Of a stretch of 64,000 nucleotides of DNA, positions 1 through 64,000 are shown in pieces; position 1 is the stretch's first letter; the number at the start of each line of letters is the position of its first letter. The stretch is from Accumulibacter sp. (GTDB lineage Bacteria > Pseudomonadota > Gammaproteobacteria > Burkholderiales > Rhodocyclaceae), in assembly GCA_024235715.1 (NCBI GenBank), contig JACKLW010000018.1, forward strand, positions 27,447-91,446, written 5' to 3'. The position numbers and the translations under genes were made by a program. The notes under the pieces are model-generated. The model saw nothing but the letters and a program-made list of their open reading frames with translations, searched no databases and was not told the DNA's origin.

Positions 1-1121
1 TCGCTTTCGCCACTGCCGGCGCCGCCAGTGAACAGCGGCGAGCCGTTGAAGACGACGGCTGTTCGGGAGCCGGGCTTGTCGCGGTTGCCGGGCTGATGGT
101 CCTGGAACTTGCTCATCATGTAGAGCAGGAACAGCAAGGCGCCGTCGTTGATGCGTGGCAGCTTGCCGCTATAGCCACGGAAGTTGGGCCAGCGGTCGAT
201 GATTTTCTTCTCCGCCTTCCAGTCCACGCCGAAGGGCGGATTGGCCAGCAGGTAGTCGAAGCTGTGATCCGGAAACGGGTCGTGCGTAAGGGTGTTGCCC
301 TCAACCACCTGACCATCCCTGTGGCCCTTGATCAAGAGATCCGACGCGGCCACGGCGTAGGAGCGCGAGTTGTAGTCCTGCCCGAAGACCTTCACCGTCG
401 CCTGATCGTTGTGGGCACGAATCCAGTTTTGCGCCTCGGCCAGCATGCCGCCGGTGCCGCAGGCGGGATCGCAGACGGTGACGATGACGCCGGCCTGCGT
501 GAGCACGCTGGTGTCGGGCTCCAGCAACAGGTTGACCATGAGCTGGATGACTTCGCGCGGGGTGAAGTGATCGCCCGCCGTTTCGTTGGCGGCTTCGTTG
601 AAGCGCCGGATCAGGTCTTCGAAGACCAGACCCATGGTGATGTTGTCGACCTTGCGTGGGTGCAGGTCGATCTCGGCGAACTGCGCCACCACCTGGTAGA
701 GGCGGTTGGACTCTTCGAGCTTCTCGATTTCCTTGTCGAACTCGAAGCGCTCGAAAATCTTGCGAATGTTCTCGGAGAAGCCAGCGATGTAGTCGGTCAG
801 ATGGCGGCCGATGTTGTCGGGGTCGCCCTTGAGATTCTGGAAGTCGAGGGCGCTGTGACTGTGAAAGCCCAACGGCCGGCCGTCTTCGTCCTTCGCCAGC
901 TCGTTCAGCACACGGTCGATTAGCGCCGAGTCCTTGCCCTTCAGACCCTCGTAGCGGGCGAGAACGGCATCCTTGGTAGGCGCGAGCACGGCGTCAAACC
1001 GACGCAGCACGGTTAGCGGCAGCATCACACGCTCGTACTGCGGCGGCCGATATGGGCCACGCAGCAGGTCCGCGACGGACCAGATGAAGTTAGCAAGAGG
1101 TTGGAAGTTTGAAGTGCTCAT
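1..1121 (-). CDS. hsdM: Type I restriction-modification DNA methylase subunit HsdM (3' end beyond window)
   Basis: The minus-strand frame from the ATG at 1121 runs open to the window edge, giving about 373 residues of an N-6 adenine methylase. The N-terminal part (MSTSNFQPLANFIWSVADLL, then LRGPYRPPQYERVMLPLTVL) is the helical HsdM N-terminal domain. The SAM-binding motif DPACGTGG lies near residue 220 and the catalytic motif NPPF near residue 290. HsdM modifies adenine in a bipartite site together with HsdS and HsdR. Those partners would lie to the left, outside the window. It is preceded by the primase gene on the same strand with a 121-base gap. The C-terminus cannot be checked. Confidence 0.93.
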   Translation of the reverse strand, partial: MSTSNFQPLANFIWSVADLLRGPYRPPQYERVMLPLTVLRRFDAVLAPTKDAVLARYEGLKGKDSALIDRVLNELAKDEDGRPLGFHSHSALDFQNLKGDPDNIGRHLTDYIAGFSENIRKIFERFEFDKEIEKLEESNRLYQVVAQFAEIDLHPRKVDNITMGLVFEDLIRRFNEAANETAGDHFTPREVIQLMVNLLLEPDTSVLTQAGVIVTVCDPACGTGGMLAEAQNWIRAHNDQATVKVFGQDYNSRSYAVAASDLLIKGHRDGQVVEGNTLTHDPFPDHSFDYLLANPPFGVDWKAEKKIIDRWPNFRGYSGKLPRINDGALLFLLYMMSKFQDHQPGNRDKPGSRTAVVFNGSPLFTGGAGSGES

Positions 1122-1242
1122 GAATGCTTATTCGTTGCTTCAACGTCGAGTATGCGGTTGTAGTGCTGAGAAGCGATATTGGATTTCAATATCACGGGCA
1201 ACAGGCAAGGCCCATTGCCCGTCTGTGTCAGATTGCGTGGCG

Positions 1243-2199
1243 TCAACTCTCCATCACGTTGCTGCAGTTCCTGCCTCGTTGCAACTCATCCAGCCAATCC
1301 CCGCTCGATGAGGGGACGCGCACATCCACCTGAAACCCCCGCCTCGTCAGCCGCTCAGCCGCCACGTAGGCGGCCCCCTGACCACAGTAGTTTGTGTCAT
1401 TGTCGCCAAAGATCGTGATCGCCTTTACCTCTGGGGGAGGCTCAAAGGCGCTCAAACCATGAGCGCTCACGCATGACCAAACCGGGACCTTAAACATCTC
1501 GGTCGCCGCCATGGCTGTTTCAATACCCTCCGCGATGCCGACAAGGCCTCCGTTTGCAGGCGCCAACCGGATGGCCGCACCAGCTATGGCCAACCCTGCC
1601 ATAAGCCTCTTAGGGGACGCCACAGGCGCCTTGGCAGCCCCGTGCAGGTAAGTACGATGAAGTGACACGAGCTCGCCACTGGGGCCCGACAGTTCACCGA
1701 TCATCGCAGGGAATGTCCTCGGCAGAGTCGTGTTGTCGCCGGCGTAAAGCAGCGAGGGATGAAAGCGCAACCCTTCCGGCAGTTGATCAAGCGTCAGCCC
1801 CCGAGTGCGAAGGTACCGCCATGCTGGATCACCAGCTCTGATCGGTCGAGAGCGCTCGCGAACGGCCCTGACGGCTTCGAGGGGGTTACGTGGCGGATGG
1901 GGTACCTCCGGTTCACGCTCGGTGAAATCACTGCAGATCCGCTCAACATCGTCTGCCAGCTCTCGGAATGATCCTCCGGTCACCTCCATCGCGAGCTGAA
2001 CGCCGTCCCGTCCCCCACACCGGTTGCAGATGCTTGTCCCTCGCCCCTCCAGGTCATCAAATCGAAACCGGTCGCTTCCGCCACAGATCGGACATGGGCC
2101 ATGCCTCTTACCGAGTGAGTCCTCTGCCACCCCCAACGCCAGAAGTATCTCGCGCCAGCGACCGCGTGCGACGTCTCGAAGCTTCGATCGCTCACGCAT
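1243..2199 (-). CDS. Zinc-ribbon/Toprim primase of mobile-element type
   Basis: 318 residues. The start at 2199 is chosen because AGGAGGT stands just upstream and the ATG overlaps the helicase stop (2192) by 8 bases; the longer open frame upstream is only a shadow of the helicase. Residues about 35-65 form a CHC2-like zinc ribbon (CPICGG and CNRCGG pairs). A Toprim-like core follows, with GIAEGIETAMAA and FGDNDTN supplying the acidic metal-binding residues. Such proteins make RNA primers for replication of phages, plasmids and integrative elements. It pairs with the upstream SF2 helicase; because that helicase is broken, the module is probably not functional as a whole. Exact family within the Toprim primases is not certain. 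Confidence 0.85.
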   Translation of the reverse strand: MRERSKLRDVARGRWREILLALGVAEDSLGKRHGPCPICGGSDRFRFDDLEGRGTSICNRCGGRDGVQLAMEVTGGSFRELADDVERICSDFTEREPEVPHPPRNPLEAVRAVRERSRPIRAGDPAWRYLRTRGLTLDQLPEGLRFHPSLLYAGDNTTLPRTFPAMIGELSGPSGELVSLHRTYLHGAAKAPVASPKRLMAGLAIAGAAIRLAPANGGLVGIAEGIETAMAATEMFKVPVWSCVSAHGLSAFEPPPEVKAITIFGDNDTNYCGQGAAYVAAERLTRRGFQVDVRVPSSSGDWLDELQRGRNCSNVMES

Positions 2200-3082
2200 A
2201 TTCAACCTCCTGCTCGACCCGGCTCGGTGCAAGATGCCGATGTACCGCGGTCCTTCGCAAAGCTGCCCCGCGCTTTTGCCAAGCGATTCTTCGCGAAGTT
2301 GCCCAGTTCTGGACTTCGACGCTTGGCTCCTCTGTGACCTCTGCAAGGTTTTTCGGGTAATGCCCAAATCTGTCGTGGTACCGATGCCGGGCCCAACCGG
2401 GCTTAAATGCTCTGATGGCGGCGATGGCGAGGAGTTGGGAGTAAAAGCTTTGTCGATAGTCTGCATCTTCAAACTCACCCACACCTCGAGTAATGCGCTC
2501 AAGATCGCCCGACAGGGTCGCGACCTCGCTCTGGCGTTCAGGCGCAAAGCCGCACTTGTCGCACACGTGGACGCCGGGCTTTCGAACGAACTTGCACTTT
2601 GGGCAGGCGGAGGGGGCTTTGGTGGGCTTGTCGCGCGCCTGTCGTTCTTGGACCACGCGCTCTCCACCATCCAACGCGATCTCGACGTCATCCGTCGGAT
2701 AGCCGAGTGCGACGACAGTACCACTGTGATCCAACAGTAGCGCCTCGGTCTTGCCAGGGAATGGGCGGAGTACCCGGCCCACCATCTGGAGGTACCTGAT
2801 TCGCGAACGGGTTGGCCGCGCCAGCACGATGACTTCCGCGGACGGGCAATCCCAGCCCTCCGTAAGCAAACTCGGATTGACCAGAACTTTGGTCTCGCCG
2901 GCGGCGAACGCCTCAATTCGCAAGCGCCTCTCGTCGTCGTCGAAGTGGTAGTCGATGTGAGCTGCCTTGATCCCTGCCAGCTCGAATGCGGCGACAATCA
3001 TCTTCGAGTGCGCAATGTCCGTCGCAAATACGACCGTCTGCCTGTTCTCGGCCAGGCGATTCCAATGGTCAACGATGTCACC
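2192..3082 (-). pseudogene. SF2 DEAD/DEAH-type helicase, C-terminal half only, cut by IS3-family element
   Basis: The frame is open from the insertion junction at 3082 to a stop at 2192, giving about 296 residues. Visible are the second RecA-like domain with helicase motif V (LLTEGWDCPSAEVIV) and motif VI (YLQMVGRVLRP), then a zinc ribbon (CPKCKF and CDKCGF pairs) and a C-terminal tail. The whole first RecA domain with the Walker A and DExx motifs is missing. The sequence on the far side of the insertion (from 7037) does not encode it, so this is not a simple insertion: the N-terminal half was deleted or moved. The stop overlaps the primase start by 8 bases, so the two were one operon. Confidence 0.88.
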
Positions 3083-3108
3083 TGACCTGCCCCCTGTAGC
3101 CGTACCAG

Positions 3109-4019
3109 CTATTCGGCAGGAAGCCCGGTTGCGAGGATAGTCGAATTGGGTTTGGCTTGCGATGCATCGGCAGCATGCTGCCGATGCATCGCGGCGTATT
3201 GTGCCGGCGGTATTCGCCCACAGCTGCTGTGAGGCCGGATCTCGTTGTAGTCTTGGCGCCAGGCGCTGATCGTCTCGCGGGCCTGGGCCAAGGTCTCGAA
3301 CCAGTGCTCATTCAGACATTCGTCGCGAAACTTCCCATTGAAGCTCTCGATGTAGCCGTTCTGCATGGGCTTTCCTGGGTCGATCAGAAGGTGGCGCACG
3401 CCATGAGCCTGTGCCCATGCGATGAACGCACGGCTGGTGAACTCGGGTCCGTTGTCGGTTCTGACCGCATGCGGATATCCACGAAACCTCGCCGCCTGAT
3501 CTAGCACTCGAGTGACGTACTGCCCCGAGATGCCGTGATCGACGGCGATGTCGACGCACTCGTGACTGAAGTCGTCGGCGACGGTCAGGCACTTGATGCG
3601 CCGGGCGTTGCTCAGACTGTCGCTGACGAAATCCATGCTCCAGACTTCATTGACTGACTGCGCTAGCTGCAGCGGCACGCGCTCACTGCTCGTGCGCTTT
3701 GCCTTGCGTCGCCGCTTCACGGCCAGCTTGGCAGCCTTGTATAGGCGATACACGCGCTTGTGATTTACCCCAGGGAAATCGGGCCGCAACAGATCGTGGA
3801 TTCGTCGGTAGCCGAAACGGCGCCGCTGATGAGCGATGTCGACGATCGCGCGGCTGAGTGCGTCGGCCTCGGCGCTCGGCCGCGGCGCGTTGCGATAACT
3901 GTCTCGGGAAAGCCCCACAAGGTGACAGGCGCGGCGCCCGGATAGATCGAACTGTTCAATCATCTTGCCGATCGCTTCGCGTTTCGCCTGTGGGGCTAAC
4001 GCTTTACCCCGAAAACGCC
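3109..4019 (-). CDS. IS3-family transposase OrfB (DDE integrase domain)
   Basis: About 300 residues with an HTH_21-like N-terminal part (GRRACHLVGLSRDSYR) and an rve integrase core. The three catalytic acids are visible in SMDFVSD, RTDNGPEFTS and NGYIESFNGKFRDECL. It lies in the -1 frame relative to orfA. The shared GTTTTC run at about 4011-4019, just before the orfA stop, is the likely slippage site for the OrfAB fusion transposase. The frame to the catalytic end is intact, but because orfA is split by the IS66 element, no fusion protein can be made from this copy. Confidence 0.88.
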
Positions 4020-4249
4020 CTTCAGCGCGTGGATGTCCAGGTGCGCTTCGGCAAGCAGCTTCTTGAGCTTGGCGTTCTCGCTTTCCAGTTCCTTGAGCCG
4101 CTTCGCGTCCGGCACGTCCATCCCGCCGAACTTCGCCCGCCACTTGTAGAAGGTGGCGTCGCTGAAGCCCCCGCTACGGCATAGCTCCTTGATCGGCACT
4201 CCGGCATCTGCCTGCTTCAGGAAGCCGATGATCTGCTCTTCGGTGAATC
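3996..4249 (-). pseudogene. IS3-family orfA, 3' portion
   Basis: This is the larger part of the HTH protein OrfA (EEQIIGFLKQADAGVPIKEL onward, followed by a leucine-rich coiled coil KRLKELESENAKLKKLLAEA). Joined to the piece at 6946-6975 through the duplicated octamer it reads MTGMRKSRFTEEQIIGFLKQ, the normal IS3-family N-terminus. The insertion therefore hit codon 10 or so of orfA. The apparent N-terminal extension into 4367 is IS66 sequence and not part of this gene. Confidence 0.88.
4242..4249. repeat. Target-site duplication of IS66-family element, left copy
   Basis: GGTGAATC, identical to 6946-6953, directly abutting the left inverted repeat of the IS66 element. Eight bases is the usual duplication for this family. 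Confidence 0.95.
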
Positions 4250-4317
4250 GTAAGCGTCCGGTCGAGACCGTCTTCTCTGACTGAGGGCGTTCGTCCAGAG
4301 TTGCGCCCACCATTTCA

Positions 4318-4743
4318 GTGGTGGGGACCACTTTGGAAACGAGTGACACGAAGAGGACGAGTCGCAAGGGCCGTCCGAACTATCCGATCGATTTCAAACG
4401 CGGCATTGCGGCGTTGGCTTGCAAGCCCGACGTTTCGGTGTCGAAACTCGCGCTCAAGCATGGCATTAACGCCAACCTGATCTTCAAGTGGCGACGTCAT
4501 TACCGGGCGGGCCGATACGGCGCCCAATTGCCGGGTGAGTGCGTGGCGGACGAGACGGCCGGTGGCACGGCACCCGACCTGCTTCCGGTGCTGCTGCGCA
4601 GGAGTGCGCGACCGGAGCATTCGCAGACAGCACCGGCGCCGCTGATCGAGATCGAGCTTACCAACGCGATGGTGCGCGTTCGTGGCGAAGTCAGCCGTAT
4701 GGCGCTGCTGACGGTTCTCGACTGCCTGGCCGAGCGCACATGA
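4318..4743 (+). CDS. tnpA: IS66-family accessory protein TnpA
   Basis: 141 residues. The N-terminal half is a helix-turn-helix of the transposase-8 type (YPIDFKRGIAALACKPDVSV then SKLALKHGINANLIFKWRRHY), ending in the usual FKWRR motif. The start may be a little downstream, since the first residues are variable in the family. The stop overlaps the tnpB start (ATGA at 4740). In this family TnpA and TnpB are needed for transposition together with the DDE protein TnpC. Confidence 0.88.
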   Translation: MVGTTLETSDTKRTSRKGRPNYPIDFKRGIAALACKPDVSVSKLALKHGINANLIFKWRRHYRAGRYGAQLPGECVADETAGGTAPDLLPVLLRRSARPEHSQTAPAPLIEIELTNAMVRVRGEVSRMALLTVLDCLAERT

Positions 4744-5087
4744 TCGGGCTGCCGGCGGGCACCCGGATTTGGCTCGTGGCCGGCGTGACCGACATGCGCC
4801 GCGGCATGGACGGGCTGGCGGCATTGGTGCAAGAGCGGCTCACGGAGAACCCGTTTTCGGGCCACGTGTTCATCTTCCGCGGCCGGCGTGGACATCTGGT
4901 CAAGCTCTTGTGGTGGAGCGGTGACGGACTGTGCCTTTTTGCCAAGCGGCTCGAGCACGGCCGCTTCGTCTGGCCGCAGGCAAATGAAGGTGCGATCCAC
5001 CTGAGCGCGGCACAGATGTCGATGCTGCTCGAGGGCATCGACTGGCGCCGTCCGCGGCGCAGCTGGGCGCCCGAACGAGCGGCGTAG
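4740..5087 (+). CDS. tnpB: IS66-family accessory protein TnpB
   Basis: 115 residues of the IS66 Orf2-like family, recognisable by IWLVAGVTDMRRGMDGLAAL and HLVKLLWWSGDGLCLFAKRL. The length is normal. The ATG overlaps the tnpA stop by four bases, which indicates translational coupling. Its biochemical role is unknown, although family members are required for transposition. Confidence 0.93.
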   Translation: MIGLPAGTRIWLVAGVTDMRRGMDGLAALVQERLTENPFSGHVFIFRGRRGHLVKLLWWSGDGLCLFAKRLEHGRFVWPQANEGAIHLSAAQMSMLLEGIDWRRPRRSWAPERAA

Positions 5088-5139
5088 AAAGTGCGCCGGG
5101 GGGCTGTTCACAGGGGCCGTGATCTCGTAGACTGGCCCC

Positions 5140-6663
5140 ATGCAACCGAACTCGCCGCTGCCCGATGACGCCGCCGTGCTCAAGGCCATGGTGAGCGCCC
5201 AGCAGGCCGAGATCGAACACCTCAAGCTCATCATCGCCAAACTTCGCCGGGCGCAGTTCGGTCGTCGTTCGGAGCGCCTGGACGAGACGTTGGCGCAACT
5301 GGAACTCTCGCTCGAAGAACTTGAAGTCGTGCGTGCCGAGCGCCAGGCACGGACACCTTCGTCCGACGAATCCGTGCCGGAATCCAAGCGCTCGGGCCGC
5401 GAGCCGTTGCCTGAGCACCTGCCGCGCGAAACACGCGAACATGCCCCGGCGCAGTGCACCTGCCCCGATTGCGGCGGCGCACTGAAGAAGCTTGGCGAGG
5501 ACGTGAGCGAAGTGCTCGAGTACGTGCCCGAGCATTTCAAGGTGATCCGCCATGTCCGCCCCAAATTCGCCTGCGGCGGCTGCGACACCATCGTCCAGGC
5601 GCCCGCGGTGAGTCGGCCGATCGCGCGGGGGCGCGCCGGCGCCGCATTGCTCGCCCATGTGCTGACCGCGAAATACTGTGATCACCAGCCGCTCTACCGG
5701 CAAAGCGCCATCTACGCGCGCGCCCGGGTGGAGTTGGAGCGCTCGACACTGGCCGACTGGGTCGGCCAATGCAGCGCGCTGGTGCGCCCGCTGGTCGACG
5801 CCATCCGGCGTTACGTTCTCGCCAGTGCGAAGCTGCACGGCGACGATACCCCGGTGCCGGTACTCGCCCCTGGCGAGGGCAAGACTCGAACCGGACGGCT
5901 GTGGACCTATGTGCGCGACAACCGCCCCGCGGCCGAGCAGGCGCCACCCGCGGTGTGGTTCGCCTACTCGCCGAACCGGCGCGGCGAACACCCGCAGGCT
6001 CACCTGAAGAAATACCGCGGCATCCTGCAGGCCGACGCTTTCGCGGGCTACGAGGCACTCTACGCCGAGGGGCACATCCAGGAAGCGGCCTGCTGGGCGC
6101 ACGTGCGGCGCAAGTTCTTTGATCTGGCCAAGGCGCAGGCATCCCCGCTGGCCACTGAAGCGCTCAAGCGCATCGGCGCACTCTACGAGATCGAGGCCGG
6201 CATCCGCGGGCAGCCACCGGACCAGCGCCAGGCGGTGCGCGAGAAACTCGCCGCACCGCTGCTCGACGAGTTCAAGCTCTGGCTTGCAGCGACGCTCGGC
6301 CAACTCTCGAAACGCTCGGCACTCGCGGAGGCGATCCGCTACGCGCTGACCCGCTGGCCGGCGCTTACCCGTTACGTCGGCGACGGTCGTATCGAGATGG
6401 ACAACAATGCCGCCGAGCGAGCCCTGCGCGCGGTGGCCATCGGGCGCAAGAATTATCTCTTCGCCGGCTCGGACGCTGGCGGCGAGCGGGCCGCGGCGAT
6501 CTACAGCCTGATCGGCACCGCGAAACTGAACGACATGGATCCGGAAGCCTACCTGCGTCACGTGCTCGAACGCATCGCCGATCACCCGGTCAATCGCATC
6601 GACGAACTGCTGCCGTGGAACGTCGAGTTGGAGCCGCGAATCGAGAACCGGGCGGCGGCTTAA
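5140..6663 (+). CDS. tnpC: IS66-family transposase TnpC
   Basis: 507 residues, full length. It has an N-terminal leucine-zipper-like segment (residues 15-70), a zinc-binding domain with CTCPDCGG and CGGCD pairs (residues about 107-150), and a DDE core: HGDDTPVPVL, a second acid in LQADAFAGYEAL, and the C-terminal IEMDNNAAERALR that is diagnostic for IS66 transposases. It follows tnpB after 52 bases and its stop overlaps the start of the next small gene. Apparently intact. Confidence 0.95.
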   Translation: MQPNSPLPDDAAVLKAMVSAQQAEIEHLKLIIAKLRRAQFGRRSERLDETLAQLELSLEELEVVRAERQARTPSSDESVPESKRSGREPLPEHLPRETREHAPAQCTCPDCGGALKKLGEDVSEVLEYVPEHFKVIRHVRPKFACGGCDTIVQAPAVSRPIARGRAGAALLAHVLTAKYCDHQPLYRQSAIYARARVELERSTLADWVGQCSALVRPLVDAIRRYVLASAKLHGDDTPVPVLAPGEGKTRTGRLWTYVRDNRPAAEQAPPAVWFAYSPNRRGEHPQAHLKKYRGILQADAFAGYEALYAEGHIQEAACWAHVRRKFFDLAKAQASPLATEALKRIGALYEIEAGIRGQPPDQRQAVREKLAAPLLDEFKLWLAATLGQLSKRSALAEAIRYALTRWPALTRYVGDGRIEMDNNAAERALRAVAIGRKNYLFAGSDAGGERAAAIYSLIGTAKLNDMDPEAYLRHVLERIADHPVNRIDELLPWNVELEPRIENRAAA

Positions 6664-6914
6664 TGGCGAACCTTCCCCGCGATCCACTGGCAACGCTCCC
6701 GAACATCACCGAACTGATCGAGCAAGACGGCCAGATCACCTTGGGTCACGTCACGCCGATCGGCTGCGTCGCCGTCGCCAACGACGAAGACAACTGCCTC
6801 GCCGCACTCAAGCGCCGCCCCGGCGAATCCCTGCAGCAACTGCTCGTGCGCCTGGACGCCGCGATCGCCCGCGCCTGGGACGACGATTACTTCGCCGACG
6901 AGATCAACGGGTAG
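6663..6914 (+). CDS. Small IS66-associated protein of unknown function
   Basis: 83 residues (MANLPRDPLATLPNITELIE...), starting at an ATG whose A is the last base of the tnpC stop codon. Small acidic ORFs at this position are common in IS66 elements of proteobacteria; no function is known. No motif is visible apart from an acidic C-terminus (WDDDYFADEING). Confidence 0.7.
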   Translation: MANLPRDPLATLPNITELIEQDGQITLGHVTPIGCVAVANDEDNCLAALKRRPGESLQQLLVRLDAAIARAWDDDYFADEING

Positions 6915-6945
6915 TTCGTCAACACGGTATCCAGCGGACGCTTAC

Positions 6946-6953
6946 GGTGAATC
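6946..6953. repeat. Target-site duplication of IS66-family element, right copy
   Basis: GGTGAATC, identical to 4242-4249, directly after the right inverted repeat CGGACGCTTAC. Confidence 0.95.
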
Positions 6954-6975
6954 TGCTCTTTCTCATGCCCGTCAT
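6946..6975 (-). pseudogene. IS3-family orfA, 5' portion (start codon end)
   Basis: Codes MTGMRKSRFT before the frame enters IS66 sequence. A GGAGA run lies just upstream. Together with 3996-4249 it restores an uninterrupted orfA when the IS66 copy and one octamer are removed. Confidence 0.85.
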
Positions 6976-7286
6976 TCTCCATGGTTTGACGGACTCCACT
7001 ACCTTTCACGTGGTACGGCAGGAGGGGGGCAGGTCAGCGACGCCGTCGAGCCACGCCAATAGATGCCAAGGCCAAACCAACCACTATGGCTGCTACCCGA
7101 GCGCTGGGCTCTTCGGAGGCAAGCTGGAGCATTTCCGATATCGACATGAAGACACGGTGTCGTGGTTATGTCGTGGCAGTCAAGGCGAGGAGGCCTTGGT
7201 CAGAAAATGCGTCGAGACCGCCACGTACCGGCCACGCGTATATGCTTTCACCATTCTCGACAACTGATGAATGGCATAGCAAAAAG

Positions 7287-7628
7287 ATGACCAATAGCCA
7301 TAGAAGCCAGGCGACCGCAGAGTGCAATGCGCTGCCGATCAATATCGTGGCGGCGCAACTACTTAAGAAGGCAGGAGTCTGGCCAAATCCGACGGAGATG
7401 CACGTACTGGCCCTGATGCGGTGGGCCGCGGTAACGGATCGGGTGGAGCACGAGGAGTTCGATCTGGGCGTGGTTATAGAGCGCGCCGTTCGAACATGGG
7501 ATCCAGCAGCGACACTGGAGGCTCTCGGGCCGGTAACGATCAGTCCGACGGACGATCCGGCGGATGCGGCGGCGACGCTGCTGACGGAGCTGTGGCCAAC
7601 GGGAATCATTCTTCGAACACCGGACTGA
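7287..7628 (+). CDS. Hypothetical protein, 113 residues
   Basis: An open frame (MTNSHRSQATAECNALPINI...) with a composition like a soluble protein: hydrophobic and charged residues alternate, and the C-terminal half is acidic. There is no recognisable domain and no strong Shine-Dalgarno sequence. It lies to the right of the IS3 end, on the strand opposite to the neighbouring genes. It may be a remnant of what the IS-linked rearrangement left behind. Bases 7037-7286 before it hold nothing convincing. Confidence 0.4.
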   Translation: MTNSHRSQATAECNALPINIVAAQLLKKAGVWPNPTEMHVLALMRWAAVTDRVEHEEFDLGVVIERAVRTWDPAATLEALGPVTISPTDDPADAAATLLTELWPTGIILRTPD

Positions 7629-7907
7629 GCATCGTGCACAAGGACCTCCTCCAGGATCCACAAGAGCTTACCGCCAAGGCCTTCGAGGACTACAGGGCCC
7701 AGCGCCTAAAGATCGATGGTGTCATGCCGCACCCGGGCAAGTTGTGCCGACCACCGTCATGGTCGCGGTACGGCCTTATGCGCGACCCTACGCGCCTCAC
7801 CTACCGGCCAAGCCAGGTGCTAAGGGTCGGCTGCGCATCGCCCCGCTCGTGTCGGTCGTCTATGTTGGTGTCACCGTTTGGCACATAGGAACCGGGAGCG
7901 CCAGCAG

Positions 7908-8204
7908 TTATCGGCGGATTGTGACCCCGTTGTGGATCTGCGGGGCCACAGGGATGAGCCTGTCCTGTCGCTTAGGGAAACGAGGGAGGATCTCAACCCG
8001 ATCGACATAGGCGGCGCTGCTGAAATCGTCGGGCATCTGCGGCCTACCGCTCACGAACGGAGGGATGTCAAACTTCGACAGATCTCGCCGGCGTCGGCGC
8101 CTCCGGACGATGTAAAACGCGCCATAGCCAAGACATATGGCCAGAATGCAGAGCGCCGCGGCGTGCTCTACAAGGGCGAGGCGTACTTGGTCGCCGATCA
8201 GCAT
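7908..8204 (-). CDS. Small membrane protein with one transmembrane segment
   Basis: 98 residues from the ATG at 8204, which has GGAGG seven bases upstream. The N-terminal third contains one hydrophobic helix (LVEHAAALCILAICLGYGAF) followed by a run of seven arginines, so the C-terminal part should be cytoplasmic by the positive-inside rule. No family is recognised. Bases 8205-8510, between this gene and the large ATPase gene upstream on the same strand, hold a weak 67-codon frame (8253-8456) starting with TTG that I cannot support. Confidence 0.5.
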   Translation of the reverse strand: MLIGDQVRLALVEHAAALCILAICLGYGAFYIVRRRRRRRDLSKFDIPPFVSGRPQMPDDFSSAAYVDRVEILPRFPKRQDRLIPVAPQIHNGVTIRR

Positions 8205-8510
8205 GAACCTGCCTCCGATGTCGAAGAGCCAATTCTGCACGCAACCAAGGTCTCAATTGGCGACCGCATCCATTGTAGGGACTTGAATACCTCGCTTGCG
8301 AAGGCGACAGTTGCCCGCAACAACACTCCGACGGAGTTGTCCGCCTGCCACTGACCGGCTCAAACTGACACTTTTGCGGCCGGTCGGAATATTGCGAAGT
8401 AGGCGTTCGATTCGTGCGAGCTTGAGGAGCGCAGAATGGTCAATACGCTCTCTCAAATCAACATTTGCCTCGCTCCCGCTCCGCAGATCGCCGACGGCCG
8501 CACGCTCGGT

Positions 8511-11500
8511 CTATTGCTGCTCAAAGCGGTACCGAACGGAGCCGCTTCGCACGACACGAAACTGGTCGCGCGTGTTGGTGCCGACCGGGTTCGGCAGGGT
8601 CAACACCGTCCAGCGGGTCGGTTCAAACACAAACGGCACGTATAGGATGCGGTACGTGCGCTTGCGGTCCTCTCTTGCACTGCCGGCGACCTCAAGCTCT
8701 CGCGCAGTCAGTTCGAACTCGCCGCCGGCGTCGAGCGCCGACTTAACCTCGTAGAGGTATTCGTGACGCGCGGTCACGACTCGGAAGTCGTATCCCAAGG
8801 AGTCGTCGCCAGCTGGGCCGCTGCAGAATTTTTCCCGGTTTGACGAGACCCAGCACTCGTCCGACATCTCCTTCGGATGGCGCCGGAAGAGCAGCTTCCA
8901 CACCAGCCACTCGCTGGCCATGCCCATTGCCGTGCGGGTTGATTCGGACAGTTGGTTGCGCCAGCTTCCGCCCCTGCCTCCGCGGCCTCCCCGCGGTCCC
9001 GGCCGCGGCTTTCCGGCATCCTCCTGCTGAACCAGGCGAGTGACGCGATTGCCGGAGAACCACTCGTCGCTTTGAGCGATGGCCGCGTCCGCAAGGCGCT
9101 CGAACTCCAGAATGAATGTGGGGCTTCCGGTGTCCAGCGAGCGTCCAGCGAAGAGGACGCTGCGGCGCGCCACCTCGGCCTTCAGACGGAGTTCGCGAGC
9201 CTCCTGCTCCTCGTGCTTCAAATCCTCCGCCGTCAGGCCCAGATCGTTCAATGACTCGGTAATCGGCATGTCCGTCGGCCACCTGTCGGCGCGGCGCAGC
9301 AGCGCCGGCAAGTCGCCTGGCGCGATCACCTCGAAGTCCAGCAGGCCCGCCTGGTCCAGCTCGCGCACGAGCTGCTGGGCATCGGCAGCGTCCGCGCCGG
9401 CCGGCTGTTGTGCCCCGTTTTTCCTGCACCAGGCTCGCACCAGGTTCGTCAGGTCCGCGTGCCACGCAATCACAAGCTTTCGGTTTGCGGCCGCAACGAC
9501 GTCAAGGGCATCAAGCTCGACGGCGGGATCATCGGCCCCGAGCCTTTCCTCAACCGCTAGATCCGCATGGGCGGCGACGCGGGCTTGATCGAGCTGCTCC
9601 AACTGCAGCGGCCACTCCGAGTCGAACTCAATGAATTCGAGCGTTCGAAGGATCACGTACTCGTCGAGCGGCGCAGCGGCCCGCCAAGCGGGCAGAAAGG
9701 CTCGCCTTAGCCGAGCACGTATCGAGGGGGCAAGCTCAGCGAGGTACGCGCTGAAAAGACGTCGAAAATCCGCTTCATCGTTCATCGGCGGATAGCCTAG
9801 CTCGGCGAGCGTGCGACCGAAGGCGGCGAAGTCCAGGTTAAGACGCACGCGGATCGCCCCCTGGTCGTCCGTCTCAGCGATGACCTCAATCAGCTGGTCT
9901 ACCACCTCCCCGGGGAGTTCGCTCGCGAGCCAGGCGCGAAGCTGCAGTGCGTGGCCGAGCTGGGCATGCTTCTCGCGGAGCCGCTCAGCGGCCTCCCGGC
10001 CTTTGAGGAAAGCCACTGCCGGCAGTACCGCGTCGACGCGGCGCTGCATGCCGCCCTTCGTCGCGGCGAAGTGCTCACTCACGACGCTTACGTCTCTGCC
10101 AATGGCCTTGGCCAGCATGTCCTCGGACGGCCCCGCGGAGCCACCGCTGTAGCCCGCCCGCTGCAGCCTTCCCAGTAGAAGCTCGATCGTATTGCGCCGC
10201 GACCCGAGCAGCTTGGTGAGCGCCTGCGACGCTTCGAGCAGGAGCGGCAGGTCGATGGGGCCGGCAGTCCTGACGAGCAGCGTCGGGGCGCGGGCGTGCT
10301 GCACGGCGTGCACGCGCTCCATGCCGCGCACCGGAATTTCCAGCCCCGAGATAGTGAGGGCGAATCCTCCGCAGCGCCTGACGCGGATCGCGCGAAGCCT
10401 GCGGTCGAGCTCGTCCGCGGGCAGCGTCCGCAGCTCCAGGGGATCACCGAGGTGTTCATGCGCCAGAACGGCAAGGTCGCTCAGCCAGGACAGCTCGCCG
10501 GCCACCAGCGGAGGGTCGTCGGGCGACGCCTCGAACGGGCCGTCGTCGACGACCAGCTGCACCTCGCCGGAGTCCGTCAGCCTTGGAGAAAAGCGACCGG
10601 TCGCCTTTAGCAAATCGCAAATCAGAGGGGCGTCGGTCTCCCCCACGTCAAGCACCGCTTCGCCTGCGTCGTTCAGCGAGCGCGCTGCGAAGGCCTGGGG
10701 CTCGCTCGTTACGTAGACGACCGGCGGGTCCTGCTCGCGCCCCTGCAGAAGTTCGAGGCTTCCCGCCCGCTCCACGACTAGTTGAAGGGAGGCGGGCAGC
10801 GCGCTGCGAAGCTCCGCGACGTCGGCCCACGCGCGGCGGACTTGGTCGCGCAAGTCGCGCCTTTCGGCCGCCGAAAGATCCGGGAGCACCGCGGCGAGCG
10901 ACGCCAGCCGGCCCGGCGCGCTGGACGGATCCGACCAGTCGCGAAGGCCGATCTTGGGGTCGAAGAGGATCGAGGGAAGCTCCTCGCGGGCGCCGGGCTC
11001 GGATTTGAACCGCGCCACGAAGCGCGGGGGATGCTGACGGGCCACCGTCGTGGACCAGCTGTTGCAAGGACTTGCGAAGACGACTTCGTCATAGCGGGCG
11101 CTTGCGGGCCACCGCCCGTGTCGCAGGAAGACGTACAGGGGCGTGGGAAGGGTGACGGACTGGCATCCGCGCCAGTGCCGGACGTCAAACTCGAAGTGAC
11201 TCCGCACGTGGGCTCTCAGATAGGCGACCAAGAGGTTCGAAAGAGCCTCCTTCGCGGAGTTCGGGAGCTGATCGTGCTCGAGCTGGCCCGGCACTCTCCA
11301 CGCCTCGCCGTCCATCCGGTACTCGGTCTGCGGGTAGTGCAGCTCGTGCCGAGAGGCGTAATTGATCCAGGTCGCGTCGAACCCTAGCTTGGCGTCGCCG
11401 GCGCGCAGGAACAAGTTCCAGTAGTTGTTCGGCGTGCCCGCACGACGCAGGTTGGCCGCTACGGGCTCCAGTCCGTCCGGGACTCTGAGAACCTGCAGGA

Positions 11501-13817
11501 AGCGGGTCCAGTCCTCGCGCCTGTCGCCGGTGCGCGCGCGCGGCCAGCTGGAGAAGGCCACCAGGAGGCGGTTGCGCTGCGCGTTGCAGTCCGGGGAAAC
11601 GGGGGCGGCCTCGTCGAAATAGTGCTCGAGCGTTCGTCCGAGGGCGCTCCACGACGAAGACATCAGGGCGTATTCGGCGCGCATCCAGCCGCCCAGGCAG
11701 GGCACGCTCAGATCTGCCTGCCGCAGAGTAGCCTCGACTGACTTGTCGCCCATGACGAGCCAGACGCGAAAGGCCCACGTCAGGGCTTCCTGTCGCTGGT
11801 TGTCCGTTCCAGACTCCAGCGCCCCCTTGAGGGCCGCCAGCGCCTCGACGGGGTCGTAGTTTCGTAGGAGGCCCGCCTTCTGGAACTTGTGGATGACGTC
11901 TTCGGGGACCTCGACTTGCTGGTTCAGGAACCGGAACTTTCGTGCAATGGCCGAAGGAGGGTTGGGAGGCCCCTGGGTGCGCTTCCCGCGCGCGCTCGTC
12001 AACCGCGCAAATACGGGCGGCGCGTCGTCCAGGCCGTCCGCAGTTGCGACGAGAAGCTTGTTGTCGTCGCCGAGGAGCACCTTCTTGCCAGCCAACTGAG
12101 CCAAGTCGATTTTCGACGCGGCGAAGGTCGAGAGTACGTCCTGGTAGAACTCGCGCCAAGCGGTTGCGGCGGCCTTTTTCTTCTTCGACGAGAGATGCGC
12201 CGCCGTCGCCTCGACCCACTTGCACAGCCGCTCCGCGTGCAGTTCGAGGGGCATATCCAGGGCGGACGCGAGCGCCCTGATCCGCGACAGCTGCGCGTCG
12301 GATACGTTGTCGAGTATGTGAGCGTTGGCGATCGACCCGAGCAGCGACGGAGTCATCTGCCTGGTTCGGACGTCCGGCCATGCGTAGAGTGTTCTCAGCG
12401 GTGCCCATTTGACGCCAGCGCCTGACGTGGTGGGCCAGATCGCGGCGTCTGTGATCGGCCGTTTGAGCGCCTTGAACGCTCCCACGATCGTCGCAATCCT
12501 CACGCCCGACCAGGCGGCCATGTCGACGACCGCGCTCGCCGGTACGTCCAAGCCCTCGTCGACGATCGCCAGGCAAGCCTTCGCCGCGGTGTCGGCCGCG
12601 GCATCGATCAGCAGCTCGTTCAGCGGCAGCTCGGGCTTGATGGTGCGCCGGTCAATGTCCGCGAAGAATGGCGCGTCGATGTGGCCGGCCATCGGCGAGA
12701 CAGCGTGGTCGTCCATCGGAAGAAAGTTGTAAAGGCGCGGCGCGACCGCCTTGTCTAGGCGCACGGCGATCGAAACGATGGCGTCGCCCTTCCAGGCTAG
12801 CCAGCGCTTGAGTGGAGGCGCCGCCGGTATGCTCTTCGCGACCGCCGCGAGCACAGCGTCCTTCTGCAGCGTCTGCCTGACGACGAGAAACGCGCTTCCG
12901 TCGCTCAGCGTTACGCGTTGCATGCGAATGCTCGAAGATGGATCCCTCAAGATCGGTTCGACCGCGCGGGAGAGCGTCGCCTTCTCAAGCTGGACTCCGG
13001 CTCGAACGATCGAGACTTCCAGCGACGCAAGGCGATCGAGAAAGAGCTGGACTGGCGCGGCTACGTTGGTCAGCGCGGCTACCTGCTTCTCCGCCAGTTC
13101 GACCTCGCGCGAGGAAGCCAAAGGCAGGCAGACGACCGTCGCATACCCCAGCGCGGCAAGGCGGCGCACTTCGTCCGACTGTTCGCTGACGGCGACAGGA
13201 ACCAGGTACCGCGGAATGTCGGCGGCGACCTTAGTGGCCACCTCCGGAGACGCGCCAATCTCCTCCAAGAGCTCTGCGATCTCTTCCATTGACGCGAACC
13301 GGAAGCAGTAGCCGTCGAACGTGGGCGCTGGCATCTGAGCGCCAGCGGAAAAGATGCGGACGTCGTTGGTGAGCGCCTCGACACTTCTAAAACCGAGGCC
13401 CTTGTTTCCGATCCCTTCGCCGATTTCCTTATCGCTCGTTCCGATGTTGCGGATCGCCTCGAAGTTCGAATCGGAGAACGGACGCCCCTTGTTGGCGACG
13501 AGCAGTACGCCCGTTTGGTCGATGCCGACCGCTAGGTGGATGGCGACCTCTCCCTTCTCGCCAACAGCGTGCGCGTCGTGGGCATTCTGAAGCAACTCGA
13601 AAAGGACGCGGTCGCCATACTGCGTACCAATGATTTCGTTCAGGCTCCTCAGGCTCTCGTACACCTTCAGGCCGCGCCGGTGCCCGTCCAATGCGTGCTC
13701 AAGCTGCGAGCGAGTAATGCTACCGATAAGCTCCGCGGCCGACGCGAACTGCGTCGCAGCCGCAACCATCGACTTCTCGGCACTTCCTTCGTCAGTTGGT
13801 ATCACGGCTTCATCCAT
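8511..13817 (-). CDS. Giant GHKL-type (sacsin-like) ATPase with C-terminal DUF3883-like domain
   Basis: 1768 residues from the ATG at 13817, which has GGGAG at a suitable distance; the frame stays open 114 codons further upstream, but that extension lacks a good ribosome site. The N-terminal region shows a Hsp90/histidine-kinase-like ATP fold: ELLQNAHDAHA (N box), VLLVANKGRPFS (G1) and GIGNKGLGFRSV (G2). A long helical middle follows, then a Gly/Arg linker (PRGGRGGRGGSW). The last 150 residues have a DUF3883-like domain with YDFRV and YLYEVKS, resembling a PD-(D/E)xK nuclease core (D...EVK). Proteins of this layout are common in defence islands; action against phage is inferred, not shown. 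Unusually long for a standalone gene. Confidence 0.82.
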   Translation of the reverse strand: MDEAVIPTDEGSAEKSMVAAATQFASAAELIGSITRSQLEHALDGHRRGLKVYESLRSLNEIIGTQYGDRVLFELLQNAHDAHAVGEKGEVAIHLAVGIDQTGVLLVANKGRPFSDSNFEAIRNIGTSDKEIGEGIGNKGLGFRSVEALTNDVRIFSAGAQMPAPTFDGYCFRFASMEEIAELLEEIGASPEVATKVAADIPRYLVPVAVSEQSDEVRRLAALGYATVVCLPLASSREVELAEKQVAALTNVAAPVQLFLDRLASLEVSIVRAGVQLEKATLSRAVEPILRDPSSSIRMQRVTLSDGSAFLVVRQTLQKDAVLAAVAKSIPAAPPLKRWLAWKGDAIVSIAVRLDKAVAPRLYNFLPMDDHAVSPMAGHIDAPFFADIDRRTIKPELPLNELLIDAAADTAAKACLAIVDEGLDVPASAVVDMAAWSGVRIATIVGAFKALKRPITDAAIWPTTSGAGVKWAPLRTLYAWPDVRTRQMTPSLLGSIANAHILDNVSDAQLSRIRALASALDMPLELHAERLCKWVEATAAHLSSKKKKAAATAWREFYQDVLSTFAASKIDLAQLAGKKVLLGDDNKLLVATADGLDDAPPVFARLTSARGKRTQGPPNPPSAIARKFRFLNQQVEVPEDVIHKFQKAGLLRNYDPVEALAALKGALESGTDNQRQEALTWAFRVWLVMGDKSVEATLRQADLSVPCLGGWMRAEYALMSSSWSALGRTLEHYFDEAAPVSPDCNAQRNRLLVAFSSWPRARTGDRREDWTRFLQVLRVPDGLEPVAANLRRAGTPNNYWNLFLRAGDAKLGFDATWINYASRHELHYPQTEYRMDGEAWRVPGQLEHDQLPNSAKEALSNLLVAYLRAHVRSHFEFDVRHWRGCQSVTLPTPLYVFLRHGRWPASARYDEVVFASPCNSWSTTVARQHPPRFVARFKSEPGAREELPSILFDPKIGLRDWSDPSSAPGRLASLAAVLPDLSAAERRDLRDQVRRAWADVAELRSALPASLQLVVERAGSLELLQGREQDPPVVYVTSEPQAFAARSLNDAGEAVLDVGETDAPLICDLLKATGRFSPRLTDSGEVQLVVDDGPFEASPDDPPLVAGELSWLSDLAVLAHEHLGDPLELRTLPADELDRRLRAIRVRRCGGFALTISGLEIPVRGMERVHAVQHARAPTLLVRTAGPIDLPLLLEASQALTKLLGSRRNTIELLLGRLQRAGYSGGSAGPSEDMLAKAIGRDVSVVSEHFAATKGGMQRRVDAVLPAVAFLKGREAAERLREKHAQLGHALQLRAWLASELPGEVVDQLIEVIAETDDQGAIRVRLNLDFAAFGRTLAELGYPPMNDEADFRRLFSAYLAELAPSIRARLRRAFLPAWRAAAPLDEYVILRTLEFIEFDSEWPLQLEQLDQARVAAHADLAVEERLGADDPAVELDALDVVAAANRKLVIAWHADLTNLVRAWCRKNGAQQPAGADAADAQQLVRELDQAGLLDFEVIAPGDLPALLRRADRWPTDMPITESLNDLGLTAEDLKHEEQEARELRLKAEVARRSVLFAGRSLDTGSPTFILEFERLADAAIAQSDEWFSGNRVTRLVQQEDAGKPRPGPRGGRGGRGGSWRNQLSESTRTAMGMASEWLVWKLLFRRHPKEMSDECWVSSNREKFCSGPAGDDSLGYDFRVVTARHEYLYEVKSALDAGGEFELTARELEVAGSAREDRKRTYRILYVPFVFEPTRWTVLTLPNPVGTNTRDQFRVVRSGSVRYRFEQQ

Positions 13818-14632
13818 ATCCGCTCCCACGATTTGAGTCGACGTGATAACGCTTTGCGGGGCGAAAATCCAGATTTCGATCCTGCCGAGAACATTCAGCA
13901 CGAAGAGCGCCGATCGCTCGTCCCTCGCCAGAAGCTGTGACCGATCGCCAATGCACCCTGAGATTATCCCGTTAGGATTGATCTGCCAGTAGATCGCCGC
14001 GGGGTGGTCGTCCATAGACTTCGGACCCCACCGACCGCATTTGCCGAGCAGCAATCCTTTGCCGTCAGGACCGGGGAGCCGCCGTTCGAAGAGCTGTGCA
14101 GTCGAAGCCGCGAAGTGCGGGTTTTGGCAGGGCTGAAGCCTCGGGAAGCTGATCGCCAACGTATTGAGCGCTCAGAATGCAGCCCGTCGCCCTTGGAAAT
14201 CCTCGCAATCAAGCGAATGGCGGCTTGCGGATGTGCGGCTCAGCTGAATGGCTGCTTCGGGGAGAAATCGCCAAAGGCCGGACATGGCCGATGCCCCCCG
14301 GTCGAGCGCATCACCGTTCTGGTCATGTAACGACAGCGCATTCGGGCAAGATCCGCTAGCGGCTGTGTTGGGCTTCCATAGCGCCTGTAGCGCCCCGGCG
14401 AGGCTCAAGAATCCGCTATCGTCCGACGCCTCAAGAACATGATCTCGACGGCGCTGCGGCACGACGGATCACATCTACACGCACGCGGCTGAGGACCCGG
14501 CTTTCGCGAAAGTAATGGCCGTGCTGGGGCTGGACTGTCGCGAGGGAGACTTCGCCCACAACCTCACCAAGATGCTGCGGGAGTCCTACAATGGAGCAGT
14601 ACACTTCGCACCCGAGATCACGGGCCCCATCT
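13818..14632. other. Region without a confident gene
   Basis: No frame here has both a plausible start and protein-like composition. A plus-strand frame from 14515 (MAVLGLDCREGDFAHNLTKM...) and its upstream continuation (HIYTHAAEDPAFAK) look weakly protein-like and may be a decayed gene fragment. The 5' end of the GHKL-ATPase frame extends into 13818-14159 without a ribosome site. Confidence 0.4.
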
Positions 14633-14872
14633 ATGACTCCGACAACCGCCAATTCGCCAACGCAAACGCCAGCACCGGAGAAAGACCCAATCGAGATAGT
14701 TGCGACGAGCTTTCTTAAGGGCTTCGCGCCGGAGCGCGTGGTGGTTATCGTGGCGGAAGCAAAACGCTTGCGCGAGCGGCTCTCCTCAACTGCCTGGTAC
14801 GCCGAGCAAGAAAGGAGAACTGGCGCCAGATTGTGGCTGAACTTGGCAGTCAGCTATCGGGGCGAAGCTTAA
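14633..14872 (+). CDS. Small hypothetical protein, 79 residues
   Basis: Open frame MTPTTANSPTQTPAPEKDPI followed by a helical, charged segment (EIVATSFLKGFAPERVVVIV then AEAKRLRERLSSTAWYAEQE). Proline/threonine-rich start and amphipathic remainder suggest a real small protein, but there is no clear ribosome site and no family is recognised. It converges with the integrase gene. Confidence 0.3.
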   Translation: MTPTTANSPTQTPAPEKDPIEIVATSFLKGFAPERVVVIVAEAKRLRERLSSTAWYAEQERRTGARLWLNLAVSYRGEA

Positions 14873-14915
14873 AGCCATCGGTTCCGAGCCCGCAGCTCTT
14901 ACGCGCCGGCAGCCG

Positions 14916-16187
14916 TCACCTAGCCCCCCGCAGCCCTGCCTGCTCCAGCAACCAGGCCTCATATGAAGTCAGGTACTTCCCCAACAGTTCAACCGGTCGT
15001 CTGATGTAGTGTCTCTCGGCAGTCGCAGACGGCTTGTGGCCCATGATCTGGGCGATGACTCCCCTCGGCATTTCAACCCATTCGGCCAAGCTCGCGAACG
15101 ATCTACGAAGGCCATGGATGGACACATGCGGCAGGCCCGCCGCCTCGAGAGCGTGCTTATGAGGAATCCGCGGCTCCTCGATGTGACCGCTTGCAGCCTG
15201 TGGACTTGAGAAGACCCACTCGTTCTCACGAGGCAAGTCGCGCAACAAGGCCTCCAAGTATGGCGCCAGCGGGATGAATCTTCCGACCTCCTCACCCTCG
15301 TATTTGTCCTTGATCCACATCTTCTTCCACCGGAAATCTACATTGCACCATCGCAACTCCGCCCACTCGTCCCGGCGCGCTCCGAGGAGGAGCAAGCCCT
15401 GGATGTGGGCGCTCATCACAGGGTTGGGCAAGCCTCGTACAGCTTCAAACCAGGCTGCAAGTTGGTTGCGCTCGAGTACATCACCGGACTTGGCCCTTCG
15501 GGCTGGAACTTCGCGCCGGAGGTCAGGATCATCGACGATGCTCGGGTCCACGACATCCCGATAAGAGTCCTGCGTTGAACACCACCGCCAGAAGGCTCGA
15601 AAAAGCTCGAATCCCTGCCGGGCATTGTTGCGCCTCCCTTCTGCCTCCTCTACCAGCCAGTCCTTCAGTCCCTGCGCGCTGATATCGCCGAGGCGCAAGC
15701 GAAGGAGCGGATAGAGGACGCCCTGCACTGTCTCGCCACGACCTCGCCGCTTGGCTTCTCCTCCCGCCTGCGCATGGTTGATGTGGTCGGCCAAATGGCG
15801 CTCTCCCCAGTGACGCTCGTGGCTATCCAGGTAATAATCCCACGCTTCGCCGACAGTAGTTTGCGCACGGCGCTCTAGAGCGGCGCGCGATTCGGCTTCA
15901 CTAATCTTGTCCTTCCGATCTTGTCTCGGGTCTGTACCTCGATCGACCAGACTCTGCAGCCGATTGGCCTCCTTGCGGGCATCAGCCAGCCCCCAGACAC
16001 GGACATCACCGATCGTGATCCTGATCGTCTTGCGATTGAGTTTGCTCTCGAAGATGTACGACTTGGCGCCTGAAGTGGCCCGCACGGCGAGCCTCGGCGC
16101 CTCGGTATCCCAGAGAAAGTCCTGCCCTCCGCCGGCCGGCGCCTCGAGGTTTCGGATCCGCTCCAATGTCAGTCGCTCTCTCGCCAC
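14916..16187 (-). CDS. Tyrosine recombinase/integrase of island A (P4-like, DUF4102 N-terminus)
   Basis: 423 residues. The GTG at 16187 is chosen because GAGGAG stands seven bases upstream; the frame is open to 16346 but the extra 53 codons lack a start signal. The N-terminal arm-binding DUF4102-like domain (residues about 1-80) contains FLWDTEAPRLAVRATSGAKS. The catalytic domain shows LLLLGARRDEWAELRW (first Arg), HGLRRSFASL (His-Arg), MGHKPSATAERHY (second His and catalytic Tyr). It should insert island A into the tRNA-fMet gene whose 3' fragment lies at 16352-16402, just beyond its start. Confidence 0.92.
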   Translation of the reverse strand: MARERLTLERIRNLEAPAGGGQDFLWDTEAPRLAVRATSGAKSYIFESKLNRKTIRITIGDVRVWGLADARKEANRLQSLVDRGTDPRQDRKDKISEAESRAALERRAQTTVGEAWDYYLDSHERHWGERHLADHINHAQAGGEAKRRGRGETVQGVLYPLLRLRLGDISAQGLKDWLVEEAEGRRNNARQGFELFRAFWRWCSTQDSYRDVVDPSIVDDPDLRREVPARRAKSGDVLERNQLAAWFEAVRGLPNPVMSAHIQGLLLLGARRDEWAELRWCNVDFRWKKMWIKDKYEGEEVGRFIPLAPYLEALLRDLPRENEWVFSSPQAASGHIEEPRIPHKHALEAAGLPHVSIHGLRRSFASLAEWVEMPRGVIAQIMGHKPSATAERHYIRRPVELLGKYLTSYEAWLLEQAGLRGAR

Positions 16188-16351
16188 AACAGGCTCCTCA
16201 GATCTTGCCAGTCGCTTCCATGTAGCCACAGTGTAGCCACATTCTGAGGATGCCGCCCTATGCGCATCTATACCCGCGCCTAGTATCTTATTAAGATTCC
16301 GTTGGTTAGCCACACACAACAAGCCATACCCACCAGAAAATGTCAAAAACT

Positions 16352-16402
16352 CTCGGGCTCATAACCCGAAGGTCGCAGGTTCAAATCCTGCCCCCGCTAC
16401 CA
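16352..16402 (+). other. Attachment site: tRNA-fMet 3' fragment (island A junction, left junction of island B)
   Basis: CTCGGGCTCATAACCCGAAG, then the T-arm GCAGGTTCAAATCCTGC and the end CCCCCGCTACCA match the anticodon arm (CAT), T-arm and acceptor end of an initiator tRNA. The 5' half is absent: upstream bases do not form a D-arm. It is therefore a duplicated 3' end produced by tRNA-targeted integration. The last bases (CGCTACCA) differ from the host version at 50724-50736 (CGCAACCA), which places the island B crossover inside GCCCCCGC at 16390-16397. Confidence 0.85.
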
Positions 16403-18053
16403 ACACTATCTTGGAAGGCTCCGGAATATTGTCATTGACAGCGTTCCGGAGCCTTTCTCGTTTCTGATGGCCCGTTTTATCGGCCGCCATGATCAGGATT
16501 CCCGCCAGATCGCCATAAAGGTCAATCTGAAGCTCCTCGCGACCTTCTTTGGGTGTCAGGACGATCTTCTCGATCAGGCCGCGCAGATGCTTGGCTGCCT
16601 CTCCCTGGCCCCCGGAGTGGCTTAAAGTCTCCCGCAGGGACGCCACTTCCTCCCGGTAGCGCATCGCCATGGCCGGATGGAGGAGGGGCCGGGGGTCCGT
16701 GCTTCCCTGCGTGATCTGGTCCTCCAGGGCTTCCAGCCGGGCCACAATCCGCTCCAGATCGTCCCTGACCAAGGCGGCTCCGATCCCCTCGCGGATGGCC
16801 TTGAGGATATGCGCGCGCTCTTTTGTGAGCTTGTCCTTCTCGGCCTTCGCCTCAAGCAGGGCGGAATCCTGGGCGCGGCGCAGGGCGTTGAGAGCGCGGG
16901 TGTACTCTTCGCAGAAGATGTGGAGCAGGTCATCGCGCATCAGGTGGGTCTGGAGGGCCGAGAGGACTTTGCTCTCCAGCACGTCCCGCTTGATCGTCTT
17001 GCGGTTGGCGCAGACGCTCTCGCCCTTGTTCTTGCTGGCCGCGCAGCCATAATGACTCGCGTTGATCTTCGCATACCCGCCGCCGCACACCCCGCAGCGC
17101 AGCAGGCCCGAGAGCAGATATCGTGGACGGTTGCGGTGCCACAGGCCATTCGGCCTGGCATCGAGGTCCTTCTGGCGGGCTTTGGCCGCCTCCCAGAGGT
17201 CCTGCGGGATAATCCGCAGCTCCGGAACACCTTGCCGCACCCACGCGCTTTCGTCATTGAGGCGCGTCACCCGCTTGCCGGTGGCCGGGTCCTTAATGAA
17301 GCGCTGGCGGTTCCAGACCAACTGCCCGATATAAAGCTCGTTGTTCAAAATGCCCGTACCCCGGCGGCGGTTGCCGTTGATCGTGCTCTGCCCCCAAGCC
17401 TGTCCGGAAGGAGCGGGGATGCGTTCCTCATTCAGCTTCGCGGCGATCGCCTTGGGGGAGCGGTTTTGCATCGCGTATTCCTCGAAGATGCGGCGGATGA
17501 TCGCGGCCTGCGTTTCATTGATCGCGCGCTCGCCCTTGAGGGCCTCGCCGTTCGCATCAAAGTGTTTCACCACGTCATAGCCGTAAGAAATCCCGCCCCC
17601 GGATTTGCCGTGCTCCACCCGTCCGCGTAATCCCCGGCGGGTTTTATCGGCAAGGTCTTTAAGAAACAGCGCGTTCATGGTTCCCTTCAAACCGATATGC
17701 AGGGTCGAGATCGCGCCTTCCGAGAGGGTGACCATCTCCACACCGGCGAACTGCATACGCTTGTACACACCGGCAATGTCTTCCTGGTCGCGGCTTAAGC
17801 GGTCGAGCGCTTCGGCGAGGACGATCTCAAAGCGCCCGTCATTGGCATCGCGGATCAGGGCCTGGATGCCCGGACGCATGAGCGAAGCCCCGGAGAGCCC
17901 GGCATCGCTGTAACACTCGGTGATGGTCCAGCCATTCAGTTGCGCGTGTTCGGTGCAGAGCCGCACCTGGTCCTCGATCGAATGATCGCTTTGCAGATCG
18001 GAAGAATAGCGGGCATAGAGCGCCACGCGGAATGTGTTCGAATCTTTACTCAT
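16359..18053 (-). CDS. Large serine recombinase of island B, with C-terminus read from antisense tRNA
   Basis: 564 residues as integrated. The resolvase domain covers residues 9-150 with the nucleophile in RYSSDLQSDHS; next come a recombinase domain (about 165-280), a zinc ribbon (LRCGVCGGGY, then YGCAAS and SVCANR), and a coiled coil (about 385-425). The last residues, LVAGAGFEPATFGL, are the antisense translation of the tRNA-fMet 3' end, and the stop codon is formed at the tRNA anticodon. The alternative 3' end (50558-50737) at the other end of the element codes LVAGAG in the same frame, then 53 other residues. The circular element would encode a 609-residue protein. The start overlaps the preceding small gene by one base (TGATG). 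It integrates and excises island B; site and product switching are inferred from the junctions. Confidence 0.92.
   Translation of the reverse strand: MSKDSNTFRVALYARYSSDLQSDHSIEDQVRLCTEHAQLNGWTITECYSDAGLSGASLMRPGIQALIRDANDGRFEIVLAEALDRLSRDQEDIAGVYKRMQFAGVEMVTLSEGAISTLHIGLKGTMNALFLKDLADKTRRGLRGRVEHGKSGGGISYGYDVVKHFDANGEALKGERAINETQAAIIRRIFEEYAMQNRSPKAIAAKLNEERIPAPSGQAWGQSTINGNRRRGTGILNNELYIGQLVWNRQRFIKDPATGKRVTRLNDESAWVRQGVPELRIIPQDLWEAAKARQKDLDARPNGLWHRNRPRYLLSGLLRCGVCGGGYAKINASHYGCAASKNKGESVCANRKTIKRDVLESKVLSALQTHLMRDDLLHIFCEEYTRALNALRRAQDSALLEAKAEKDKLTKERAHILKAIREGIGAALVRDDLERIVARLEALEDQITQGSTDPRPLLHPAMAMRYREEVASLRETLSHSGGQGEAAKHLRGLIEKIVLTPKEGREELQIDLYGDLAGILIMAADKTGHQKRERLRNAVNDNIPEPSKIVLVAGAGFEPATFGL
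16415..16455 (+). terminator. Strong hairpin inside the recombinase 3' end, 12 bases after the tRNA fragment
   Basis: AAGGCTCCGGAA at 16415-16426 and its exact complement at 16444-16455 form a 12-bp stem with a 17-base loop, followed on the plus strand by TCTCGTTTCT. The position right after a tRNA CCA end suggests a tRNA-type terminator read on the plus strand. It also lies in coding sequence of the recombinase on the minus strand (around NDNIPEPSK). Confidence 0.55.
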
Positions 18054-18241
18054 CAGTCTGTCCTGAAGTCTTGACGCGAGTTTCTAAAGTCGCGTTCGGC
18101 GGCTGCGCGCGCCAGGGCCTTGACCAACATGATGAGCTTCGGATCGGCGGCGCGCGCGGAGTCCGGGGAGCCTCCATTATGACTCTGCTGCCTTTGCGGT
18201 GAAAGGCGCAGAGATCGGTGCTTGTCACCGCGCCCGGCCAT
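18053..18241 (-). CDS. Small protein coupled to the serine recombinase
   Basis: 62 residues (MAGRGDKHRSLRLSPQRQQS...), with a C-terminal helical part (PKLIMLVKALARAAAERDF). Its TGA overlaps the recombinase ATG by one base (TGATG), so the two are translationally coupled. The basic N-terminus would fit a nucleic-acid contact. Coupling suggests a helper, such as a directionality factor, but nothing in the sequence proves this. Confidence 0.7.
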   Translation of the reverse strand: MAGRGDKHRSLRLSPQRQQSHNGGSPDSARAADPKLIMLVKALARAAAERDFRNSRQDFRTD

Positions 18242-18244
18242 GAT

Positions 18245-18370
18245 CTACGCGCCTTCTTCCAGCGTAGCGGGCACGGGATTAACGATCCGTAAAGAGATTC
18301 CGCGCAAAGCCGCGCTGGATGCGGCTTTGGCGAGGATCGTTGAGCGCGTTCTCATGCCTATGACGCTCAT
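18245..18370 (-). CDS. Very small ORF coupled to the coupling-protein gene
   Basis: 41 residues (MSVIGMRTRSTILAKAASSA...). The ATG overlaps the stop of the VirD4-like gene by four bases (ATGA), and its stop is three bases before the next start. Position in a chain of overlapping genes is the main support. No motif. Confidence 0.5.
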   Translation of the reverse strand: MSVIGMRTRSTILAKAASSAALRGISLRIVNPVPATLEEGA

Positions 18371-20061
18371 GCCGTCCCGCCCTGTGCCGTCTTCGCGCTG
18401 CCGGAGGGCGCAGAATTTTTTTCATGCGCGCCGCACGAAGAGCGTTTTGCCCAGCCCCGATCCTGGAAGTAGGGGAGTTTCTTGGCGCGGATGACGGGCT
18501 GCCCGGCGATCGCGATCAGTTGCTCCTCTTCATCCAGGCGCGCGATCTCATCGGGGCTCAGGACCGGAAACCCCCGTTCGCCGACCGACAAGCGCCAGGG
18601 CGAGAGGAGATTCTCGCCGTCGCGCGCGATGCTCCGCCCCTTGCGGGTGGAAGAGCCGATGCGCGTGCTCCACGCCTTGCGGTCTTCAAGGCTGCGGATG
18701 CTCCATGCCTGGATCAGGCTCGATTGCTCCTCGATGATCCCCGTTCCGTTGGGACCGTAAATCTCAAGCGGCTGGCGGCGGCTCTGGAAGATCATCAGGG
18801 CGCGCACCCCCTTGCCGGGCAGGAGCGAGAGCGCCTTGCCGATATTGGGCAGGCGGCCCAGATTGCCCATCTCTTCGAGCAGGAACAGAAGCTTTGTGTG
18901 TCGCTCATCCATGGTGGGCGAGGCGGCGATGGTCTCCAGCAGGAGCGTGACGATCAGCCCCATCCACGGCCCGTGGGTTTCCAGTTTTGACTCTGGAAGG
19001 ATCAGGTAGAGCGCGGTCTTGCCGTCCAGCACCTCATCAAAAGTGAAGTCGCTTTCCAGCAGCGATTGCCCGAACTCCGAATGCGCGTCATAGAGATCGA
19101 GCGCATTGAGCGCGTTATCGCGGAAGGCTCCGAAGGTCTTCACGTATTCGGGCGCGAGCCAGTCATAGAGCGCATTCCCGTATTCGCGCACCAGCCCGGA
19201 GAAGAGGTTCGAGCCCTGCATGGTCGCGGCGATCGCGTGTTTTCCGGCTTCGCTCGCCCACACGCAGGCGCGCAGGCCGGGCAGGGTGCATTTCTTCGGC
19301 TCGAAGGCAGCCAGATACAAGAGAAACGTGACGATCAGCCTGCGCCCGCCATTGCGGAAGAAGAACCCGTCCCCGCCTTCATGCGCGCCGCCGCGTTCGG
19401 GAATCAGTTGCAGGGCGATCAGCTTGGAGAGCGCATGGAGTTCGCGCCCGCCGGTGCGCAGCACATCCTCGACCAGAATACGCAGCGGGTTAAAGCGCAA
19501 TCCCGGAATGTCGCGCGCACTAAACGGATTGAGGATGAGAACGCGCTGCCCGTCGTTCTTGCGCCAGGCCGCCGTGCGTTCGGTGAGTTCGCCTTTCACG
19601 TCGGTGACGATCACCGAACCGGAGGTCCAGTGCAGGAGGGCCGGGATCACGAGCGCGGTCGTCTTGCCGGTGCGCGAAGGCGCGTAGGTCAGCATATGGC
19701 CGTTGCCGCGCGCAAAGGGGTCGTAGAAGAGCTTCTTTCCCTCCAGAGTGCCGATGAAGAGGCCCCGCCGGTCATGGGCCATCTCCAGGACGAAGCGATC
19801 ATGAAGATTAGCCAGGCGCGCCTGCCCGTATTCACCGGAAAGGATGCGGCTTTCATGCAGGAGGTTGATCTGCGCGGCGCTTTCCAGCCCCCGCGCGGTA
19901 TAGGCGATCAGCGCCTTGAGGGTGAGCAGAAGCGCGAACCCCATCAGGATCAATCCGAACAGGTAGGCTTCTTTGTATACGGACAGCCACGCCCCCGCCC
20001 ACAAGAATAGAAACGCAACCAGCAGGGCTTTCAAGGGGGAGGATCGGGGCATGCGGCGCAT
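18367..20061 (-). CDS. VirD4/TraG-type type IV coupling protein
   Basis: 564 residues. Two N-terminal membrane segments (about residues 10-25 and 32-52) precede the ATPase. Walker A is LTYAPSRTGKTTALVIPAL, followed by SVIVTDVKGELTERTAAW, the usual coupling-protein motif. The Walker B region reads LLFLLEEMGNLGRLPNIGKA, with Glu-Glu where Asp-Glu is common. Family role: it feeds the relaxase-DNA complex to a conjugation pore. No pore genes are in the element, so it would act with a foreign secretion system, or with the neighbouring vWA and membrane proteins. Two bases separate it from the upstream vWA gene. Confidence 0.9.
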   Translation of the reverse strand: MRRMPRSSPLKALLVAFLFLWAGAWLSVYKEAYLFGLILMGFALLLTLKALIAYTARGLESAAQINLLHESRILSGEYGQARLANLHDRFVLEMAHDRRGLFIGTLEGKKLFYDPFARGNGHMLTYAPSRTGKTTALVIPALLHWTSGSVIVTDVKGELTERTAAWRKNDGQRVLILNPFSARDIPGLRFNPLRILVEDVLRTGGRELHALSKLIALQLIPERGGAHEGGDGFFFRNGGRRLIVTFLLYLAAFEPKKCTLPGLRACVWASEAGKHAIAATMQGSNLFSGLVREYGNALYDWLAPEYVKTFGAFRDNALNALDLYDAHSEFGQSLLESDFTFDEVLDGKTALYLILPESKLETHGPWMGLIVTLLLETIAASPTMDERHTKLLFLLEEMGNLGRLPNIGKALSLLPGKGVRALMIFQSRRQPLEIYGPNGTGIIEEQSSLIQAWSIRSLEDRKAWSTRIGSSTRKGRSIARDGENLLSPWRLSVGERGFPVLSPDEIARLDEEEQLIAIAGQPVIRAKKLPYFQDRGWAKRSSCGAHEKNSAPSGSAKTAQGGTA

Positions 20062-20063
20062 GG

Positions 20064-21110
20064 TTAGTTCCTTCCGACTTCCAAAACCTGCACGCCCGAG
20101 AGCGAGACGCCCAGGCTTCGAAAGAAGCGCTCCAGTTCGGTCTTTACGTCGGAAGTCCCGGTGATTTGCAGGTCGGCAAGACCGCGCAGCAGGGTCGGCT
20201 CATGCACCCCCGCCCAGAAGACGAAGATCTTCGCGCCGGAGGATTTCTTTGCGGCGGCAAGGCTTGCCAGCAACCCGCCCGGATCGGGCGAGGCCGTATC
20301 CACCCCGTCGGTCACCGACAGCACGATCGGCGGCAAGGTGTTGGCCCCGCGCACCGGCGGCGCACGCAGCCCCTCATCAAGCGCCGTGAGCAACTTCGTG
20401 CCGCCGTTCGGGGCAGGTACAGCATTCAGCGCATCGCCTGAAGCCCCGCAGATGTGATGACCGCCGGGGATGGGCAGCGCGGTAACCGCGTCATTGAAGG
20501 TGAGTATCCGGCAGCGCGCATAGAGCGGCAGGCTGGAGAGAAAAGACCGGCTGGCGGTAATCACAGCGTCCATGTGCGCCGCCATCGAGCCGGAGACATC
20601 GAGCGCCAGAGTGACGGGCAGCAGCGCGTGCTGCGGGATTGCAGCCGGGCGATAATTCAAGGGCAGAGGATTGAAGTCCGTATCGAAGACGGCGACCTGA
20701 TCGGATGCGGGCGCGATCAACGTTCCGTGCGCATCCGCAAACAGCACCAGCACCTCGCGCGCAGAACCCGCCGTACTGACGCCGGTGATGGTCACTTTCG
20801 CGACCGGGCCGCCCGCGATCACGATGAGGTTGTGCTCCTTGTGCCCGGCGAAGGCGGTAAAGGGGGTTCCGTCGGGTAAGGTTAAATGCGAGCGCCGGAT
20901 GCGTAAGTTCAGCAGCGTATCGGCGCTGGCCGAGAGATCGAAGGCGATCTCCGGTGTGCCCAGCGTGCGCACGTCCTGATCCGGATCATGCAGTTCGAAG
21001 GTAGCGCGTTGCTCCTCATCCGGCGTTGTGATCGCAAAACGCGGTTCGTCAGAATGTGCGCTCAGGCCCAACAGAAAGGCTGCAATGAATGCAACCGTAT
21101 GAATCTTCAT
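20064..21110 (-). CDS. Exported von Willebrand factor A-domain protein
   Basis: 348 residues with a signal peptide (MKIHTVAFIAAFLLGLSAHS). A beta-rich N-terminal part (residues 25-165) precedes a vWA domain with the metal-binding motif LALDVSGSMAAH, a threonine segment near GGTKLLTALDEGL and the aspartate in IVLSVTDGVD. vWA domains bind protein partners through a bound Mg ion; the protein should be periplasmic or surface-exposed. It overlaps the gene before it by four bases and lies two bases before the coupling-protein gene. A role in mating-pair contact or in a chaperone-like complex is conjecture. Confidence 0.85.
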   Translation of the reverse strand: MKIHTVAFIAAFLLGLSAHSDEPRFAITTPDEEQRATFELHDPDQDVRTLGTPEIAFDLSASADTLLNLRIRRSHLTLPDGTPFTAFAGHKEHNLIVIAGGPVAKVTITGVSTAGSAREVLVLFADAHGTLIAPASDQVAVFDTDFNPLPLNYRPAAIPQHALLPVTLALDVSGSMAAHMDAVITASRSFLSSLPLYARCRILTFNDAVTALPIPGGHHICGASGDALNAVPAPNGGTKLLTALDEGLRAPPVRGANTLPPIVLSVTDGVDTASPDPGGLLASLAAAKKSSGAKIFVFWAGVHEPTLLRGLADLQITGTSDVKTELERFFRSLGVSLSGVQVLEVGRN

Positions 21111-21799
21111 GGCGTCTCTCCCAATGTGAAGGGCGCGGTCCGCAGCGCGTCCTTGCTGCGCTCGACATCCAGAAAGCTCACGCGCGCGCCGGTCTGCCGC
21201 AGCGTTGTAAACGCGCTCTCCAGGAATCCCTCCCAGACGAACTTCTGGTGCGGGGAGACCCAGAAGAAGGAGACCGAGCGGATACGCGTGGAAGCGGCAA
21301 ACGCGCCCGGAATGTCGCCCTCCGTGGGCGGGAGTTGCGGCAGGGTGATGCGCGTGATATCCGCGCAGGGACGGGGGGTGTGGATCAGCGAACTGAAGAC
21401 GATGATGTGGATTTCACTCACGCCCTCGCGCTCTAGCTGGGCGAGATTGCTCTGGAGTTCCCGGAAGGCTCCGGGCAGGGCGTTGCAGCGCGCGGGATCG
21501 GCTTTAACCGCCTCAACCAGCGCCTGCGCACGCGCCGGATCGCGGCGAAGGGTGAGCGGCGTGCCGCTCCAGACCGTGCGGCCCAGCGAGGTGGAGATCA
21601 CCTCGATTCTTGTGTTCGCGCTATCGCGTTTGGTCGCCAGCGCCTTGAGGTGGGCGAGGAGCATCAATTTATATTGGTTGGCCTCCTGCGCGTCGAGCAG
21701 CACGCCGGAATCATCAATCAGCAGTTCGAGCGCGATGCGCTCTTGCGCGAGTGCAGGAGCGCAGACGATCAGCACGACAGTCAGGATGAGAATCTTCAT
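21107..21799 (-). CDS. Exported vWA-like protein of unknown function
   Basis: 230 residues with signal peptide MKILILTVVLIVCAPALAQE. The first strand carries LLIDDSGVLLDAQE, similar to a vWA metal site, but with DDSG-V in place of DxSxS, so the metal site may be incomplete. A second strand-like segment is IHIIVFSSLIHTP. It overlaps its neighbours by four bases on each side (ATGA), so it is part of the same translational chain as the second vWA protein and the coupling protein. Confidence 0.75.
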   Translation of the reverse strand: MKILILTVVLIVCAPALAQERIALELLIDDSGVLLDAQEANQYKLMLLAHLKALATKRDSANTRIEVISTSLGRTVWSGTPLTLRRDPARAQALVEAVKADPARCNALPGAFRELQSNLAQLEREGVSEIHIIVFSSLIHTPRPCADITRITLPQLPPTEGDIPGAFAASTRIRSVSFFWVSPHQKFVWEGFLESAFTTLRQTGARVSFLDVERSKDALRTAPFTLGETP

Positions 21800-22431
21800 G
21801 ACGAAGCCCTCCCCGCATGCGTTCCAAGCGCGCGTTTAGCCGCGCGCAGGATATGGGCGGTCGCCAGGCCCAGCGCCGCGTTAATCAGGATCAGCGCCAC
21901 GCACATCAGCAGCATCGGCCAGAAGCCCGTTGCATGACCGGCCAGCGCCGGGATGGGTGAGGGGGCGCTTTCCGCCTGCACGCGCAAATAGAGCGCGGCG
22001 AACTCGGTGACGATGACAAAGCCGTAGAGCAGGACCAGCAGGCCGGTGACGATCTTGTGCAGACCGCTCGCAAAGAAGCTGCGCGGGTTGGCAAAGAGTT
22101 CCTGGTGGCGTTCGATCAGTTGCCCGAACAAGAAGACCGGGGTCCCGACCGCCGCCAGGCCGAGCACGCCATTGATCAGCGTCGAAACCGTGACATTCTG
22201 GAAGAGCGACCATTCGGGCAGGCCGAGCGCGTCGATCAGGAAGACATCGCTTCCGACCGGGTTGACCAGCGAATAATTCGCCGTATGCAGGAGCCAGTTG
22301 AACCCCTCGACGAAAAGCGCTCCGGTCAGCCGCAGGATCACCCAGAGCCGGTCGGCCGGTTCGAGCGGCGCGGTGCTGCCGGAGCCCTTTGGCGGCTGCC
22401 AGCTTGTGAAATTTTCTTCGAAGTCAGACAT
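21796..22431 (-). CDS. Multi-pass membrane protein, first gene of the coupling-protein operon
   Basis: 211 residues from the ATG at 22431, with GGAGG upstream; the longer open frame to 22812 lacks a start signal. There are about four hydrophobic helices, including LILRLTGALFVEG-like (residues about 30-45), VSTLINGVLGLAAVGTPVFL (about 88), KIVTGLLVLLYGFVIVTEFA (about 130) and FWPMLLMCVALILINAALGL (about 170). No family is recognised. It starts the minus-strand chain that continues through two vWA-like proteins to the coupling protein and recombinase. It could anchor the exported vWA proteins at the inner membrane. Confidence 0.75.
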   Translation of the reverse strand: MSDFEENFTSWQPPKGSGSTAPLEPADRLWVILRLTGALFVEGFNWLLHTANYSLVNPVGSDVFLIDALGLPEWSLFQNVTVSTLINGVLGLAAVGTPVFLFGQLIERHQELFANPRSFFASGLHKIVTGLLVLLYGFVIVTEFAALYLRVQAESAPSPIPALAGHATGFWPMLLMCVALILINAALGLATAHILRAAKRALGTHAGRASS

Positions 22432-22657
22432 ATCAAAGCCTCCTTGCGCCCGCCCGCAGAAAGTGCCGGGCGGACGCCTCACGGTGATCGTGGAACGGGC
22501 CGGAGCATTGTCCGAACCGCTTACGGGGGCTTTGCGCAAAGCTTGGAGATAAGCGTGAGTCCTCCTCGTTGCGGCGTCAAAAGAGCTGGTCAACAATAGA
22601 GACAAGGAGAGCAACGCACGCCGCTCATAACCTCTTGTCGGAGAACGCGATATCTGA

Positions 22658-23473
22658 GTGAAGACAAATAAAAAAATCCAAAAAAACAAGCTACGCGCGA
22701 AGGCCAAGCAATCCCAGTACAAGACCGAGCAGGTTCTGCGCTGTTTTGCCGAGGACATGTCCACCAAAGAGGCCGCCCAGAAAACGCGGATCAGCGTAGC
22801 GACCATACGCAAGAGATATGCGGAGTTTCGCTCGGCCTTGTTCCAGGCGGCCTTGTGTTACCGGCAGCTCTTCAACGGGGCGGGAATCGTCATGGCTTTC
22901 GGTCCGCCGCCGCACGCGGAGGAGATGATCCAGACCCTGCATCGCCGCCGGCAGGGAAGAAGCCGGTCCGGGGATCGGTTCATCTGGGAAATCGTCATCC
23001 GCGATTATGCGCGCTTTCGCTATTCAGAGGCCGAGCAAGCAGCTCTGAGCGCTCTGGCCCTTTTTCATCTCGCCCGCTTTCACAACGTTCTGATATCTGA
23101 ATGCCGCAACAAACCAGCATGGATGGGACTGGTTCCCGAGGCTCCCACCACTGAAATGAGCTACAGGGCATTTTTGTCCGGACCCGTGATGGAACTGACC
23201 ATGAAACAGGCCATCGTTGATCTCTGGGTTGCTGTGGAGAAGGGGCGTTTCCGGATGCCGGACTACGTCTGGACCCTGCTGTTCAAGGATCGGTCCCCAA
23301 AAAACCCGGCTGAGCGCATCTATCGTGACTTGCGCTGGTATCTGCTTAAACATCCTCACGGTTCCGACCGAGTCGAAACCAGCGAGTATTGGGATAACTT
23401 CCCGTCACCCTCAGCCGATGAGGTGCAAAAGGCAACAGCCGCGTTGTTTACCAGACTTGGCGCATCAGGATGA
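22658..23473 (+). CDS. Hypothetical DNA-binding protein (N-terminal HTH)
   Basis: 271 residues starting at GTG. A lysine-rich start precedes a helix-turn-helix-like segment (CFAEDMSTKEAAQKTRISVA then TIRKRYAEFRSALFQAAL, residues about 28-62), resembling resolvase/MerR-type readers. The remainder is helical with no known domain (FIWEIVIRDYARFRYSEAEQ). It is transcribed away from the membrane-protein gene; the 226 bases between them should hold both promoters. A regulator of the divergent transfer operon is a reasonable guess from position only. Confidence 0.65.
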   Translation: MKTNKKIQKNKLRAKAKQSQYKTEQVLRCFAEDMSTKEAAQKTRISVATIRKRYAEFRSALFQAALCYRQLFNGAGIVMAFGPPPHAEEMIQTLHRRRQGRSRSGDRFIWEIVIRDYARFRYSEAEQAALSALALFHLARFHNVLISECRNKPAWMGLVPEAPTTEMSYRAFLSGPVMELTMKQAIVDLWVAVEKGRFRMPDYVWTLLFKDRSPKNPAERIYRDLRWYLLKHPHGSDRVETSEYWDNFPSPSADEVQKATAALFTRLGASG

Positions 23474-23664
23474 ACGTAGGAGTTTTTTGCAGGTGCGAAT
23501 GAAGACGCGCGGCCAGAGCGGGATTCACAGGAGGCGTTAAGAAAGCCTTAAACAATCTCTGATTGAATAGAAGAAGGTCCTGATTATTGCCACGGAACGG
23601 CGCTCGCTCGATCAGGGCTCCCTTCCCCGGCGTCGTTCACACATGAACGGTGTGAAATACGGTC

Positions 23665-23991
23665 ATGATTGACTTCACGAAAAGCATCAAGCCGACCTTC
23701 GAGGCGCAGGTCACGGCGGCGCTGATGATCCAGACGAATGCGCTGATCCCCATCAAGCTGGCTGCGCGCCTGTGCGGAATATCGCGTCAGGAGATTGACC
23801 GGCGCGTGCATAACGGCACGTTTCCCAAACCGCACAAGCTTTCAGGTAAAAAGCGTTCCATGCGCAAGGCGTTTTATTTGAGTGAAATCCACGACTGGAT
23901 ACGCGATCCGAAGAACTACCGGCGCGTAGAAGACGCGGAACAATCCACAGGAAGTTTCGCGGATGGTGATGAGTACCAGCACTTCGAATAG
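23665..23991 (+). CDS. AlpA-like HTH protein (excisionase/regulator type)
   Basis: 108 residues. The core reads LIPIKLAARLCGISRQEIDR then RVHNGTFPKPHKLSG, the winged-helix layout of AlpA/MerR-like excisionases, in which the wing selects DNA next to an attachment site. The tyrosine integrase follows 380 bases downstream with the tRNA-Arg attachment site between them, the classic arrangement for an excisionase. A shorter start at 23725 (MIQTNALIP) is possible. Confidence 0.75.
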   Translation: MIDFTKSIKPTFEAQVTAALMIQTNALIPIKLAARLCGISRQEIDRRVHNGTFPKPHKLSGKKRSMRKAFYLSEIHDWIRDPKNYRRVEDAEQSTGSFADGDEYQHFE

Positions 23992-24084
23992 CGGCTGAGT
24001 AGCCCAGTGAGTAGCCCGAGGGTTTTCTGGTGATTGGCTATTCCGGCCGAGTAATACTAAACCCCTAAAACAATTTGATAAAAT

Positions 24085-24134
24085 TGGCGATCCCGGCAGG
24101 ACTCGAACCTGCAACCTACTGCTTAGAAGGCAGT
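24085..24134 (-). other. Attachment site: 3' half of tRNA-Arg (TCT), probable attP of second integrase
   Basis: Read on the minus strand, the segment gives the anticodon arm ACTGC-CTTCTAA-GCAGT (anticodon TCT), the T-arm GCAGG-TTCGAGT-CCTGC, and the acceptor end CGGGATC-G-CCA. The 5' half (D-arm) is missing. It is 240 bases from the tyrosine integrase start. I see no second copy in the window, so it is more likely an unrecombined attP than a used junction. Confidence 0.75.
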
Positions 24135-24373
24135 TGCTTTAACTCTTTAATAATCCCTGTAATGTAGACTGATATTGGGTTTCAAGTCATTGGCGCAACT
24201 TTATTGCGCCATTGTCGAATGCACTCGTTGCCTACCTTCGGAAACCCGCTATGAGAAAGGATTGCAGAATGTTTTTCTTGCTCATGCTTGCTCATTCTGC
24301 TCATGTTGTATCCATAATCTGAGTAGCCCAGTGAGTAGCCCAGCGAAATTACCATAAAGAAGAAAGAGCATGG

Positions 24374-25690
24374 ATGCCAACAACAATTCGTTTTCTCGAT
24401 ACAGTCATCAGGAACCTGAAACCATCGAATAGTCGCGATACTTACTGGTGCGACGGTTGCCCCGGTTTCGGGTTGCGTATCACGCCGACAGGACGCAAAT
24501 CTTTCGTCTACAAGTACATGCATGGACGAAAGAGCCGCTGGATCACGATTGGCAGATATCCAGAGTGGTCTATCCGCCGGGCTCGGCGCGAGTACGACAA
24601 GCTCTATGAGCAGGTCCACGCCTATGGGCGTGATCCAATCGCAGAGAAAAAGGCGCTAGAAGCAGCCCAGAATGCCAGAGAGACTGTAGAAAGTCTGACC
24701 GAATCCTACTTGGAAATTGGCAGGTTAAAGAACAAGTCTTCCATTGAAGAGGAAGAGCGCTACTTTCGCCAGGATATCTTGCCAGTAATTGGCAACAAGA
24801 TGGTAGACGAGGTCTCTGCTGAGGATATTGATAAGATACAGCGTCGCATCATCGACCGTGCCCGAAATCGAACCAGCGCTACGAGAAACGGCTTGGTAGC
24901 CGCTAAGCACGCGGTTGCATGTGCGCGGCGATTATTCAATCTCGCCGTAAAACGAAGAAAGTGCGCATATAATCCCGTTAAAGAAATAGAAATTCTCGGT
25001 ATAACGGGAAAACGCGACCGCGTCCTTACGCTAGAAGAAATTTGGCGGTTTTGGAACACGCTGGACCGCATCGGATTGCCGCCAGTGACAGCGGCTGCAC
25101 TGAAATTCGCGCTCGTCACGATGCAACGGAGTGCGGAAATTCGCAACATGCGTTATGCATCTCTCAAACTTGAAGAAAACGTATGGCAGATGGAAACGCA
25201 TGAAACCAAGAGTAGGACAATGCACCGGGTGCCGCTAAACCGTTATGCGCTCGACCTGATCGAACAGATGGAGCCCTATACAGCAGCATCACCGTATGTC
25301 TTTGGTGCGACACGCGCGATGTCACCACCGCAAGTGCCTGCAAGGTCACTGGAACCTTTTGGCAAGACGGCTTTCTCACAGGCGGTTAGGCGGAGCCGCG
25401 ATCTGCTTGGTATCGAGAATATATGTCCGCACGATCTGCGGCGGACCGGCGCAACCTGGATTACAGCGGTCGGTCTTCCAAAACTCTATGCCCGCCTGAT
25501 GCTCAATCACAGCGATGGCGATCGTGATGTGACGGGTGAGGTTTATGTCCAGTATTCTTATGATTTCGAAAAGCAACGTGCCGCTCAGGTCTGGGAATAT
25601 GTTCTGGATGCTATTGTGTCCGCGCCCAGAATCGAAGACGTACCCAAGCTCGAAGTGTTGCGCGAGAGAATTAAGCGCATGGATCTATGA
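24374..25690 (+). CDS. Tyrosine recombinase/integrase (second integration system of island B)
   Basis: 438 residues with a DUF4102-like N-terminus (CDGCPGFGLRITPTGRKSFV), a SAM-like core-binding domain (about 105-200) and a catalytic domain. Catalytic residues are visible in VTMQRSAEIRNM (Arg), HDLRRTGATW (His, Arg), LMLNHS (His) and YVQYSYD (Tyr). Full length and intact. The tRNA-Arg 3' segment upstream is the expected target. The element is actually integrated through its serine recombinase, so this integrase either serves an older or alternative mode of integration or was acquired with another element. Confidence 0.92.
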   Translation: MPTTIRFLDTVIRNLKPSNSRDTYWCDGCPGFGLRITPTGRKSFVYKYMHGRKSRWITIGRYPEWSIRRARREYDKLYEQVHAYGRDPIAEKKALEAAQNARETVESLTESYLEIGRLKNKSSIEEEERYFRQDILPVIGNKMVDEVSAEDIDKIQRRIIDRARNRTSATRNGLVAAKHAVACARRLFNLAVKRRKCAYNPVKEIEILGITGKRDRVLTLEEIWRFWNTLDRIGLPPVTAAALKFALVTMQRSAEIRNMRYASLKLEENVWQMETHETKSRTMHRVPLNRYALDLIEQMEPYTAASPYVFGATRAMSPPQVPARSLEPFGKTAFSQAVRRSRDLLGIENICPHDLRRTGATWITAVGLPKLYARLMLNHSDGDRDVTGEVYVQYSYDFEKQRAAQVWEYVLDAIVSAPRIEDVPKLEVLRERIKRMDL

Positions 25691-26200
25691 TCCCCGCTTG
25701 TATCATTGTGGGCTTGATTTTCTCCTGGGAAATCGTCTACCCGCCATGCCTTAGCTCCAGAGCGGGGAAGAGATCATCCTTCGATTGAGCGTGCAGGGAT
25801 TCGGCTTGAACGAGCTTTCCACCGCGTAAGACCGACGACTGCACTTCATCATGTTCGTAGCTTGATGGCGTCCGTTCTTCACGGACGGGGCAGGGACAGG
25901 ATCGCTCCGTCCGGTCGCGGATTTCGGCACTGTTCGCTCGAACGCATCATGTCCGCTCCGCTGCTTTGACTTCCGGGCCGTGAACAATAATTCCAGCCTC
26001 TTATCGTGTCATGCTGGCAGACAGGCGGCCGGGTTCAAATAGTTTTTCCCGTCACTTCGACTAGGGCCGCACGCGGCCAAGTCTGCGTAGGCCGGTCCCC
26101 CACAAAACTTTTTGATCCCGTCCTTCTTCCTGTTCTGCCGGTTCACATGCCACGAGGCCGGAATAGTCCGGCCCGGTTAAAGCAAATCAGCAATAGGAGC
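25691..26200. other. Intergenic region with hairpins, upstream of the 79-residue protein gene
   Basis: No credible gene. It contains a 7-bp hairpin CGTCCGT-TCTTC-ACGGACG near 25868 and GC-rich inverted repeats (GGCCGCACGCGGCC near 26068; AGGCCGGAATAGTCCGGCCC near 26154). The last one precedes the ribosome site AGGAGC of the gene at 26201 and could be a leader structure. Confidence 0.4.
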
Positions 26201-26440
26201 ATGACCATGACCGAGCGCACACACAACACCGAAACCACCGCACCCGCCAAGAGCGAGAGCAACCGTCCCACCCATATCGTCCGCAAGAAGGTTGGACGCG
26301 GCAAGAACGCCGACTTTGAAACTCTGGGCGTCGCCTGGGATCGCGGAGACGGAAGCCTCTACATCAAGCCCTACGGCACGCAAATCATTGAAGGCGGCTT
26401 CTACGTCTTCCCCAACCCGGAGCAGGAGAGCGGCCAGTAA
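26201..26440 (+). CDS. Small conserved-looking protein, 79 residues
   Basis: The start at 26201 has TAGGAGC directly upstream; the longer frame from 26006 has none. The N-terminus is polar and threonine-rich, followed by THIVRKKVGRGKNADFETLG, a compact beta-like domain (GVAWDRGDGSLYIKPYGTQI) and an aromatic end. Small proteins of this kind occur in alphaproteobacterial mobile elements; no function is known. A long GC-rich leader precedes it. Confidence 0.7.
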   Translation: MTMTERTHNTETTAPAKSESNRPTHIVRKKVGRGKNADFETLGVAWDRGDGSLYIKPYGTQIIEGGFYVFPNPEQESGQ

Positions 26441-26567
26441 GCCGCTCTTTCTCAACTGCGAAAGAGAACGCCCCGCTTCAAACGCGAAGCGGGGCTCTTC
26501 GTCTGAGCTTCGAACTGAAGGGTCCCGCCTTACTGCGACCACATGTCGATCAGAACGGGCTTCCCGT

Positions 26568-28952
26568 TCATCGTTTGCACTCCTTAAGCAGATCGTATAG
26601 CCGCCAGCGCGGGTCTTCAGGCCCGCCCTTCTGCGGAAAGACGATCTCGCTGTAATAGAGGGAGAAGTCCGCGGCGTATTTCTTTCGCTCCTCCGGGCGC
26701 ATTACGCTGCCCGCGCGAGTGTCCATGCACATGCAGAAGTCGGCGTCCTTGTAATCGTGATTCTGGTAGCAGCCATCGAAGATCGTCTCCTTGCCTGGTG
26801 GCGGAACTGAGGGCTCGGTTTCCGAGGCGGCGTTGGGCACCCGAACGCCGGATTGCTGGAGCGAGGGCTGCCCGGTCGCTGCCCGCAGCATGTTTTCGCG
26901 CATCTGGGTGACGGTCGCGCCGGAGCAGAGGCGATCGCCCTCGCCGAAAAACCGTTGCCACGCGTCATTGCCGCCAAGGTGACGAGACATCAGGTTCATA
27001 GCCGAGTTGCCCGCGCCCTGGGGTCGGTAATTCATCAGATCGTCGATGAACTGCACCGGCGAAGAGAGCAGCCCCGCACCGGCTGAGGCCAGATCGCCTT
27101 GACGGTTCAAAAGGATGCCCGTTATTTCTCCGGCTGTGGAAAATCCCACCCGCTTTTCGTACGCCTCGAACACGGGCACGAAACGCGCCTCAACATAGAG
27201 GTGGCGCTCGCTCTGAACGTTTCCGTGCGCGTTCAGCGTTTGAAGGGTGCGTTTTTGGTAAGGCCCCTGTTTGATTTGGGCCTCGCAATGAGCGGAGTAG
27301 GCGCTCACGAAGCGGATGAAATGCTCCGGAAACTGCGTGTTGATCTGGAAACTGCCGAAGTCGCCGTTAAACACCTGCTGCGGAATATAGAAGTTTGGCA
27401 GCGCGGCCCAGAAATAATTCGATTTATAGACGTAATGGGGCGAGCGCTCGGCCTGAACCGTGGCGCGCGGTGCGGGCCGGACCGCAGTATCCGCCGCACG
27501 TTCGCGCGTCGCTTCCGCGACCGTCACCGGAAGCGCGGCTGCGGATACACCGTTCTGTATTGCCGCGTAGGGCTGAAAGCGCGCGCCAGAGTCAGTACGT
27601 TGCCACCAGAGTTCGAGAAGCGGCTGCTCGTATACAGGGTTCCTCTTTCGATACCGGGATTCAAAAGATTCGGTAGGAGAGAAGTGTTGCCCGCGCAGAT
27701 AGTAGAACGAGGTAAATTCTTCAAGGCGCGCGAGCGGTAGGCGCGTCCGGGTAATCGCCGGTGCGATTTTGGAATTGAATCGCTCGATCTCCGAAGCAGC
27801 CAGGCGGCGCTTCATCCCACCGTCAGTGACTCCGGAAACCGTCTCCACTTCAACGAACGCCTCGTCCCTTTCGCCTTTCAAGAGAACAACGACTGCGACC
27901 TTGGGCGGGACAGGGTTGTCAAACTGGCGGTACTCGGTCAGGTAGTAGGTGGCCCGCGTGTCATCGAGAATCTCGGTGCCGTATTCGAACCCGTACGCGG
28001 CGAGGTCGCGCGGAGCCGTGGGAAGTTTCCGGTAGGAGCCTGCCGCTGGCTCAGACGTATGATCGGAGACGCCCGCCGAAGGCGTCTTTTCCAAAAGCGA
28101 AGCGCAATGGGCATCGTCGGCCCTGGCCTCGTCATCCCGTCTCAATCCGGCCGAAACCCCGGCGATATGGTCAACATCCTCGGGACGAGCCGCATCTTTG
28201 GGTCTCCCCGTCACGCGCTGCCGGGCAATGTCCGACCAGCGCCGCTGTGCGGATTCATTCCTGAAGCGGGCTGCGATATTCTGGCAGTAGCGTGCTTCGA
28301 GGTAGGGATCGCCACTGTGATCAACCGGGCGTGGACCTTGTGTTTCGCGCCTGCTGGCGGTACCGGCCTGCCTTCCGGAACCGGCCGGGCTCGCGCGTCC
28401 CTGCGGGGGCTCCTGCACGAGGCCGTTATTGATCCTAAAGCGCGATCCCTGCGCGGAAGCAACCGGCGGGGCAGCGCGTTCGAGCGTCTGCCCGTCCGCG
28501 CCCAGGATCAGGCGGTTCTCCGGCTTGATCAGCGGCGGCGCAGATGATCCGCCGGGCGGCAGCGCGGGCATGGGAGGAACCGCGCCGGAAGGCGCCGGGG
28601 TTGATGCGGCGGCGACCTGCGCTTGCTGCGCCTCGATGACGGCCAGCCGAGCAGCGCAGCGCTCGAAATCGGCTTTGGCTTTCTCGCTTCCGGCCTGCTG
28701 CGAAAGGGCGAACGCATCGCGGCTGATGTCCGAGAGCAGCGCGGAGGGTCTGCCTTCTTCCAGCCGCATCGTGACCCTGGTCCAGCGCGTGGCGGTCACC
28801 ATGTCCTGGAAGTTGTTCCCCGCAAGAAACTGGCAGTACCGCGCCTCGAAGTTCGGGTCGGTATTCACATCGCTTGCCACCTGCGCCGGTCCCTGCGCGC
28901 AGGCCAGCGCAGGCGCGAGCAGCGCCAGCGTACTCCAATTGAAAAGTTTCAT
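26568..28952 (-). CDS. Large exported protein of unknown function with duplicated Cys motif
   Basis: 794 residues with signal peptide (MKLFNWSTLALLAPALACAQ). Residues about 33-110 (EARYCQFLAG...RWTRVTM...C) and about 210-290 (EARYCQNIAA...RWSDIAR...C) are two copies of one motif. Between them is a proline-rich linker. The middle and C-terminal part has aromatic-rich segments (HYVYKSNYFWAALPNFYIPQ) and ends with a third Cys cluster (DFCMCMDTRAG). The next gene overlaps by four bases and encodes a lipoprotein. Paired cysteines suggest disulphides in the periplasm. No family is recognised; a surface or transfer-related role is only positional inference. Confidence 0.75.
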   Translation of the reverse strand: MKLFNWSTLALLAPALACAQGPAQVASDVNTDPNFEARYCQFLAGNNFQDMVTATRWTRVTMRLEEGRPSALLSDISRDAFALSQQAGSEKAKADFERCAARLAVIEAQQAQVAAASTPAPSGAVPPMPALPPGGSSAPPLIKPENRLILGADGQTLERAAPPVASAQGSRFRINNGLVQEPPQGRASPAGSGRQAGTASRRETQGPRPVDHSGDPYLEARYCQNIAARFRNESAQRRWSDIARQRVTGRPKDAARPEDVDHIAGVSAGLRRDDEARADDAHCASLLEKTPSAGVSDHTSEPAAGSYRKLPTAPRDLAAYGFEYGTEILDDTRATYYLTEYRQFDNPVPPKVAVVVLLKGERDEAFVEVETVSGVTDGGMKRRLAASEIERFNSKIAPAITRTRLPLARLEEFTSFYYLRGQHFSPTESFESRYRKRNPVYEQPLLELWWQRTDSGARFQPYAAIQNGVSAAALPVTVAEATRERAADTAVRPAPRATVQAERSPHYVYKSNYFWAALPNFYIPQQVFNGDFGSFQINTQFPEHFIRFVSAYSAHCEAQIKQGPYQKRTLQTLNAHGNVQSERHLYVEARFVPVFEAYEKRVGFSTAGEITGILLNRQGDLASAGAGLLSSPVQFIDDLMNYRPQGAGNSAMNLMSRHLGGNDAWQRFFGEGDRLCSGATVTQMRENMLRAATGQPSLQQSGVRVPNAASETEPSVPPPGKETIFDGCYQNHDYKDADFCMCMDTRAGSVMRPEERKKYAADFSLYYSEIVFPQKGGPEDPRWRLYDLLKECKR

Positions 28953-29179
28953 TCCTTATCCTCTTGTGGGGACGCGGCGCTCGGGCAGACGGTCTGGCGC
29001 GGGATGCGCAGGCCGCCGTCAACGCCCGGCTCGCGTTCGATTTCAAAGCATGAACTGTTCTGAACATCGGAAACCCGCAGGCTCGACTCGCCGTCCGGTG
29101 CAGGCGGTGGGATCGCGCATCCGGCCAGTACCGCGCCAAGCAGCGCCGGGAGCAGGGGAGAGCAGCGTAGTCTCTTCAT
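28949..29179 (-). CDS. Small lipoprotein
   Basis: 76 residues with lipobox LAGC at residues 18-21 (LLGAVLAGCAIPPPAP), so the mature protein is lipid-anchored, probably at the outer membrane. Two further cysteines occur (SSCFEIE and TVCPSA). Its stop overlaps the start of the 794-residue exported protein by four bases, so the two are probably made together and may interact. Confidence 0.78.
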   Translation of the reverse strand: MKRLRCSPLLPALLGAVLAGCAIPPPAPDGESSLRVSDVQNSSCFEIEREPGVDGGLRIPRQTVCPSAASPQEDKE

Positions 29180-29191
29180 AAAACTCCCGGA

Positions 29192-29374
29192 TCAATCCCG
29201 GTAATCGCCATAGGGCGCGATCTGCTCGGGCTCCTCGCCCTTGCGCAGCGCCTGCCTGACGCTCCGGCGGAACGCGCGTTCCTCGCACCGGGCCAGAAAC
29301 TTTTGAAGCCGTGATCCCTTCCCCCTGCGGCACGCCCGGCAGGAGCAGGATTTAGGCGTTGCTTTTGTGGGCAT
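29192..29374 (-). CDS. Small Cys/Arg-rich protein
   Basis: 60 residues; CSCRACRRGKGSRLQKFLAR near the start could bind metal or nucleic acid; the rest is basic and helical. The stop is 12 bases before the lipoprotein gene on the same strand. Unrecognised family. Confidence 0.6.
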   Translation of the reverse strand: MPTKATPKSCSCRACRRGKGSRLQKFLARCEERAFRRSVRQALRKGEEPEQIAPYGDYRD

Positions 29375-29428
29375 CTTGCGTTGCTCCTCATAAAGGGCCT
29401 TGTCCGGCTCGCCACGCCGTGCTCAGGT

Positions 29429-29447
29429 CAGAAGGGTCCCCTTTCTG
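29429..29447. promoter_or_regulatory. Imperfect palindrome related to the resolvase upstream site
   Basis: CAGAAGGGTCCCCTTTCTG, a 19-base near-palindrome with the same GGG/CCC core and spacing as the perfect one 139 bases downstream. It may be a second binding site for the resolvase or for a repressor, located between divergent genes. Confidence 0.4.
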
Positions 29448-29567
29448 AGCGCAGGCTCCAGCCCGCAAGCCATCCGGTGCTCAGCATCCGAGAAGCCCGG
29501 TTTGCACCGGATCGCGATAGAGCGCACGGGGCGCAGATTCCCATAAGATCGTTTCCGCCGAATCTAC

Positions 29568-29586
29568 ACAAAAGGGACCCTTTTGT
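29568..29586. promoter_or_regulatory. Perfect 19-base palindrome upstream of resolvase gene
   Basis: ACAAAAGGGACCCTTTTGT: nine-base arms around one central base, 55 bases before the proposed resolvase start. Candidate recombination (res) subsite or operator. Confidence 0.55.
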
Positions 29587-29640
29587 CTATTCTTGGCCGG
29601 GGGGATTTTACCAGCGGCAAGGCACCGGAGGGAGCGGAAT

Positions 29641-30201
29641 CTGGCGGTTATCGGCTATGCGCGGGTCAGCACGGACGAACAGCATCTCGATCTTCAGCGC
29701 GATGCGCTCAAAGGCGCGGGCTGCGTGCGCATCTTTGAAGATGAGGGCGTTTCCGCCGTGGCCAAAGTCCGGCCCGGCTTCACACTGGCCCTGGAGATGC
29801 TCTGCCCCGGCGATACGTTCGTGGTCTGGAAGATGGACCGGGCCTTCCGTTCCCTGCGCCATGCCCTCGATACGCTGGAGCTGTTCGAAAAGAGCGGGAT
29901 CGAGTTCCGGTCCTTAACCGAACAGATCGACACGACCACCCCGGTCGGGAAACTGCTCTACCGGATCATCAACGCGCTTGCGGAGTTTGAGCGTGATCTC
30001 AACTCCGAGCGCACGAAGGCCGGGATGGAGGCCGCCCGCAAACGCGGCAAGCGGGTCGGGCGTCCTCCCAAGCTGACACAGAAGCAGGCAAAACGCGCCG
30101 CCAAAGACTTGGCGGCCGATCCCGGCCTCACCCTTGCTGCGCTCGCGAAGGAGTTGAAGGTTTCGCCCCGGACGCTCAAGCGGGCGATTGCCGAGCTGTG
30201 A
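29641..30201 (+). CDS. Small serine resolvase/invertase
   Basis: 186 residues from a CTG at 29641 with GGAGG upstream (MAVIGYARVSTDEQHLDLQ as initiator form). The catalytic serine is in YARVSTDEQ. The helix E region is ALAEFERDLNSERTKAGMEA, then the linker KRGKRVGRPPKL and an HTH (LTLAALAKELKVSPRTLKRA). It resembles Tn3-type resolvases and DNA invertases (Hin-like). An ATG start at 29593 would add 16 unconserved residues. It may resolve element dimers or invert a local segment; no invertible repeats were recognised. Confidence 0.9.
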   Translation: MAVIGYARVSTDEQHLDLQRDALKGAGCVRIFEDEGVSAVAKVRPGFTLALEMLCPGDTFVVWKMDRAFRSLRHALDTLELFEKSGIEFRSLTEQIDTTTPVGKLLYRIINALAEFERDLNSERTKAGMEAARKRGKRVGRPPKLTQKQAKRAAKDLAADPGLTLAALAKELKVSPRTLKRAIAEL

Positions 30202-30215
30202 TGTTCATAGTCGCC

Positions 30216-31040
30216 TTAGTTGGCGTTCAATCCATGACCACGGGTCAGCAATATCCGTTTCCAGTGGCTTTCCCTCGACGAGACCTCGTCCTGAGAATCA
30301 TGCAGATCGGCCAGTTCAAGAATTGAATAGCGGAAGTTTCTGGCATGGTCTGCCCCCCGTTCCTGAAGAAGCGCGACAATTTCCGTATTTCCCCCGTGTC
30401 CGTTGGCGGCGTAGGTGCACCATCTTTGCCAGATGCCGCCTGCACCTGTCGCACTGCCGACATACAACTGCCCGCTTTCCGTGTCCGAGATCAGGTACAC
30501 ACCGGCCACGTTGGATAGGGCCACGCGCCATGATTCAAGAGACTGGTTAACGATCAGTTCCAGCTCTCCCTTGGAAATATCGACTTTTCGGAAACCGGGG
30601 AACTCAGCAATGCTGAGTTTCTCGGCCATGATTTCCTCGACATCCATTTGGTCGATCCACCGTTCGGCGTGCAGATAGGACTGCCTTCCCGAACGCTTGA
30701 ATCGGACGACGAGCCTGCCGTCAAGTTCGGCGTAATCATCAAGCGCCGTGAGGTCATAGTAGAAAAGGGACTTCCCGTCCTGCCACGCCTTTTCCTCATG
30801 CCCCTTGGATTCATAAAGTCCAGCAAACAGCCAACGGTCATTGCCGGGGAGCTTTATTAGCGAAAGGACGTATTTCTGTTCGAAATTGCGCTTGGTCTGC
30901 CAGCGTTGCCACTCCTGAAAGTTTCCGGCCAGGTAGACATCGAGCGGATTATCTGCCCCGTTCCAGGTCGCAAGATGGACCTTCGTCTGGTCGATGGCTA
31001 CCTTTCCGCCCACAGCCTCAATGATCCTGATTGCCTTCAT
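30216..31040 (-). CDS. GIY-YIG nuclease-domain protein
   Basis: 274 residues from the ATG at 31040. The C-terminal 110 residues hold a GIY-YIG fold: GVYLISDTESGQLYVGSATG (GVY and YVG), the arginine in WQRW, and the distal ESHWKRILLTRGHGLNAN with its Glu and Asn. The N-terminal 160 residues (AGNFQEWQRWQTKRNFEQKY...) form an unassigned domain common to this group of standalone nucleases. Such proteins occur in genomic islands and may act in defence; the target is unknown. It converges with the resolvase gene, 14 bases apart. Confidence 0.85.
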   Translation of the reverse strand: MKAIRIIEAVGGKVAIDQTKVHLATWNGADNPLDVYLAGNFQEWQRWQTKRNFEQKYVLSLIKLPGNDRWLFAGLYESKGHEEKAWQDGKSLFYYDLTALDDYAELDGRLVVRFKRSGRQSYLHAERWIDQMDVEEIMAEKLSIAEFPGFRKVDISKGELELIVNQSLESWRVALSNVAGVYLISDTESGQLYVGSATGAGGIWQRWCTYAANGHGGNTEIVALLQERGADHARNFRYSILELADLHDSQDEVSSRESHWKRILLTRGHGLNAN

Positions 31041-31533
31041 GTCATCCCAAGTCCTTCGATCGTGTTGTCTTGAAGTGTTCTCGTAACACGTTCCGCTATC
31101 TGGTGAAACCCCTGCCCAAATCTTCCGCGCTGAGCGTGCGAAGCCACCCCGTTTGCCCGTCTGCGTTGCCTGGAAACGGCAACTGCTCAGACAAGACAAA
31201 CGGGTTTATCGTGCCCATGGCACCGCAACATAAAGACATGCATGCTGCGTTTGCGAACACCCGCTGCCGGAGCAGGGGAGAGAGCAGTACGCGCATTGCT
31301 CCACAGACCAGAGTTCGTTAGAAGAAGCGGAGCGCCAGCGCCGCCGTCATCCGTGAGCCGGAGCTGTCTTCTGCGCCTTTTCTTCGCAGAAGCAGCATAG
31401 TTCCGGTTTTGGTGAACCCGGCGATAAGGATGACCGCAAGATGTGTGCGTGTAGTACAAACGAAATAATATTTCGTCTGTTTCACGCACAATCTTGAGAA
31501 GGACGTTCCCCCGTCCGTTCTATCCTCTGGGGG
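31041..31533. other. Intergenic region, left part
   Basis: No credible gene; a minus-strand frame 31318-31575 is open but overlaps the hairpin array and has no ribosome site. A 17-base palindrome lies at 31460-31476. Confidence 0.4.
31460..31476. promoter_or_regulatory. Operator-like palindrome
   Basis: ACGAAATAATATTTCGT has eight-base arms around a central base and is AT-rich against its surroundings. Likely a repressor site or promoter element. The nearest downstream gene on the plus strand is the Phd-like antitoxin, 566 bases away, beyond the hairpin array. Confidence 0.4.
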
Positions 31534-31933
31534 CGCTCTAGGCTTCAGAGCGGGGCGCTGCCCCGTCTTCAGCAAGAGCTTGGTGGCGCATCCCCGGCAT
31601 CGAGCCTTGATGCGCCAGTCAACCGTATCGCCGGTTGAGCACTCGTCAGGGTAATGGCCCCCGACACCCGCCAGTCAGGGCCTTCGTGCCCCGACACCCA
31701 GACCAACCCTGCGCGGATTGGATGCGCGCCAACCTTTCAGATTGGATGCGACCAAGGCGTATGCCGCCCATGGCCCCTGCACCGAGGGTTTCGCCCCTGG
31801 AGACGAGCAAAGGGTCTCCGAGCCCTTGTGCAATCCGTGGCCAACCGTCCGCCGTTTGGATGCCGCCACCGTTTCAGCCGGTGGATCACTGCCAACGTTT
31901 CGTCGTTGGACCTCGACCAAGGCGCGTCCTTGG
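31534..31933 (+). ncRNA. Array of about a dozen small covarying hairpins (candidate structured RNA)
   Basis: A chain of short stem-loops at a spacing near 25-28 bases. The clearest ones are CGCTCT/AGAGCG (31534-31552), GGGGC/GCCCC (31552-31564), CAACCG/CGGTTG (31620-31637), CCACCG/CGGTGG (31866-31884), CCAACG/CGTTGG (31892-31909) and CCAAGG/CCTTGG (31917-31933). Weaker units lie between. Stems differ in sequence but keep pairing, and most are followed by a GGATGCGCC-like linker. Loops are often TTTCG-like. The spacing is not a multiple of three, which argues against coding repeats. The strand is unknown; plus is assumed because the next operon reads that way. Confidence 0.5.
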
Positions 31934-32042
31934 ATGCGCCTCTTTCTGTTAAAGACCTGATGTGTAAAACCTTCCATACTGCCTATTGCCACCTACGAAA
32001 GTTTTGGCCATTATGTCCGAAATGGCTACTTAGGTTTTTGCC

Positions 32043-32237
32043 ATGAAGCATATGTCCGCCAAGGACGCCAAAAACGGTTTCGGCCTGTTAGTCGATACAG
32101 CGCGTGCCCAGCCCGTGATTATTGAAAAGCACGGGCGGCCAGTCGTTGTTGTGATTTCTGTAGAGGAATATGAACGACTTTTGGCGTCTGCTGACGAGGC
32201 TACAAAAGAGAAAGACGAGACCCAACGCAAGGTGTGA
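32043..32237 (+). CDS. Phd/YefM-family antitoxin-like regulator
   Basis: 64 residues: SAKDAKNGFGLLVDTARAQP followed by VIIEKHGRPVVVVISVEEYERL, the full Phd/YefM DNA-binding fold. No toxin gene follows; the next gene is the DUF499-like ATPase, whose start is 2 bases beyond this stop (or overlaps it if a GTG start is used). Phd proteins bind operators as dimers, so it probably autoregulates the defence operon. The C-terminal toxin-neutralising segment is short and highly charged. Confidence 0.85.
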   Translation: MKHMSAKDAKNGFGLLVDTARAQPVIIEKHGRPVVVVISVEEYERLLASADEATKEKDETQRKV

Positions 32238-32239
32238 CT

Positions 32240-35200
32240 ATGACCTATGAAAGAATCCCGACCGTGTTAGAGGCGTGTGAACTCCATCCCTCTGCCTTGG
32301 ATTTCGCAATGTCCGACCAGGTCGAACATCTTTCAGATCTGCTGGATGACACAGAGAAGAAGGCATCTGACTTCTTTGCCAAAAATTATGTTACGGCTGG
32401 TATGGCTCGATTACTGCGAGAAGGGCTCCAGCGCCTAGATGGTCAATCCAATCAAGCCGTATTCGAGCTTCGTCAAGCTATGGGTGGTGGTAAGACACAT
32501 AGCATGCTCGCCCTTGGTACATTGGCCCGCAATCCGCATTTCTATGATCAAGTGCCCGACAATCTCACGCGTGGAATCAGTCCGCTCACTGCAAAGGTTG
32601 TTGCAATAAACGGGCGAACAGTATCGAAGGACCACTATCTATGGGGAGATATCGCCGAGCAACTCGGCGGTCTTGATCAGTTCAGCAAGTTCTGGAAAAA
32701 CGGTGCTGATGCGCCCTCTGAACAAGACTGGGTCGATCTGATCGGTGACGCATCTACGCTTATTCTCCTCGATGAGTTACCTCCTTATTTCGACTATGCG
32801 ATAACCCGTCCGGTAGGTGGCGGCACTCTTGCCAACGTCGCCACTTACGCTCTGTCAAACCTTTTGTCAGCTGCCATGAAGCTTCCGAAGACGGCGATCG
32901 TTGTTTCGAACCTTACAGGATCTTATCAAGGTGCTACGCAATCCCTGGCAAAGGCGATCAAGGATATTTCAGAGGAAACCAAGCGGCAAGCACGTTCGAT
33001 AACACCTGTAGACCTCAATACGAACGAGATCTACGAAATTCTTCGTAAACGAATGTTCACCAAGCTTCCAGATGAGACAGAGATTGAGAAAGTCGCAGAT
33101 GCTTTTGGGAAGTCGATCAATGAGGCTGTGCGATCCAAAACAATTGCGAAATCCCCCGAACAGATTGCCGATGAGGTCATTGGAAGTTATCCGTTCCATC
33201 CTTCCGTAAAGCACATCATCGCATTGTTTAAGGAGAACGAAAACTATCGTCAGACACGCGGGCTGATGCAGTTCATCTCAAAGATGCTCAAATCCGTCTG
33301 GGATGGTAACCCCGGCGATGTTTATCTCATTGGTTGTCAACACCTCGATCTCACTATGCAAGATGTGCGTGACGAAATAAACCGTATCGGACAACTTGAA
33401 GGAGCACTAGCTACTGATGTTTCGGCCTCAGATGGTTCTGCCCATGCTGAAACAGTTGACGCCAACAAAGGGAGCAATGCGGCCACGATGGCGGCAAAGC
33501 TTCTTCTCACAGCATCTCTTTCAGAAAACGTCGACTCGGTGAAGGGGATGAACATGTCCACCTTAATAGAGTATCTCGTAGCGCCAGATCGACGAGCCGT
33601 CGAGTTTAAAGAAGCATTTGAGGAACTTCGCAAAGAATGTTGGTACCTGCATCGAAAAGAGAATGATGCTTGGTATTTTTCAAATGTTGAAAACCTGAGA
33701 AAGCGTATAGAAAACCGCGCAGCTAACGCACCTCAACCGAAAATCGATGCTGAGCTTAAAAGACGTCTTGAGAACGCCTTTGAGGTAAAAGCGAGACGCG
33801 CTTATGGACAGGTCATCGCTCTTCCGCTTGTCAACGAAGTCGATCTATCCACTACAAATCGTATCTGTCTGGTCATGTCACCCGATTCAAAAACACCCCC
33901 TCAAGATGCACAAAGGTTTCTAGAAAGCCAGGTTTACAAGAATGGCTTCTGCGTTGTGACGGGAGATGGATCAAGCATGGGGAGTCTTGAGGACAAAGCT
34001 CGCCGGATTTGGGCAATCGCTAGAGTAGAGCAGGAACTTTCGGACAATCCTGCCTATCGGCAAGAGCTTCAAGAAGAAGCCGAGCAAGCAGAATTTGATT
34101 TTAATGCTTCGGTGCAGTCGTTGTTCAATCGCGTGTATTTCCCGATGATGAGAGACGGCAACACGAAGCTGGTCCATACGAAGTTGAATTTAGCTATAGA
34201 AAAACGAAACGATAAGAACGAGATCAATGGTGAGAAAGCCATTGAAGATGCTCTCGTGGGGTCAGGGGCCAATAAGCTCATCACGGAGGTTAAAGAGCAT
34301 TTTGAACGTCTTGTTGATCGAGCAGAGGATGTTCTTTTTCCAATGAATCAGACACGTGCACGATGGCGAGATATCGTTGAGCGATCCTATTCAAATGCAC
34401 GGTGGCTTTGGGTTCCACCGAAGGCGCTAGAAGAGATTCGTGACCAAGCAGTTGCCATCGGACGTTGGTCCTATGACGCTGATGGCTATGTCGACAATCG
34501 GCCGCCAAAGCCAAAGACGAGCGTGAACGTGACAGTACTCAGCTACGACGAAGAAACTGGTGAGGCTGAACTTGAGCTATTTCCCCAGAACGCTGGCAAG
34601 GCTCCGCTTATATACATGGCGGAAACTCCAGATATTGATAATGAAAAAAATCATCTTTCGACAACTAGATTAACGACGTCCTCCACAAAGCTGTGGTTCC
34701 TCTCAAAAGACCCAAATGGGCAGCATGAAACTGGTGACCCAGTTGTCTGGAACAATAGGCTGACACTTACCTATCAACCCCAGTACTTGCCGAACAAACG
34801 CATTGTCGAATTAACCGTCGTTCCCCGTGGCGAGATCCGGTGGAATATGTCAGGCGCCAATCCGAAAGAGGGCGATATTTACAATGGTCCAATAGAAATC
34901 GAAGGTTCTGACGAGGTCACGATCTACGCTTATGCCGAAGATAAAGGTGTCAGTGTTCAAAAGAACTTCAAGATCCATAAGTCTGACTCACCGCGACAGA
35001 TCGAAAAAGATGAACCTGCAGTCCTGAGAAAGACTCTAACTGGCGACGGCATAAAAGCCTCTTTCGAGCTGCTCAAGGCAGCGAAGGCGAACAACGACGC
35101 GCGTCTTCAGGAGGTTTCGCTAACGGTTGGATCAGGGGTAGAGAGCGTCCGCACTCGCTTTGGTAGTGGTACCGCGGTTACCGCAGACATAGTAGAAGAG

Positions 35201-35353
35201 GCCATAGAGTGGGCTAGAAAGGCAATCGGCAACAATGCTGCCGACATTCAGGTCTCGATTAAAGGAGTTGAATTTGCGACTGGGTTCGACCTAGAAGAAT
35301 TTGCAAAAGTTCTTGGCGAGGACATTAAGCCACAAGAGGTTGAACAGGAATGA
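32240..35353 (+). CDS. DUF499-type AAA ATPase of a multi-gene defence system
   Basis: 1037 residues; the ATG at 32240 has AAGGTG upstream. Walker A is ELRQAMGGGKTHSMLALG (about residue 80), and Walker B-like residues are in STLILLDELPPYFDYA (about 175). The region between matches the DUF499 family, which is found with DNA methylases in defence loci. The C-terminal part contains a beta-rich segment. The stop overlaps the next start by four bases. In this family the ATPase is needed for protection with the methylase and helicase; the mechanism is not resolved. Confidence 0.88.
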   Translation: MTYERIPTVLEACELHPSALDFAMSDQVEHLSDLLDDTEKKASDFFAKNYVTAGMARLLREGLQRLDGQSNQAVFELRQAMGGGKTHSMLALGTLARNPHFYDQVPDNLTRGISPLTAKVVAINGRTVSKDHYLWGDIAEQLGGLDQFSKFWKNGADAPSEQDWVDLIGDASTLILLDELPPYFDYAITRPVGGGTLANVATYALSNLLSAAMKLPKTAIVVSNLTGSYQGATQSLAKAIKDISEETKRQARSITPVDLNTNEIYEILRKRMFTKLPDETEIEKVADAFGKSINEAVRSKTIAKSPEQIADEVIGSYPFHPSVKHIIALFKENENYRQTRGLMQFISKMLKSVWDGNPGDVYLIGCQHLDLTMQDVRDEINRIGQLEGALATDVSASDGSAHAETVDANKGSNAATMAAKLLLTASLSENVDSVKGMNMSTLIEYLVAPDRRAVEFKEAFEELRKECWYLHRKENDAWYFSNVENLRKRIENRAANAPQPKIDAELKRRLENAFEVKARRAYGQVIALPLVNEVDLSTTNRICLVMSPDSKTPPQDAQRFLESQVYKNGFCVVTGDGSSMGSLEDKARRIWAIARVEQELSDNPAYRQELQEEAEQAEFDFNASVQSLFNRVYFPMMRDGNTKLVHTKLNLAIEKRNDKNEINGEKAIEDALVGSGANKLITEVKEHFERLVDRAEDVLFPMNQTRARWRDIVERSYSNARWLWVPPKALEEIRDQAVAIGRWSYDADGYVDNRPPKPKTSVNVTVLSYDEETGEAELELFPQNAGKAPLIYMAETPDIDNEKNHLSTTRLTTSSTKLWFLSKDPNGQHETGDPVVWNNRLTLTYQPQYLPNKRIVELTVVPRGEIRWNMSGANPKEGDIYNGPIEIEGSDEVTIYAYAEDKGVSVQKNFKIHKSDSPRQIEKDEPAVLRKTLTGDGIKASFELLKAAKANNDARLQEVSLTVGSGVESVRTRFGSGTAVTADIVEEAIEWARKAIGNNAADIQVSIKGVEFATGFDLEEFAKVLGEDIKPQEVEQE

Positions 35354-35931
35354 AAGAAAGGACTCGCGGCTTTGGCGTACCCGATACTGTCGATCCACAC
35401 CATTTTGTTGTGACGATTCCAGCAGGCCGTAGCGGCGATATAGTTATCTCCGAGCACTATGGCGTCACTGCCTCGAATGATGAACCGGATGTATTAATCC
35501 GCTGCCGGTTGACGCGTTCTGCCTGGCGCAGCATAGCAGACGAATGCAAGCGCGTACTTAACGATCGCCTTAAGGAAAAGAAACTCAAGCCCAGCCGTTG
35601 GTCGGCCGGAGACAATCCTGTTGAGAGACTGCTGGGAAAAGAAATTTGCGTCCTTGCTTGGGCTGTTGAGGCCGCTGATCCACAGACTTATCCGGTAGCT
35701 GCCGCTGCTTGGGTGGGGCTTAAACCAGAAGAGCGTTGGTGGCTATTCCGAATGGCTGACCAAGGATCAGGCGGCGCAGAAGACACTGATATTGGTTGGC
35801 GAAAAGCTATTAGGGTCGGCTTTACAGAAAGCCCTGGTCCCGAGGAAATTCGGGCTAAGAAGAAGAGTAAAAAAAGAAACATAGAGGGCGACCTATTCTC
35901 TTTGCCTCTCTTTGACGAGCAGGGTAATTAA
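35350..35931 (+). CDS. DUF3780-type defence-associated protein
   Basis: 193 residues (GFGVPDTVDPHHFVVTIPAG...). It matches what I recall of DUF3780, the small partner between the DUF499 ATPase and the DUF1156 methylase. Start overlaps the ATPase stop (ATGA); the methylase ATG follows after two bases. A conserved-looking aromatic patch is GLKPEERWWLFRMADQ. The basic tail contains KKKSKKR. Role unknown, possibly a specificity or assembly subunit. Confidence 0.82.
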   Translation: MKERTRGFGVPDTVDPHHFVVTIPAGRSGDIVISEHYGVTASNDEPDVLIRCRLTRSAWRSIADECKRVLNDRLKEKKLKPSRWSAGDNPVERLLGKEICVLAWAVEAADPQTYPVAAAAWVGLKPEERWWLFRMADQGSGGAEDTDIGWRKAIRVGFTESPGPEEIRAKKKSKKRNIEGDLFSLPLFDEQGN

Positions 35932-35933
35932 AG

Positions 35934-38900
35934 ATGAGTGAAAAGGTTGTTCCCTATAGCCTGAAAGATTCACCGGCGCTGATTGAACGTATATGGCCAA
36001 CTGGCAAGATTTCTGCAGAGGCGCAGAAGGAGAGAAAAGCCAACCTTGGTCAGACCTTGACCGCTTTAGGTTCATATTGGAAAGGACGAAAGCCTCTCAT
36101 CCTTGTTAAAGCGTGCGTTCTAGGTGCTCTGCTGCCAGCTACTAATGATCCGGAAGCCGACTTGGCAGTTTTTGAGAAGCTGATGGCGATAGACGATGAA
36201 TCATTTCTTCGTCGAAAATGGATTCCCTCATGCGTCCAATTGGTAAAGCGGCTGCATTCCATAGGATGGATGAGCAGGAATGACGCATCCTACTTGTTCA
36301 CCGTCCGAGTCAGGTCCGAGCAGGACGACGGGTCGAAGTGGACATTCGAAGAATTTCATGTTGATGATATCGAAAGTCTTGGTCGCGGTTCGGGCCGTTT
36401 TCTCGAATGGTCAGATGATGCGACCGAAGGTGATCGACATGATTGGATGGTCAAGTATATACAGAGCCATAGCTATATTGACCGAGTAGCCGCTGCTAAA
36501 CGGCCTGAACAGCTTGAGCCAGGCGATTTGTATGAACCAATATGGGCTGAGGTAAATTCTTTTCTCAAGACAACAGCTAATTCGATTCCAGAGTTGGTTG
36601 AACAGTTAGGGATCATGCGTTTTGGGCACTGCCCAAAAATAGCCGATACTTTTTCAGGAGGTGGCTCCATACCTTTTGAAGCTGCGCGAAATGGCTGTGA
36701 TGTTTTTGCATCTGATTTGAACCCTATTGGCTGCATGCTCACTTGGGGCGCCTTGAATATTATCGGCGCGGATGAAGAGCTTAGGTCTGAAATAGACCTA
36801 GAGCAGCGTCGAGTTACTGAAAAGGTGGACTTAGAAATATCTCAGCTTGGGATAGAACATGACGAGAACGGGAACCGAGCTAAAGCCTTTATTTATTGCC
36901 TTGAAACACGTTGCCCGGAAAGCGGGTGGCTTGTTCCTCTTATCCCTTCTCTGATTATATCAAAGCCAAGAAAGGCTATTGCCCGTCTGATACCTGATCA
37001 AGCCAACAAGAGATATGACATACAAATTTTGAGTAACGTCAACGCAGCCGACTTCAAAACTGCAAAACTTGGGACTGTTCGTAAGGGCCGACTAATTCAT
37101 CCAATGAATGATAATGAGTTAGGTATACCTATTAGCACCATACGCGGCGATTACCGAGATTCAGAAGGCAATAGCAAGAACCGTCTGCGCGCTTGGGAGA
37201 AGCTGGATTTTATACCTCGCGATGACGACATCTTTCAGGAAAGGCTTTACTGCATTCAATGGATCAAGAAGGAAAGTCTAAGCAATAAGCGTCAAGAAAC
37301 ATTTCTAGCTGCTCCGACCGAGAGCGATTTCGAGCGTGAAAGGAAAGTTGAAGACCATGTACGCATGAAATTTAGAACCTGGCAGGAGCAAGGCCTTGTT
37401 CCAGATATGCCTATCGAACCGGGAAAGGAGACTACAAGGCTTTTGCGAGAGCGCGGGTGGACCTATTGGCACCATCTTTTTAATCCGCGCCAGCTATTGA
37501 TCCATGCCGAGTACATGCAAAACTCTAAGCATCCCATTACAGCTTTCAATTGTTTGAAGGCGCTCGACTGGAATTCGCGCATATGCCACTGGATCGTCGA
37601 TTGGGAAAAAACTGCGGCAACGTTCTATAGTCAGTCTTTAAATACGTTTTTTAACTACGGGAATAGGGCGTTTGCTGCGGATCAAAATTCTCGCGTTCTT
37701 GATTTAAAGAGTTTTCCTATCGAAACATCTTATACAGTACAAAATATACCTGCAGAAAATATTGAAGAGCACCAAGATATATTCATTACTGATCCGCCTT
37801 ATGCGGATGCTGTCAATTACCACGAGATTTATGATTTCTTTATCTCTTGGCTTCGGAAGAATCCTCCTGCACCGTTTGATGAATGGCTTTGGGATAGCCG
37901 CAGTGCTTTGGCAATCAAAGGGGAAGGACAGAACTTCCGTTCCGGAATGGTGAGAGCTTACAAGGCGATGGCCAGCCATATGCCTGACAATGGATTACAA
38001 ATCGTAATGTTTACACACCAATCAGGCCGCGTCTGGTCGGACATGGCGCTTATATTTTGGGGTGCTGGTCTACAGGTTATAGCAGACTGGTACATTGCGA
38101 CCGAAACCACCTCGGAACTGAAAAAGGGCGGATACGTTCAGGGCACGCACATAATAGTTTTGCGAAAGCGGCAAGGTACGTTTTCTGGCTATTCTGACGA
38201 GATAACGCAGGAGGTTAAATCTGAGGTCGCAGAGCAAATTGAGACGATGGTTGGTCTAAATCAGACCCTTAAGGGCCATGGCCGTATGGAGAACGTTTTC
38301 GAGGACGCTGATCTTCAAATGGCCGGGTATGCAGCTGCTCTGCGCATACTTACGAAATACACCAAAATAGACGGTAAAGACATGACCGTTGAGGCGTTGC
38401 GCCCGCGCGAAAAAACCGAACGTACAATTGTGGATGAGGTGGTGGAGTTTGCCGTACAGGTTGCCAATGAGCATCTTGTACCGGAGGGTATGAACCCGAA
38501 GACCTGGGAGCGTTGTCGTTCAATTGAGCGGTTCTATCTGAAGATGCTGGATATCGAGTCGGTTGGTGTTAACAAGCTCGATAACTACCAGAACTTCGCA
38601 AAGGCATTTAGGGTTCCTGACTATTCCGTATTAATGGCAAGTATGAAGCCGAACAAGGCATATCTTAAATCTGCAAACACATTCGGAAAAAGCCAAATCG
38701 GTGATGAGGATGAATTTGGATCGTCATTGACGAGGGCGATTCTGTTCGGTCTCTGGGAAATGTCTAAAGAGACAGAGGATGATGTCGTTTTATCCCATAT
38801 TAGAGACTTTCTGCCCAATTACATGGAACAACGAGACGACCTTCAAAACATTGCTTCCTATATTTCTCTGAAGCGGCAAAGTGTAGAACCAGACGAAGCG

Positions 38901-38951
38901 CGAAATGCTCGAATCTTGACAGGCCTCATCAAGAATGAACGAATCGGGTGA
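35934..38951 (+). CDS. DUF1156-type DNA methylase of the defence system
   Basis: 1005 residues. The N-terminus (SPALIERIWPTGKISAEAQK) is the DUF1156 signature. SAM-binding motif I is ADTFSGGGSIPFEAARNG (about residue 238) with the acid in VFASDLNPIG; the catalytic motif IV is FITDPPYADAVNYHEIYDFF (about 615). This layout is that of amino-methyltransferases that modify A or C in DNA. It should mark self DNA for the neighbouring helicase-nuclease. A large middle insertion (about 290-600) is typical. The stop is eight bases before the helicase ATG. Confidence 0.9.
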   Translation: MSEKVVPYSLKDSPALIERIWPTGKISAEAQKERKANLGQTLTALGSYWKGRKPLILVKACVLGALLPATNDPEADLAVFEKLMAIDDESFLRRKWIPSCVQLVKRLHSIGWMSRNDASYLFTVRVRSEQDDGSKWTFEEFHVDDIESLGRGSGRFLEWSDDATEGDRHDWMVKYIQSHSYIDRVAAAKRPEQLEPGDLYEPIWAEVNSFLKTTANSIPELVEQLGIMRFGHCPKIADTFSGGGSIPFEAARNGCDVFASDLNPIGCMLTWGALNIIGADEELRSEIDLEQRRVTEKVDLEISQLGIEHDENGNRAKAFIYCLETRCPESGWLVPLIPSLIISKPRKAIARLIPDQANKRYDIQILSNVNAADFKTAKLGTVRKGRLIHPMNDNELGIPISTIRGDYRDSEGNSKNRLRAWEKLDFIPRDDDIFQERLYCIQWIKKESLSNKRQETFLAAPTESDFERERKVEDHVRMKFRTWQEQGLVPDMPIEPGKETTRLLRERGWTYWHHLFNPRQLLIHAEYMQNSKHPITAFNCLKALDWNSRICHWIVDWEKTAATFYSQSLNTFFNYGNRAFAADQNSRVLDLKSFPIETSYTVQNIPAENIEEHQDIFITDPPYADAVNYHEIYDFFISWLRKNPPAPFDEWLWDSRSALAIKGEGQNFRSGMVRAYKAMASHMPDNGLQIVMFTHQSGRVWSDMALIFWGAGLQVIADWYIATETTSELKKGGYVQGTHIIVLRKRQGTFSGYSDEITQEVKSEVAEQIETMVGLNQTLKGHGRMENVFEDADLQMAGYAAALRILTKYTKIDGKDMTVEALRPREKTERTIVDEVVEFAVQVANEHLVPEGMNPKTWERCRSIERFYLKMLDIESVGVNKLDNYQNFAKAFRVPDYSVLMASMKPNKAYLKSANTFGKSQIGDEDEFGSSLTRAILFGLWEMSKETEDDVVLSHIRDFLPNYMEQRDDLQNIASYISLKRQSVEPDEARNARILTGLIKNERIG

Positions 38952-38959
38952 GGTCAACA

Positions 38960-41713
38960 ATGGCAGAAGCGAAATCCCACGATCAGACTGATTTCATTTC
39001 TCGGTTCTCCTCGCGACAAGGCCGTTTGTCGCATGTCTACCTTAAAGACCGCTTAGTTGGGGCAAAAGAGTACTTAAGGATTGCCGGATACTTTCGATCA
39101 TCCATCTTTGAGCTAGTGCATGAAGAGATCGCAGAAATCGAGAAGGTTCGCATCGTCTGCAACAGTGATCTAGATCCCCGCGACATCGACGTAGCGAAGG
39201 TCTCGGAGGCAGTCGCTCAACGGGCGATATTTGAGAAGTGGAACGAAGAGGAGAAGGTACTTGATACTCTATTAGAGCGTGGTCGGTATGCGAAGCTTTA
39301 TGAAATCTTGACTCGCGGGAACGTCGAGATACGTGTTGTATCGCGAGAAGATGCGCCGTTTCTTCATGGCAAAGCCGGTGTCATTGATCGGGGTGACAGC
39401 GATACGTCGGCATTTATCGGGAGTATCAATGAAACGGCTCAGGGTTGGTCTCATAGCTATGAAATCGTCTGGGAAGATCGATCTGCTGATGGCGAAGCCT
39501 GGGTTCGAGCTGAGTTTGATCATCTTTGGCGCATTGGGCGACCACTGTCGCAGGCTATTATTGAAGAAATTGGTCGGTGCGCGCGAAAAGTGGAAGTCTC
39601 TCTCGCTGATCTTGAAGACGATCCGGTCGAAATCGGTAAGTCGGCTCTCGTTGAAAGCCCGATTTATCGGCGAGGCGAACAATTGATGCCTTGGCAGAAA
39701 GCCTTTGTTTCCATCTATGCTCGACACAGGGAAGTACATGGTCAGTCACGATTGTTGCTAGCCGATGAAGTTGGCGTCGGTAAGACATTATCTATGGCTA
39801 CCGCTGGTGTTGTGTCTACGCTATTAGGTGACGGTCCGTGCCTGATCCTTTGTCCTGCGACTTTAGGGCAGCAGTGGCAGATTGAGCTTCTTGATAAGTT
39901 AGGTGTGCCGACCGCACTCTGGCTTTCGAACAAAAAGGTTTGGCAAGATCCGCACGGACACCAGATCCGAACAGCGGGGCCTGAGGATATTGCGCGCTGT
40001 CCATACAAAATTGGCATCGTATCAACTGGCCTGATTGTCCAGAATACAGCAGAAGTAGAATTTCTGAAAAAGGTGCATTTCGGTACGGTCATTCTTGATG
40101 AAGCTCATAAGGCAAGAAAGATACGCGCATTGGGCAAAGAACCTAAGCCAGGTAACCTTCTTAAGTTCATGATGGAGATCGCTGGAAAAACGGAACACAT
40201 GATTCTTGGAACGGCGACACCTATACAAACAGATCCTTCAGAGCTATGGGATTTATTGGAAATACTAAACCGAGGGGCTACGCACGTATTAGGACGAATG
40301 GGGTCTAAGTGGCGTGATCCTGAAGATGCAATCGCGATTGTTACTGGTGAACGGGCGATTACTGAAGAACAGGAAGCCTGGTCTCTTATCAGAAATCCTT
40401 TGCCACCACGTGATGAGACGAATGGTCCATTTGACGCCATACATTCTGATTTGGCCATTTCTGACAACGATGACTTTACCGACAAAAGCTACACTGAACT
40501 AGATGATTTCACCCGTGATGATTTACGAGATGCTATTAGGAGTCCCATTAAAGGCGATGTGAGCTTTTTTGAGTTTCACAATCCGATTTCTCGCCATGTC
40601 GTATTGCGACGAAGGAAGGCGCTTGAGGACAAAGGGTTGATGCCGAGGATCGCCGTCGATATCTGGCCGCGTCCAAATGACACAAACTTAGCGCTTTTCG
40701 ACGGAAAGGCACTAAAGACGAGTATTGAGTTCGACGCTGCTTACGAAGCAGTCGAGGCGTTCACGAAAGCGCTTCGACAACGTACAAAGGGCGCGGGCTT
40801 TATGCAGAATCTTCTTCGTCAGCGTATTTGTTCGAGTATGGCGGCAGGACTGTCAACTGCTCAGAAGCTAATCGAGCGACGTCAACTTGAGGACGCTTCC
40901 GAGGAAGCGGGTCTAGTTTTGATGTCTGATGAAGATGAGCAAGTGAAGAATGTTGTTGCTGAAGAGATCAACCATTTGCGTACAGTGATCGATCAGCTGA
41001 GCCTTAAAGCCACTGACCCAAAATTAGACGCTGTCATCTATTTTCTCGACGAGAAGGATTGGCTTTCGGACGGCACCATCATCTTCAGTCAGTACTACGA
41101 CACGGCCTATTGGATTGCTCAAAATCTTGCAAAACGTTTTGATGGTGAAACAGTAGCTGTCTATGGCGGCTCAGGAAAATCAGGCATTTTTCTAGGTGAT
41201 GAGTGGAGGAGTGTAGAACGAGAGGATATTAAGTCAGGAGTTCGTGATTACAAGTTGCGCCTGGTTGTCGCTACGGATGCAGCATGTGAGGGGCTCAATC
41301 TTCAAACTCTTGGAACGCTAATCAACGTTGATTTGCCATGGAATCCTTCACGCTTGGAACAACGAATAGGTCGTATCAAACGGTACGGACAGAAGTTGGA
41401 TCGTGTTCGTATGGCAAACCTTGTATATCAAGGTACTGTTGACGAAAGGGTGTACGAGCGACTTTCCGAGCGAATGCAGGATCGATACGATATCTTGGGG
41501 TCACTGCCCGATGTCATTGAGGATGATTGGATAGAAGACATCGACCGTTTAGAAGAAGAGCTAAAATTATTTACACGTAAGAAGAAAGATGCGGCCGATG
41601 TATTTGAATTTCGCTATGGGGATTTCTTTGAAGAAGATGACGATAGATGGGAGCTTTGCGAGAAAGTGTTGAGCCGCGATGAGATAACAAAAATCTTAGG
41701 TAGCGGCTGGTAG
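38960..41713 (+). CDS. SNF2-like helicase with N-terminal phospholipase D-type nuclease domain
   Basis: 917 residues from the ATG at 38960. A PLD-like domain covers residues about 10-190; the HKD-type motif is seen as HGKAGVIDRGDSDTSAFIGS (His, Lys, Asp). The SF2 ATPase follows: LLADEVGVGKTLSMATAG (motif I), VILDEAHKAR (motif II), LGTATPIQ (motif III), then FSQYYDTAYWIAQNLAK, ATDAACEGLNLQTL and PSRLEQRIGRIKRYGQ (motif VI). In the known DUF499-DUF3780-DUF1156-PLD helicase systems this is the presumed effector that cuts unmodified invading DNA. Appears intact. Confidence 0.9.
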   Translation: MAEAKSHDQTDFISRFSSRQGRLSHVYLKDRLVGAKEYLRIAGYFRSSIFELVHEEIAEIEKVRIVCNSDLDPRDIDVAKVSEAVAQRAIFEKWNEEEKVLDTLLERGRYAKLYEILTRGNVEIRVVSREDAPFLHGKAGVIDRGDSDTSAFIGSINETAQGWSHSYEIVWEDRSADGEAWVRAEFDHLWRIGRPLSQAIIEEIGRCARKVEVSLADLEDDPVEIGKSALVESPIYRRGEQLMPWQKAFVSIYARHREVHGQSRLLLADEVGVGKTLSMATAGVVSTLLGDGPCLILCPATLGQQWQIELLDKLGVPTALWLSNKKVWQDPHGHQIRTAGPEDIARCPYKIGIVSTGLIVQNTAEVEFLKKVHFGTVILDEAHKARKIRALGKEPKPGNLLKFMMEIAGKTEHMILGTATPIQTDPSELWDLLEILNRGATHVLGRMGSKWRDPEDAIAIVTGERAITEEQEAWSLIRNPLPPRDETNGPFDAIHSDLAISDNDDFTDKSYTELDDFTRDDLRDAIRSPIKGDVSFFEFHNPISRHVVLRRRKALEDKGLMPRIAVDIWPRPNDTNLALFDGKALKTSIEFDAAYEAVEAFTKALRQRTKGAGFMQNLLRQRICSSMAAGLSTAQKLIERRQLEDASEEAGLVLMSDEDEQVKNVVAEEINHLRTVIDQLSLKATDPKLDAVIYFLDEKDWLSDGTIIFSQYYDTAYWIAQNLAKRFDGETVAVYGGSGKSGIFLGDEWRSVEREDIKSGVRDYKLRLVVATDAACEGLNLQTLGTLINVDLPWNPSRLEQRIGRIKRYGQKLDRVRMANLVYQGTVDERVYERLSERMQDRYDILGSLPDVIEDDWIEDIDRLEEELKLFTRKKKDAADVFEFRYGDFFEEDDDRWELCEKVLSRDEITKILGSGW

Positions 41714-41783
41714 TTGCGTGACTTGTAGTTTGGTGTCGCACCCTGGCGTACGGTCATAGCGGTCTCTTCAAAGAGTGCAGATT

Positions 41784-42821
41784 TTATTTTTTTACGACCC
41801 CTCGCAAAACGCTGACTAGAAAATCTACTGCCTTGCGGTTGTACAGACTGGGTGTCGCTGATGGAAGCTTCCCACTCTTCTTGAATTCATCTTCCTGCTT
41901 TTTGTTGCGGAAGTTGTATGCAGAATAATCCGGGTTGTTTTTCACATCATTGTCTTGGATAGCTTTCCAGACTTGGTTAGCTCCAACGTCAGGTAGCTTT
42001 TTCTTGACTTCAGCGGCCACTTCCAGGGCCGAATATGGGTATGCTCTTGTTAAATTCTCCCTGACCTTTCGGATAACATCAACCTTGTCGACGGGGACAA
42101 CGTCTCCAACCAATCGAAGCGTAGCCGCTCCATCCTTTTCGGAAAACTGACCTTCCTTTATGAATTTCAATTTTTCCGCTAAGTCTTCATCCAGAACAAG
42201 TATTTTTGCATCGTCTTTTTCTATTAGGGATTTTTCAGTATCCAGAATAGCTGCGTTACTTGGTCCAGCGCGACCGATCTTTTTCATTAGATCAATCCAC
42301 TGATTGTTTGTCTGTTCGATTCTCTTAGAGATGATGTTTTCCAGCTCGGCATACTGAATTTTCTGTGTTCGGCCGCCGTAGCGATAATAGACCTCACCGT
42401 TCTTAATAATCTGATCTTTGCCTTCATCTTTCTTGGCGATGATTGGTTTTGTTGCCGCTTCATGTATACGGAATACACCAAATGCTTTCTTTTTGATTTC
42501 GACGATTGCTTGTTCCCAGAGAATATCTCCAGAATATATATCCAATAGGAATCCAGTAATTTTTTCTGGATCTATTTTGTTGAACTGGTCGATAGAGGAT
42601 TTGGTCAAACCGATGGGGATTCGTGGAGAATCTTTGACGCCGAAGACAATGTGGCCACCGCGATTGTTGGCGAAAGCTGCAAAATCGCGAAAGTAATCAG
42701 CTAAACCACCTAGGTTAAACTGTTCCTTGAACTCAAGTTCTTGCCCCTCTCTGTGAAAGAGGTATGAGCCTCGGACGCGTAATAGCTCCTTGACAGTAGT
42801 TTCATCAATTGCCACGGGCAT
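41784..42821 (-). CDS. AlbA_2 (Schlafen-type) domain protein
   Basis: 345 residues from the ATG at 42821 behind GAGGTG. The N-terminal 120 residues are the AlbA_2 domain, with GQELEFKEQFNLGG and FAAFANNRGGHIVFGVKDSP. The C-terminal half is charged and helical, ending in a domain with KSGKLPSATPSLYNRKAVDF. AlbA_2 proteins are DNA-binding regulators or RNA-cleaving defence proteins. It converges on the defence operon, which suggests it belongs to the same defence cargo. No ATPase part is present, unlike many Schlafen-like regulators. Confidence 0.82.
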   Translation of the reverse strand: MPVAIDETTVKELLRVRGSYLFHREGQELEFKEQFNLGGLADYFRDFAAFANNRGGHIVFGVKDSPRIPIGLTKSSIDQFNKIDPEKITGFLLDIYSGDILWEQAIVEIKKKAFGVFRIHEAATKPIIAKKDEGKDQIIKNGEVYYRYGGRTQKIQYAELENIISKRIEQTNNQWIDLMKKIGRAGPSNAAILDTEKSLIEKDDAKILVLDEDLAEKLKFIKEGQFSEKDGAATLRLVGDVVPVDKVDVIRKVRENLTRAYPYSALEVAAEVKKKLPDVGANQVWKAIQDNDVKNNPDYSAYNFRNKKQEDEFKKSGKLPSATPSLYNRKAVDFLVSVLRGVVKK

Positions 42822-42970
42822 CACCTCTGCTATGAAATAGAGCTTCTAATGTCATTTATCTCGGTCTATCTGAAGCTAGTGATTGAGCCATGTAAGTCAA
42901 TATTTTTGGACTTCTCAGTGTCGGTTACCTATGAAACCGGCAATTTTTTTTAGCCCCGTCTCGCTTTGCG

Positions 42971-43810
42971 TCACGTCCCTGAAGCCCGCTCGTGGGGAAG
43001 TGCCGGGTCGGCGATCCACCCTTCGAGCGGGTCGAGCGGATTAGGCGCTCCGTAGTTGTTGTCTTTGGTGCGATAGGCCCAGGCAGCCTGGATAGCGCAG
43101 AGCAGGGCATCCAGATGATCGCCCGTAGGATCGTTTGCCAGTGTGGGTAGGGCAGTCAGGCGCATTCCGTATGTGGTCTTGAGTTGTGCGCTTGAGAGTG
43201 CGGTCAGCAGGTCTTTTCTTGCTTCGCGTTGGTCTTGCGTCTGCTTTTTCTTCGTATCCTGCTTGTAACTGCGCCGTCCAATGAATCGCCGGGCCAGTAC
43301 GCCCGGATAAGCTTCAATCGCTATTCTGCTGGGATCACCGCCCTGCAGGCCGGGGATGTTGACGTTCGCCTTTCTAAGGCGCGGAGCCCCTTCATAGAAC
43401 ATCAGCCCGACCGGGGTGCCATAGAGTTTTTGCGGGCTGATCGAGCCAGCGGCGATGTCGGTTTGCCTGCGATGTTCTTTATCTCCCTGCGCTCTGTCTT
43501 TTCGGTAGTCGTCGAGCGATTGCCGGTATTCCGCTCTGGTCATTGCAGCAACGTGGTCAACATAGCCTTGCCAGGTCTTAGGCCATCCGATCGTCTCAAT
43601 GAATTTCCTCGCCTGTCCGAACGGGAAATCGATCCCCGCGATCCACAGCCCGGGGCGGTTCAGTGCTTCTTCGAAGTCCTCAAAGTGTGGCCATTCGATC
43701 AGATCGTCTGCGATCAGGTGATCGTCTTCAAGCGTGCATTTGAGGCAGGTCAGTGGTTTGCACCGTGAGGGCCTGCTCGTGAAATCTATTCCGTATATCC
43801 GCATATCCAT
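42971..43810 (-). CDS. DUF429-family protein
   Basis: 279 residues. The start IYGIDFTSRPSRCKPLTCLK and IAGIDFPFGQARKFIETIGW are typical of DUF429, an RNase H-like fold predicted to be a nuclease. Two Asp (GIDFTS and GIDFPFG), a Glu (IEAYPG) and a distal Asp (DHLDALLCAIQAAW) form a plausible metal site. Two cysteines (CLKC) are near the N-terminus. It is followed by 146 bases before the AlbA_2 gene. Function in the cell is unknown; it often travels in islands. Confidence 0.83.
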   Translation of the reverse strand: MDMRIYGIDFTSRPSRCKPLTCLKCTLEDDHLIADDLIEWPHFEDFEEALNRPGLWIAGIDFPFGQARKFIETIGWPKTWQGYVDHVAAMTRAEYRQSLDDYRKDRAQGDKEHRRQTDIAAGSISPQKLYGTPVGLMFYEGAPRLRKANVNIPGLQGGDPSRIAIEAYPGVLARRFIGRRSYKQDTKKKQTQDQREARKDLLTALSSAQLKTTYGMRLTALPTLANDPTGDHLDALLCAIQAAWAYRTKDNNYGAPNPLDPLEGWIADPALPHERASGT

Positions 43811-44134
43811 ACTCTGGCATGACTGGCTTCAGGGCTCCAGAGGTTTGTGGGCGCATCGATCTGCCTTTTGACGGGTTCTATCGGCGCGCATGTTTGCGTG
43901 GTTTTGCGCGCGTGTGTCTGGTCAGGGAAACGTCTCCTTTTCTTCTGATGTGCGGTGTCCTCATCGCTTCACTGTTCTAGCCGGGGGCACCCGGCCCGGC
44001 AACGGGCGGCCCGCGCAACCGTGTTGCCCGTTTCCCCCTTCGTCTACGCCTTCGGGGTGCCTGTCCGGGCTGATCCCCCGTCTTCGATGTTTCGCGTCAA
44101 TCGGACAACTCGCAAACATCAGGAGACAAAAACC
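43811..44134. other. GC-rich leader upstream of ardC
   Basis: No gene. It has inverted repeats such as CCGGGGGCACCCGGCCCGG and CAACGGGCGGCCCGCGCAAC with its partner GTTGCCCG (43981-44032), so a structured leader or divergent promoter is likely. The ardC ribosome site AGGAGA lies at the end (44121-44126). Confidence 0.4.
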
Positions 44135-45049
44135 ATGACCACCTCAATTCAAGCGCGTAAAGATGTCTATAGCCGCGTTACCGATAAAATCATCACCGAT
44201 CTGGAGCAGGGCGTGCGCCCCTGGATGAAACCCTGGAACGCCGAGCACGCCGCCGGACGGATCACGCGGCCTCTCCGTCATAACGGAGCGCCCTATAACG
44301 GCATCAACGTCCTGATGCTCTGGTCAGCCGCCGTCGATCACGGCTACGCCGCGCCGATCTGGATGACCTACAAGCAGGCCGCCGAACTCGGTGCGCACGT
44401 CCGCAAGGGCGAGAAGGGCGAGCCGGTCGTCTACGCCAACACGCTTACCCGCACCGAAACCGATGAGGCCACAGGCGAAGAAATCGATCAGACCATCCCC
44501 TTCATGAAGGGATACACGGTCTTCAATGTCGAACAGATCGAAGACTTGCCCGAGCACTACTACGAACTCGCCGAGCCGGTACTTGATCCGGTCGCGCGTA
44601 TTCAGCACGCTGAAAGCTTTTTCGCCGCCACCAAAGCCGAAATCCGGCACGGCGGGAACAGCGCGTATTTCTGCCTCTCGACCGATCACATCCAGATGCC
44701 GCCCTTCGAGAGCTTCATGGACGCGGAAAGCTACTACGCGACACTCGCCCACGAGGCGACCCACTGGACACGCCATCCTTCTCGACTGGATCGTGACCTT
44801 GGCCGCAAGCGCTTCGGTGACGAAGGCTACGCCAGAGAAGAGCTTGTCGCTGAACTCGGCAGTGCCTTCCTGGCCTGCGATTTGGAAATCGCGCTGGAGC
44901 CGCGTGCGGACCATGCGGCCTACATCGAAAGCTGGCTTAAAGTCCTCAAAGAAGACAAGCGGGCCATCTTTCAGGCCGCCGCCCACGCGCAGCGCGCCGC
45001 TGACTACCTGCATAGCCTGCAAACGGCCAGCAAAGAAGCCGCAGCATAG
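44135..45049 (+). CDS. ardC: ArdC-like antirestriction protein
   Basis: 304 residues from the ATG at 44135 with AGGAGA upstream; the extension to 43955 is not needed. The N-terminal ssDNA-binding domain (residues about 1-130) has RPWMKPWNAEHAAGRITRPL and RHNGAPYNGINVLML. The C-terminal domain is a zincin-type protease fold with YYATLAHEATHWTRHPSRLD (HExxH) and the third ligand Glu in REELVAELGSAFL. ArdC-type proteins enter the recipient with transferred DNA and protect it from restriction. Fits a mobilizable element. Confidence 0.92.
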   Translation: MTTSIQARKDVYSRVTDKIITDLEQGVRPWMKPWNAEHAAGRITRPLRHNGAPYNGINVLMLWSAAVDHGYAAPIWMTYKQAAELGAHVRKGEKGEPVVYANTLTRTETDEATGEEIDQTIPFMKGYTVFNVEQIEDLPEHYYELAEPVLDPVARIQHAESFFAATKAEIRHGGNSAYFCLSTDHIQMPPFESFMDAESYYATLAHEATHWTRHPSRLDRDLGRKRFGDEGYAREELVAELGSAFLACDLEIALEPRADHAAYIESWLKVLKEDKRAIFQAAAHAQRAADYLHSLQTASKEAAA

Positions 45050-45108
45050 TCACTGCGGCTTCAAGAGCCTGCACCGCAGGGACGCGGCGCAGGCTTTTGC
45101 GCGAAAGC

Positions 45109-45288
45109 TCAAAGGCCGGGAGCGCGGGAGGCCAGTTCGGCGCGGATATTCTCCAGCGAGGCCAGAGCATTGCGCCGTTCATGGCTGGTTTCGTCGTTGC
45201 CGACCAGCGCATTGAAGATGTCGCGGTAGAGGCCGCGCAATTCGCCGGTGGATTTCGAAGCCAGTTCGAAGCGTGTTACGAGTTTCAT
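45109..45288 (-). CDS. Small helical protein, 59 residues
   Basis: MKLVTRFELASKSTGELRGL onward, with AAGGAGGAGATC directly before the ATG, one of the best ribosome sites in the island. Two amphipathic helices are predicted by eye, ending ASLENIRAELASRAPGL. It converges with ardC, the stops being 60 bases apart. No function recognised. Confidence 0.7.
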   Translation of the reverse strand: MKLVTRFELASKSTGELRGLYRDIFNALVGNDETSHERRNALASLENIRAELASRAPGL

Positions 45289-45645
45289 GATCTCCTCCTT
45301 GAGGTTCTAAGGAGGCCCGGACGATTCCGGAGCCTTTCCTGGCCCCGGCACACACAATCATCAGACAGGGAAAGGCATCCGGATCGGACCGGACGGACAC
45401 ATGAAATACTCAAGGAGGATCAGGGAAGGACGGGCGCTTCGAGTGGGAAAGAAAGACACGAACGGCGCAGCGGACAGGGCCGCAAAAATTCGCCGCACTG
45501 GATAGCGTCGAACAGATAAAGGGGAATGCTAAACAGACATGTAATGGCGCATGATGTTTTGGAAAACATCCAGGAAAACGGTTAAACGAAATGGAGTTCT
45601 ACATATTTCTTGAGCGACAAATCCAAACCATGCTAAGTGCATGGT
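45289..45645. other. Intergenic region at a composition change
   Basis: GC-rich up to about 45500, then AT-rich. A 34-codon frame at 45401 has no support. Holds the promoter for the 59-residue protein gene. Nothing else recognised. Confidence 0.4.
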
Positions 45646-46164
45646 ATGTCAACGCGGCGCGATAAAGGAAATCCAACGCTTAACGACTCTGATCCACGTC
45701 ATTACGTTACTGATCAAAAAGAGAGTCGTGCAGGAAGTGAATGGGGGAACGCTATTCGTGGGGATTTGATCCGCATCATTGCATGTCATGAAAGCCGTAT
45801 AAAAAAATACCTTAAAGGGAAGATGCACCGTTCAGATCTACCATTAGAAGTTCGAAAACTCTTTAACGACAAAGAAAAGCTCGGCGAGTTCGTAAGAAAC
45901 CTGTGGAACAGCCCAGAGTACAAGGAAAAGAAACAACTTCTCTCGAACAGGCGATCCGTGTCGCAAAAGAAGGCGCAGAAATCAAGGGAATGGAAGAAGC
46001 AAGAGCGCCAGATTAGAGAAGAGTTCTTATTGGAGTATGAACGATCCAAAAAATCAGAAATACAAAGCGAGCGCATTCCCGAGTGGCTTCAGCAGGAAAT
46101 CCAACAACAAGGAGGGCTCGAACAATGGGTAAGAAATCAGAAGCGAGCGCAAGCCAATGGTTAG
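45646..46164 (+). CDS. Hypothetical highly charged protein
   Basis: 172 residues, rich in Lys, Arg, Glu and Gln. The C-terminal half (SREWKKQERQIREEFLLEYE) is likely a coiled coil. AT-richer than the flanking mobilization genes, a sign of separate origin. Start uncertain: GTG at 45637 or ATG at 45646. Family unknown. Confidence 0.55.
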   Translation: MSTRRDKGNPTLNDSDPRHYVTDQKESRAGSEWGNAIRGDLIRIIACHESRIKKYLKGKMHRSDLPLEVRKLFNDKEKLGEFVRNLWNSPEYKEKKQLLSNRRSVSQKKAQKSREWKKQERQIREEFLLEYERSKKSEIQSERIPEWLQQEIQQQGGLEQWVRNQKRAQANG

Positions 46165-46278
46165 TCATAATTCTGTTGCACCCACGTCTCTCAGTATCAG
46201 AGCAAGTGGATCACGGGCTATTTGAGTAGACCACCCAGACTAAGTTATTCGGAAGACCAATTTGAGGCCAGTTTATTG

Positions 46279-46710
46279 ATGAAGAATCTGCTAACTGCAA
46301 AACAGGTTTGCTTTTTTGTATCCACATCAAGCTTTTTCTTTCTATTGGCCTTTTCTTGTATGGCTATGAACTTACAAAACCATCCTGAAGAGCGGAATGA
46401 AGACAGTTTCTCGTGGACAGGGATAACAGTTGAGCAGCTTGCTAAAGCATGCGAAGAAGCCGTGGAGGATAAAACAAATAGTACTTTGGATTGTTTTAGC
46501 TACATGGACGGTTTCCTGGATGGCTATGCACTCACGGCACTGTCAGACAATAATCAGTCAGAATTCTGCCTTCCTAAAAACCCGCCTGTTTCAAAAAAGA
46601 CTATTGCCAAAATGTTCGTGTATCTCGCAAAAAAACCGGACATAAGCCAAGATCCAGCCTTTTTAATTTTATCTGCTATGCTCAGTCAGGTATTTCCCTG
46701 TGATGAATAG
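46279..46710 (+). CDS. Exported Rap1a/Tai-like protein
   Basis: 143 residues with signal peptide (MKNLLTAKQVCFFVSTSSFF...). The mature part has the Rap1a/Tai pattern: LAKACEEA, CFSYMDGFLDGYAL, FCLPKNPPVSKKTIAKMFVY, and a C-terminal ILSAMLSQVFPC. Founding members are immunity proteins against type VI peptidoglycan amidases. It lies 48 bases before an RHS-tip toxin fragment. Whether it protects against that toxin is doubtful, since that one looks like a protease. Confidence 0.7.
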   Translation: MKNLLTAKQVCFFVSTSSFFFLLAFSCMAMNLQNHPEERNEDSFSWTGITVEQLAKACEEAVEDKTNSTLDCFSYMDGFLDGYALTALSDNNQSEFCLPKNPPVSKKTIAKMFVYLAKKPDISQDPAFLILSAMLSQVFPCDE

Positions 46711-46758
46711 GAGAAATCTTATTAAAGGTCATTCTCACGATGGACTCAAATATGGGGG

Positions 46759-47664
46759 TTGACCAATTCCGGTAACCTGATCCGTGAATATATTTATCTT
46801 AACGGCGAGCCTCTGGTGCAGGTCGATGCCGGTTCACCCGAAGTGCTGACTTATCTGCATACGGACCATTTAGCTACCCCACGCTATGGCACCAATTCAG
46901 CAGGAAGCACCGTCTGGACGTGGGATTTCGGCGCGTTCGGGAAGGAAGTACCCACGGGCAGTGCGACGGTCAATCTCCGCTTCCCCGGCCAGTACTTCGA
47001 TTCCGAAACCGGCCTCCACTATAACTGGAACCGCTACTACAACCCCGCCACAGGGCGGTATGTTTCTAGTGATTTAATAGGGTTAATTGGAGGCTTGAAT
47101 ACATATGCTTACTCATATTCAAACCCTCTACTTCGACATGATACGAGTGGATTTTATGCAGAGGTTTATCAGCCCAGTCAGAATGTTGTAAAAATTGATT
47201 TGCCTTCATTTACACGACCACTTGGAAGAATGACCCAAGAGCAAGTGAATTACTATGTTGAAGAAATAGAGGAAAGATGGAGTGGGCAAATTGGGAAATA
47301 CTTTGTGACGACAAAAATTACCAAACCAAAACCAAACTGTCCTCTTGATAAGGCAAACATTATTTTTGTCCATGACAAGCCGAGTTCTCAATCACCTAGG
47401 GGAAATGCATATGTAACAAGCAACTTGGTTATGCATCTTTTTAATGACAGCACTGGTTGGACTGCTGCTCACGAGGCTGGGCATCTTATGAATTTGAAAC
47501 ATATGTTTTTCGATCATTATGACTCTACAGGTAGGAAGGTGCGAATAATTGAGCCTGGCTATGAGGACAGTATTATGGGTGGAAGAAGAGATACAGGTCC
47601 ATCAGAAAGGGATATTGAGGATGTACTAAAATACAATGATGTAAGGAAACATGATAATAGGTAA
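46759..47664 (+). CDS. Orphan RHS tip with C-terminal zinc-metalloprotease-like toxin domain
   Basis: 301 codons counted from a TTG. Residues about 10-125 are the RHS-associated core (YLHTDHLATPR, LRFPGQYFDSETGLHYNWNR, YYNPATGRYVSSDLIGLIGG). After the junction near residue 130 the C-terminal domain contains AAHEAGHLMNLKHMFFDHYD, an HExxHxxxxxH zinc site. The large RHS shell is missing and a stop lies at 46723, so it is a displaced cassette tip and may not be secreted. The RHS part is GC-rich while the toxin part is AT-rich, the usual toxin-swap signature. Confidence 0.8.
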   Translation: MTNSGNLIREYIYLNGEPLVQVDAGSPEVLTYLHTDHLATPRYGTNSAGSTVWTWDFGAFGKEVPTGSATVNLRFPGQYFDSETGLHYNWNRYYNPATGRYVSSDLIGLIGGLNTYAYSYSNPLLRHDTSGFYAEVYQPSQNVVKIDLPSFTRPLGRMTQEQVNYYVEEIEERWSGQIGKYFVTTKITKPKPNCPLDKANIIFVHDKPSSQSPRGNAYVTSNLVMHLFNDSTGWTAAHEAGHLMNLKHMFFDHYDSTGRKVRIIEPGYEDSIMGGRRDTGPSERDIEDVLKYNDVRKHDNR

Positions 47665-47866
47665 GGACGCACGTATATCTATTATTTCAAGCAATGCTCA
47701 TGTGTTGCCAAGTTTTGTTAGAGGCACGGCAACTAATGAAATAAAGCTATTATCTGTATTTATTCAGACCAGATCTGACACATGCGCGACAGTCCAGATC
47801 AATAACTTTCAGATCAAACTGGCACTATCTGTTTTTGAGAAATCTAATAACTCACTGTTCATATAG
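47651..47866 (+). CDS. Possible small ORF overlapping RHS toxin end
   Basis: 71 codons (MIIGKDARISIISSNAHVLP...) overlapping the RHS stop by 14 bases. It stands where an immunity gene is expected, but composition and ribosome site are weak. It also overlaps the end of the opposite gene. Confidence 0.3.
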   Translation: MIIGKDARISIISSNAHVLPSFVRGTATNEIKLLSVFIQTRSDTCATVQINNFQIKLALSVFEKSNNSLFI

Positions 47867-48409
47867 CTGCTTATAGGAATCGCAACGGAACTCAAAAGAT
47901 TCACGGTCTTCCTCTTCAATATAGGATTTTTCGCCAGATTCTATGAACAATGAACATTTTTGATGATCTTGCTTCAAATTTTCAGAATCTACTATTGGTG
48001 GACCGGGTATATACTTCCATCCATTATCGTATATTATCTTGTTTACAGCCTTTTGTCCGCATGGCGGAGGATATGAAGAGTCTTTGCTAACCCATGCTCC
48101 TTTCCCTTTATTTTCCGTCGGGTCAAATTCAAAATGCTCATCGCTGGTAAAATTGTAGATGAGACATACAAATTGAGTTCCGTCTTCAGTTGGACCTTCA
48201 CTATTTCTGCTCGTAGTAAAAAAGAAAACGCGACACTTCAGAGAATTACCATTTTCTTTGTAGCATCGCACTGTAATTTCCCTTAGATGAATCCTGTGAT
48301 CCTTTTCATCTTTTAAAACGTAGTCAGTTGTAAAAAAATCTAACGGCTCTTGTGCGTATGCGTTCAGAGATAACGTCAAGATAAAGATAATTAACCAACT
48401 AAACTTCAT
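47852..48409 (-). CDS. Exported protein of unknown function
   Basis: 185 residues from the ATG at 48409 with signal peptide (MKFSWLIIFILTLSLNAYAQ). The mature part has six cysteines (RCYKENG, LKCRVFF, FVCLIY, PPCGQK, KCSLFI, FRCDSY), so likely periplasmic with disulphides. AT-rich like the neighbouring toxin domain. It could be the toxin's immunity or an unrelated passenger; orientation is opposite to the RHS gene. Confidence 0.65.
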   Translation of the reverse strand: MKFSWLIIFILTLSLNAYAQEPLDFFTTDYVLKDEKDHRIHLREITVRCYKENGNSLKCRVFFFTTSRNSEGPTEDGTQFVCLIYNFTSDEHFEFDPTENKGKGAWVSKDSSYPPPCGQKAVNKIIYDNGWKYIPGPPIVDSENLKQDHQKCSLFIESGEKSYIEEEDRESFEFRCDSYKQLYEQ

Positions 48410-48561
48410 CGCGTCATATTTCCCATGCATCACTTTAGATTATCTGTCCATTGATAAACATACAGAGAAAAATGCATTATTCAAAGGATTAGCTTTTCGT
48501 GTACGGCCTACGCGGCTCTCAAAGCCTTCTAAAGGTTTTCATGCTGAAAATTTATTGTTCT

Positions 48562-48825
48562 TCAGTTCAAAGACTTGCCTTCGAGACGGAAGGGATTGTG
48601 CAGCGCGCTCCAGGCTGAGAACAGTTGATCGTCGGGCATGGCAGCGAAGTGGTCTTTGAGATCAAGAATTTCCTGCGATAATCCGCTCGTTTTCATGTTA
48701 CGCAGGTTCCAGCGCAATATTTTGAATGGCTGGCGACAGAACATCGGATGCATCTCCAGCGCGATGAGCAGCGTTTCCAGATCGTCGATCATTTTTGCCG
48801 TGTCGTCGTCATGCATCGGGTTCAT
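48562..48825 (-). CDS. Small protein downstream of relaxase
   Basis: 87 residues (MNPMHDDDTAKMIDDLETLL...) with AAGGA upstream; it overlaps the 3' end of the relaxase gene by 17 bases. Acidic N-terminus, then MHPMFCRQPFKILRWNLRNM. Last gene of the mobilization cluster, function unknown. Confidence 0.65.
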   Translation of the reverse strand: MNPMHDDDTAKMIDDLETLLIALEMHPMFCRQPFKILRWNLRNMKTSGLSQEILDLKDHFAAMPDDQLFSAWSALHNPFRLEGKSLN

Positions 48826-50158
48826 GCCCTTTATCCTTGCCCCGCTTCTGATGCCGCGATTGCGGTAAATCGGGCTTTGGCTTATCAACGCCGAGATCGG
48901 CTTTTTTCACCTTGCCTTTGAATACGTCCGGCTTGATGTCGCGTTCGGCCTCGGGTGTCGTCAGTTTGATCATATTGGCCATGAGGTTTTGCATTTCTTC
49001 TTCATGCCTCTTGCGCATGGTTTCAAACTGGCCCTGCAACTTTTGCCGCTGTTCAAGCTGGAACTCGATCAGTTCCTGCCGTTCCTCGCGGTCGCGCACA
49101 TGGCACTGCCAGGCTTCCTTCTCGTTCTGTTTACGGATTTTCCAGTATTTGAGGGTGAGTTTGTCCCAGAGGCCCTTGAAGCCCTTGCGGATGCGCGAAG
49201 CCCGTACCTCCTGTTCCTTATCCCAGCGTTTGTCCAGATAGGCTTTCTGCGCCGCGCGGTCCTTGCGGTGTTGATCCGTCATGGTCTTTTTGATCCGCAG
49301 GAGCGGGCGCAATTCCTGATCATGCTTACGCTGGAGTTCGGCGCGGTAGGCTTCGAACAGGCTGCTTACCTGTTTTCCGATCTTTTCTTTGGCTTCCGAT
49401 ACAGAGGGCAGGGACTTCGGCGGACCGAGCCGCTGTTCGAGGGCTTTGGTCTTGATTCCGAGTTGGCGGCTCAGCGAGAGCACTTCCCCGTAGACATCGA
49501 CGGCCACGAAGCCACGCCGGTCACCGCGTGCGAGCATGAACCCGCGTTCGTTAAGAACAGCGTTGAACGCCTTCGCACTGTCCGCAGCCGCCCAGCATTC
49601 CTGCAAACAGGCTTTGATCGCCGACGCGCTGCGCCCGGTCCGCGCAGCCTGTTGCCATTCTTCCCGCGTATAGGTGAGGGGATTGCGGTGCGCCGGGTCG
49701 ATCAAGCCTTTGGGCATGGTCCAGCCATGCTCCATGAAAAGCTGACGCGATAGTGCCTGGAGCTTTGTGCGATCGAAGGCGATATTGACCGCCTTCATCT
49801 CGGTGGCATCAATCCGGCTCCAGACGCAATGCGCATGGCGTCGTCCTTCCTTCTCATGGAAGACGACCACGCGGGGCTGGCCTGTGAGCCCAAGCTTGCC
49901 TTCGATGTCCTTGAGGGCCTTCTCGAATGCCTCGACCGGGACGCTCTGGTCCTGCGGCGGGTTAAGGGAAAGCGAATAGAGATACTGTCTGCACCGGGTT
50001 CCCCGCGAGAGAGCCCAGGCTTCTTCGAGCGCGCCCGTGACATCGGAGGCCAGAAATCCCCGGACCTGATGGATTGTGACATGCTCGTTCTGCATCCCAT
50101 TCAGGAGATGTGCGGCCATCTGGCGTCCGCCGCCCCTGGAATTGCCCTTGAGGATCAT
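48809..50158 (-). CDS. Relaxase (MobA/VirD2-like mobilization nuclease)
   Basis: 449 residues. N-terminal nuclease domain: MILKGNSRGGGRQMAAHLLN, then VFHEKEGRRHAHCVWSRIDA with the paired histidines of relaxase motif III near residue 107. The usual catalytic Tyr is likely in QYLYSLSL or nearby, and I cannot fix it. The C-terminal half (about 250-420) is a long charged coiled-coil region. It nicks oriT and leads the strand to the VirD4-like protein. It overlaps mobC (four bases) and the next small gene. Confidence 0.88.
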   Translation of the reverse strand: MILKGNSRGGGRQMAAHLLNGMQNEHVTIHQVRGFLASDVTGALEEAWALSRGTRCRQYLYSLSLNPPQDQSVPVEAFEKALKDIEGKLGLTGQPRVVVFHEKEGRRHAHCVWSRIDATEMKAVNIAFDRTKLQALSRQLFMEHGWTMPKGLIDPAHRNPLTYTREEWQQAARTGRSASAIKACLQECWAAADSAKAFNAVLNERGFMLARGDRRGFVAVDVYGEVLSLSRQLGIKTKALEQRLGPPKSLPSVSEAKEKIGKQVSSLFEAYRAELQRKHDQELRPLLRIKKTMTDQHRKDRAAQKAYLDKRWDKEQEVRASRIRKGFKGLWDKLTLKYWKIRKQNEKEAWQCHVRDREERQELIEFQLEQRQKLQGQFETMRKRHEEEMQNLMANMIKLTTPEAERDIKPDVFKGKVKKADLGVDKPKPDLPQSRHQKRGKDKGHEPDA

Positions 50159-50565
50159 GGGCCATCCCCCTTATCGGTTCCGGTGTCCGGCTGGAGCCCG
50201 AGGGCGGTGAGCAGGAGGGTGCGCATGTTTCTGACGGCATCGCAGGATTCCAGCAGGGCATCATGGACATCGCGGTTAACGGGCAGGGAGCCGGTATTCG
50301 CAGCCCTGGCGAGTTGGTTGATGTTCTGGGAGATGCGTGAGGCCCCAAGTAGCCCCAGCAACCTGGCCAGTTCCGCCCGGTCCTTTACGGGCTTGGCTCC
50401 ACGGGTCCGGGGCCGGACCTGCCTCTCGAAGATGGCATCCTTGATATAGGTGCCCCAGGGCTGGCCGTCAGCCAGTTCGTCCAGAGCCTTGCGTTCTTCC
50501 TCGCTCAGGCGGAGCGAGAAGGGGGCCGGATAGGTTTTTTTGGAGGGAGGGCGCTTTCTAGCCAT
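50155..50565 (-). CDS. MobC-like relaxosome accessory protein
   Basis: 136 residues. A basic N-terminus is followed by PFSLRLSEEERKALDELADG, a ribbon-helix-helix start, and by the MobC-like core ELARLLGLLGASRISQNINQ (LARAANTGSLP). Such proteins open oriT for the relaxase. The ATG overlaps by eight bases (ATGGCTAG) the stop of the detached recombinase 3' end, which is strong evidence that this gene was downstream of that recombinase in an operon. Confidence 0.85.
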   Translation of the reverse strand: MARKRPPSKKTYPAPFSLRLSEEERKALDELADGQPWGTYIKDAIFERQVRPRTRGAKPVKDRAELARLLGLLGASRISQNINQLARAANTGSLPVNRDVHDALLESCDAVRNMRTLLLTALGLQPDTGTDKGDGP

Positions 50566-50634
50566 TTTTTGCCCCTCCCATTGATGTAGAAGGGGGTTTT
50601 CGGGTAGAATTCGCGCCCTGAAAGGTGCGGGCTC

Positions 50635-50679
50635 CCTCTAAGCTAGAAAGTAACGCACTTAGGGGTTGCGGCTTAGAGG
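50635..50679 (-). other. Candidate origin of transfer (oriT)
   Basis: Inverted repeat CCTCTAAGC (50635-50643) and GCTTAGAGG (50671-50679) flank, on the minus strand, TAAGTGCG (50654-50661), which resembles the nic core of RSF1010-type plasmids. It lies 70 bases upstream of mobC and inside the coding region of the detached recombinase tail. Assignment rests on position and the short core match. Confidence 0.5.
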
Positions 50680-50723
50680 TGATATCAAGGGCAGTGACAA
50701 GCGGTAGATAGCGTTGGCTACCA

Positions 50724-50736
50724 GCCCCCGCAACCA
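50724..50736 (+). other. Right junction (attR) of island B at host tRNA-fMet end
   Basis: GCCCCCGCAACCA, the last 13 bases of a betaproteobacterial-type tRNA-fMet. It shares GCCCCCGC with the left junction. Left of it is element sequence (GGCTACCA). Confidence 0.8.
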
Positions 50737-50741
50737 GATCC

Positions 50742-50779
50742 AACAAAGAGGCCAGCGTCGCTACGCTGGCCTCTTTGTT
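50742..50779 (+). terminator. Rho-independent-type terminator of the host tRNA-fMet gene
   Basis: AACAAAGAGGCCAGCGT (50742-50758) pairs perfectly with ACGCTGGCCTCTTTGTT (50763-50779) around a CGCT loop. It stands five bases after the tRNA CCA end. As a palindrome it should act in both directions, therefore also on minus-strand transcription heading for mobC. Confidence 0.85.
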
Positions 50780-50852
50780 ATTGAGACGCGGGATCCATGC
50801 GACTTCCGGGTCAGGCAGTCAACCCCATCTGATTGCATCATTCATCTGGCGC

Positions 50853-51254
50853 TCATGGCCGAGCAGAGACCAGGGGAAGCGCACGCGGCCGCTTCTGGGG
50901 ATCGGAAAGGAAGGCTACGTATTCCTCAAGCAGCGCATGAAAAAGCGGCGTGTCGATCTCCCCGCCGCCCTGCCCATAGAGTCCACTGCACTTCACGACC
51001 CTGTTATCGACCCGAATGATCCAGCCGTTGCCGTCGACCTCCGCGTGCTCGGCGCCGCCGACCAGAACCTGCTTGGTCAAGGCGAGCAAGGCGCCTCCCC
51101 CGCCTGTGGCACTCTGGACGTCACAGTCCAGGGCCTCGCATACGGCCTCGAACTCGACGGCCGGTACGCCATCTCGCAACACATCGAGTTGCCTGCTCAA
51201 GCCGGCACCTGGTCCGAGCGGCACCCTCGTATGGCATTGGACAACCAAGCTCAT
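50853..51254 (-). CDS. CdiI-like immunity paralogue without HTH
   Basis: 133 residues (MSLVVQCHTRVPLGPGAGLS...). Its second half (EVDGNGWIIRVDNRVVKCSG, then LYGQGGGEIDT and EYVAFLSDPQKRPRALPL) aligns by eye with cdiI (EAGGNAWVFFL..., QYGQTDGEEGA, TYARFLADPEHKPIEVPF). The start overlaps the stop of the orphan toxin tip by four bases. It is thus the immunity partner of the second toxin module, lacking the C-terminal HTH of the first. It is the gene closest to the island B junction. Confidence 0.7.
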   Translation of the reverse strand: MSLVVQCHTRVPLGPGAGLSRQLDVLRDGVPAVEFEAVCEALDCDVQSATGGGGALLALTKQVLVGGAEHAEVDGNGWIIRVDNRVVKCSGLYGQGGGEIDTPLFHALLEEYVAFLSDPQKRPRALPLVSARP

Positions 51255-51595
51255 CGGCTACCTTCCAGCGGATAGAGGACGGTCCGCGACTGGGATTCGT
51301 CCCATTCGAATTGAATGACCACGCCGCCAGGGCTCAGCGCCTTGAAGCGCGTGCGTGGGCGCCCCTGCTTGAATGCTTCGACAGCCTCGTAGCGAATGCG
51401 GGCATCCGACCAGTCGGGCGGAAAGAAGGTGTTGTAACCCAGTTTCGGAATCCACTGGCCGTGTCCGTCGCTCATTTCGGTCAAGGCCTCAAAACAGTCG
51501 TCCGGGTGGGCCACCGGTTCCGTGCCGGGGACGATGCGGACCCGTTCTCCAAGAGCGAAGGCGGCATGGCAGCCACTGACGATCGGCCGGCTCAT
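51251..51595 (-). CDS. Orphan CdiA C-terminal toxin tip (EndoU-like), N-terminally short
   Basis: 114 residues from an ATG overlapping the cdiI stop (TGATG). It aligns by eye with the last part of CdiA: SGCHAAFALG with SGYHAEFAAD, and NTFFPPDWSDARIRYEAVEA with HSTFFPPSWSEARIKYEVSE. It begins exactly at the second histidine segment and lacks the region with the first histidine (HVLAGDL in CdiA), so it may be inactive alone. Such orphan tips are thought to be a reservoir for toxin exchange by recombination into cdiA. Confidence 0.75.
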   Translation of the reverse strand: MSRPIVSGCHAAFALGERVRIVPGTEPVAHPDDCFEALTEMSDGHGQWIPKLGYNTFFPPDWSDARIRYEAVEAFKQGRPRTRFKALSPGGVVIQFEWDESQSRTVLYPLEGSR

Positions 51596-52353
51596 CACAG
51601 CCTCCCAATCTTCTTCCAGCGCCTCTCCTTTGCGGCCTGCTCGACCTTGCGGGCATCGACCCGGTCGATCATGTCGAAAATCTCCTCCAGTCTCTTCAGA
51701 CCGGTCTTCTCCAGCGCTTCCACGCGATACTGGGCCAACCGCTCCGGCGAGAGCTTCAGGGAGGCGCAAATCTCGGTATCCGTCATGCCGGCTCGGATGG
51801 CTCCAAGCACTTCGCGATCACGCGTGTTGAGTTGATAGATCCGCGTATCCTCGACCGATTCCAACTCGAGACGTTCGCGGATGCGCGACACGTCCGGGAT
51901 CGCCGGCGTCGGCTCATCGGGAAACGGCACCTCGATCGGCTTGTGTTCGGGGTCGGCAAGGAAGCGTGCGTAGGTCTGCAATGCGAGCCTGAACTGATTG
52001 AAGGTGACCGCCCCCTCTTCGCCGTCGGTCTGGCCGTATTGCCCCTCGAACCAGACGACCTCGGGGGTCAGAAAGAAGACCCAGGCGTTGCCTCCGGCCT
52101 CGACGTAGGGCTCTTCGCCGGAAGCGATCAAGTCTACATTGTTCTGCATGGCTCGGCCCGAGCCTTCTGCGGACTGGATATCATCCATCAGCGATCCGCA
52201 CATGCTTCGGAATCGCGGTTCGCAGCGATCGGACATGTAGCGCACACTGCGTGGGATCGTTCCAAGGACCTCAAGCCAGCAGCTCAGCCAGCGCTTGGAC
52301 GAATCATTGTCCGCCACATGCTCGACCATGGATGCCTTCAGCGACAAATTCAT
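51595..52353 (-). CDS. cdiI: CDI immunity protein fused to a LuxR-type HTH
   Basis: 252 residues; the ATG overlaps the cdiA stop by four bases, the classic cdiI position. The N-terminal 150 residues form the immunity part (paralogue at 50853-51254). The C-terminal residues about 185-235 read LNTRDREVLGAIRAGMTDTE then ICASLKLSPERLAQYRVEAL, the GerE/LuxR pattern, although the recognition helix carries LAQYR in place of the common VxxHxxN. The fusion suggests that the immunity protein may also regulate transcription, perhaps of the cdi locus, or binds EndoU toxin and DNA alternatively. Confidence 0.78.
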   Translation of the reverse strand: MNLSLKASMVEHVADNDSSKRWLSCWLEVLGTIPRSVRYMSDRCEPRFRSMCGSLMDDIQSAEGSGRAMQNNVDLIASGEEPYVEAGGNAWVFFLTPEVVWFEGQYGQTDGEEGAVTFNQFRLALQTYARFLADPEHKPIEVPFPDEPTPAIPDVSRIRERLELESVEDTRIYQLNTRDREVLGAIRAGMTDTEICASLKLSPERLAQYRVEALEKTGLKRLEEIFDMIDRVDARKVEQAAKERRWKKIGRL

Positions 52354-55300
52354 GGCGTTCCCAGTGGATAGAAGGTTGTGCGGTTGGGATTGGAATAGCC
52401 AACGATCTCGATCCCGCTGGGCGTCGTTCCGCTCCACTTGGCGGGTCCGAGTGTAGTTCGCCCCCGGAAGGCTTCACTTACCTCGTACTTGATCCTCGCC
52501 TCGGACCACGATGGAGGGAAGAAGGTCGAATGCACTTGGTCGCCCCTCCTATTCACTTTGTCCACCCACATTCCAGGGCGGCCTGTGGCAGGATTAATCT
52601 TGTCCGGATTCCAGATCTGCACGGCTGCTTCGTACGTGTCATTGCGGTTGTAGCGAATCTCGGCGCCGGGTGCGATTCGCGCATTGCCGTCGGCTGCGAA
52701 CTCGGCATGATACCCACTGCCCGTTCCATCCCGCTTGAGATCGCCAGCGAGCACGTGAGCCAGGTCAAATTTGTTTTCAACGAGCAACTTACCGTCGGTA
52801 TTCGCCCGATACCACGCATCGCGACTCGTGTCGGGCTGGATGCGGGACAGTTCGTGCAGTTCTTCGCGCAGGCGCGAGCCGGAGGTGGCGTCTGCCGTGC
52901 CTTCGGCCGCATCGGCCAACGGCTTGTTGGCGGCACCTCCTGGAGAAACGTGACTGGTGACGGTACCTGTGCCGGGATTGGTGACCAGTTCTCCGTCGAC
53001 CGGCGATGGCGCCCGACCCGACACAAGCCGTCCGACCTTCGGATCATCCAGCCGCAGAAGATCACTGGCGACCCAGAGAAACTTCTCCCCTGCTTGCTCG
53101 ACGACACGGCCAACAACTTGCCCCGTCTTGGTCACCAGCACAGCACCCACGAACAAGTCGGTCGGATCGGGCAGCACCGCGCTCGCCGTAGCTGCGCCAA
53201 CTGAGATCAGGAGTTCCGCGTTTTCCTGGTCGATTCGTGAGGCGTACTGTTCTGGCACCCCCTCCGGCGCAAACGCATAGGCCTCGGGGTCCGACTCAAC
53301 GGCGCGGTGGACGATGATCTCCTCGTCCAGATTTCTGTCCAGAAGGCGCTGATGTGTTCTGTCGTTGTGGGCGGCGCTCTCGACGTTCTGCCTCTCGCTC
53401 ACCCAGGGCGCACCCGGATCGATCTCGACCGGCGCTTGATAACCCTGCAACATGGGCATGCTCGCATCCACGAGAGCGCCATAGCCCGCGCAGTCGCCCG
53501 AATGGGTGCATTCGACAAGGGTCGCTTCGAGGACGGTGTTGTTTCGATCGCTGAGGTCTTGGTACTTGGCTCTGACATCATCGACACATCCAGCTTCGCC
53601 GTTGCAGCTCGCCAACTCCTGAGCGAAAGATTGTTGTTGGTAGTGCATCAGGAAGTTATTGACCGCCGAATTCCTCGCCGCCCCCTGCGCCGTATCCTGG
53701 TCCAGCCCCAGTTCGCCTGCGGCCCCTCGCGCGAAGAGTTCATTGCCCACCTGATACGCCGTGCCGGCGTACTGGTTGCTGCGGTCAATCGAGACGCCCA
53801 GCGCATCGAATACGTTGCCCACCACGCTCTCGCCCGCGCCGCCCAGCGCACCGGCGCCGCAGTCAGCGTCCCGCGCGGCGGCCGAGAGGCAGCCCAGGCC
53901 GGCGTGGGCGAGGGTTTGCAACGCCGGGCTGGCGTGACTGCCGCCGGCGCCGAAGCTGGTGCCAATCTGGTGGGCTCCGGCGGCGGAGAAGTCGAGTACG
54001 ACCGAGTCTCGGAAGAGGTCCACGAAAGAGCCGGCTTCCGTCCCATGGACAAGGGTTTCGACGCCGGCATTGACGACGCCCCGGGCCAGGTAAGCGCCGA
54101 ACTTCCCGCCGAGGTCGGAGAGGCCCGCGCTGGCGACTCGCCCGATGCCTTCGACGTTCGTGATGCTCGCCCATTGATTGATGCTCATGGCTTCGCCAGA
54201 GGCGGCCGGTACAAGCTGCGCATTGAGCAGACCGGCAGTGAGCATCGCGGCGCCCGCCTGCCGCCAGGTCTCGTCATCGCCCCAGGCATCGAGCACGGCG
54301 CTGAAATCGCCGCCGGAGTTGGCGAAGGAGACCGCACTGGTGGCGGCCAGACTGCCGGCGCCCGCGCCGACCACGGCGCCTTGAGCGGTGGCTGCTCCGC
54401 CGGCCCAACTGGCTGCGGCGCCGCCGGTGAAGACCGCGGCGACGGTCGCCACCGCGATCGTGCCTTCCTGCGTGAGCCCCTGCTGACCCACGTCCCAGCG
54501 CTGCTCTACGGTGTTGACCGCCTCGAAGTGGGTCGCCGGGTCTTGCGCGAGGCTTGCGATCCAGCCCTGGTCCGGCTCGCTGGCCTGTTCGGCGAATTGC
54601 GCGCGCAGGTCCTGCTGGCGGAAGCTTTCGGTGTTTTCGTCGCCGACCGCCACCTGCACGCTCGGGGCGCTACCGCCCCAGTCAACACCACCATCGAACC
54701 GCGCCCGGTGGGCGGTTTCGGCGAGGTGGCCCTGGTCGGAACCGATGGTGTAGGACCAGTCGTTGTCCTTCTGTTCGAACTGGTGGAAGTCGGAGTCGGT
54801 CTCGATCTTCAGTTCGATGGCGTCGGCATCAAAGAACGCTCCTTCCCCGGTGCTGACCTGCACCGCGCCGATCGCGACCGTCTCTGCCGCCACATCGAAG
54901 CGCCCGCCAACTTCGATGCGGCTAGCCTGCACCCGGCTTGCGGTGGTGGTGGCGCGTTCGAGGTCTTCGGCTTTGCCCAGGGTGACCCGGTCCTGGGTCT
55001 GCCAGCCACTGCTGGTGGTGTCGCTCGCGCCGCCAAGCGTGAGGGTGGCGCCGATGGCGGTCACCAGATCGCCCCCGGCGCTGAGATGGGTGGCGGTGAG
55101 ATCCGCGTCGCCGCCGGTGTGGATGGTCAGCGTGCCGTCACCGGCGGTCAGCGTATTGAAGCGGGTCGTGCGGCTCGTTTCGGTCTGTCGGCCCTTGCTG
55201 CGTTGGGTGCTGACGCCGAAGTCGTGCACCCGGCCGTCCGAGGTGTTCACAAAGCTGCCGATGTAGCTGGTGCGCTGCTCTGCGAAGTGCTGGCGGGTGG

Positions 55301-58300
55301 AGGCGGCGTCTTGCTGCACGATGTCGCCACCGACCGCCAGGTCGAGGTTGTCGTCGGCACGGATGTCGGCGCCGGCGAGCATCAGGTCGCCGCCGGTTTC
55401 GATGGCGACGGCGCCGGCGTCGATCTGCGTTGCGCGAGCACCGCTGTGCTCGTCGATGGTGGTGTCTTCGGTGTTCTTGCCGAGCTTCGGGTCGAAGCCG
55501 TCGAGGCCGCCGAGGGTGAAGCTGCGCTCGACCTCCTGGGTGCGCTCGAGGTCATAGGCCGCTTCCAGGCGCAGCGTGCCGCCGACGGCGAGCGTCATCA
55601 CGTTCTCGCCCAGCTCAATGCGGGTGCCGGTGAGCGTGGTGTCCCCGCCGCTCTCCGAGAGCACGTCGGCCTCGGACTGCAGCTCCGTGGGCAGCGCGAC
55701 GAGTTGTTCGTGGCTGGTCTCGGTCGAGCGTTCGCTCAGGCGGATGCCGGCGAGCGAGAAGCTCTTCTTGTCGAAGTGGGTGTTGGTTTCCTGATCGTGC
55801 ACGGCAGCGTACAGGATGTCGCCGCCGGCGATGATGCGACTCTCGGTGGGCCGGCCGGTCTGGTCGCCCTCGCTGCGCTCGCCGCGGATCGCGATGCGGG
55901 TGGCGGTGAGGCTGACGTCGCCGAGGGCTTCGAGCACGAGGGTTCCGGCGTCGATGCCGCTGGTGGCGGCGCGCAGCGCGGTGCGCTCGTCGATGCGCAC
56001 CCGCTTGGAGAGGAGGCCGGAACTTTTGCGGTGGCGGTAGTCGTGTTCGAATTCGGCGCCCGGCGTGATGGCGATGTCGCCGGTGGCACTGACGTGGGCG
56101 GTGCCGCGCGACTGAATGGCGACGTGGTCGAGGTGGACCGTGCTCTCGGTGGTGGCCGTCTGCCCGTCCTCGGCCTCGATCGCGCGGCCAACGCCCTGGA
56201 TGGTGACGGTGTCGGCGTCGATGCGGGCGGCGACGGCTTGGATGCGAGTGTGGCGCTCACGACCGTTACGGGTGATCGCTTCTTCGATGATTTTGCTGCC
56301 GGCGATCGTGAGGTCGCCGCCGGCCACGGCGATGAACTCGGTGGCGGTGTAGTCGCTGCCCGAGGAAAGCAGCGTGCCGCCGGCCGCGAGCGTCAGCCGG
56401 CCGCCGGCGCTGAAGCGGCCCTCTCCAGTGCGGGCGAAGCGATCGGTGTGCTCCGGGTCGATGTGCTCGCGCGCCCTGGGTGCATCGAGGGCGGCCAGCG
56501 GGTCGGCAGCCTCGACGCCCGACTCGGCGGCGTCGCGCTGCAATGCGAGCGGCTGCCGGCTATGCCGACCGCCTTCGATGACCAGGTGCCCGGCGGCCTG
56601 GGTTGAGAGATCGGTCTCGGCGGCCAGGGTGACACTGGCCAGTGCGAGATCGCGACCGGATTCGAGGCCGAGGCTACCGCCGGCTTCGATGACGCTGTCG
56701 GCGGCGGCGAGTCCACCGACAGCGGACAGGCTGACGTCGCCGGTGGCGGTGAGCGTGACGGCGGCGGCACGCAGCACGCCGGGGGTGTCGCGGGTGGGCG
56801 CCCCAGCGAGGCCGAAGCGGGTGAGCAGATCGTCGCCGAACGGCGCGTCGAGCCCGGCTGCGATGGTGATGTCGCCGCCGGCGTCAAGCCGCCCACCGAG
56901 CTGGTGTTGGCGCGGACCGCTGTCGTATTCCTCGCGGGATCGGATGAGGTAACTGCCATCGCCCACGTCGACCCAATCGCTGCGGATGCCGCTGCGTTGC
57001 CTGGATTCGGTGAGCGACAGCGACGCGACGCTGATGTCGCCGCCGGCGATCGCCGTAATGTCACCAACGGCGGAAAGTTCGGCACCGCGGACGGTGAGCG
57101 TCGTGCCGGCGACCAGCACGAGCTGCTCGGCGGTGAGCATGGTGTCGGTAGCGTGCTGACGCTGATGGCGCTCGCTGACGTCGGCCAACTCGTCGAGGCG
57201 GTCGGCGAGCAGGCTCTCGGTGTCGGTGAGAGCGAGCGCCGAGAGCTCGAGCGCGCCGCCGGCCGCGCCCAGCGTGAGGGTTTCGCCGGCGGCGAGGGTG
57301 CTGCCCTGGTAGCGGGCGCTGCCGCCAGCGATCAGGCTAAGACTTCCCCCTGCCGTGAGTTCGCTCGCCAGGGCGGTACGCGCGTCGGCGGTTTCGAGCT
57401 GGCGCTCGCGAGTGCCCGGCTCGTCGTAGCGGTACCGACCATAGGTGGTGCCGGTGCGCTGGCTGGCGAGGGTGAGGGCGGTCACGTCGATTGCGCCAGC
57501 GACCAGGCCATCGAAATTGCCTCCGGCGCCGATCGTCGCGCCGCGGGCGCTGAAGTCCCCGCCAACGCGCAGGCGCAGCTCGCCCGTGGCACTGAGAGTG
57601 GGCGCGCTGTCGGCGAACTGCGCGAGGCTCTCGGTGGTGGTGACGGTGCCGGCGTCAAAGTCGCGGCTGCGGCTGGTGTCGGTCTCGGTGCGGATGCGGG
57701 CGCGGATCGAAACGTCGCCGCCGACGGTGAGTTCGACGGTGTCGCCATGGATGCTGCCGCCTTGCAGGTCGAGATTTCCGGCCAGGTCGAGGTCGGCCCG
57801 CCCGCTCGCTTCGATCCGCCCGGCGAATTGGGCGGCGTCGCCACGCAGCAACAGTTCGAGGTCACGGGCACGCAGTTCACCGTGGTTCGCGAAGCGGCCC
57901 GCCGAGACGCTGAGGGTCTGGCCGGTGATCTCGCCGTGATTCACCAGCGCCCCGTCGATCCGCAGCACGCTGATGCCGTCCGATCCCAGGTGGCCGCGGT
58001 TCTCGAGGCTGGCGGCTTCGACCGAGAGGCTCTGGCCGGCGTGAACGGTGGCTTCGTTGGCGAAGTGGCCGCCGACCTGCAGCCGGGCGTGTTCGGCCGA
58101 TTCGAACAGCAGGTCGTCGGGGCCGAGGCTGAGGTCGTCCTGGGTGTAAAGCGTAAAGCTGGCTTCCGAGCGGACCAGGCCGGCGCTGTCGGTGTGGATG
58201 GCATCGATCAGCACGCCGTCGCCGCGGATCTCGCCGCCGGCGTTCATCAGGCTCAGACTGCCACTGTCGAGCACGGCCAGTGCGCCGTCGGCCGCGAGAC

Positions 58301-61300
58301 GACCATTGCGATTGTCGAAACTGTCGCGCACCGAGAGGATGGCATGGCCGGCGCTGGTGATACTGCCGTCGCCGTTGGTGAGTTGGTCGGCCCACAGACC
58401 GAGGCGCCCAGCGGAGACGGTGCCGCCGGTGTTGTCGAAGCGGCCGACGGCGAAGAGCGCTTCGGCGCCGGTGATGGCACCCCGGTTGCTGAGGGCGTCG
58501 CTGTGGATCGAAAAGGCGAGCCCGGCGGCGCCGATCACCCCGGCGTTGTCGATGATACCGGCGTGGATCGAGCCGGCGACGGTGCCCTGGTTGGTGAGCG
58601 TGCCGGAGACCACCAGATCGTCTTCGATCAGCCCTCGGTTGGTGAGCTCGCTGACGCGCACATTGCCGCTGATCTGGCCGACGTTGTCGAGGGCGTTGGC
58701 GGCGCTGACACCGCCGGCCAGGGTGCCGGCGTTGTCGATGTCCTGCCCCTCGGCCAGCCCTTCGATCGTGCCGTGGTTGGACAACGTGTGGGTGGCGCGC
58801 GCGCCTTGCCCGATCCAGCCGTGGTTGCCCAGTTCGGCGGCGCTGGCGCTGCCGTGGATGTCGCCTCGATTGGTGAGCGCGCCGGTGGCGCTGGCCGTGC
58901 CGCCGATGGCGCCGTCGTTGGTGAGACGCGAGCCGGCGTGGGCGGCGCCGACAATGGTGCCGTGATTGGTCAGCGCGTCGCGGCTGTCAGCGGCGCCGCC
59001 GATCAGGCCCGCCGAGCCGTTGCTCAAGGTACCGGCGGCGGCATCCCCGCCGATGTGGCCGCGATTGTCCAGGCTTGCGGCCGCGCGAGCGTTGCCGGCG
59101 ACGAACCCGCTGTTGTCGAGCACCCTGGCGCCGGCGTTGCCGCCGATCGCACCACGGTTGGCGAGGCGTGCACCGGCGCTGGCCGTGCCGCCGATGCGGC
59201 CCTGGTTCGAAAGATTGTGGCTGGCCCTGGCGCTGCCACCGATGCGGCCACCATTGCCGATGTCCCGTGCGCGCGCGTTGCCGCCGATCCATCCGCCGTT
59301 GGTGAGGCGCTGGCCGGCCCTGGCGTTGCCCCGGATGCGACCGTGATTCACCAGCGCCTCCCCGGCCGAGGCGTTGGCGCCGATCGTGCCGAAGTTCGCC
59401 AGACGGGTGTCGGCCGCGGCATCGCCGCCGATGCTGCCACGGTTGGTCAGGGTGCCGGCACGCGCATCCTGCTCGATCAGGCCTTCGTTTACCAGGGCCT
59501 CGAGGGCTTCGGCCGAAGTCGCCATCCGCCCGCGGTTGGTGACCGTGCCGGCACGCACGCCGCCAAAGATGGTTCCATCATTGACGAGCTTTGCCCCGGC
59601 ACTGGCCGTACCGGCGATGTCGCCCGCGTTGGCGATGTTCGTCGCCGTCGCATCGCCGCCGATGGCACCGCGGTTCACAATGACGCCAGCGCCGGCATCA
59701 CCTCCGATCAGTCCTTCGTTCTCGAGCGCGGCGACGGCTTCCGCGGAGGTGGCCAGCACGCCGCCATTGGCGACAACGTTCGCGTGGGCACTGCCAAGCA
59801 CCAGGCCTTGGTTGGCAAGCCCGTGCTCGGCCCGGGCATCACCCGCGATGATGCCGCGATTGGTGAGGCGCTGCCCGGCGCTTGCCGAGCCCTGGATTTC
59901 ACCGTCATTGGCGATCGTCACGGCACTCGCGTCGCCGCCGATCAGGCCTTCGTTCACCAAGGCCTCGACGGCTTCGACCGAAGTGAAGAGCACACCACGG
60001 TTGGCGATGTTCGTCGCCTGCGCCCGCCCGAGCACGATGCCCTCGTTGACCAGCGAACGGTCGGCGCGGGCGTCACCGCCGATTTCCCCGCGGTTGTCCA
60101 GCATCGTGGCTTCGGCATTGCCTACAACGACGCCGTCGTTGGACAGCATGGCGGCCCGGACATCTCCGCCGATCAAGCCTTCGTTGCGCAGGGCCTCGAC
60201 CGCTTCGGCCGAGGTCGAAAGCACACCGCGATTGACGATGCGTGTGCCGGTCGCCGTGCCGGTGATGCGTCCGTCGTTGTCGAGGTCTCGCCCCGCCTGG
60301 GCAGAGCCGTCGATGTCGCCTCGGTTGGTGATCGTCGCCGCGCTGGCATTGCCGGCGATCACGCCCAGGTTGGCGAGACCATCGCCGGCGTTTGCGTCAG
60401 CGAACACGATGCCGCGATTGTCGATCACACCGGCGCGGGCGTCGCCGCCGATCGAACCGGAGACGCCGTTCACCAGGATGCCCCCCGCGTAGGCGTCGCC
60501 GAAGATCAGGCCGACATTTGCGAGACTGCCCGCGGCGACCACGGAACCGCCGATCTCGCCGAGATTCAGGAGATCGGTGGCGAAGGCGGCCCCGTCGATC
60601 GTGCCGCTGTTGGTGAGCTGGGTGCCGGCGATGGCATCGGTCGTGATCCGCCCGCTGTTGAACAGTCCTGCGCGCGCAAGGACGCCTCCGTCCAGCAAGC
60701 CCTCGTTGACGATGTCGGTCGCCTGCACGAAGCCTCGGATGCGGCCGGCATTGACGAGGGTGTCGACCGCGCTTGCGCTGCCCGCGATGGTGCCGCCGTT
60801 GTCGATGTCCGCAGCCCAGGCGCCTCCGACGATGTGACCGTGGTTGGCAAGGCTGTCGGCGGCATGGGCGTCACCGGCGATGGTGCCGCTGTTGTGCAGA
60901 TTGCTGCCGGCATTGGCCGAGCCGACGATCGTTCCCGCATTGGCGAGGTCGCGCCCAGCACGGGCGCTGCCGCCGATGGTGCCGTGATTGTCGAGCCGGT
61001 TCGCTGCGCGGGCTCCGGCGTCGATGCGTCCTCGGTTGTCCAGGTCGGCACCGCTGGCCGCATCGCCCTGGATGCGACCGCTGTTGCCCAGGCTTCCGCC
61101 GCTGCTGACCGGCCCGGTGATCCACCCCGAGTTGTCCAGGTTTCCGCGAACAGTGACCCGGGTCGCGACGCCTGCGCCAATGCCGCCGGCGTTCTCCAGG
61201 GTGCCTGCGTCGATCCGGGTCACACCCTCACCAGCCAGCAGGCCGCCGCCATTGTCGGTGTGGCCGGACACATTCAGTGTCAGGTCGGCATCCGAGCGGA

Positions 61301-63035
61301 TGGCGCCACCGTCGTTTACGAGACTGGCGCTCTCGATGTCGAGCACACCCGGCGTGAAGATCAGGCCATCTCGGTTGTCGAGCGGGCCTTCGAACGTCAG
61401 TTCGAGTGCGTCATCGGCCTCTTGCACCAGGTTGCCGCCCTCGTTGCCGAGGCTCCGTGCGGTGATCTCGAGTCGATCGCCACGGATGTCGGCCCCGTCG
61501 GTAAGGAGATCGGTTTCGCTGTCGAGGGTGATGCGCCGCCCCCTCAGGCGCGCACCGCTGGCATCGATGCCACCACGACGACCACGCGGTCGCTGGGGCC
61601 CACCGATGGCGTGCAACGCAACGACCCGTGCAAGGAGCGTACTGTCGCCGACATCGATGGCCGAGGCGCTGAAATACACTTGCTCGTCGGCCTGAACTTG
61701 CCCGTGGACCGCGATCAGGTCGTCGGCCGAGAGCGCGACCTGGGTGCCCCGCGTCAGCAGTTCCAGGTTGCTGCCTTCGACCGCAGCGGCCTCGTCCGGA
61801 ACAACGCCAGCGTTGCTGCCTTCGGCGCCGGCGACGACGACGACACCGGAAGCAATCACCGATTCACTGCCGGCCTCGATGACCGCTCCGGGCCCGATCG
61901 CCTGGATCTCGACGTCGGCAGCCGCCGCGATCACGCCCTCGTGGCGGATGCGGCCGCGGCTGCGCACGGTCGTGCTGCCGCGTATGGACTGAATTCGGCC
62001 GACGCTGTCGATGTCGCCACCGCTGTCGATGCGGACATCGCCGTCAGCCAGGAGTTGGCCGCGGTTTTCGAGCCGGCCGTCGGCGGTGAGAGTCAGTTCG
62101 CCATGCTCGCCGGCCAGTGCGCCGACATTACGCACGCCGACGCCGGCTTCGGTGCCGATCAGGCGGATCTTGCCGGCATACATGCCACCGAGCTCGGCAA
62201 CATCGAGGGCGAAGGCCGGGATCTCTCTGCTGCCCTCGACGGGTTCGACGCGTTCGAGATCGGCGCTGAGCCGGTTGGCGCCCGTGATGACCGTGAGTTC
62301 GCTGGCATGGATCGCACCATTGACTTCGACCGCGCGGGCAAGGATGTCCGCATAGGCGGTGTCGGACGCGTCGAGGCCACCGGCTTCGATGCGGACCCGG
62401 CCACGCTCGACCCGGTAGCCTTCGAGCGCGCCATCGCGAAACTCCGGTACGCCGGTCGTCAGCGTCGCCCGACTCGCATTGATGAAGCCGGCGCCGTCGA
62501 CATCGATGCCGGCGGGATTGGCGATCACCACCTCGGCCCGATCGCCGGCCACTTCGATGATGCCACGCAGCCGGCTGGGGTCGGCAGAGACGACCTCGTT
62601 GACGATGATGCGGGCGGTGCCCTTGGCCATCCACGGGTTGCCGGCGACCCCGCCGGCCAAGTGGGTGCCGACCGCCGTACGCGAGTTGTTGAGGATCGCA
62701 CCCTGAGCCTGGACATCGAAGCGGCTGTACGTGTTGCGCGAGACACCGGCGGCGCTTGGACTCTGCACGTTCACCAGCGGTACGCCGTTGCCGGCATCGA
62801 GCACCGTCGCACGCTGGTGGCCCGGCGCGTCCGACGACGCGACGATCTGGGCGACCGCAGGTCCCAGCCACAATTGCAGAGCAGCGGCGAGAGCGCAGAG
62901 TCGGGGCAGCCTTGCGACCATTCCGGCGCCACACCGCGAGCCGGACTCGCCGGCGTGCGTGGCCACACATTCCGCCACTGCCATCGGCTGCATGCGATGG
63001 CGGTTGAAGACGAGACGGTAGCGGTTGCGGTTCAT
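52350..63035 (-). CDS. cdiA: CdiA-type contact-dependent inhibition protein with EndoU-like C-terminal toxin
   Basis: 3561 residues. The start at 63035 is set by the extended signal region MNRNRYRLVFNRHRMQPMAV, followed by a Sec signal (LCALAAALQLWLGPAVAQ). The two-partner secretion domain covers about residues 65-320, with NNSRTAVGTHLAGGVAGNPW and NPAGIDVDGAGFINASRATL. A filament region with an unusual 19-20-residue repeat follows (about 630-1540), then haemagglutinin repeats (about 1600-2700), a pretoxin region, and a C-terminal toxin with HVLAGDLKRDGTGSGYH and a distal WSGTTPSGIEIVGY, which fits EndoU-type RNases. It is delivered to neighbouring cells by contact. No CdiB transporter gene is adjacent; it must be elsewhere or lost. 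Confidence 0.88.
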   Translation of the reverse strand: MNRNRYRLVFNRHRMQPMAVAECVATHAGESGSRCGAGMVARLPRLCALAAALQLWLGPAVAQIVASSDAPGHQRATVLDAGNGVPLVNVQSPSAAGVSRNTYSRFDVQAQGAILNNSRTAVGTHLAGGVAGNPWMAKGTARIIVNEVVSADPSRLRGIIEVAGDRAEVVIANPAGIDVDGAGFINASRATLTTGVPEFRDGALEGYRVERGRVRIEAGGLDASDTAYADILARAVEVNGAIHASELTVITGANRLSADLERVEPVEGSREIPAFALDVAELGGMYAGKIRLIGTEAGVGVRNVGALAGEHGELTLTADGRLENRGQLLADGDVRIDSGGDIDSVGRIQSIRGSTTVRSRGRIRHEGVIAAAADVEIQAIGPGAVIEAGSESVIASGVVVVAGAEGSNAGVVPDEAAAVEGSNLELLTRGTQVALSADDLIAVHGQVQADEQVYFSASAIDVGDSTLLARVVALHAIGGPQRPRGRRGGIDASGARLRGRRITLDSETDLLTDGADIRGDRLEITARSLGNEGGNLVQEADDALELTFEGPLDNRDGLIFTPGVLDIESASLVNDGGAIRSDADLTLNVSGHTDNGGGLLAGEGVTRIDAGTLENAGGIGAGVATRVTVRGNLDNSGWITGPVSSGGSLGNSGRIQGDAASGADLDNRGRIDAGARAANRLDNHGTIGGSARAGRDLANAGTIVGSANAGSNLHNSGTIAGDAHAADSLANHGHIVGGAWAADIDNGGTIAGSASAVDTLVNAGRIRGFVQATDIVNEGLLDGGVLARAGLFNSGRITTDAIAGTQLTNSGTIDGAAFATDLLNLGEIGGSVVAAGSLANVGLIFGDAYAGGILVNGVSGSIGGDARAGVIDNRGIVFADANAGDGLANLGVIAGNASAATITNRGDIDGSAQAGRDLDNDGRITGTATGTRIVNRGVLSTSAEAVEALRNEGLIGGDVRAAMLSNDGVVVGNAEATMLDNRGEIGGDARADRSLVNEGIVLGRAQATNIANRGVLFTSVEAVEALVNEGLIGGDASAVTIANDGEIQGSASAGQRLTNRGIIAGDARAEHGLANQGLVLGSAHANVVANGGVLATSAEAVAALENEGLIGGDAGAGVIVNRGAIGGDATATNIANAGDIAGTASAGAKLVNDGTIFGGVRAGTVTNRGRMATSAEALEALVNEGLIEQDARAGTLTNRGSIGGDAAADTRLANFGTIGANASAGEALVNHGRIRGNARAGQRLTNGGWIGGNARARDIGNGGRIGGSARASHNLSNQGRIGGTASAGARLANRGAIGGNAGARVLDNSGFVAGNARAAASLDNRGHIGGDAAAGTLSNGSAGLIGGAADSRDALTNHGTIVGAAHAGSRLTNDGAIGGTASATGALTNRGDIHGSASAAELGNHGWIGQGARATHTLSNHGTIEGLAEGQDIDNAGTLAGGVSAANALDNVGQISGNVRVSELTNRGLIEDDLVVSGTLTNQGTVAGSIHAGIIDNAGVIGAAGLAFSIHSDALSNRGAITGAEALFAVGRFDNTGGTVSAGRLGLWADQLTNGDGSITSAGHAILSVRDSFDNRNGRLAADGALAVLDSGSLSLMNAGGEIRGDGVLIDAIHTDSAGLVRSEASFTLYTQDDLSLGPDDLLFESAEHARLQVGGHFANEATVHAGQSLSVEAASLENRGHLGSDGISVLRIDGALVNHGEITGQTLSVSAGRFANHGELRARDLELLLRGDAAQFAGRIEASGRADLDLAGNLDLQGGSIHGDTVELTVGGDVSIRARIRTETDTSRSRDFDAGTVTTTESLAQFADSAPTLSATGELRLRVGGDFSARGATIGAGGNFDGLVAGAIDVTALTLASQRTGTTYGRYRYDEPGTRERQLETADARTALASELTAGGSLSLIAGGSARYQGSTLAAGETLTLGAAGGALELSALALTDTESLLADRLDELADVSERHQRQHATDTMLTAEQLVLVAGTTLTVRGAELSAVGDITAIAGGDISVASLSLTESRQRSGIRSDWVDVGDGSYLIRSREEYDSGPRQHQLGGRLDAGGDITIAAGLDAPFGDDLLTRFGLAGAPTRDTPGVLRAAAVTLTATGDVSLSAVGGLAAADSVIEAGGSLGLESGRDLALASVTLAAETDLSTQAAGHLVIEGGRHSRQPLALQRDAAESGVEAADPLAALDAPRAREHIDPEHTDRFARTGEGRFSAGGRLTLAAGGTLLSSGSDYTATEFIAVAGGDLTIAGSKIIEEAITRNGRERHTRIQAVAARIDADTVTIQGVGRAIEAEDGQTATTESTVHLDHVAIQSRGTAHVSATGDIAITPGAEFEHDYRHRKSSGLLSKRVRIDERTALRAATSGIDAGTLVLEALGDVSLTATRIAIRGERSEGDQTGRPTESRIIAGGDILYAAVHDQETNTHFDKKSFSLAGIRLSERSTETSHEQLVALPTELQSEADVLSESGGDTTLTGTRIELGENVMTLAVGGTLRLEAAYDLERTQEVERSFTLGGLDGFDPKLGKNTEDTTIDEHSGARATQIDAGAVAIETGGDLMLAGADIRADDNLDLAVGGDIVQQDAASTRQHFAEQRTSYIGSFVNTSDGRVHDFGVSTQRSKGRQTETSRTTRFNTLTAGDGTLTIHTGGDADLTATHLSAGGDLVTAIGATLTLGGASDTTSSGWQTQDRVTLGKAEDLERATTTASRVQASRIEVGGRFDVAAETVAIGAVQVSTGEGAFFDADAIELKIETDSDFHQFEQKDNDWSYTIGSDQGHLAETAHRARFDGGVDWGGSAPSVQVAVGDENTESFRQQDLRAQFAEQASEPDQGWIASLAQDPATHFEAVNTVEQRWDVGQQGLTQEGTIAVATVAAVFTGGAAASWAGGAATAQGAVVGAGAGSLAATSAVSFANSGGDFSAVLDAWGDDETWRQAGAAMLTAGLLNAQLVPAASGEAMSINQWASITNVEGIGRVASAGLSDLGGKFGAYLARGVVNAGVETLVHGTEAGSFVDLFRDSVVLDFSAAGAHQIGTSFGAGGSHASPALQTLAHAGLGCLSAAARDADCGAGALGGAGESVVGNVFDALGVSIDRSNQYAGTAYQVGNELFARGAAGELGLDQDTAQGAARNSAVNNFLMHYQQQSFAQELASCNGEAGCVDDVRAKYQDLSDRNNTVLEATLVECTHSGDCAGYGALVDASMPMLQGYQAPVEIDPGAPWVSERQNVESAAHNDRTHQRLLDRNLDEEIIVHRAVESDPEAYAFAPEGVPEQYASRIDQENAELLISVGAATASAVLPDPTDLFVGAVLVTKTGQVVGRVVEQAGEKFLWVASDLLRLDDPKVGRLVSGRAPSPVDGELVTNPGTGTVTSHVSPGGAANKPLADAAEGTADATSGSRLREELHELSRIQPDTSRDAWYRANTDGKLLVENKFDLAHVLAGDLKRDGTGSGYHAEFAADGNARIAPGAEIRYNRNDTYEAAVQIWNPDKINPATGRPGMWVDKVNRRGDQVHSTFFPPSWSEARIKYEVSEAFRGRTTLGPAKWSGTTPSGIEIVGYSNPNRTTFYPLGTP
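58420..61150 (-). repeat. About 45 tandem copies of a 19-20-codon repeat inside cdiA
   Basis: Consensus NxGxIxGxAxAxxxLx per unit, each one probably a turn of a beta-helix. Within it, four copies of a TSAEAVEAL-NEGLIGGD unit (around 60170-60225, 59935-59990, 59700-59755 and 59470-59525) recur at about 235 bases, a higher-order period of four units. Confidence 0.8.
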
Positions 63036-63408
63036 CGTAGGCAGTGGATCGGGTTTGATCGTGCGATGTCGGGGACAGGAGGCGAGTCTGAAAAATGCCG
63101 AATGCATCGTACGCACGGCGACGCGGCGCATGATGTAGGCATTTTCAAGCCACTGCAACGGCATAAGTTCGAGCTTCGTCCGCGCGGCCTATATCGATCG
63201 AACTAGCTTCACCGCCAGGGCGACACCTACCTTTGCGGCAGATGCGCCGACAATGCCGTACGAACGGTCGCTTTGGAGCCTTGAATACTGTTTTTGTATT
63301 CAGTACCGGCAGCGGGCGACGCAGCAGGCCGCAATTGCAAAACAATGTGAAATGAGCCATCGACCCCAAAGCAGGCTTGTCGGGGCAACGCCGGCCGAAC
63401 CCGGCGGC
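63036..63408. other. cdiA upstream region
   Basis: No gene recognised between the recD stop and the cdiA start. It should contain the cdiA promoter; the AT-rich patch near 63280-63350 (TTGAATACTGTTTTTGTATT) is the best candidate. No transporter gene fragment was seen. Confidence 0.4.
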
Positions 63409-64000
63409 TCAGGTGTGGCCGGCCAGCCCCCCGGCCCTGATCACCCGCCGCGCCACGCACTGCCGCAGCACACCGGTGCCGCCGGCGCAGGCCAGCGTCA
63501 GCCGCGCCCGCGCCCGGGTGATGCCGGTGTAGAGCAGCTCGCGGCTCAGGATCGGGCTCGGGCGCTCCGGCAGCACCAGCGCGACGTGGCCGAACTCGGA
63601 GCCCTGGGATTTGTGTACGGTCATCGCGAACACCGTGTCGACCGCCTGCAGCCGACTCGGCGCCAGCCAGCGCACCCGGGCCGGGTCGTCGGCGCCGGGG
63701 AATGCCACCCGTAGCCGAGTGCCGCCGTCGCCGTCGGCCAGCGGCAGGCAGAGGCCGATGTCGCCGTTCATCAGGCCCAGGCCGTAGTCGTTGCGGGTGA
63801 CCAGCACCGGGCGGCCGGCATACCAGCCGGTGCTCGCAGGGATCAGGCCGGCCCGCTGCAGCGCCTCGGCAATGCGGGCGTTCAACCCGTCCACGCCCCA
63901 CGGCCCGGCGCGCAGCGCGCACAGCACCTGGAAGCCGGCGTGGGCGGCGAGCACCTGGCGGGCGAATTCGTCGGCGTCGGCGCCCGCGCCGGCCCGGGTG
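63409..64000 (-). CDS. recD: RecD, exodeoxyribonuclease V alpha subunit, C-terminal part (5' end beyond window)
   Basis: The frame is open to the right edge; 196 residues are visible. The UvrD-like C-terminal helicase motifs are clear: FAMTVHKSQGSEFGHVALVL (motif V) and SRELLYTGITRARARLTL (motif VI); upstream, RPVLVTRNDYGLGLMNGDIG is the RecD-type segment. RecD is the 5'-3' motor of RecBCD in double-strand-break repair. A core chromosomal gene, it marks the host background beyond the islands. GC content is very high. Confidence 0.92.
   Translation of the reverse strand, partial: TRAGAGADADEFARQVLAAHAGFQVLCALRAGPWGVDGLNARIAEALQRAGLIPASTGWYAGRPVLVTRNDYGLGLMNGDIGLCLPLADGDGGTRLRVAFPGADDPARVRWLAPSRLQAVDTVFAMTVHKSQGSEFGHVALVLPERPSPILSRELLYTGITRARARLTLACAGGTGVLRQCVARRVIRAGGLAGHT

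What the first reader, a model, noticed from the sequence alone, without database searches (positions are those of the whole stretch)
16359..50737. Serine recombinase gene is split by its own attachment site: excision would exchange its C-terminus
Seen directly: at the left junction the recombinase reads ...KIVLVAGAG-FEPATFGL-stop, the last part being antisense tRNA-fMet. At the right junction a minus-strand frame reads LVAGAG-SQRYLPLV... for 59 codons. Both LVAGAG segments are in the same frame and cover the shared GCCCCCGC core. Joining the ends in a circle therefore gives a 609-residue protein in place of the 564-residue integrated form. The recombinase would have two alternative tails, one written by the host tRNA and one by the element. 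This could make the protein itself report or control integration state (for example, a tail favouring integration against one permitting excision).
Basis: partly seen in the sequence, partly recalled or inferred. Interest (0 to 1): 0.92.

Follow-up and report, generated by a model that had tools for sequence, protein, structure and literature searches.

The report
Recombinase tail swapped by integration
A mobile DNA element carries its insertion site inside its own recombinase gene, so inserting into a host tRNA gene replaces the protein's tail and separates it from the transfer genes behind it, and relatives suggest that the lost tail is real coding sequence kept in step with the rest of the gene.

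Summary
Observation confirmed. The serine recombinase (16359-18053, minus) reads through the shared 8-bp core into antisense tRNA-fMet and ends LVAGAG-FEPATFGL. The same frame at the right core is open for 58 codons, so a circle would encode 609 residues, not 564. In this window alone that is unremarkable (P 0.07 in shuffles). Comparison makes it real: in this element and eight relatives with a homologous right end, the long tail is open in the frame the recombinase uses (9 of 9, against 1 of 18 other sense frames; 9 of 13 against 3 of 26 with four unlike right ends added). Recombinases entering the core in another frame have tails shifted by a compensating 2-nt indel; other tail indels are multiples of three; third codon positions vary most. 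Three uninterrupted genes (608-618 codons) exist in assembled contigs. In all nine the tail stop lies at the mobC start, so the free form is one array: T4CP, recombinase, mobC, relaxase, which integration cuts inside the recombinase gene. I infer that excision reconnects relaxase to that operon. Control by the tail itself is untested; it is predicted disordered. Precedents: phage Mx8 IntP, mycobacteriophage BPs. A tRNA-targeting serine-recombinase version was not found in my literature searches.

The parts
16390..50731 (.). integrated element between the two 8-bp cores (34.3 kb)
   Evidence: cores and flanks; three relatives with both ends on one contig (L017, L019, L020) are about 33-37 kb by the coordinates
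16353..16402 (+). 3' half of tRNA-fMet (attL), last five bases TACCA supplied by the element
   Evidence: intact copy elsewhere in the assembly
16390..16397 (.). left core GCCCCCGC
16359..18053 (-). large serine recombinase, integrated form, 564 aa
   Evidence: Pfam Resolvase, Recombinase, Zn_ribbon_recom
16359..16385 (-). host-written tail FEPATFGL and stop, antisense of tRNA-fMet
18367..20061 (-). type IV coupling protein (VirD4/TraG), upstream in the same direction
   Evidence: Pfam T4SS-DNA_transf 1.9e-57
20064..21110 (-). VWA-domain protein of the same gene array
   Evidence: order repeated in L014, L022, L024
21107..22812 (-). two further ORFs on the same strand (230 and 338 aa), no Pfam match
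50724..50731 (.). right core GCCCCCGC, followed by host AACCA
50558..50719 (-). element-written recombinase tail (53 codons and stop), joined to the gene only in the free form
50155..50565 (-). mobC; its ATG overlaps the tail stop
   Evidence: Pfam MobC 5.5e-05
48809..50158 (-). relaxase (MobA/VirD2-like)
   Evidence: Pfam Relaxase 2.3e-13
50742..50779 (.). host palindrome (17-bp arms) just outside the right end, facing mobC; possible terminator
   Evidence: not called as an intrinsic terminator by the scan

Best explanation
The element's attP lies inside the 3' part of its own large serine recombinase gene, and the free form is the complete gene. Integration into the 3' end of tRNA-fMet replaces the last 53 codons by 8 codons and a stop read from the tRNA antisense strand (shown by sequence). 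In the free form the recombinase runs through the tail to the start codon of mobC, so that T4CP, recombinase, mobC and relaxase form one gene array; integration cuts that array inside the recombinase (array shown in relatives; inferred for this element's circle). I infer that the main use is gating: while integrated, mobC and relaxase are cut off from the upstream promoter, and excision restores one operon in which the tail carries ribosomes to mobC. The catalytic, recombinase, zinc and coiled-coil regions are kept in both forms, so both proteins are probably active enzymes.
For: Frame match: in the window and eight relatives with a homologous right end, the frame in which the recombinase enters the core is open for at least 50 codons in 9 of 9, against 1 of 18 other sense frames; with four unlike right ends added, 9 of 13 against 3 of 26, p 5e-4 (rows not independent). 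Compensating change: frame-0 and frame-1 elements differ by a 2-nt (5-nt in L187) indel beside the core, the other tail indels are multiples of three, and 3598 of 3598 aligned cells beyond the arm share codon phase in a plain nucleotide alignment of eight tails. Third positions vary more: mismatches 0.37/0.34/0.49, p 0.002. Uninterrupted genes: L014 618, L022 612, L024 608 codons, preceded on the same strand by VWA and T4CP genes and followed by mobC and relaxase (relaxase cut by the contig end in L022 and L024). Tail stop overlaps the mobC ATG by 8 nt (ATGNNTRR) in six of the nine and ends one nucleotide before it in three. Core inside the recombinase frame in 151 of 173 loci, frame 2 never. 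The deposited Rhizobium phage RR1-A genome has a core-like site inside its integrase gene, 20 codons before the stop.
Against: No circle junction, transcript or protein was observed for this element. The nine elements were picked for a homologous right end; L023/L181, L032/L179, L034/L180 and L036/L195 have other right ends whose matched frame is open for only 18, 45, 45 and 40 codons and does not reach mobC, and in L179 and L180 an unmatched frame is longer (88, 89). In PRO23 (L188) an unmatched frame is open for 86 codons. Selection on tail residues is modest: dN/dS of divergent pairs 0.24-0.76, but 1.67 for window and L178 and 0.95 for L175 and L176, from a protein-guided alignment. The tail is predicted disordered. 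All five frame-1 pairs lie in one clade, so the compensating shift may be a single event. Two of the nine pairs (L003/L177, L016/L187) lie on different contigs of one genome. The promoter scan is silent on mobC (one site, wrong strand) and did not call the flanking palindrome a terminator.
Confidence: 0.6

Rival explanations
1. The tail is a protein-level switch: the 609-residue form favours one recombination direction and the 564-residue form another, so the enzyme reports its own integration state.
For: Fifteen columns are invariant in an alignment of 6 tails, two divergent ones (L187, L188) left out; dN/dS mostly below 1. Phage Mx8 precedent: the new int 3' end altered integrase specificity (PMC6070905, passages).
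Against: Tail and linker (527-618 of the L014 protein) predicted disordered; in most of the nine elements' pairs the tail is less alike than recombinase, mobC and relaxase, the pair window/L178 being a clear exception; other lineages carry short unrelated tails.
Confidence: 0.2
2. The free-form tail sets protein stability: it carries an ssrA/ClpXP-like C-terminus that integration removes, as in the repressor of mycobacteriophage BPs.
For: In the wider clade 17 of 52 free-form tails (15 of 44 clusters, one row each) end in [AVILFM]A against 8.8% of 1033 background ORFs, p 3e-6 for clusters. The idea arose from the first rows; among 22 rows first met afterwards 7 do, p 0.002. BPs precedent: PMC4557955 and PMC9262239 (passages).
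Against: The window's tail ends AKNG and its close relatives NG, NV, HA, GA or ER. The background is crude ORFs. The 52 were reached after dropping 33 of 95 candidates without core letters (5 of them end in the motif) and 10 by hand; without the core filter it is 22 of 88. That 0 of 200 integrated forms end so follows from the tRNA sequence.
Confidence: 0.06
3. DNA-level constraint only: the stretch between att and mobC is conserved as oriT or mobC leader and the open frame is a by-product.
For: The window's tail is far closer to that of L178 (84%) than its neighbours are (recombinase 66%, mobC 55%), suggesting exchange of a short DNA tract; an oriT often lies near mobC (recalled; none was searched for here).
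Against: Shared codon phase, triplet indels, the third-position excess and the matching frame shift are not expected.
Confidence: 0.1
4. Chance open frame: a recombinase without a stop before its attachment site simply runs on.
For: For the window alone P is 0.068; PRO23 has a second open frame; four other right ends show short run-on tails.
Against: 9 of 9 against 1 of 18 (9 of 13 against 3 of 26), the compensated indel and the stop at mobC.
Confidence: 0.04

Closest known systems
Myxococcus phage Mx8 IntP/IntR
   Same: attP lies inside the integrase gene and integration gives the integrase a new 3' end (PMC6070905 passages; PMC4383910 passages). The original paper is not held.
   Different: Mx8 integrase is a tyrosine recombinase (recalled); here a large serine recombinase, a tRNA-written tail, and a mobilisation operon behind it.
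Mycobacteriophage BPs integration-dependent immunity
   Same: attP within a gene; integration at a tRNA shortens the protein and a host base supplies a stop (PMC4557955, PMC9262239 passages)
   Different: There the gene is the repressor, the integrase is discussed with the tyrosine family, and the free form has an ssrA-like tag. Here the gene is the integrase itself and the window's tail has no such ending.
Tn916 excision-dependent operon
   Same: transfer genes lack a promoter while integrated and are joined to one by circularisation; a terminator insulates the end (PMC11658703 passages)
   Different: The passages seen do not place the joint inside the integrase gene; here the cut lies inside the recombinase coding sequence, and the stop/start overlap suggests translational coupling.
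Suicidal SSV-type archaeal integrases
   Same: att site inside the integrase gene (PMC8371274 passages)
   Different: There integration splits the gene into two parts described as inactive pseudogenes; here only a C-terminal tail is exchanged.
Large serine integrases SPbeta YokA, Bxb1, phiC31
   Same: best fold matches, aligned over most of the length with low TM-scores
   [quoted passage not shown] this clade does.

Membership tests
large serine recombinase | resolvase catalytic domain, recombinase domain, zinc ribbon | tested here: met
large serine recombinase | coiled-coil arm and overall fold of serine integrases | tested here: met
   helix pair 370-417/422-445 in the model of relative L014 (pTM 0.41); Foldseek hits to full-length integrases (TM-scores 0.2-0.3)
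large serine recombinase | recombination activity | not testable with these tools
   no experiment
integrase altered by its own integration (Mx8 type) | attP inside the integrase gene, new 3' end after integration | tested here: met
integrase altered by its own integration (Mx8 type) | changed activity of the integrated form | not testable with these tools
   no experiment
integration-dependent immunity (BPs type) | attP inside the repressor gene | tested here: not met
   attP is in the recombinase gene
integration-dependent immunity (BPs type) | ssrA-like tag on the free form | tested here: not met
   window tail ends AKNG; the motif is seen only in part of the wider clade
tRNA-targeting integrative element | attachment site at a tRNA 3' end, which the element restores | tested here: met
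   tRNA-Met called at this place in 4 of 4 relatives given to ARAGORN; in the window itself only the 3' half is present
integrative mobilizable element | relaxase and accessory mobilisation genes with integrase | tested here: met
   the genes given to Pfam show a coupling protein but no mating-pair genes; not every ORF was tested
excision-dependent operon (Tn916 type) | transfer genes expressed only from the circle | not testable with these tools
   gene order fits; no transcripts

The most novel reading that the evidence does not exclude
A clade of tRNA-targeting large serine recombinases in bacterial mobile elements and phages uses its own gene as the integration sensor: the host initiator tRNA writes the C-terminus of the integrated enzyme, the element writes that of the free enzyme, and the exchange sets both protein behaviour (stability in lineages whose free tails end like ssrA tags, directionality in others) and, in mobilizable members, whether relaxase genes are joined to their operon.
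Probability: 0.3. Interest if true: 0.9.

Novelty: new variant of a known kind. Interest (0 to 1): 0.76.

Why it matters
It makes one question testable: can a mobile element tie transfer to excision by cutting an operon inside its integrase? It also suggests that recombinases recorded as ending GFEPATFGL or alike are forms specific to the integrated state whose free-form tail lies at the other end of the element, which matters to anyone cloning large serine recombinases from integrated elements, and it documents serine recombinases that use tRNA genes.

Tried and rejected
Rejected: core identity as evidence (8-mer, 7 in window, 6.4 expected). Rejected: the tRNA-written tail as a required feature, since some integrated relatives end GSGG(R/W)I*. 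Rejected for the window: an ssrA-like degron (tail ends AKNG). Led nowhere: relaxase search in 369 genomes of the class (5 with a match at E up to 1e-100, the window's own included) and in plasmids (2 records); tail-profile search in 14 genomes, two of them known to have tails, which gave those two and three weak places, of which L208 looks like a decayed remnant and L209 and L210 hold no core; (class of G376) returned the same four other places under new handles. Papers: the Mx8 original and a companion are not held, nor is a DOI that I recalled for the TIGER paper. That no paper describes this arrangement rests on searches only; (serine recombinase with tRNA-fMet) found 0 papers; the five listed papers (of 103 holding either term) hold no FEPATFGL, which is not proof of absence.
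Full report
OBSERVATION. The recombinase 16359-18053 (minus) has resolvase, recombinase and zinc-ribbon domains and ends LVAGAG-FEPATFGL*, the last part being antisense to the 3' half of tRNA-fMet. The right core at 50724-50731 continues into AACCA as in an intact tRNA-fMet, and the minus frame through it is open for 58 codons. Counting gives 556 + 53 = 609 residues for the free form. The 8-mer itself is no evidence, and in shuffles of this one tail the frame stays open in 6.8%. So the window alone does not decide the matter.

SETTING. A search of the assembly for the anticodon stretch of tRNA-fMet (up to one mismatch) found two places: an intact tRNA about 24 kb to the left of the left core, outside the window, and the window's copy, which is only a 3' half. 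Between them lies DNA that includes a tyrosine recombinase gene (14916-16346). In the direction of the recombinase the element reads two unnamed ORFs, a VWA protein, a type IV coupling protein and the recombinase at one end, and mobC and a MobA/VirD2-like relaxase at the other. Between them it carries defence-type genes and ArdC. No drug-resistance gene was seen among the ORFs given to Pfam and PADLOC; not every ORF was tested.

RELATIVES. With 9 loci from the own-genome and class searches (the window's own copy included) and 4 plasmid stretches chosen by me this makes 173 loci, some of them near-duplicates. In 151 of 173 the attachment core lies inside the recombinase frame: 137 in frame 0 (VAG), 14 in frame 1 (GSGG or alike; L056 among them is doubtful), none in frame 2; 12 have no core found, 9 reach a contig end, 1 stops before it. 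Several of the 12 end VAEEGFEPPTQGL or alike, which looks like antisense of another tRNA (my reading). On a tree of 66 rows the frame label needs 8 changes. ARAGORN calls tRNA-Met at this place in the four relatives I gave it, L002, L016, L018 and L020.

RIGHT ENDS. Searching 22 genomes with the relaxase gave 24 places in 14 of them. Ten have no core within the fetched flank. Eight relatives and the window have a core 573-602 bp before the relaxase followed by a homologous tail; L174 and L192 are near-copies of L188. In all nine the long open frame is the one their recombinase uses: frame 0 in the window, L017/L178, L016/L187, L014/L188; frame 1 in L019/L176, L020/L175, L003/L177, L022/L184, L024/L185. 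Matched frames open for at least 50 codons: 9 of 9; other sense frames: 1 of 18 (PRO23 frame 1); Fisher p 2e-6, rows not independent. The remaining four, L023/L181, L032/L179, L034/L180 and L036/L195, have other right ends: matched frame open for 18, 45, 45 and 40 codons, not reaching mobC, and in L179 and L180 an unmatched frame open for 88 and 89. With these the count is 9 of 13 against 3 of 26, p 5e-4. L014, L022 and L024 carry the gene uninterrupted, and two further places in the genome of L014 do so as far as the fetched flank reaches, about 300 codons. The two ends lie on one contig in the window, L017, L019 and L020, about 33-37 kb apart; in L003/L177 and L016/L187 they lie on different contigs of one genome.

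CODING TEST. In a plain nucleotide alignment of eight tails (L176 left out as a near-copy of L175, L174 and L192 of L188), the only indel not divisible by three sits beside the core and separates frame-0 from frame-1 elements (2 nt; 5 nt in L187). Beyond it 3598 of 3598 aligned cells share codon phase, and mismatch fractions at codon positions 1, 2, 3 are 0.37, 0.34, 0.49 (column test p 0.002). Protein-guided dN/dS of divergent pairs is 0.24-0.76, but 1.67 for window and L178 and 0.95 for L175 and L176. All five frame-1 pairs lie in one clade (SH-aLRT 81), so the compensating shift may have happened once. Taking the ATG as mobC start (the script chose an upstream codon in L174, L175, L176 and L185), the tail stop overlaps it by 8 nt (ATGNNTRR) in six of nine and ends one nucleotide before it in three.

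MECHANISM. Shown: the gene is continuous across att in free forms, and integration replaces the tail. Shown in L014, L022 and L024: VWA, T4CP, recombinase and mobC follow one another on one strand (one small ORF between T4CP and recombinase in L022 and L024), with relaxase next. Inferred: in the circle they form one operon with translational coupling at mobC, and integration leaves mobC and relaxase without their upstream promoter. A palindrome stands just outside the right end (50742-50779), and hairpin-like stretches flank L178, L187, L176 and L177 (by eye); the formal scan does not call the window's a terminator, and finds no promoter-like site on the mobC strand. AlphaFold on the uninterrupted L014 protein (39 sequences, pTM 0.41) is confident to about residue 525 apart from short loops and has pLDDT near 30 for 527-618, so the exchange falls in a disordered extension and leaves the folded enzyme intact. 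Foldseek matches serine integrases over most of the length, with low TM-scores.

WIDER CLADE. The deposited genome of Rhizobium phage RR1-A has a core-like site inside its integrase gene 20 codons before the stop, and Microcystis phage Mae-JY30 a similar one; Mae-JY29 has none. After three more viral scans (each list cut at 80) 408 loci gave 301 distinct closed recombinases: 200 of integrated type, all but two ending GL, RL or [RWG]I, and 95 free candidates (7 of which proved integrated). Of the 95, 33 lack core letters and 10 were dropped by hand (6 integrated, 4 damaged or chance), leaving 52. Of the 52, 17 end in [AVILFM]A, against 8.8% of 1033 background ORFs; one row per cluster 15 of 44, p 3e-6. 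The idea came from the first rows; in 22 rows met afterwards it is 7, p 0.002, and without the core filter 22 of 88. This recalls the ssrA-like tags of mycobacteriophage BPs, but the window's subfamily lacks them.

LITERATURE. Passages read: PMC4383910, PMC6070905, PMC8566455, PMC12884075, PMC5704250, PMC8371274, PMC10083194, PMC3783163, PMC11658703, PMC4557955, PMC9262239. Of other papers I saw search listings only. The principle of an integrase altered by its own integration is known for Mx8 and SSV; the serine-recombinase version at a tRNA, with a mobilisation operon cut in two and the frame kept by compensating indels, was not found in the searches named.

VERDICT. The proposed control by the tail remains open. 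New variant of a known kind. On checking I added the four unlike right ends to the frame count; this lowers the interest slightly (0.77 to 0.76) and leaves the odds as they were.

Noticed in passing
window 24088-25690: a tRNA-like fragment (Rfam 33 bits; ARAGORN calls none) beside a second tyrosine integrase gene (24374-25690), inside the serine-recombinase element: probably a nested element
   Followed up: no
window 32234-41713: defence-type gene set: DUF499, DUF3780, DUF1156 methyltransferase, PLD-helicase
   Followed up: partly
window 8511-14159: 1882-aa protein with weak sacsin-like and NOV_C matches
   Followed up: no
window 50558-50719 and L178: tail 84% identical to that of an Oleiphilus element although recombinase and mobC are 66% and 55%: a short exchanged tract, cause unknown
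   Followed up: partly
L012, L060, L064, L084, L085: recombinase 3' ends with two or three attachment-like stretches in frame, as if remnants of earlier insertions
   Followed up: partly
L045, L083, L086, L112, L116, L169, L213, L215: free-form tails ending LAA, FAA, IAA or FVA: ssrA-like
   Followed up: partly
L130, L131, L133, L136, L142, L146: relatives ending VAEEGFEPPTQGL or VAEEGLEPPTRGL, apparently integrated in a different tRNA gene
   Followed up: no
L014: PRO23 carries three places with the recombinase-mobC-relaxase joint uncut; near the one in L014 lies a tyrosine integrase gene (3330-4619), which may explain how it sits in a chromosome
   Followed up: partly
window 16398-16402: the element restores the tRNA end as TACCA instead of AACCA, which would change position 72 of the initiator tRNA (numbering recalled)
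   Followed up: no
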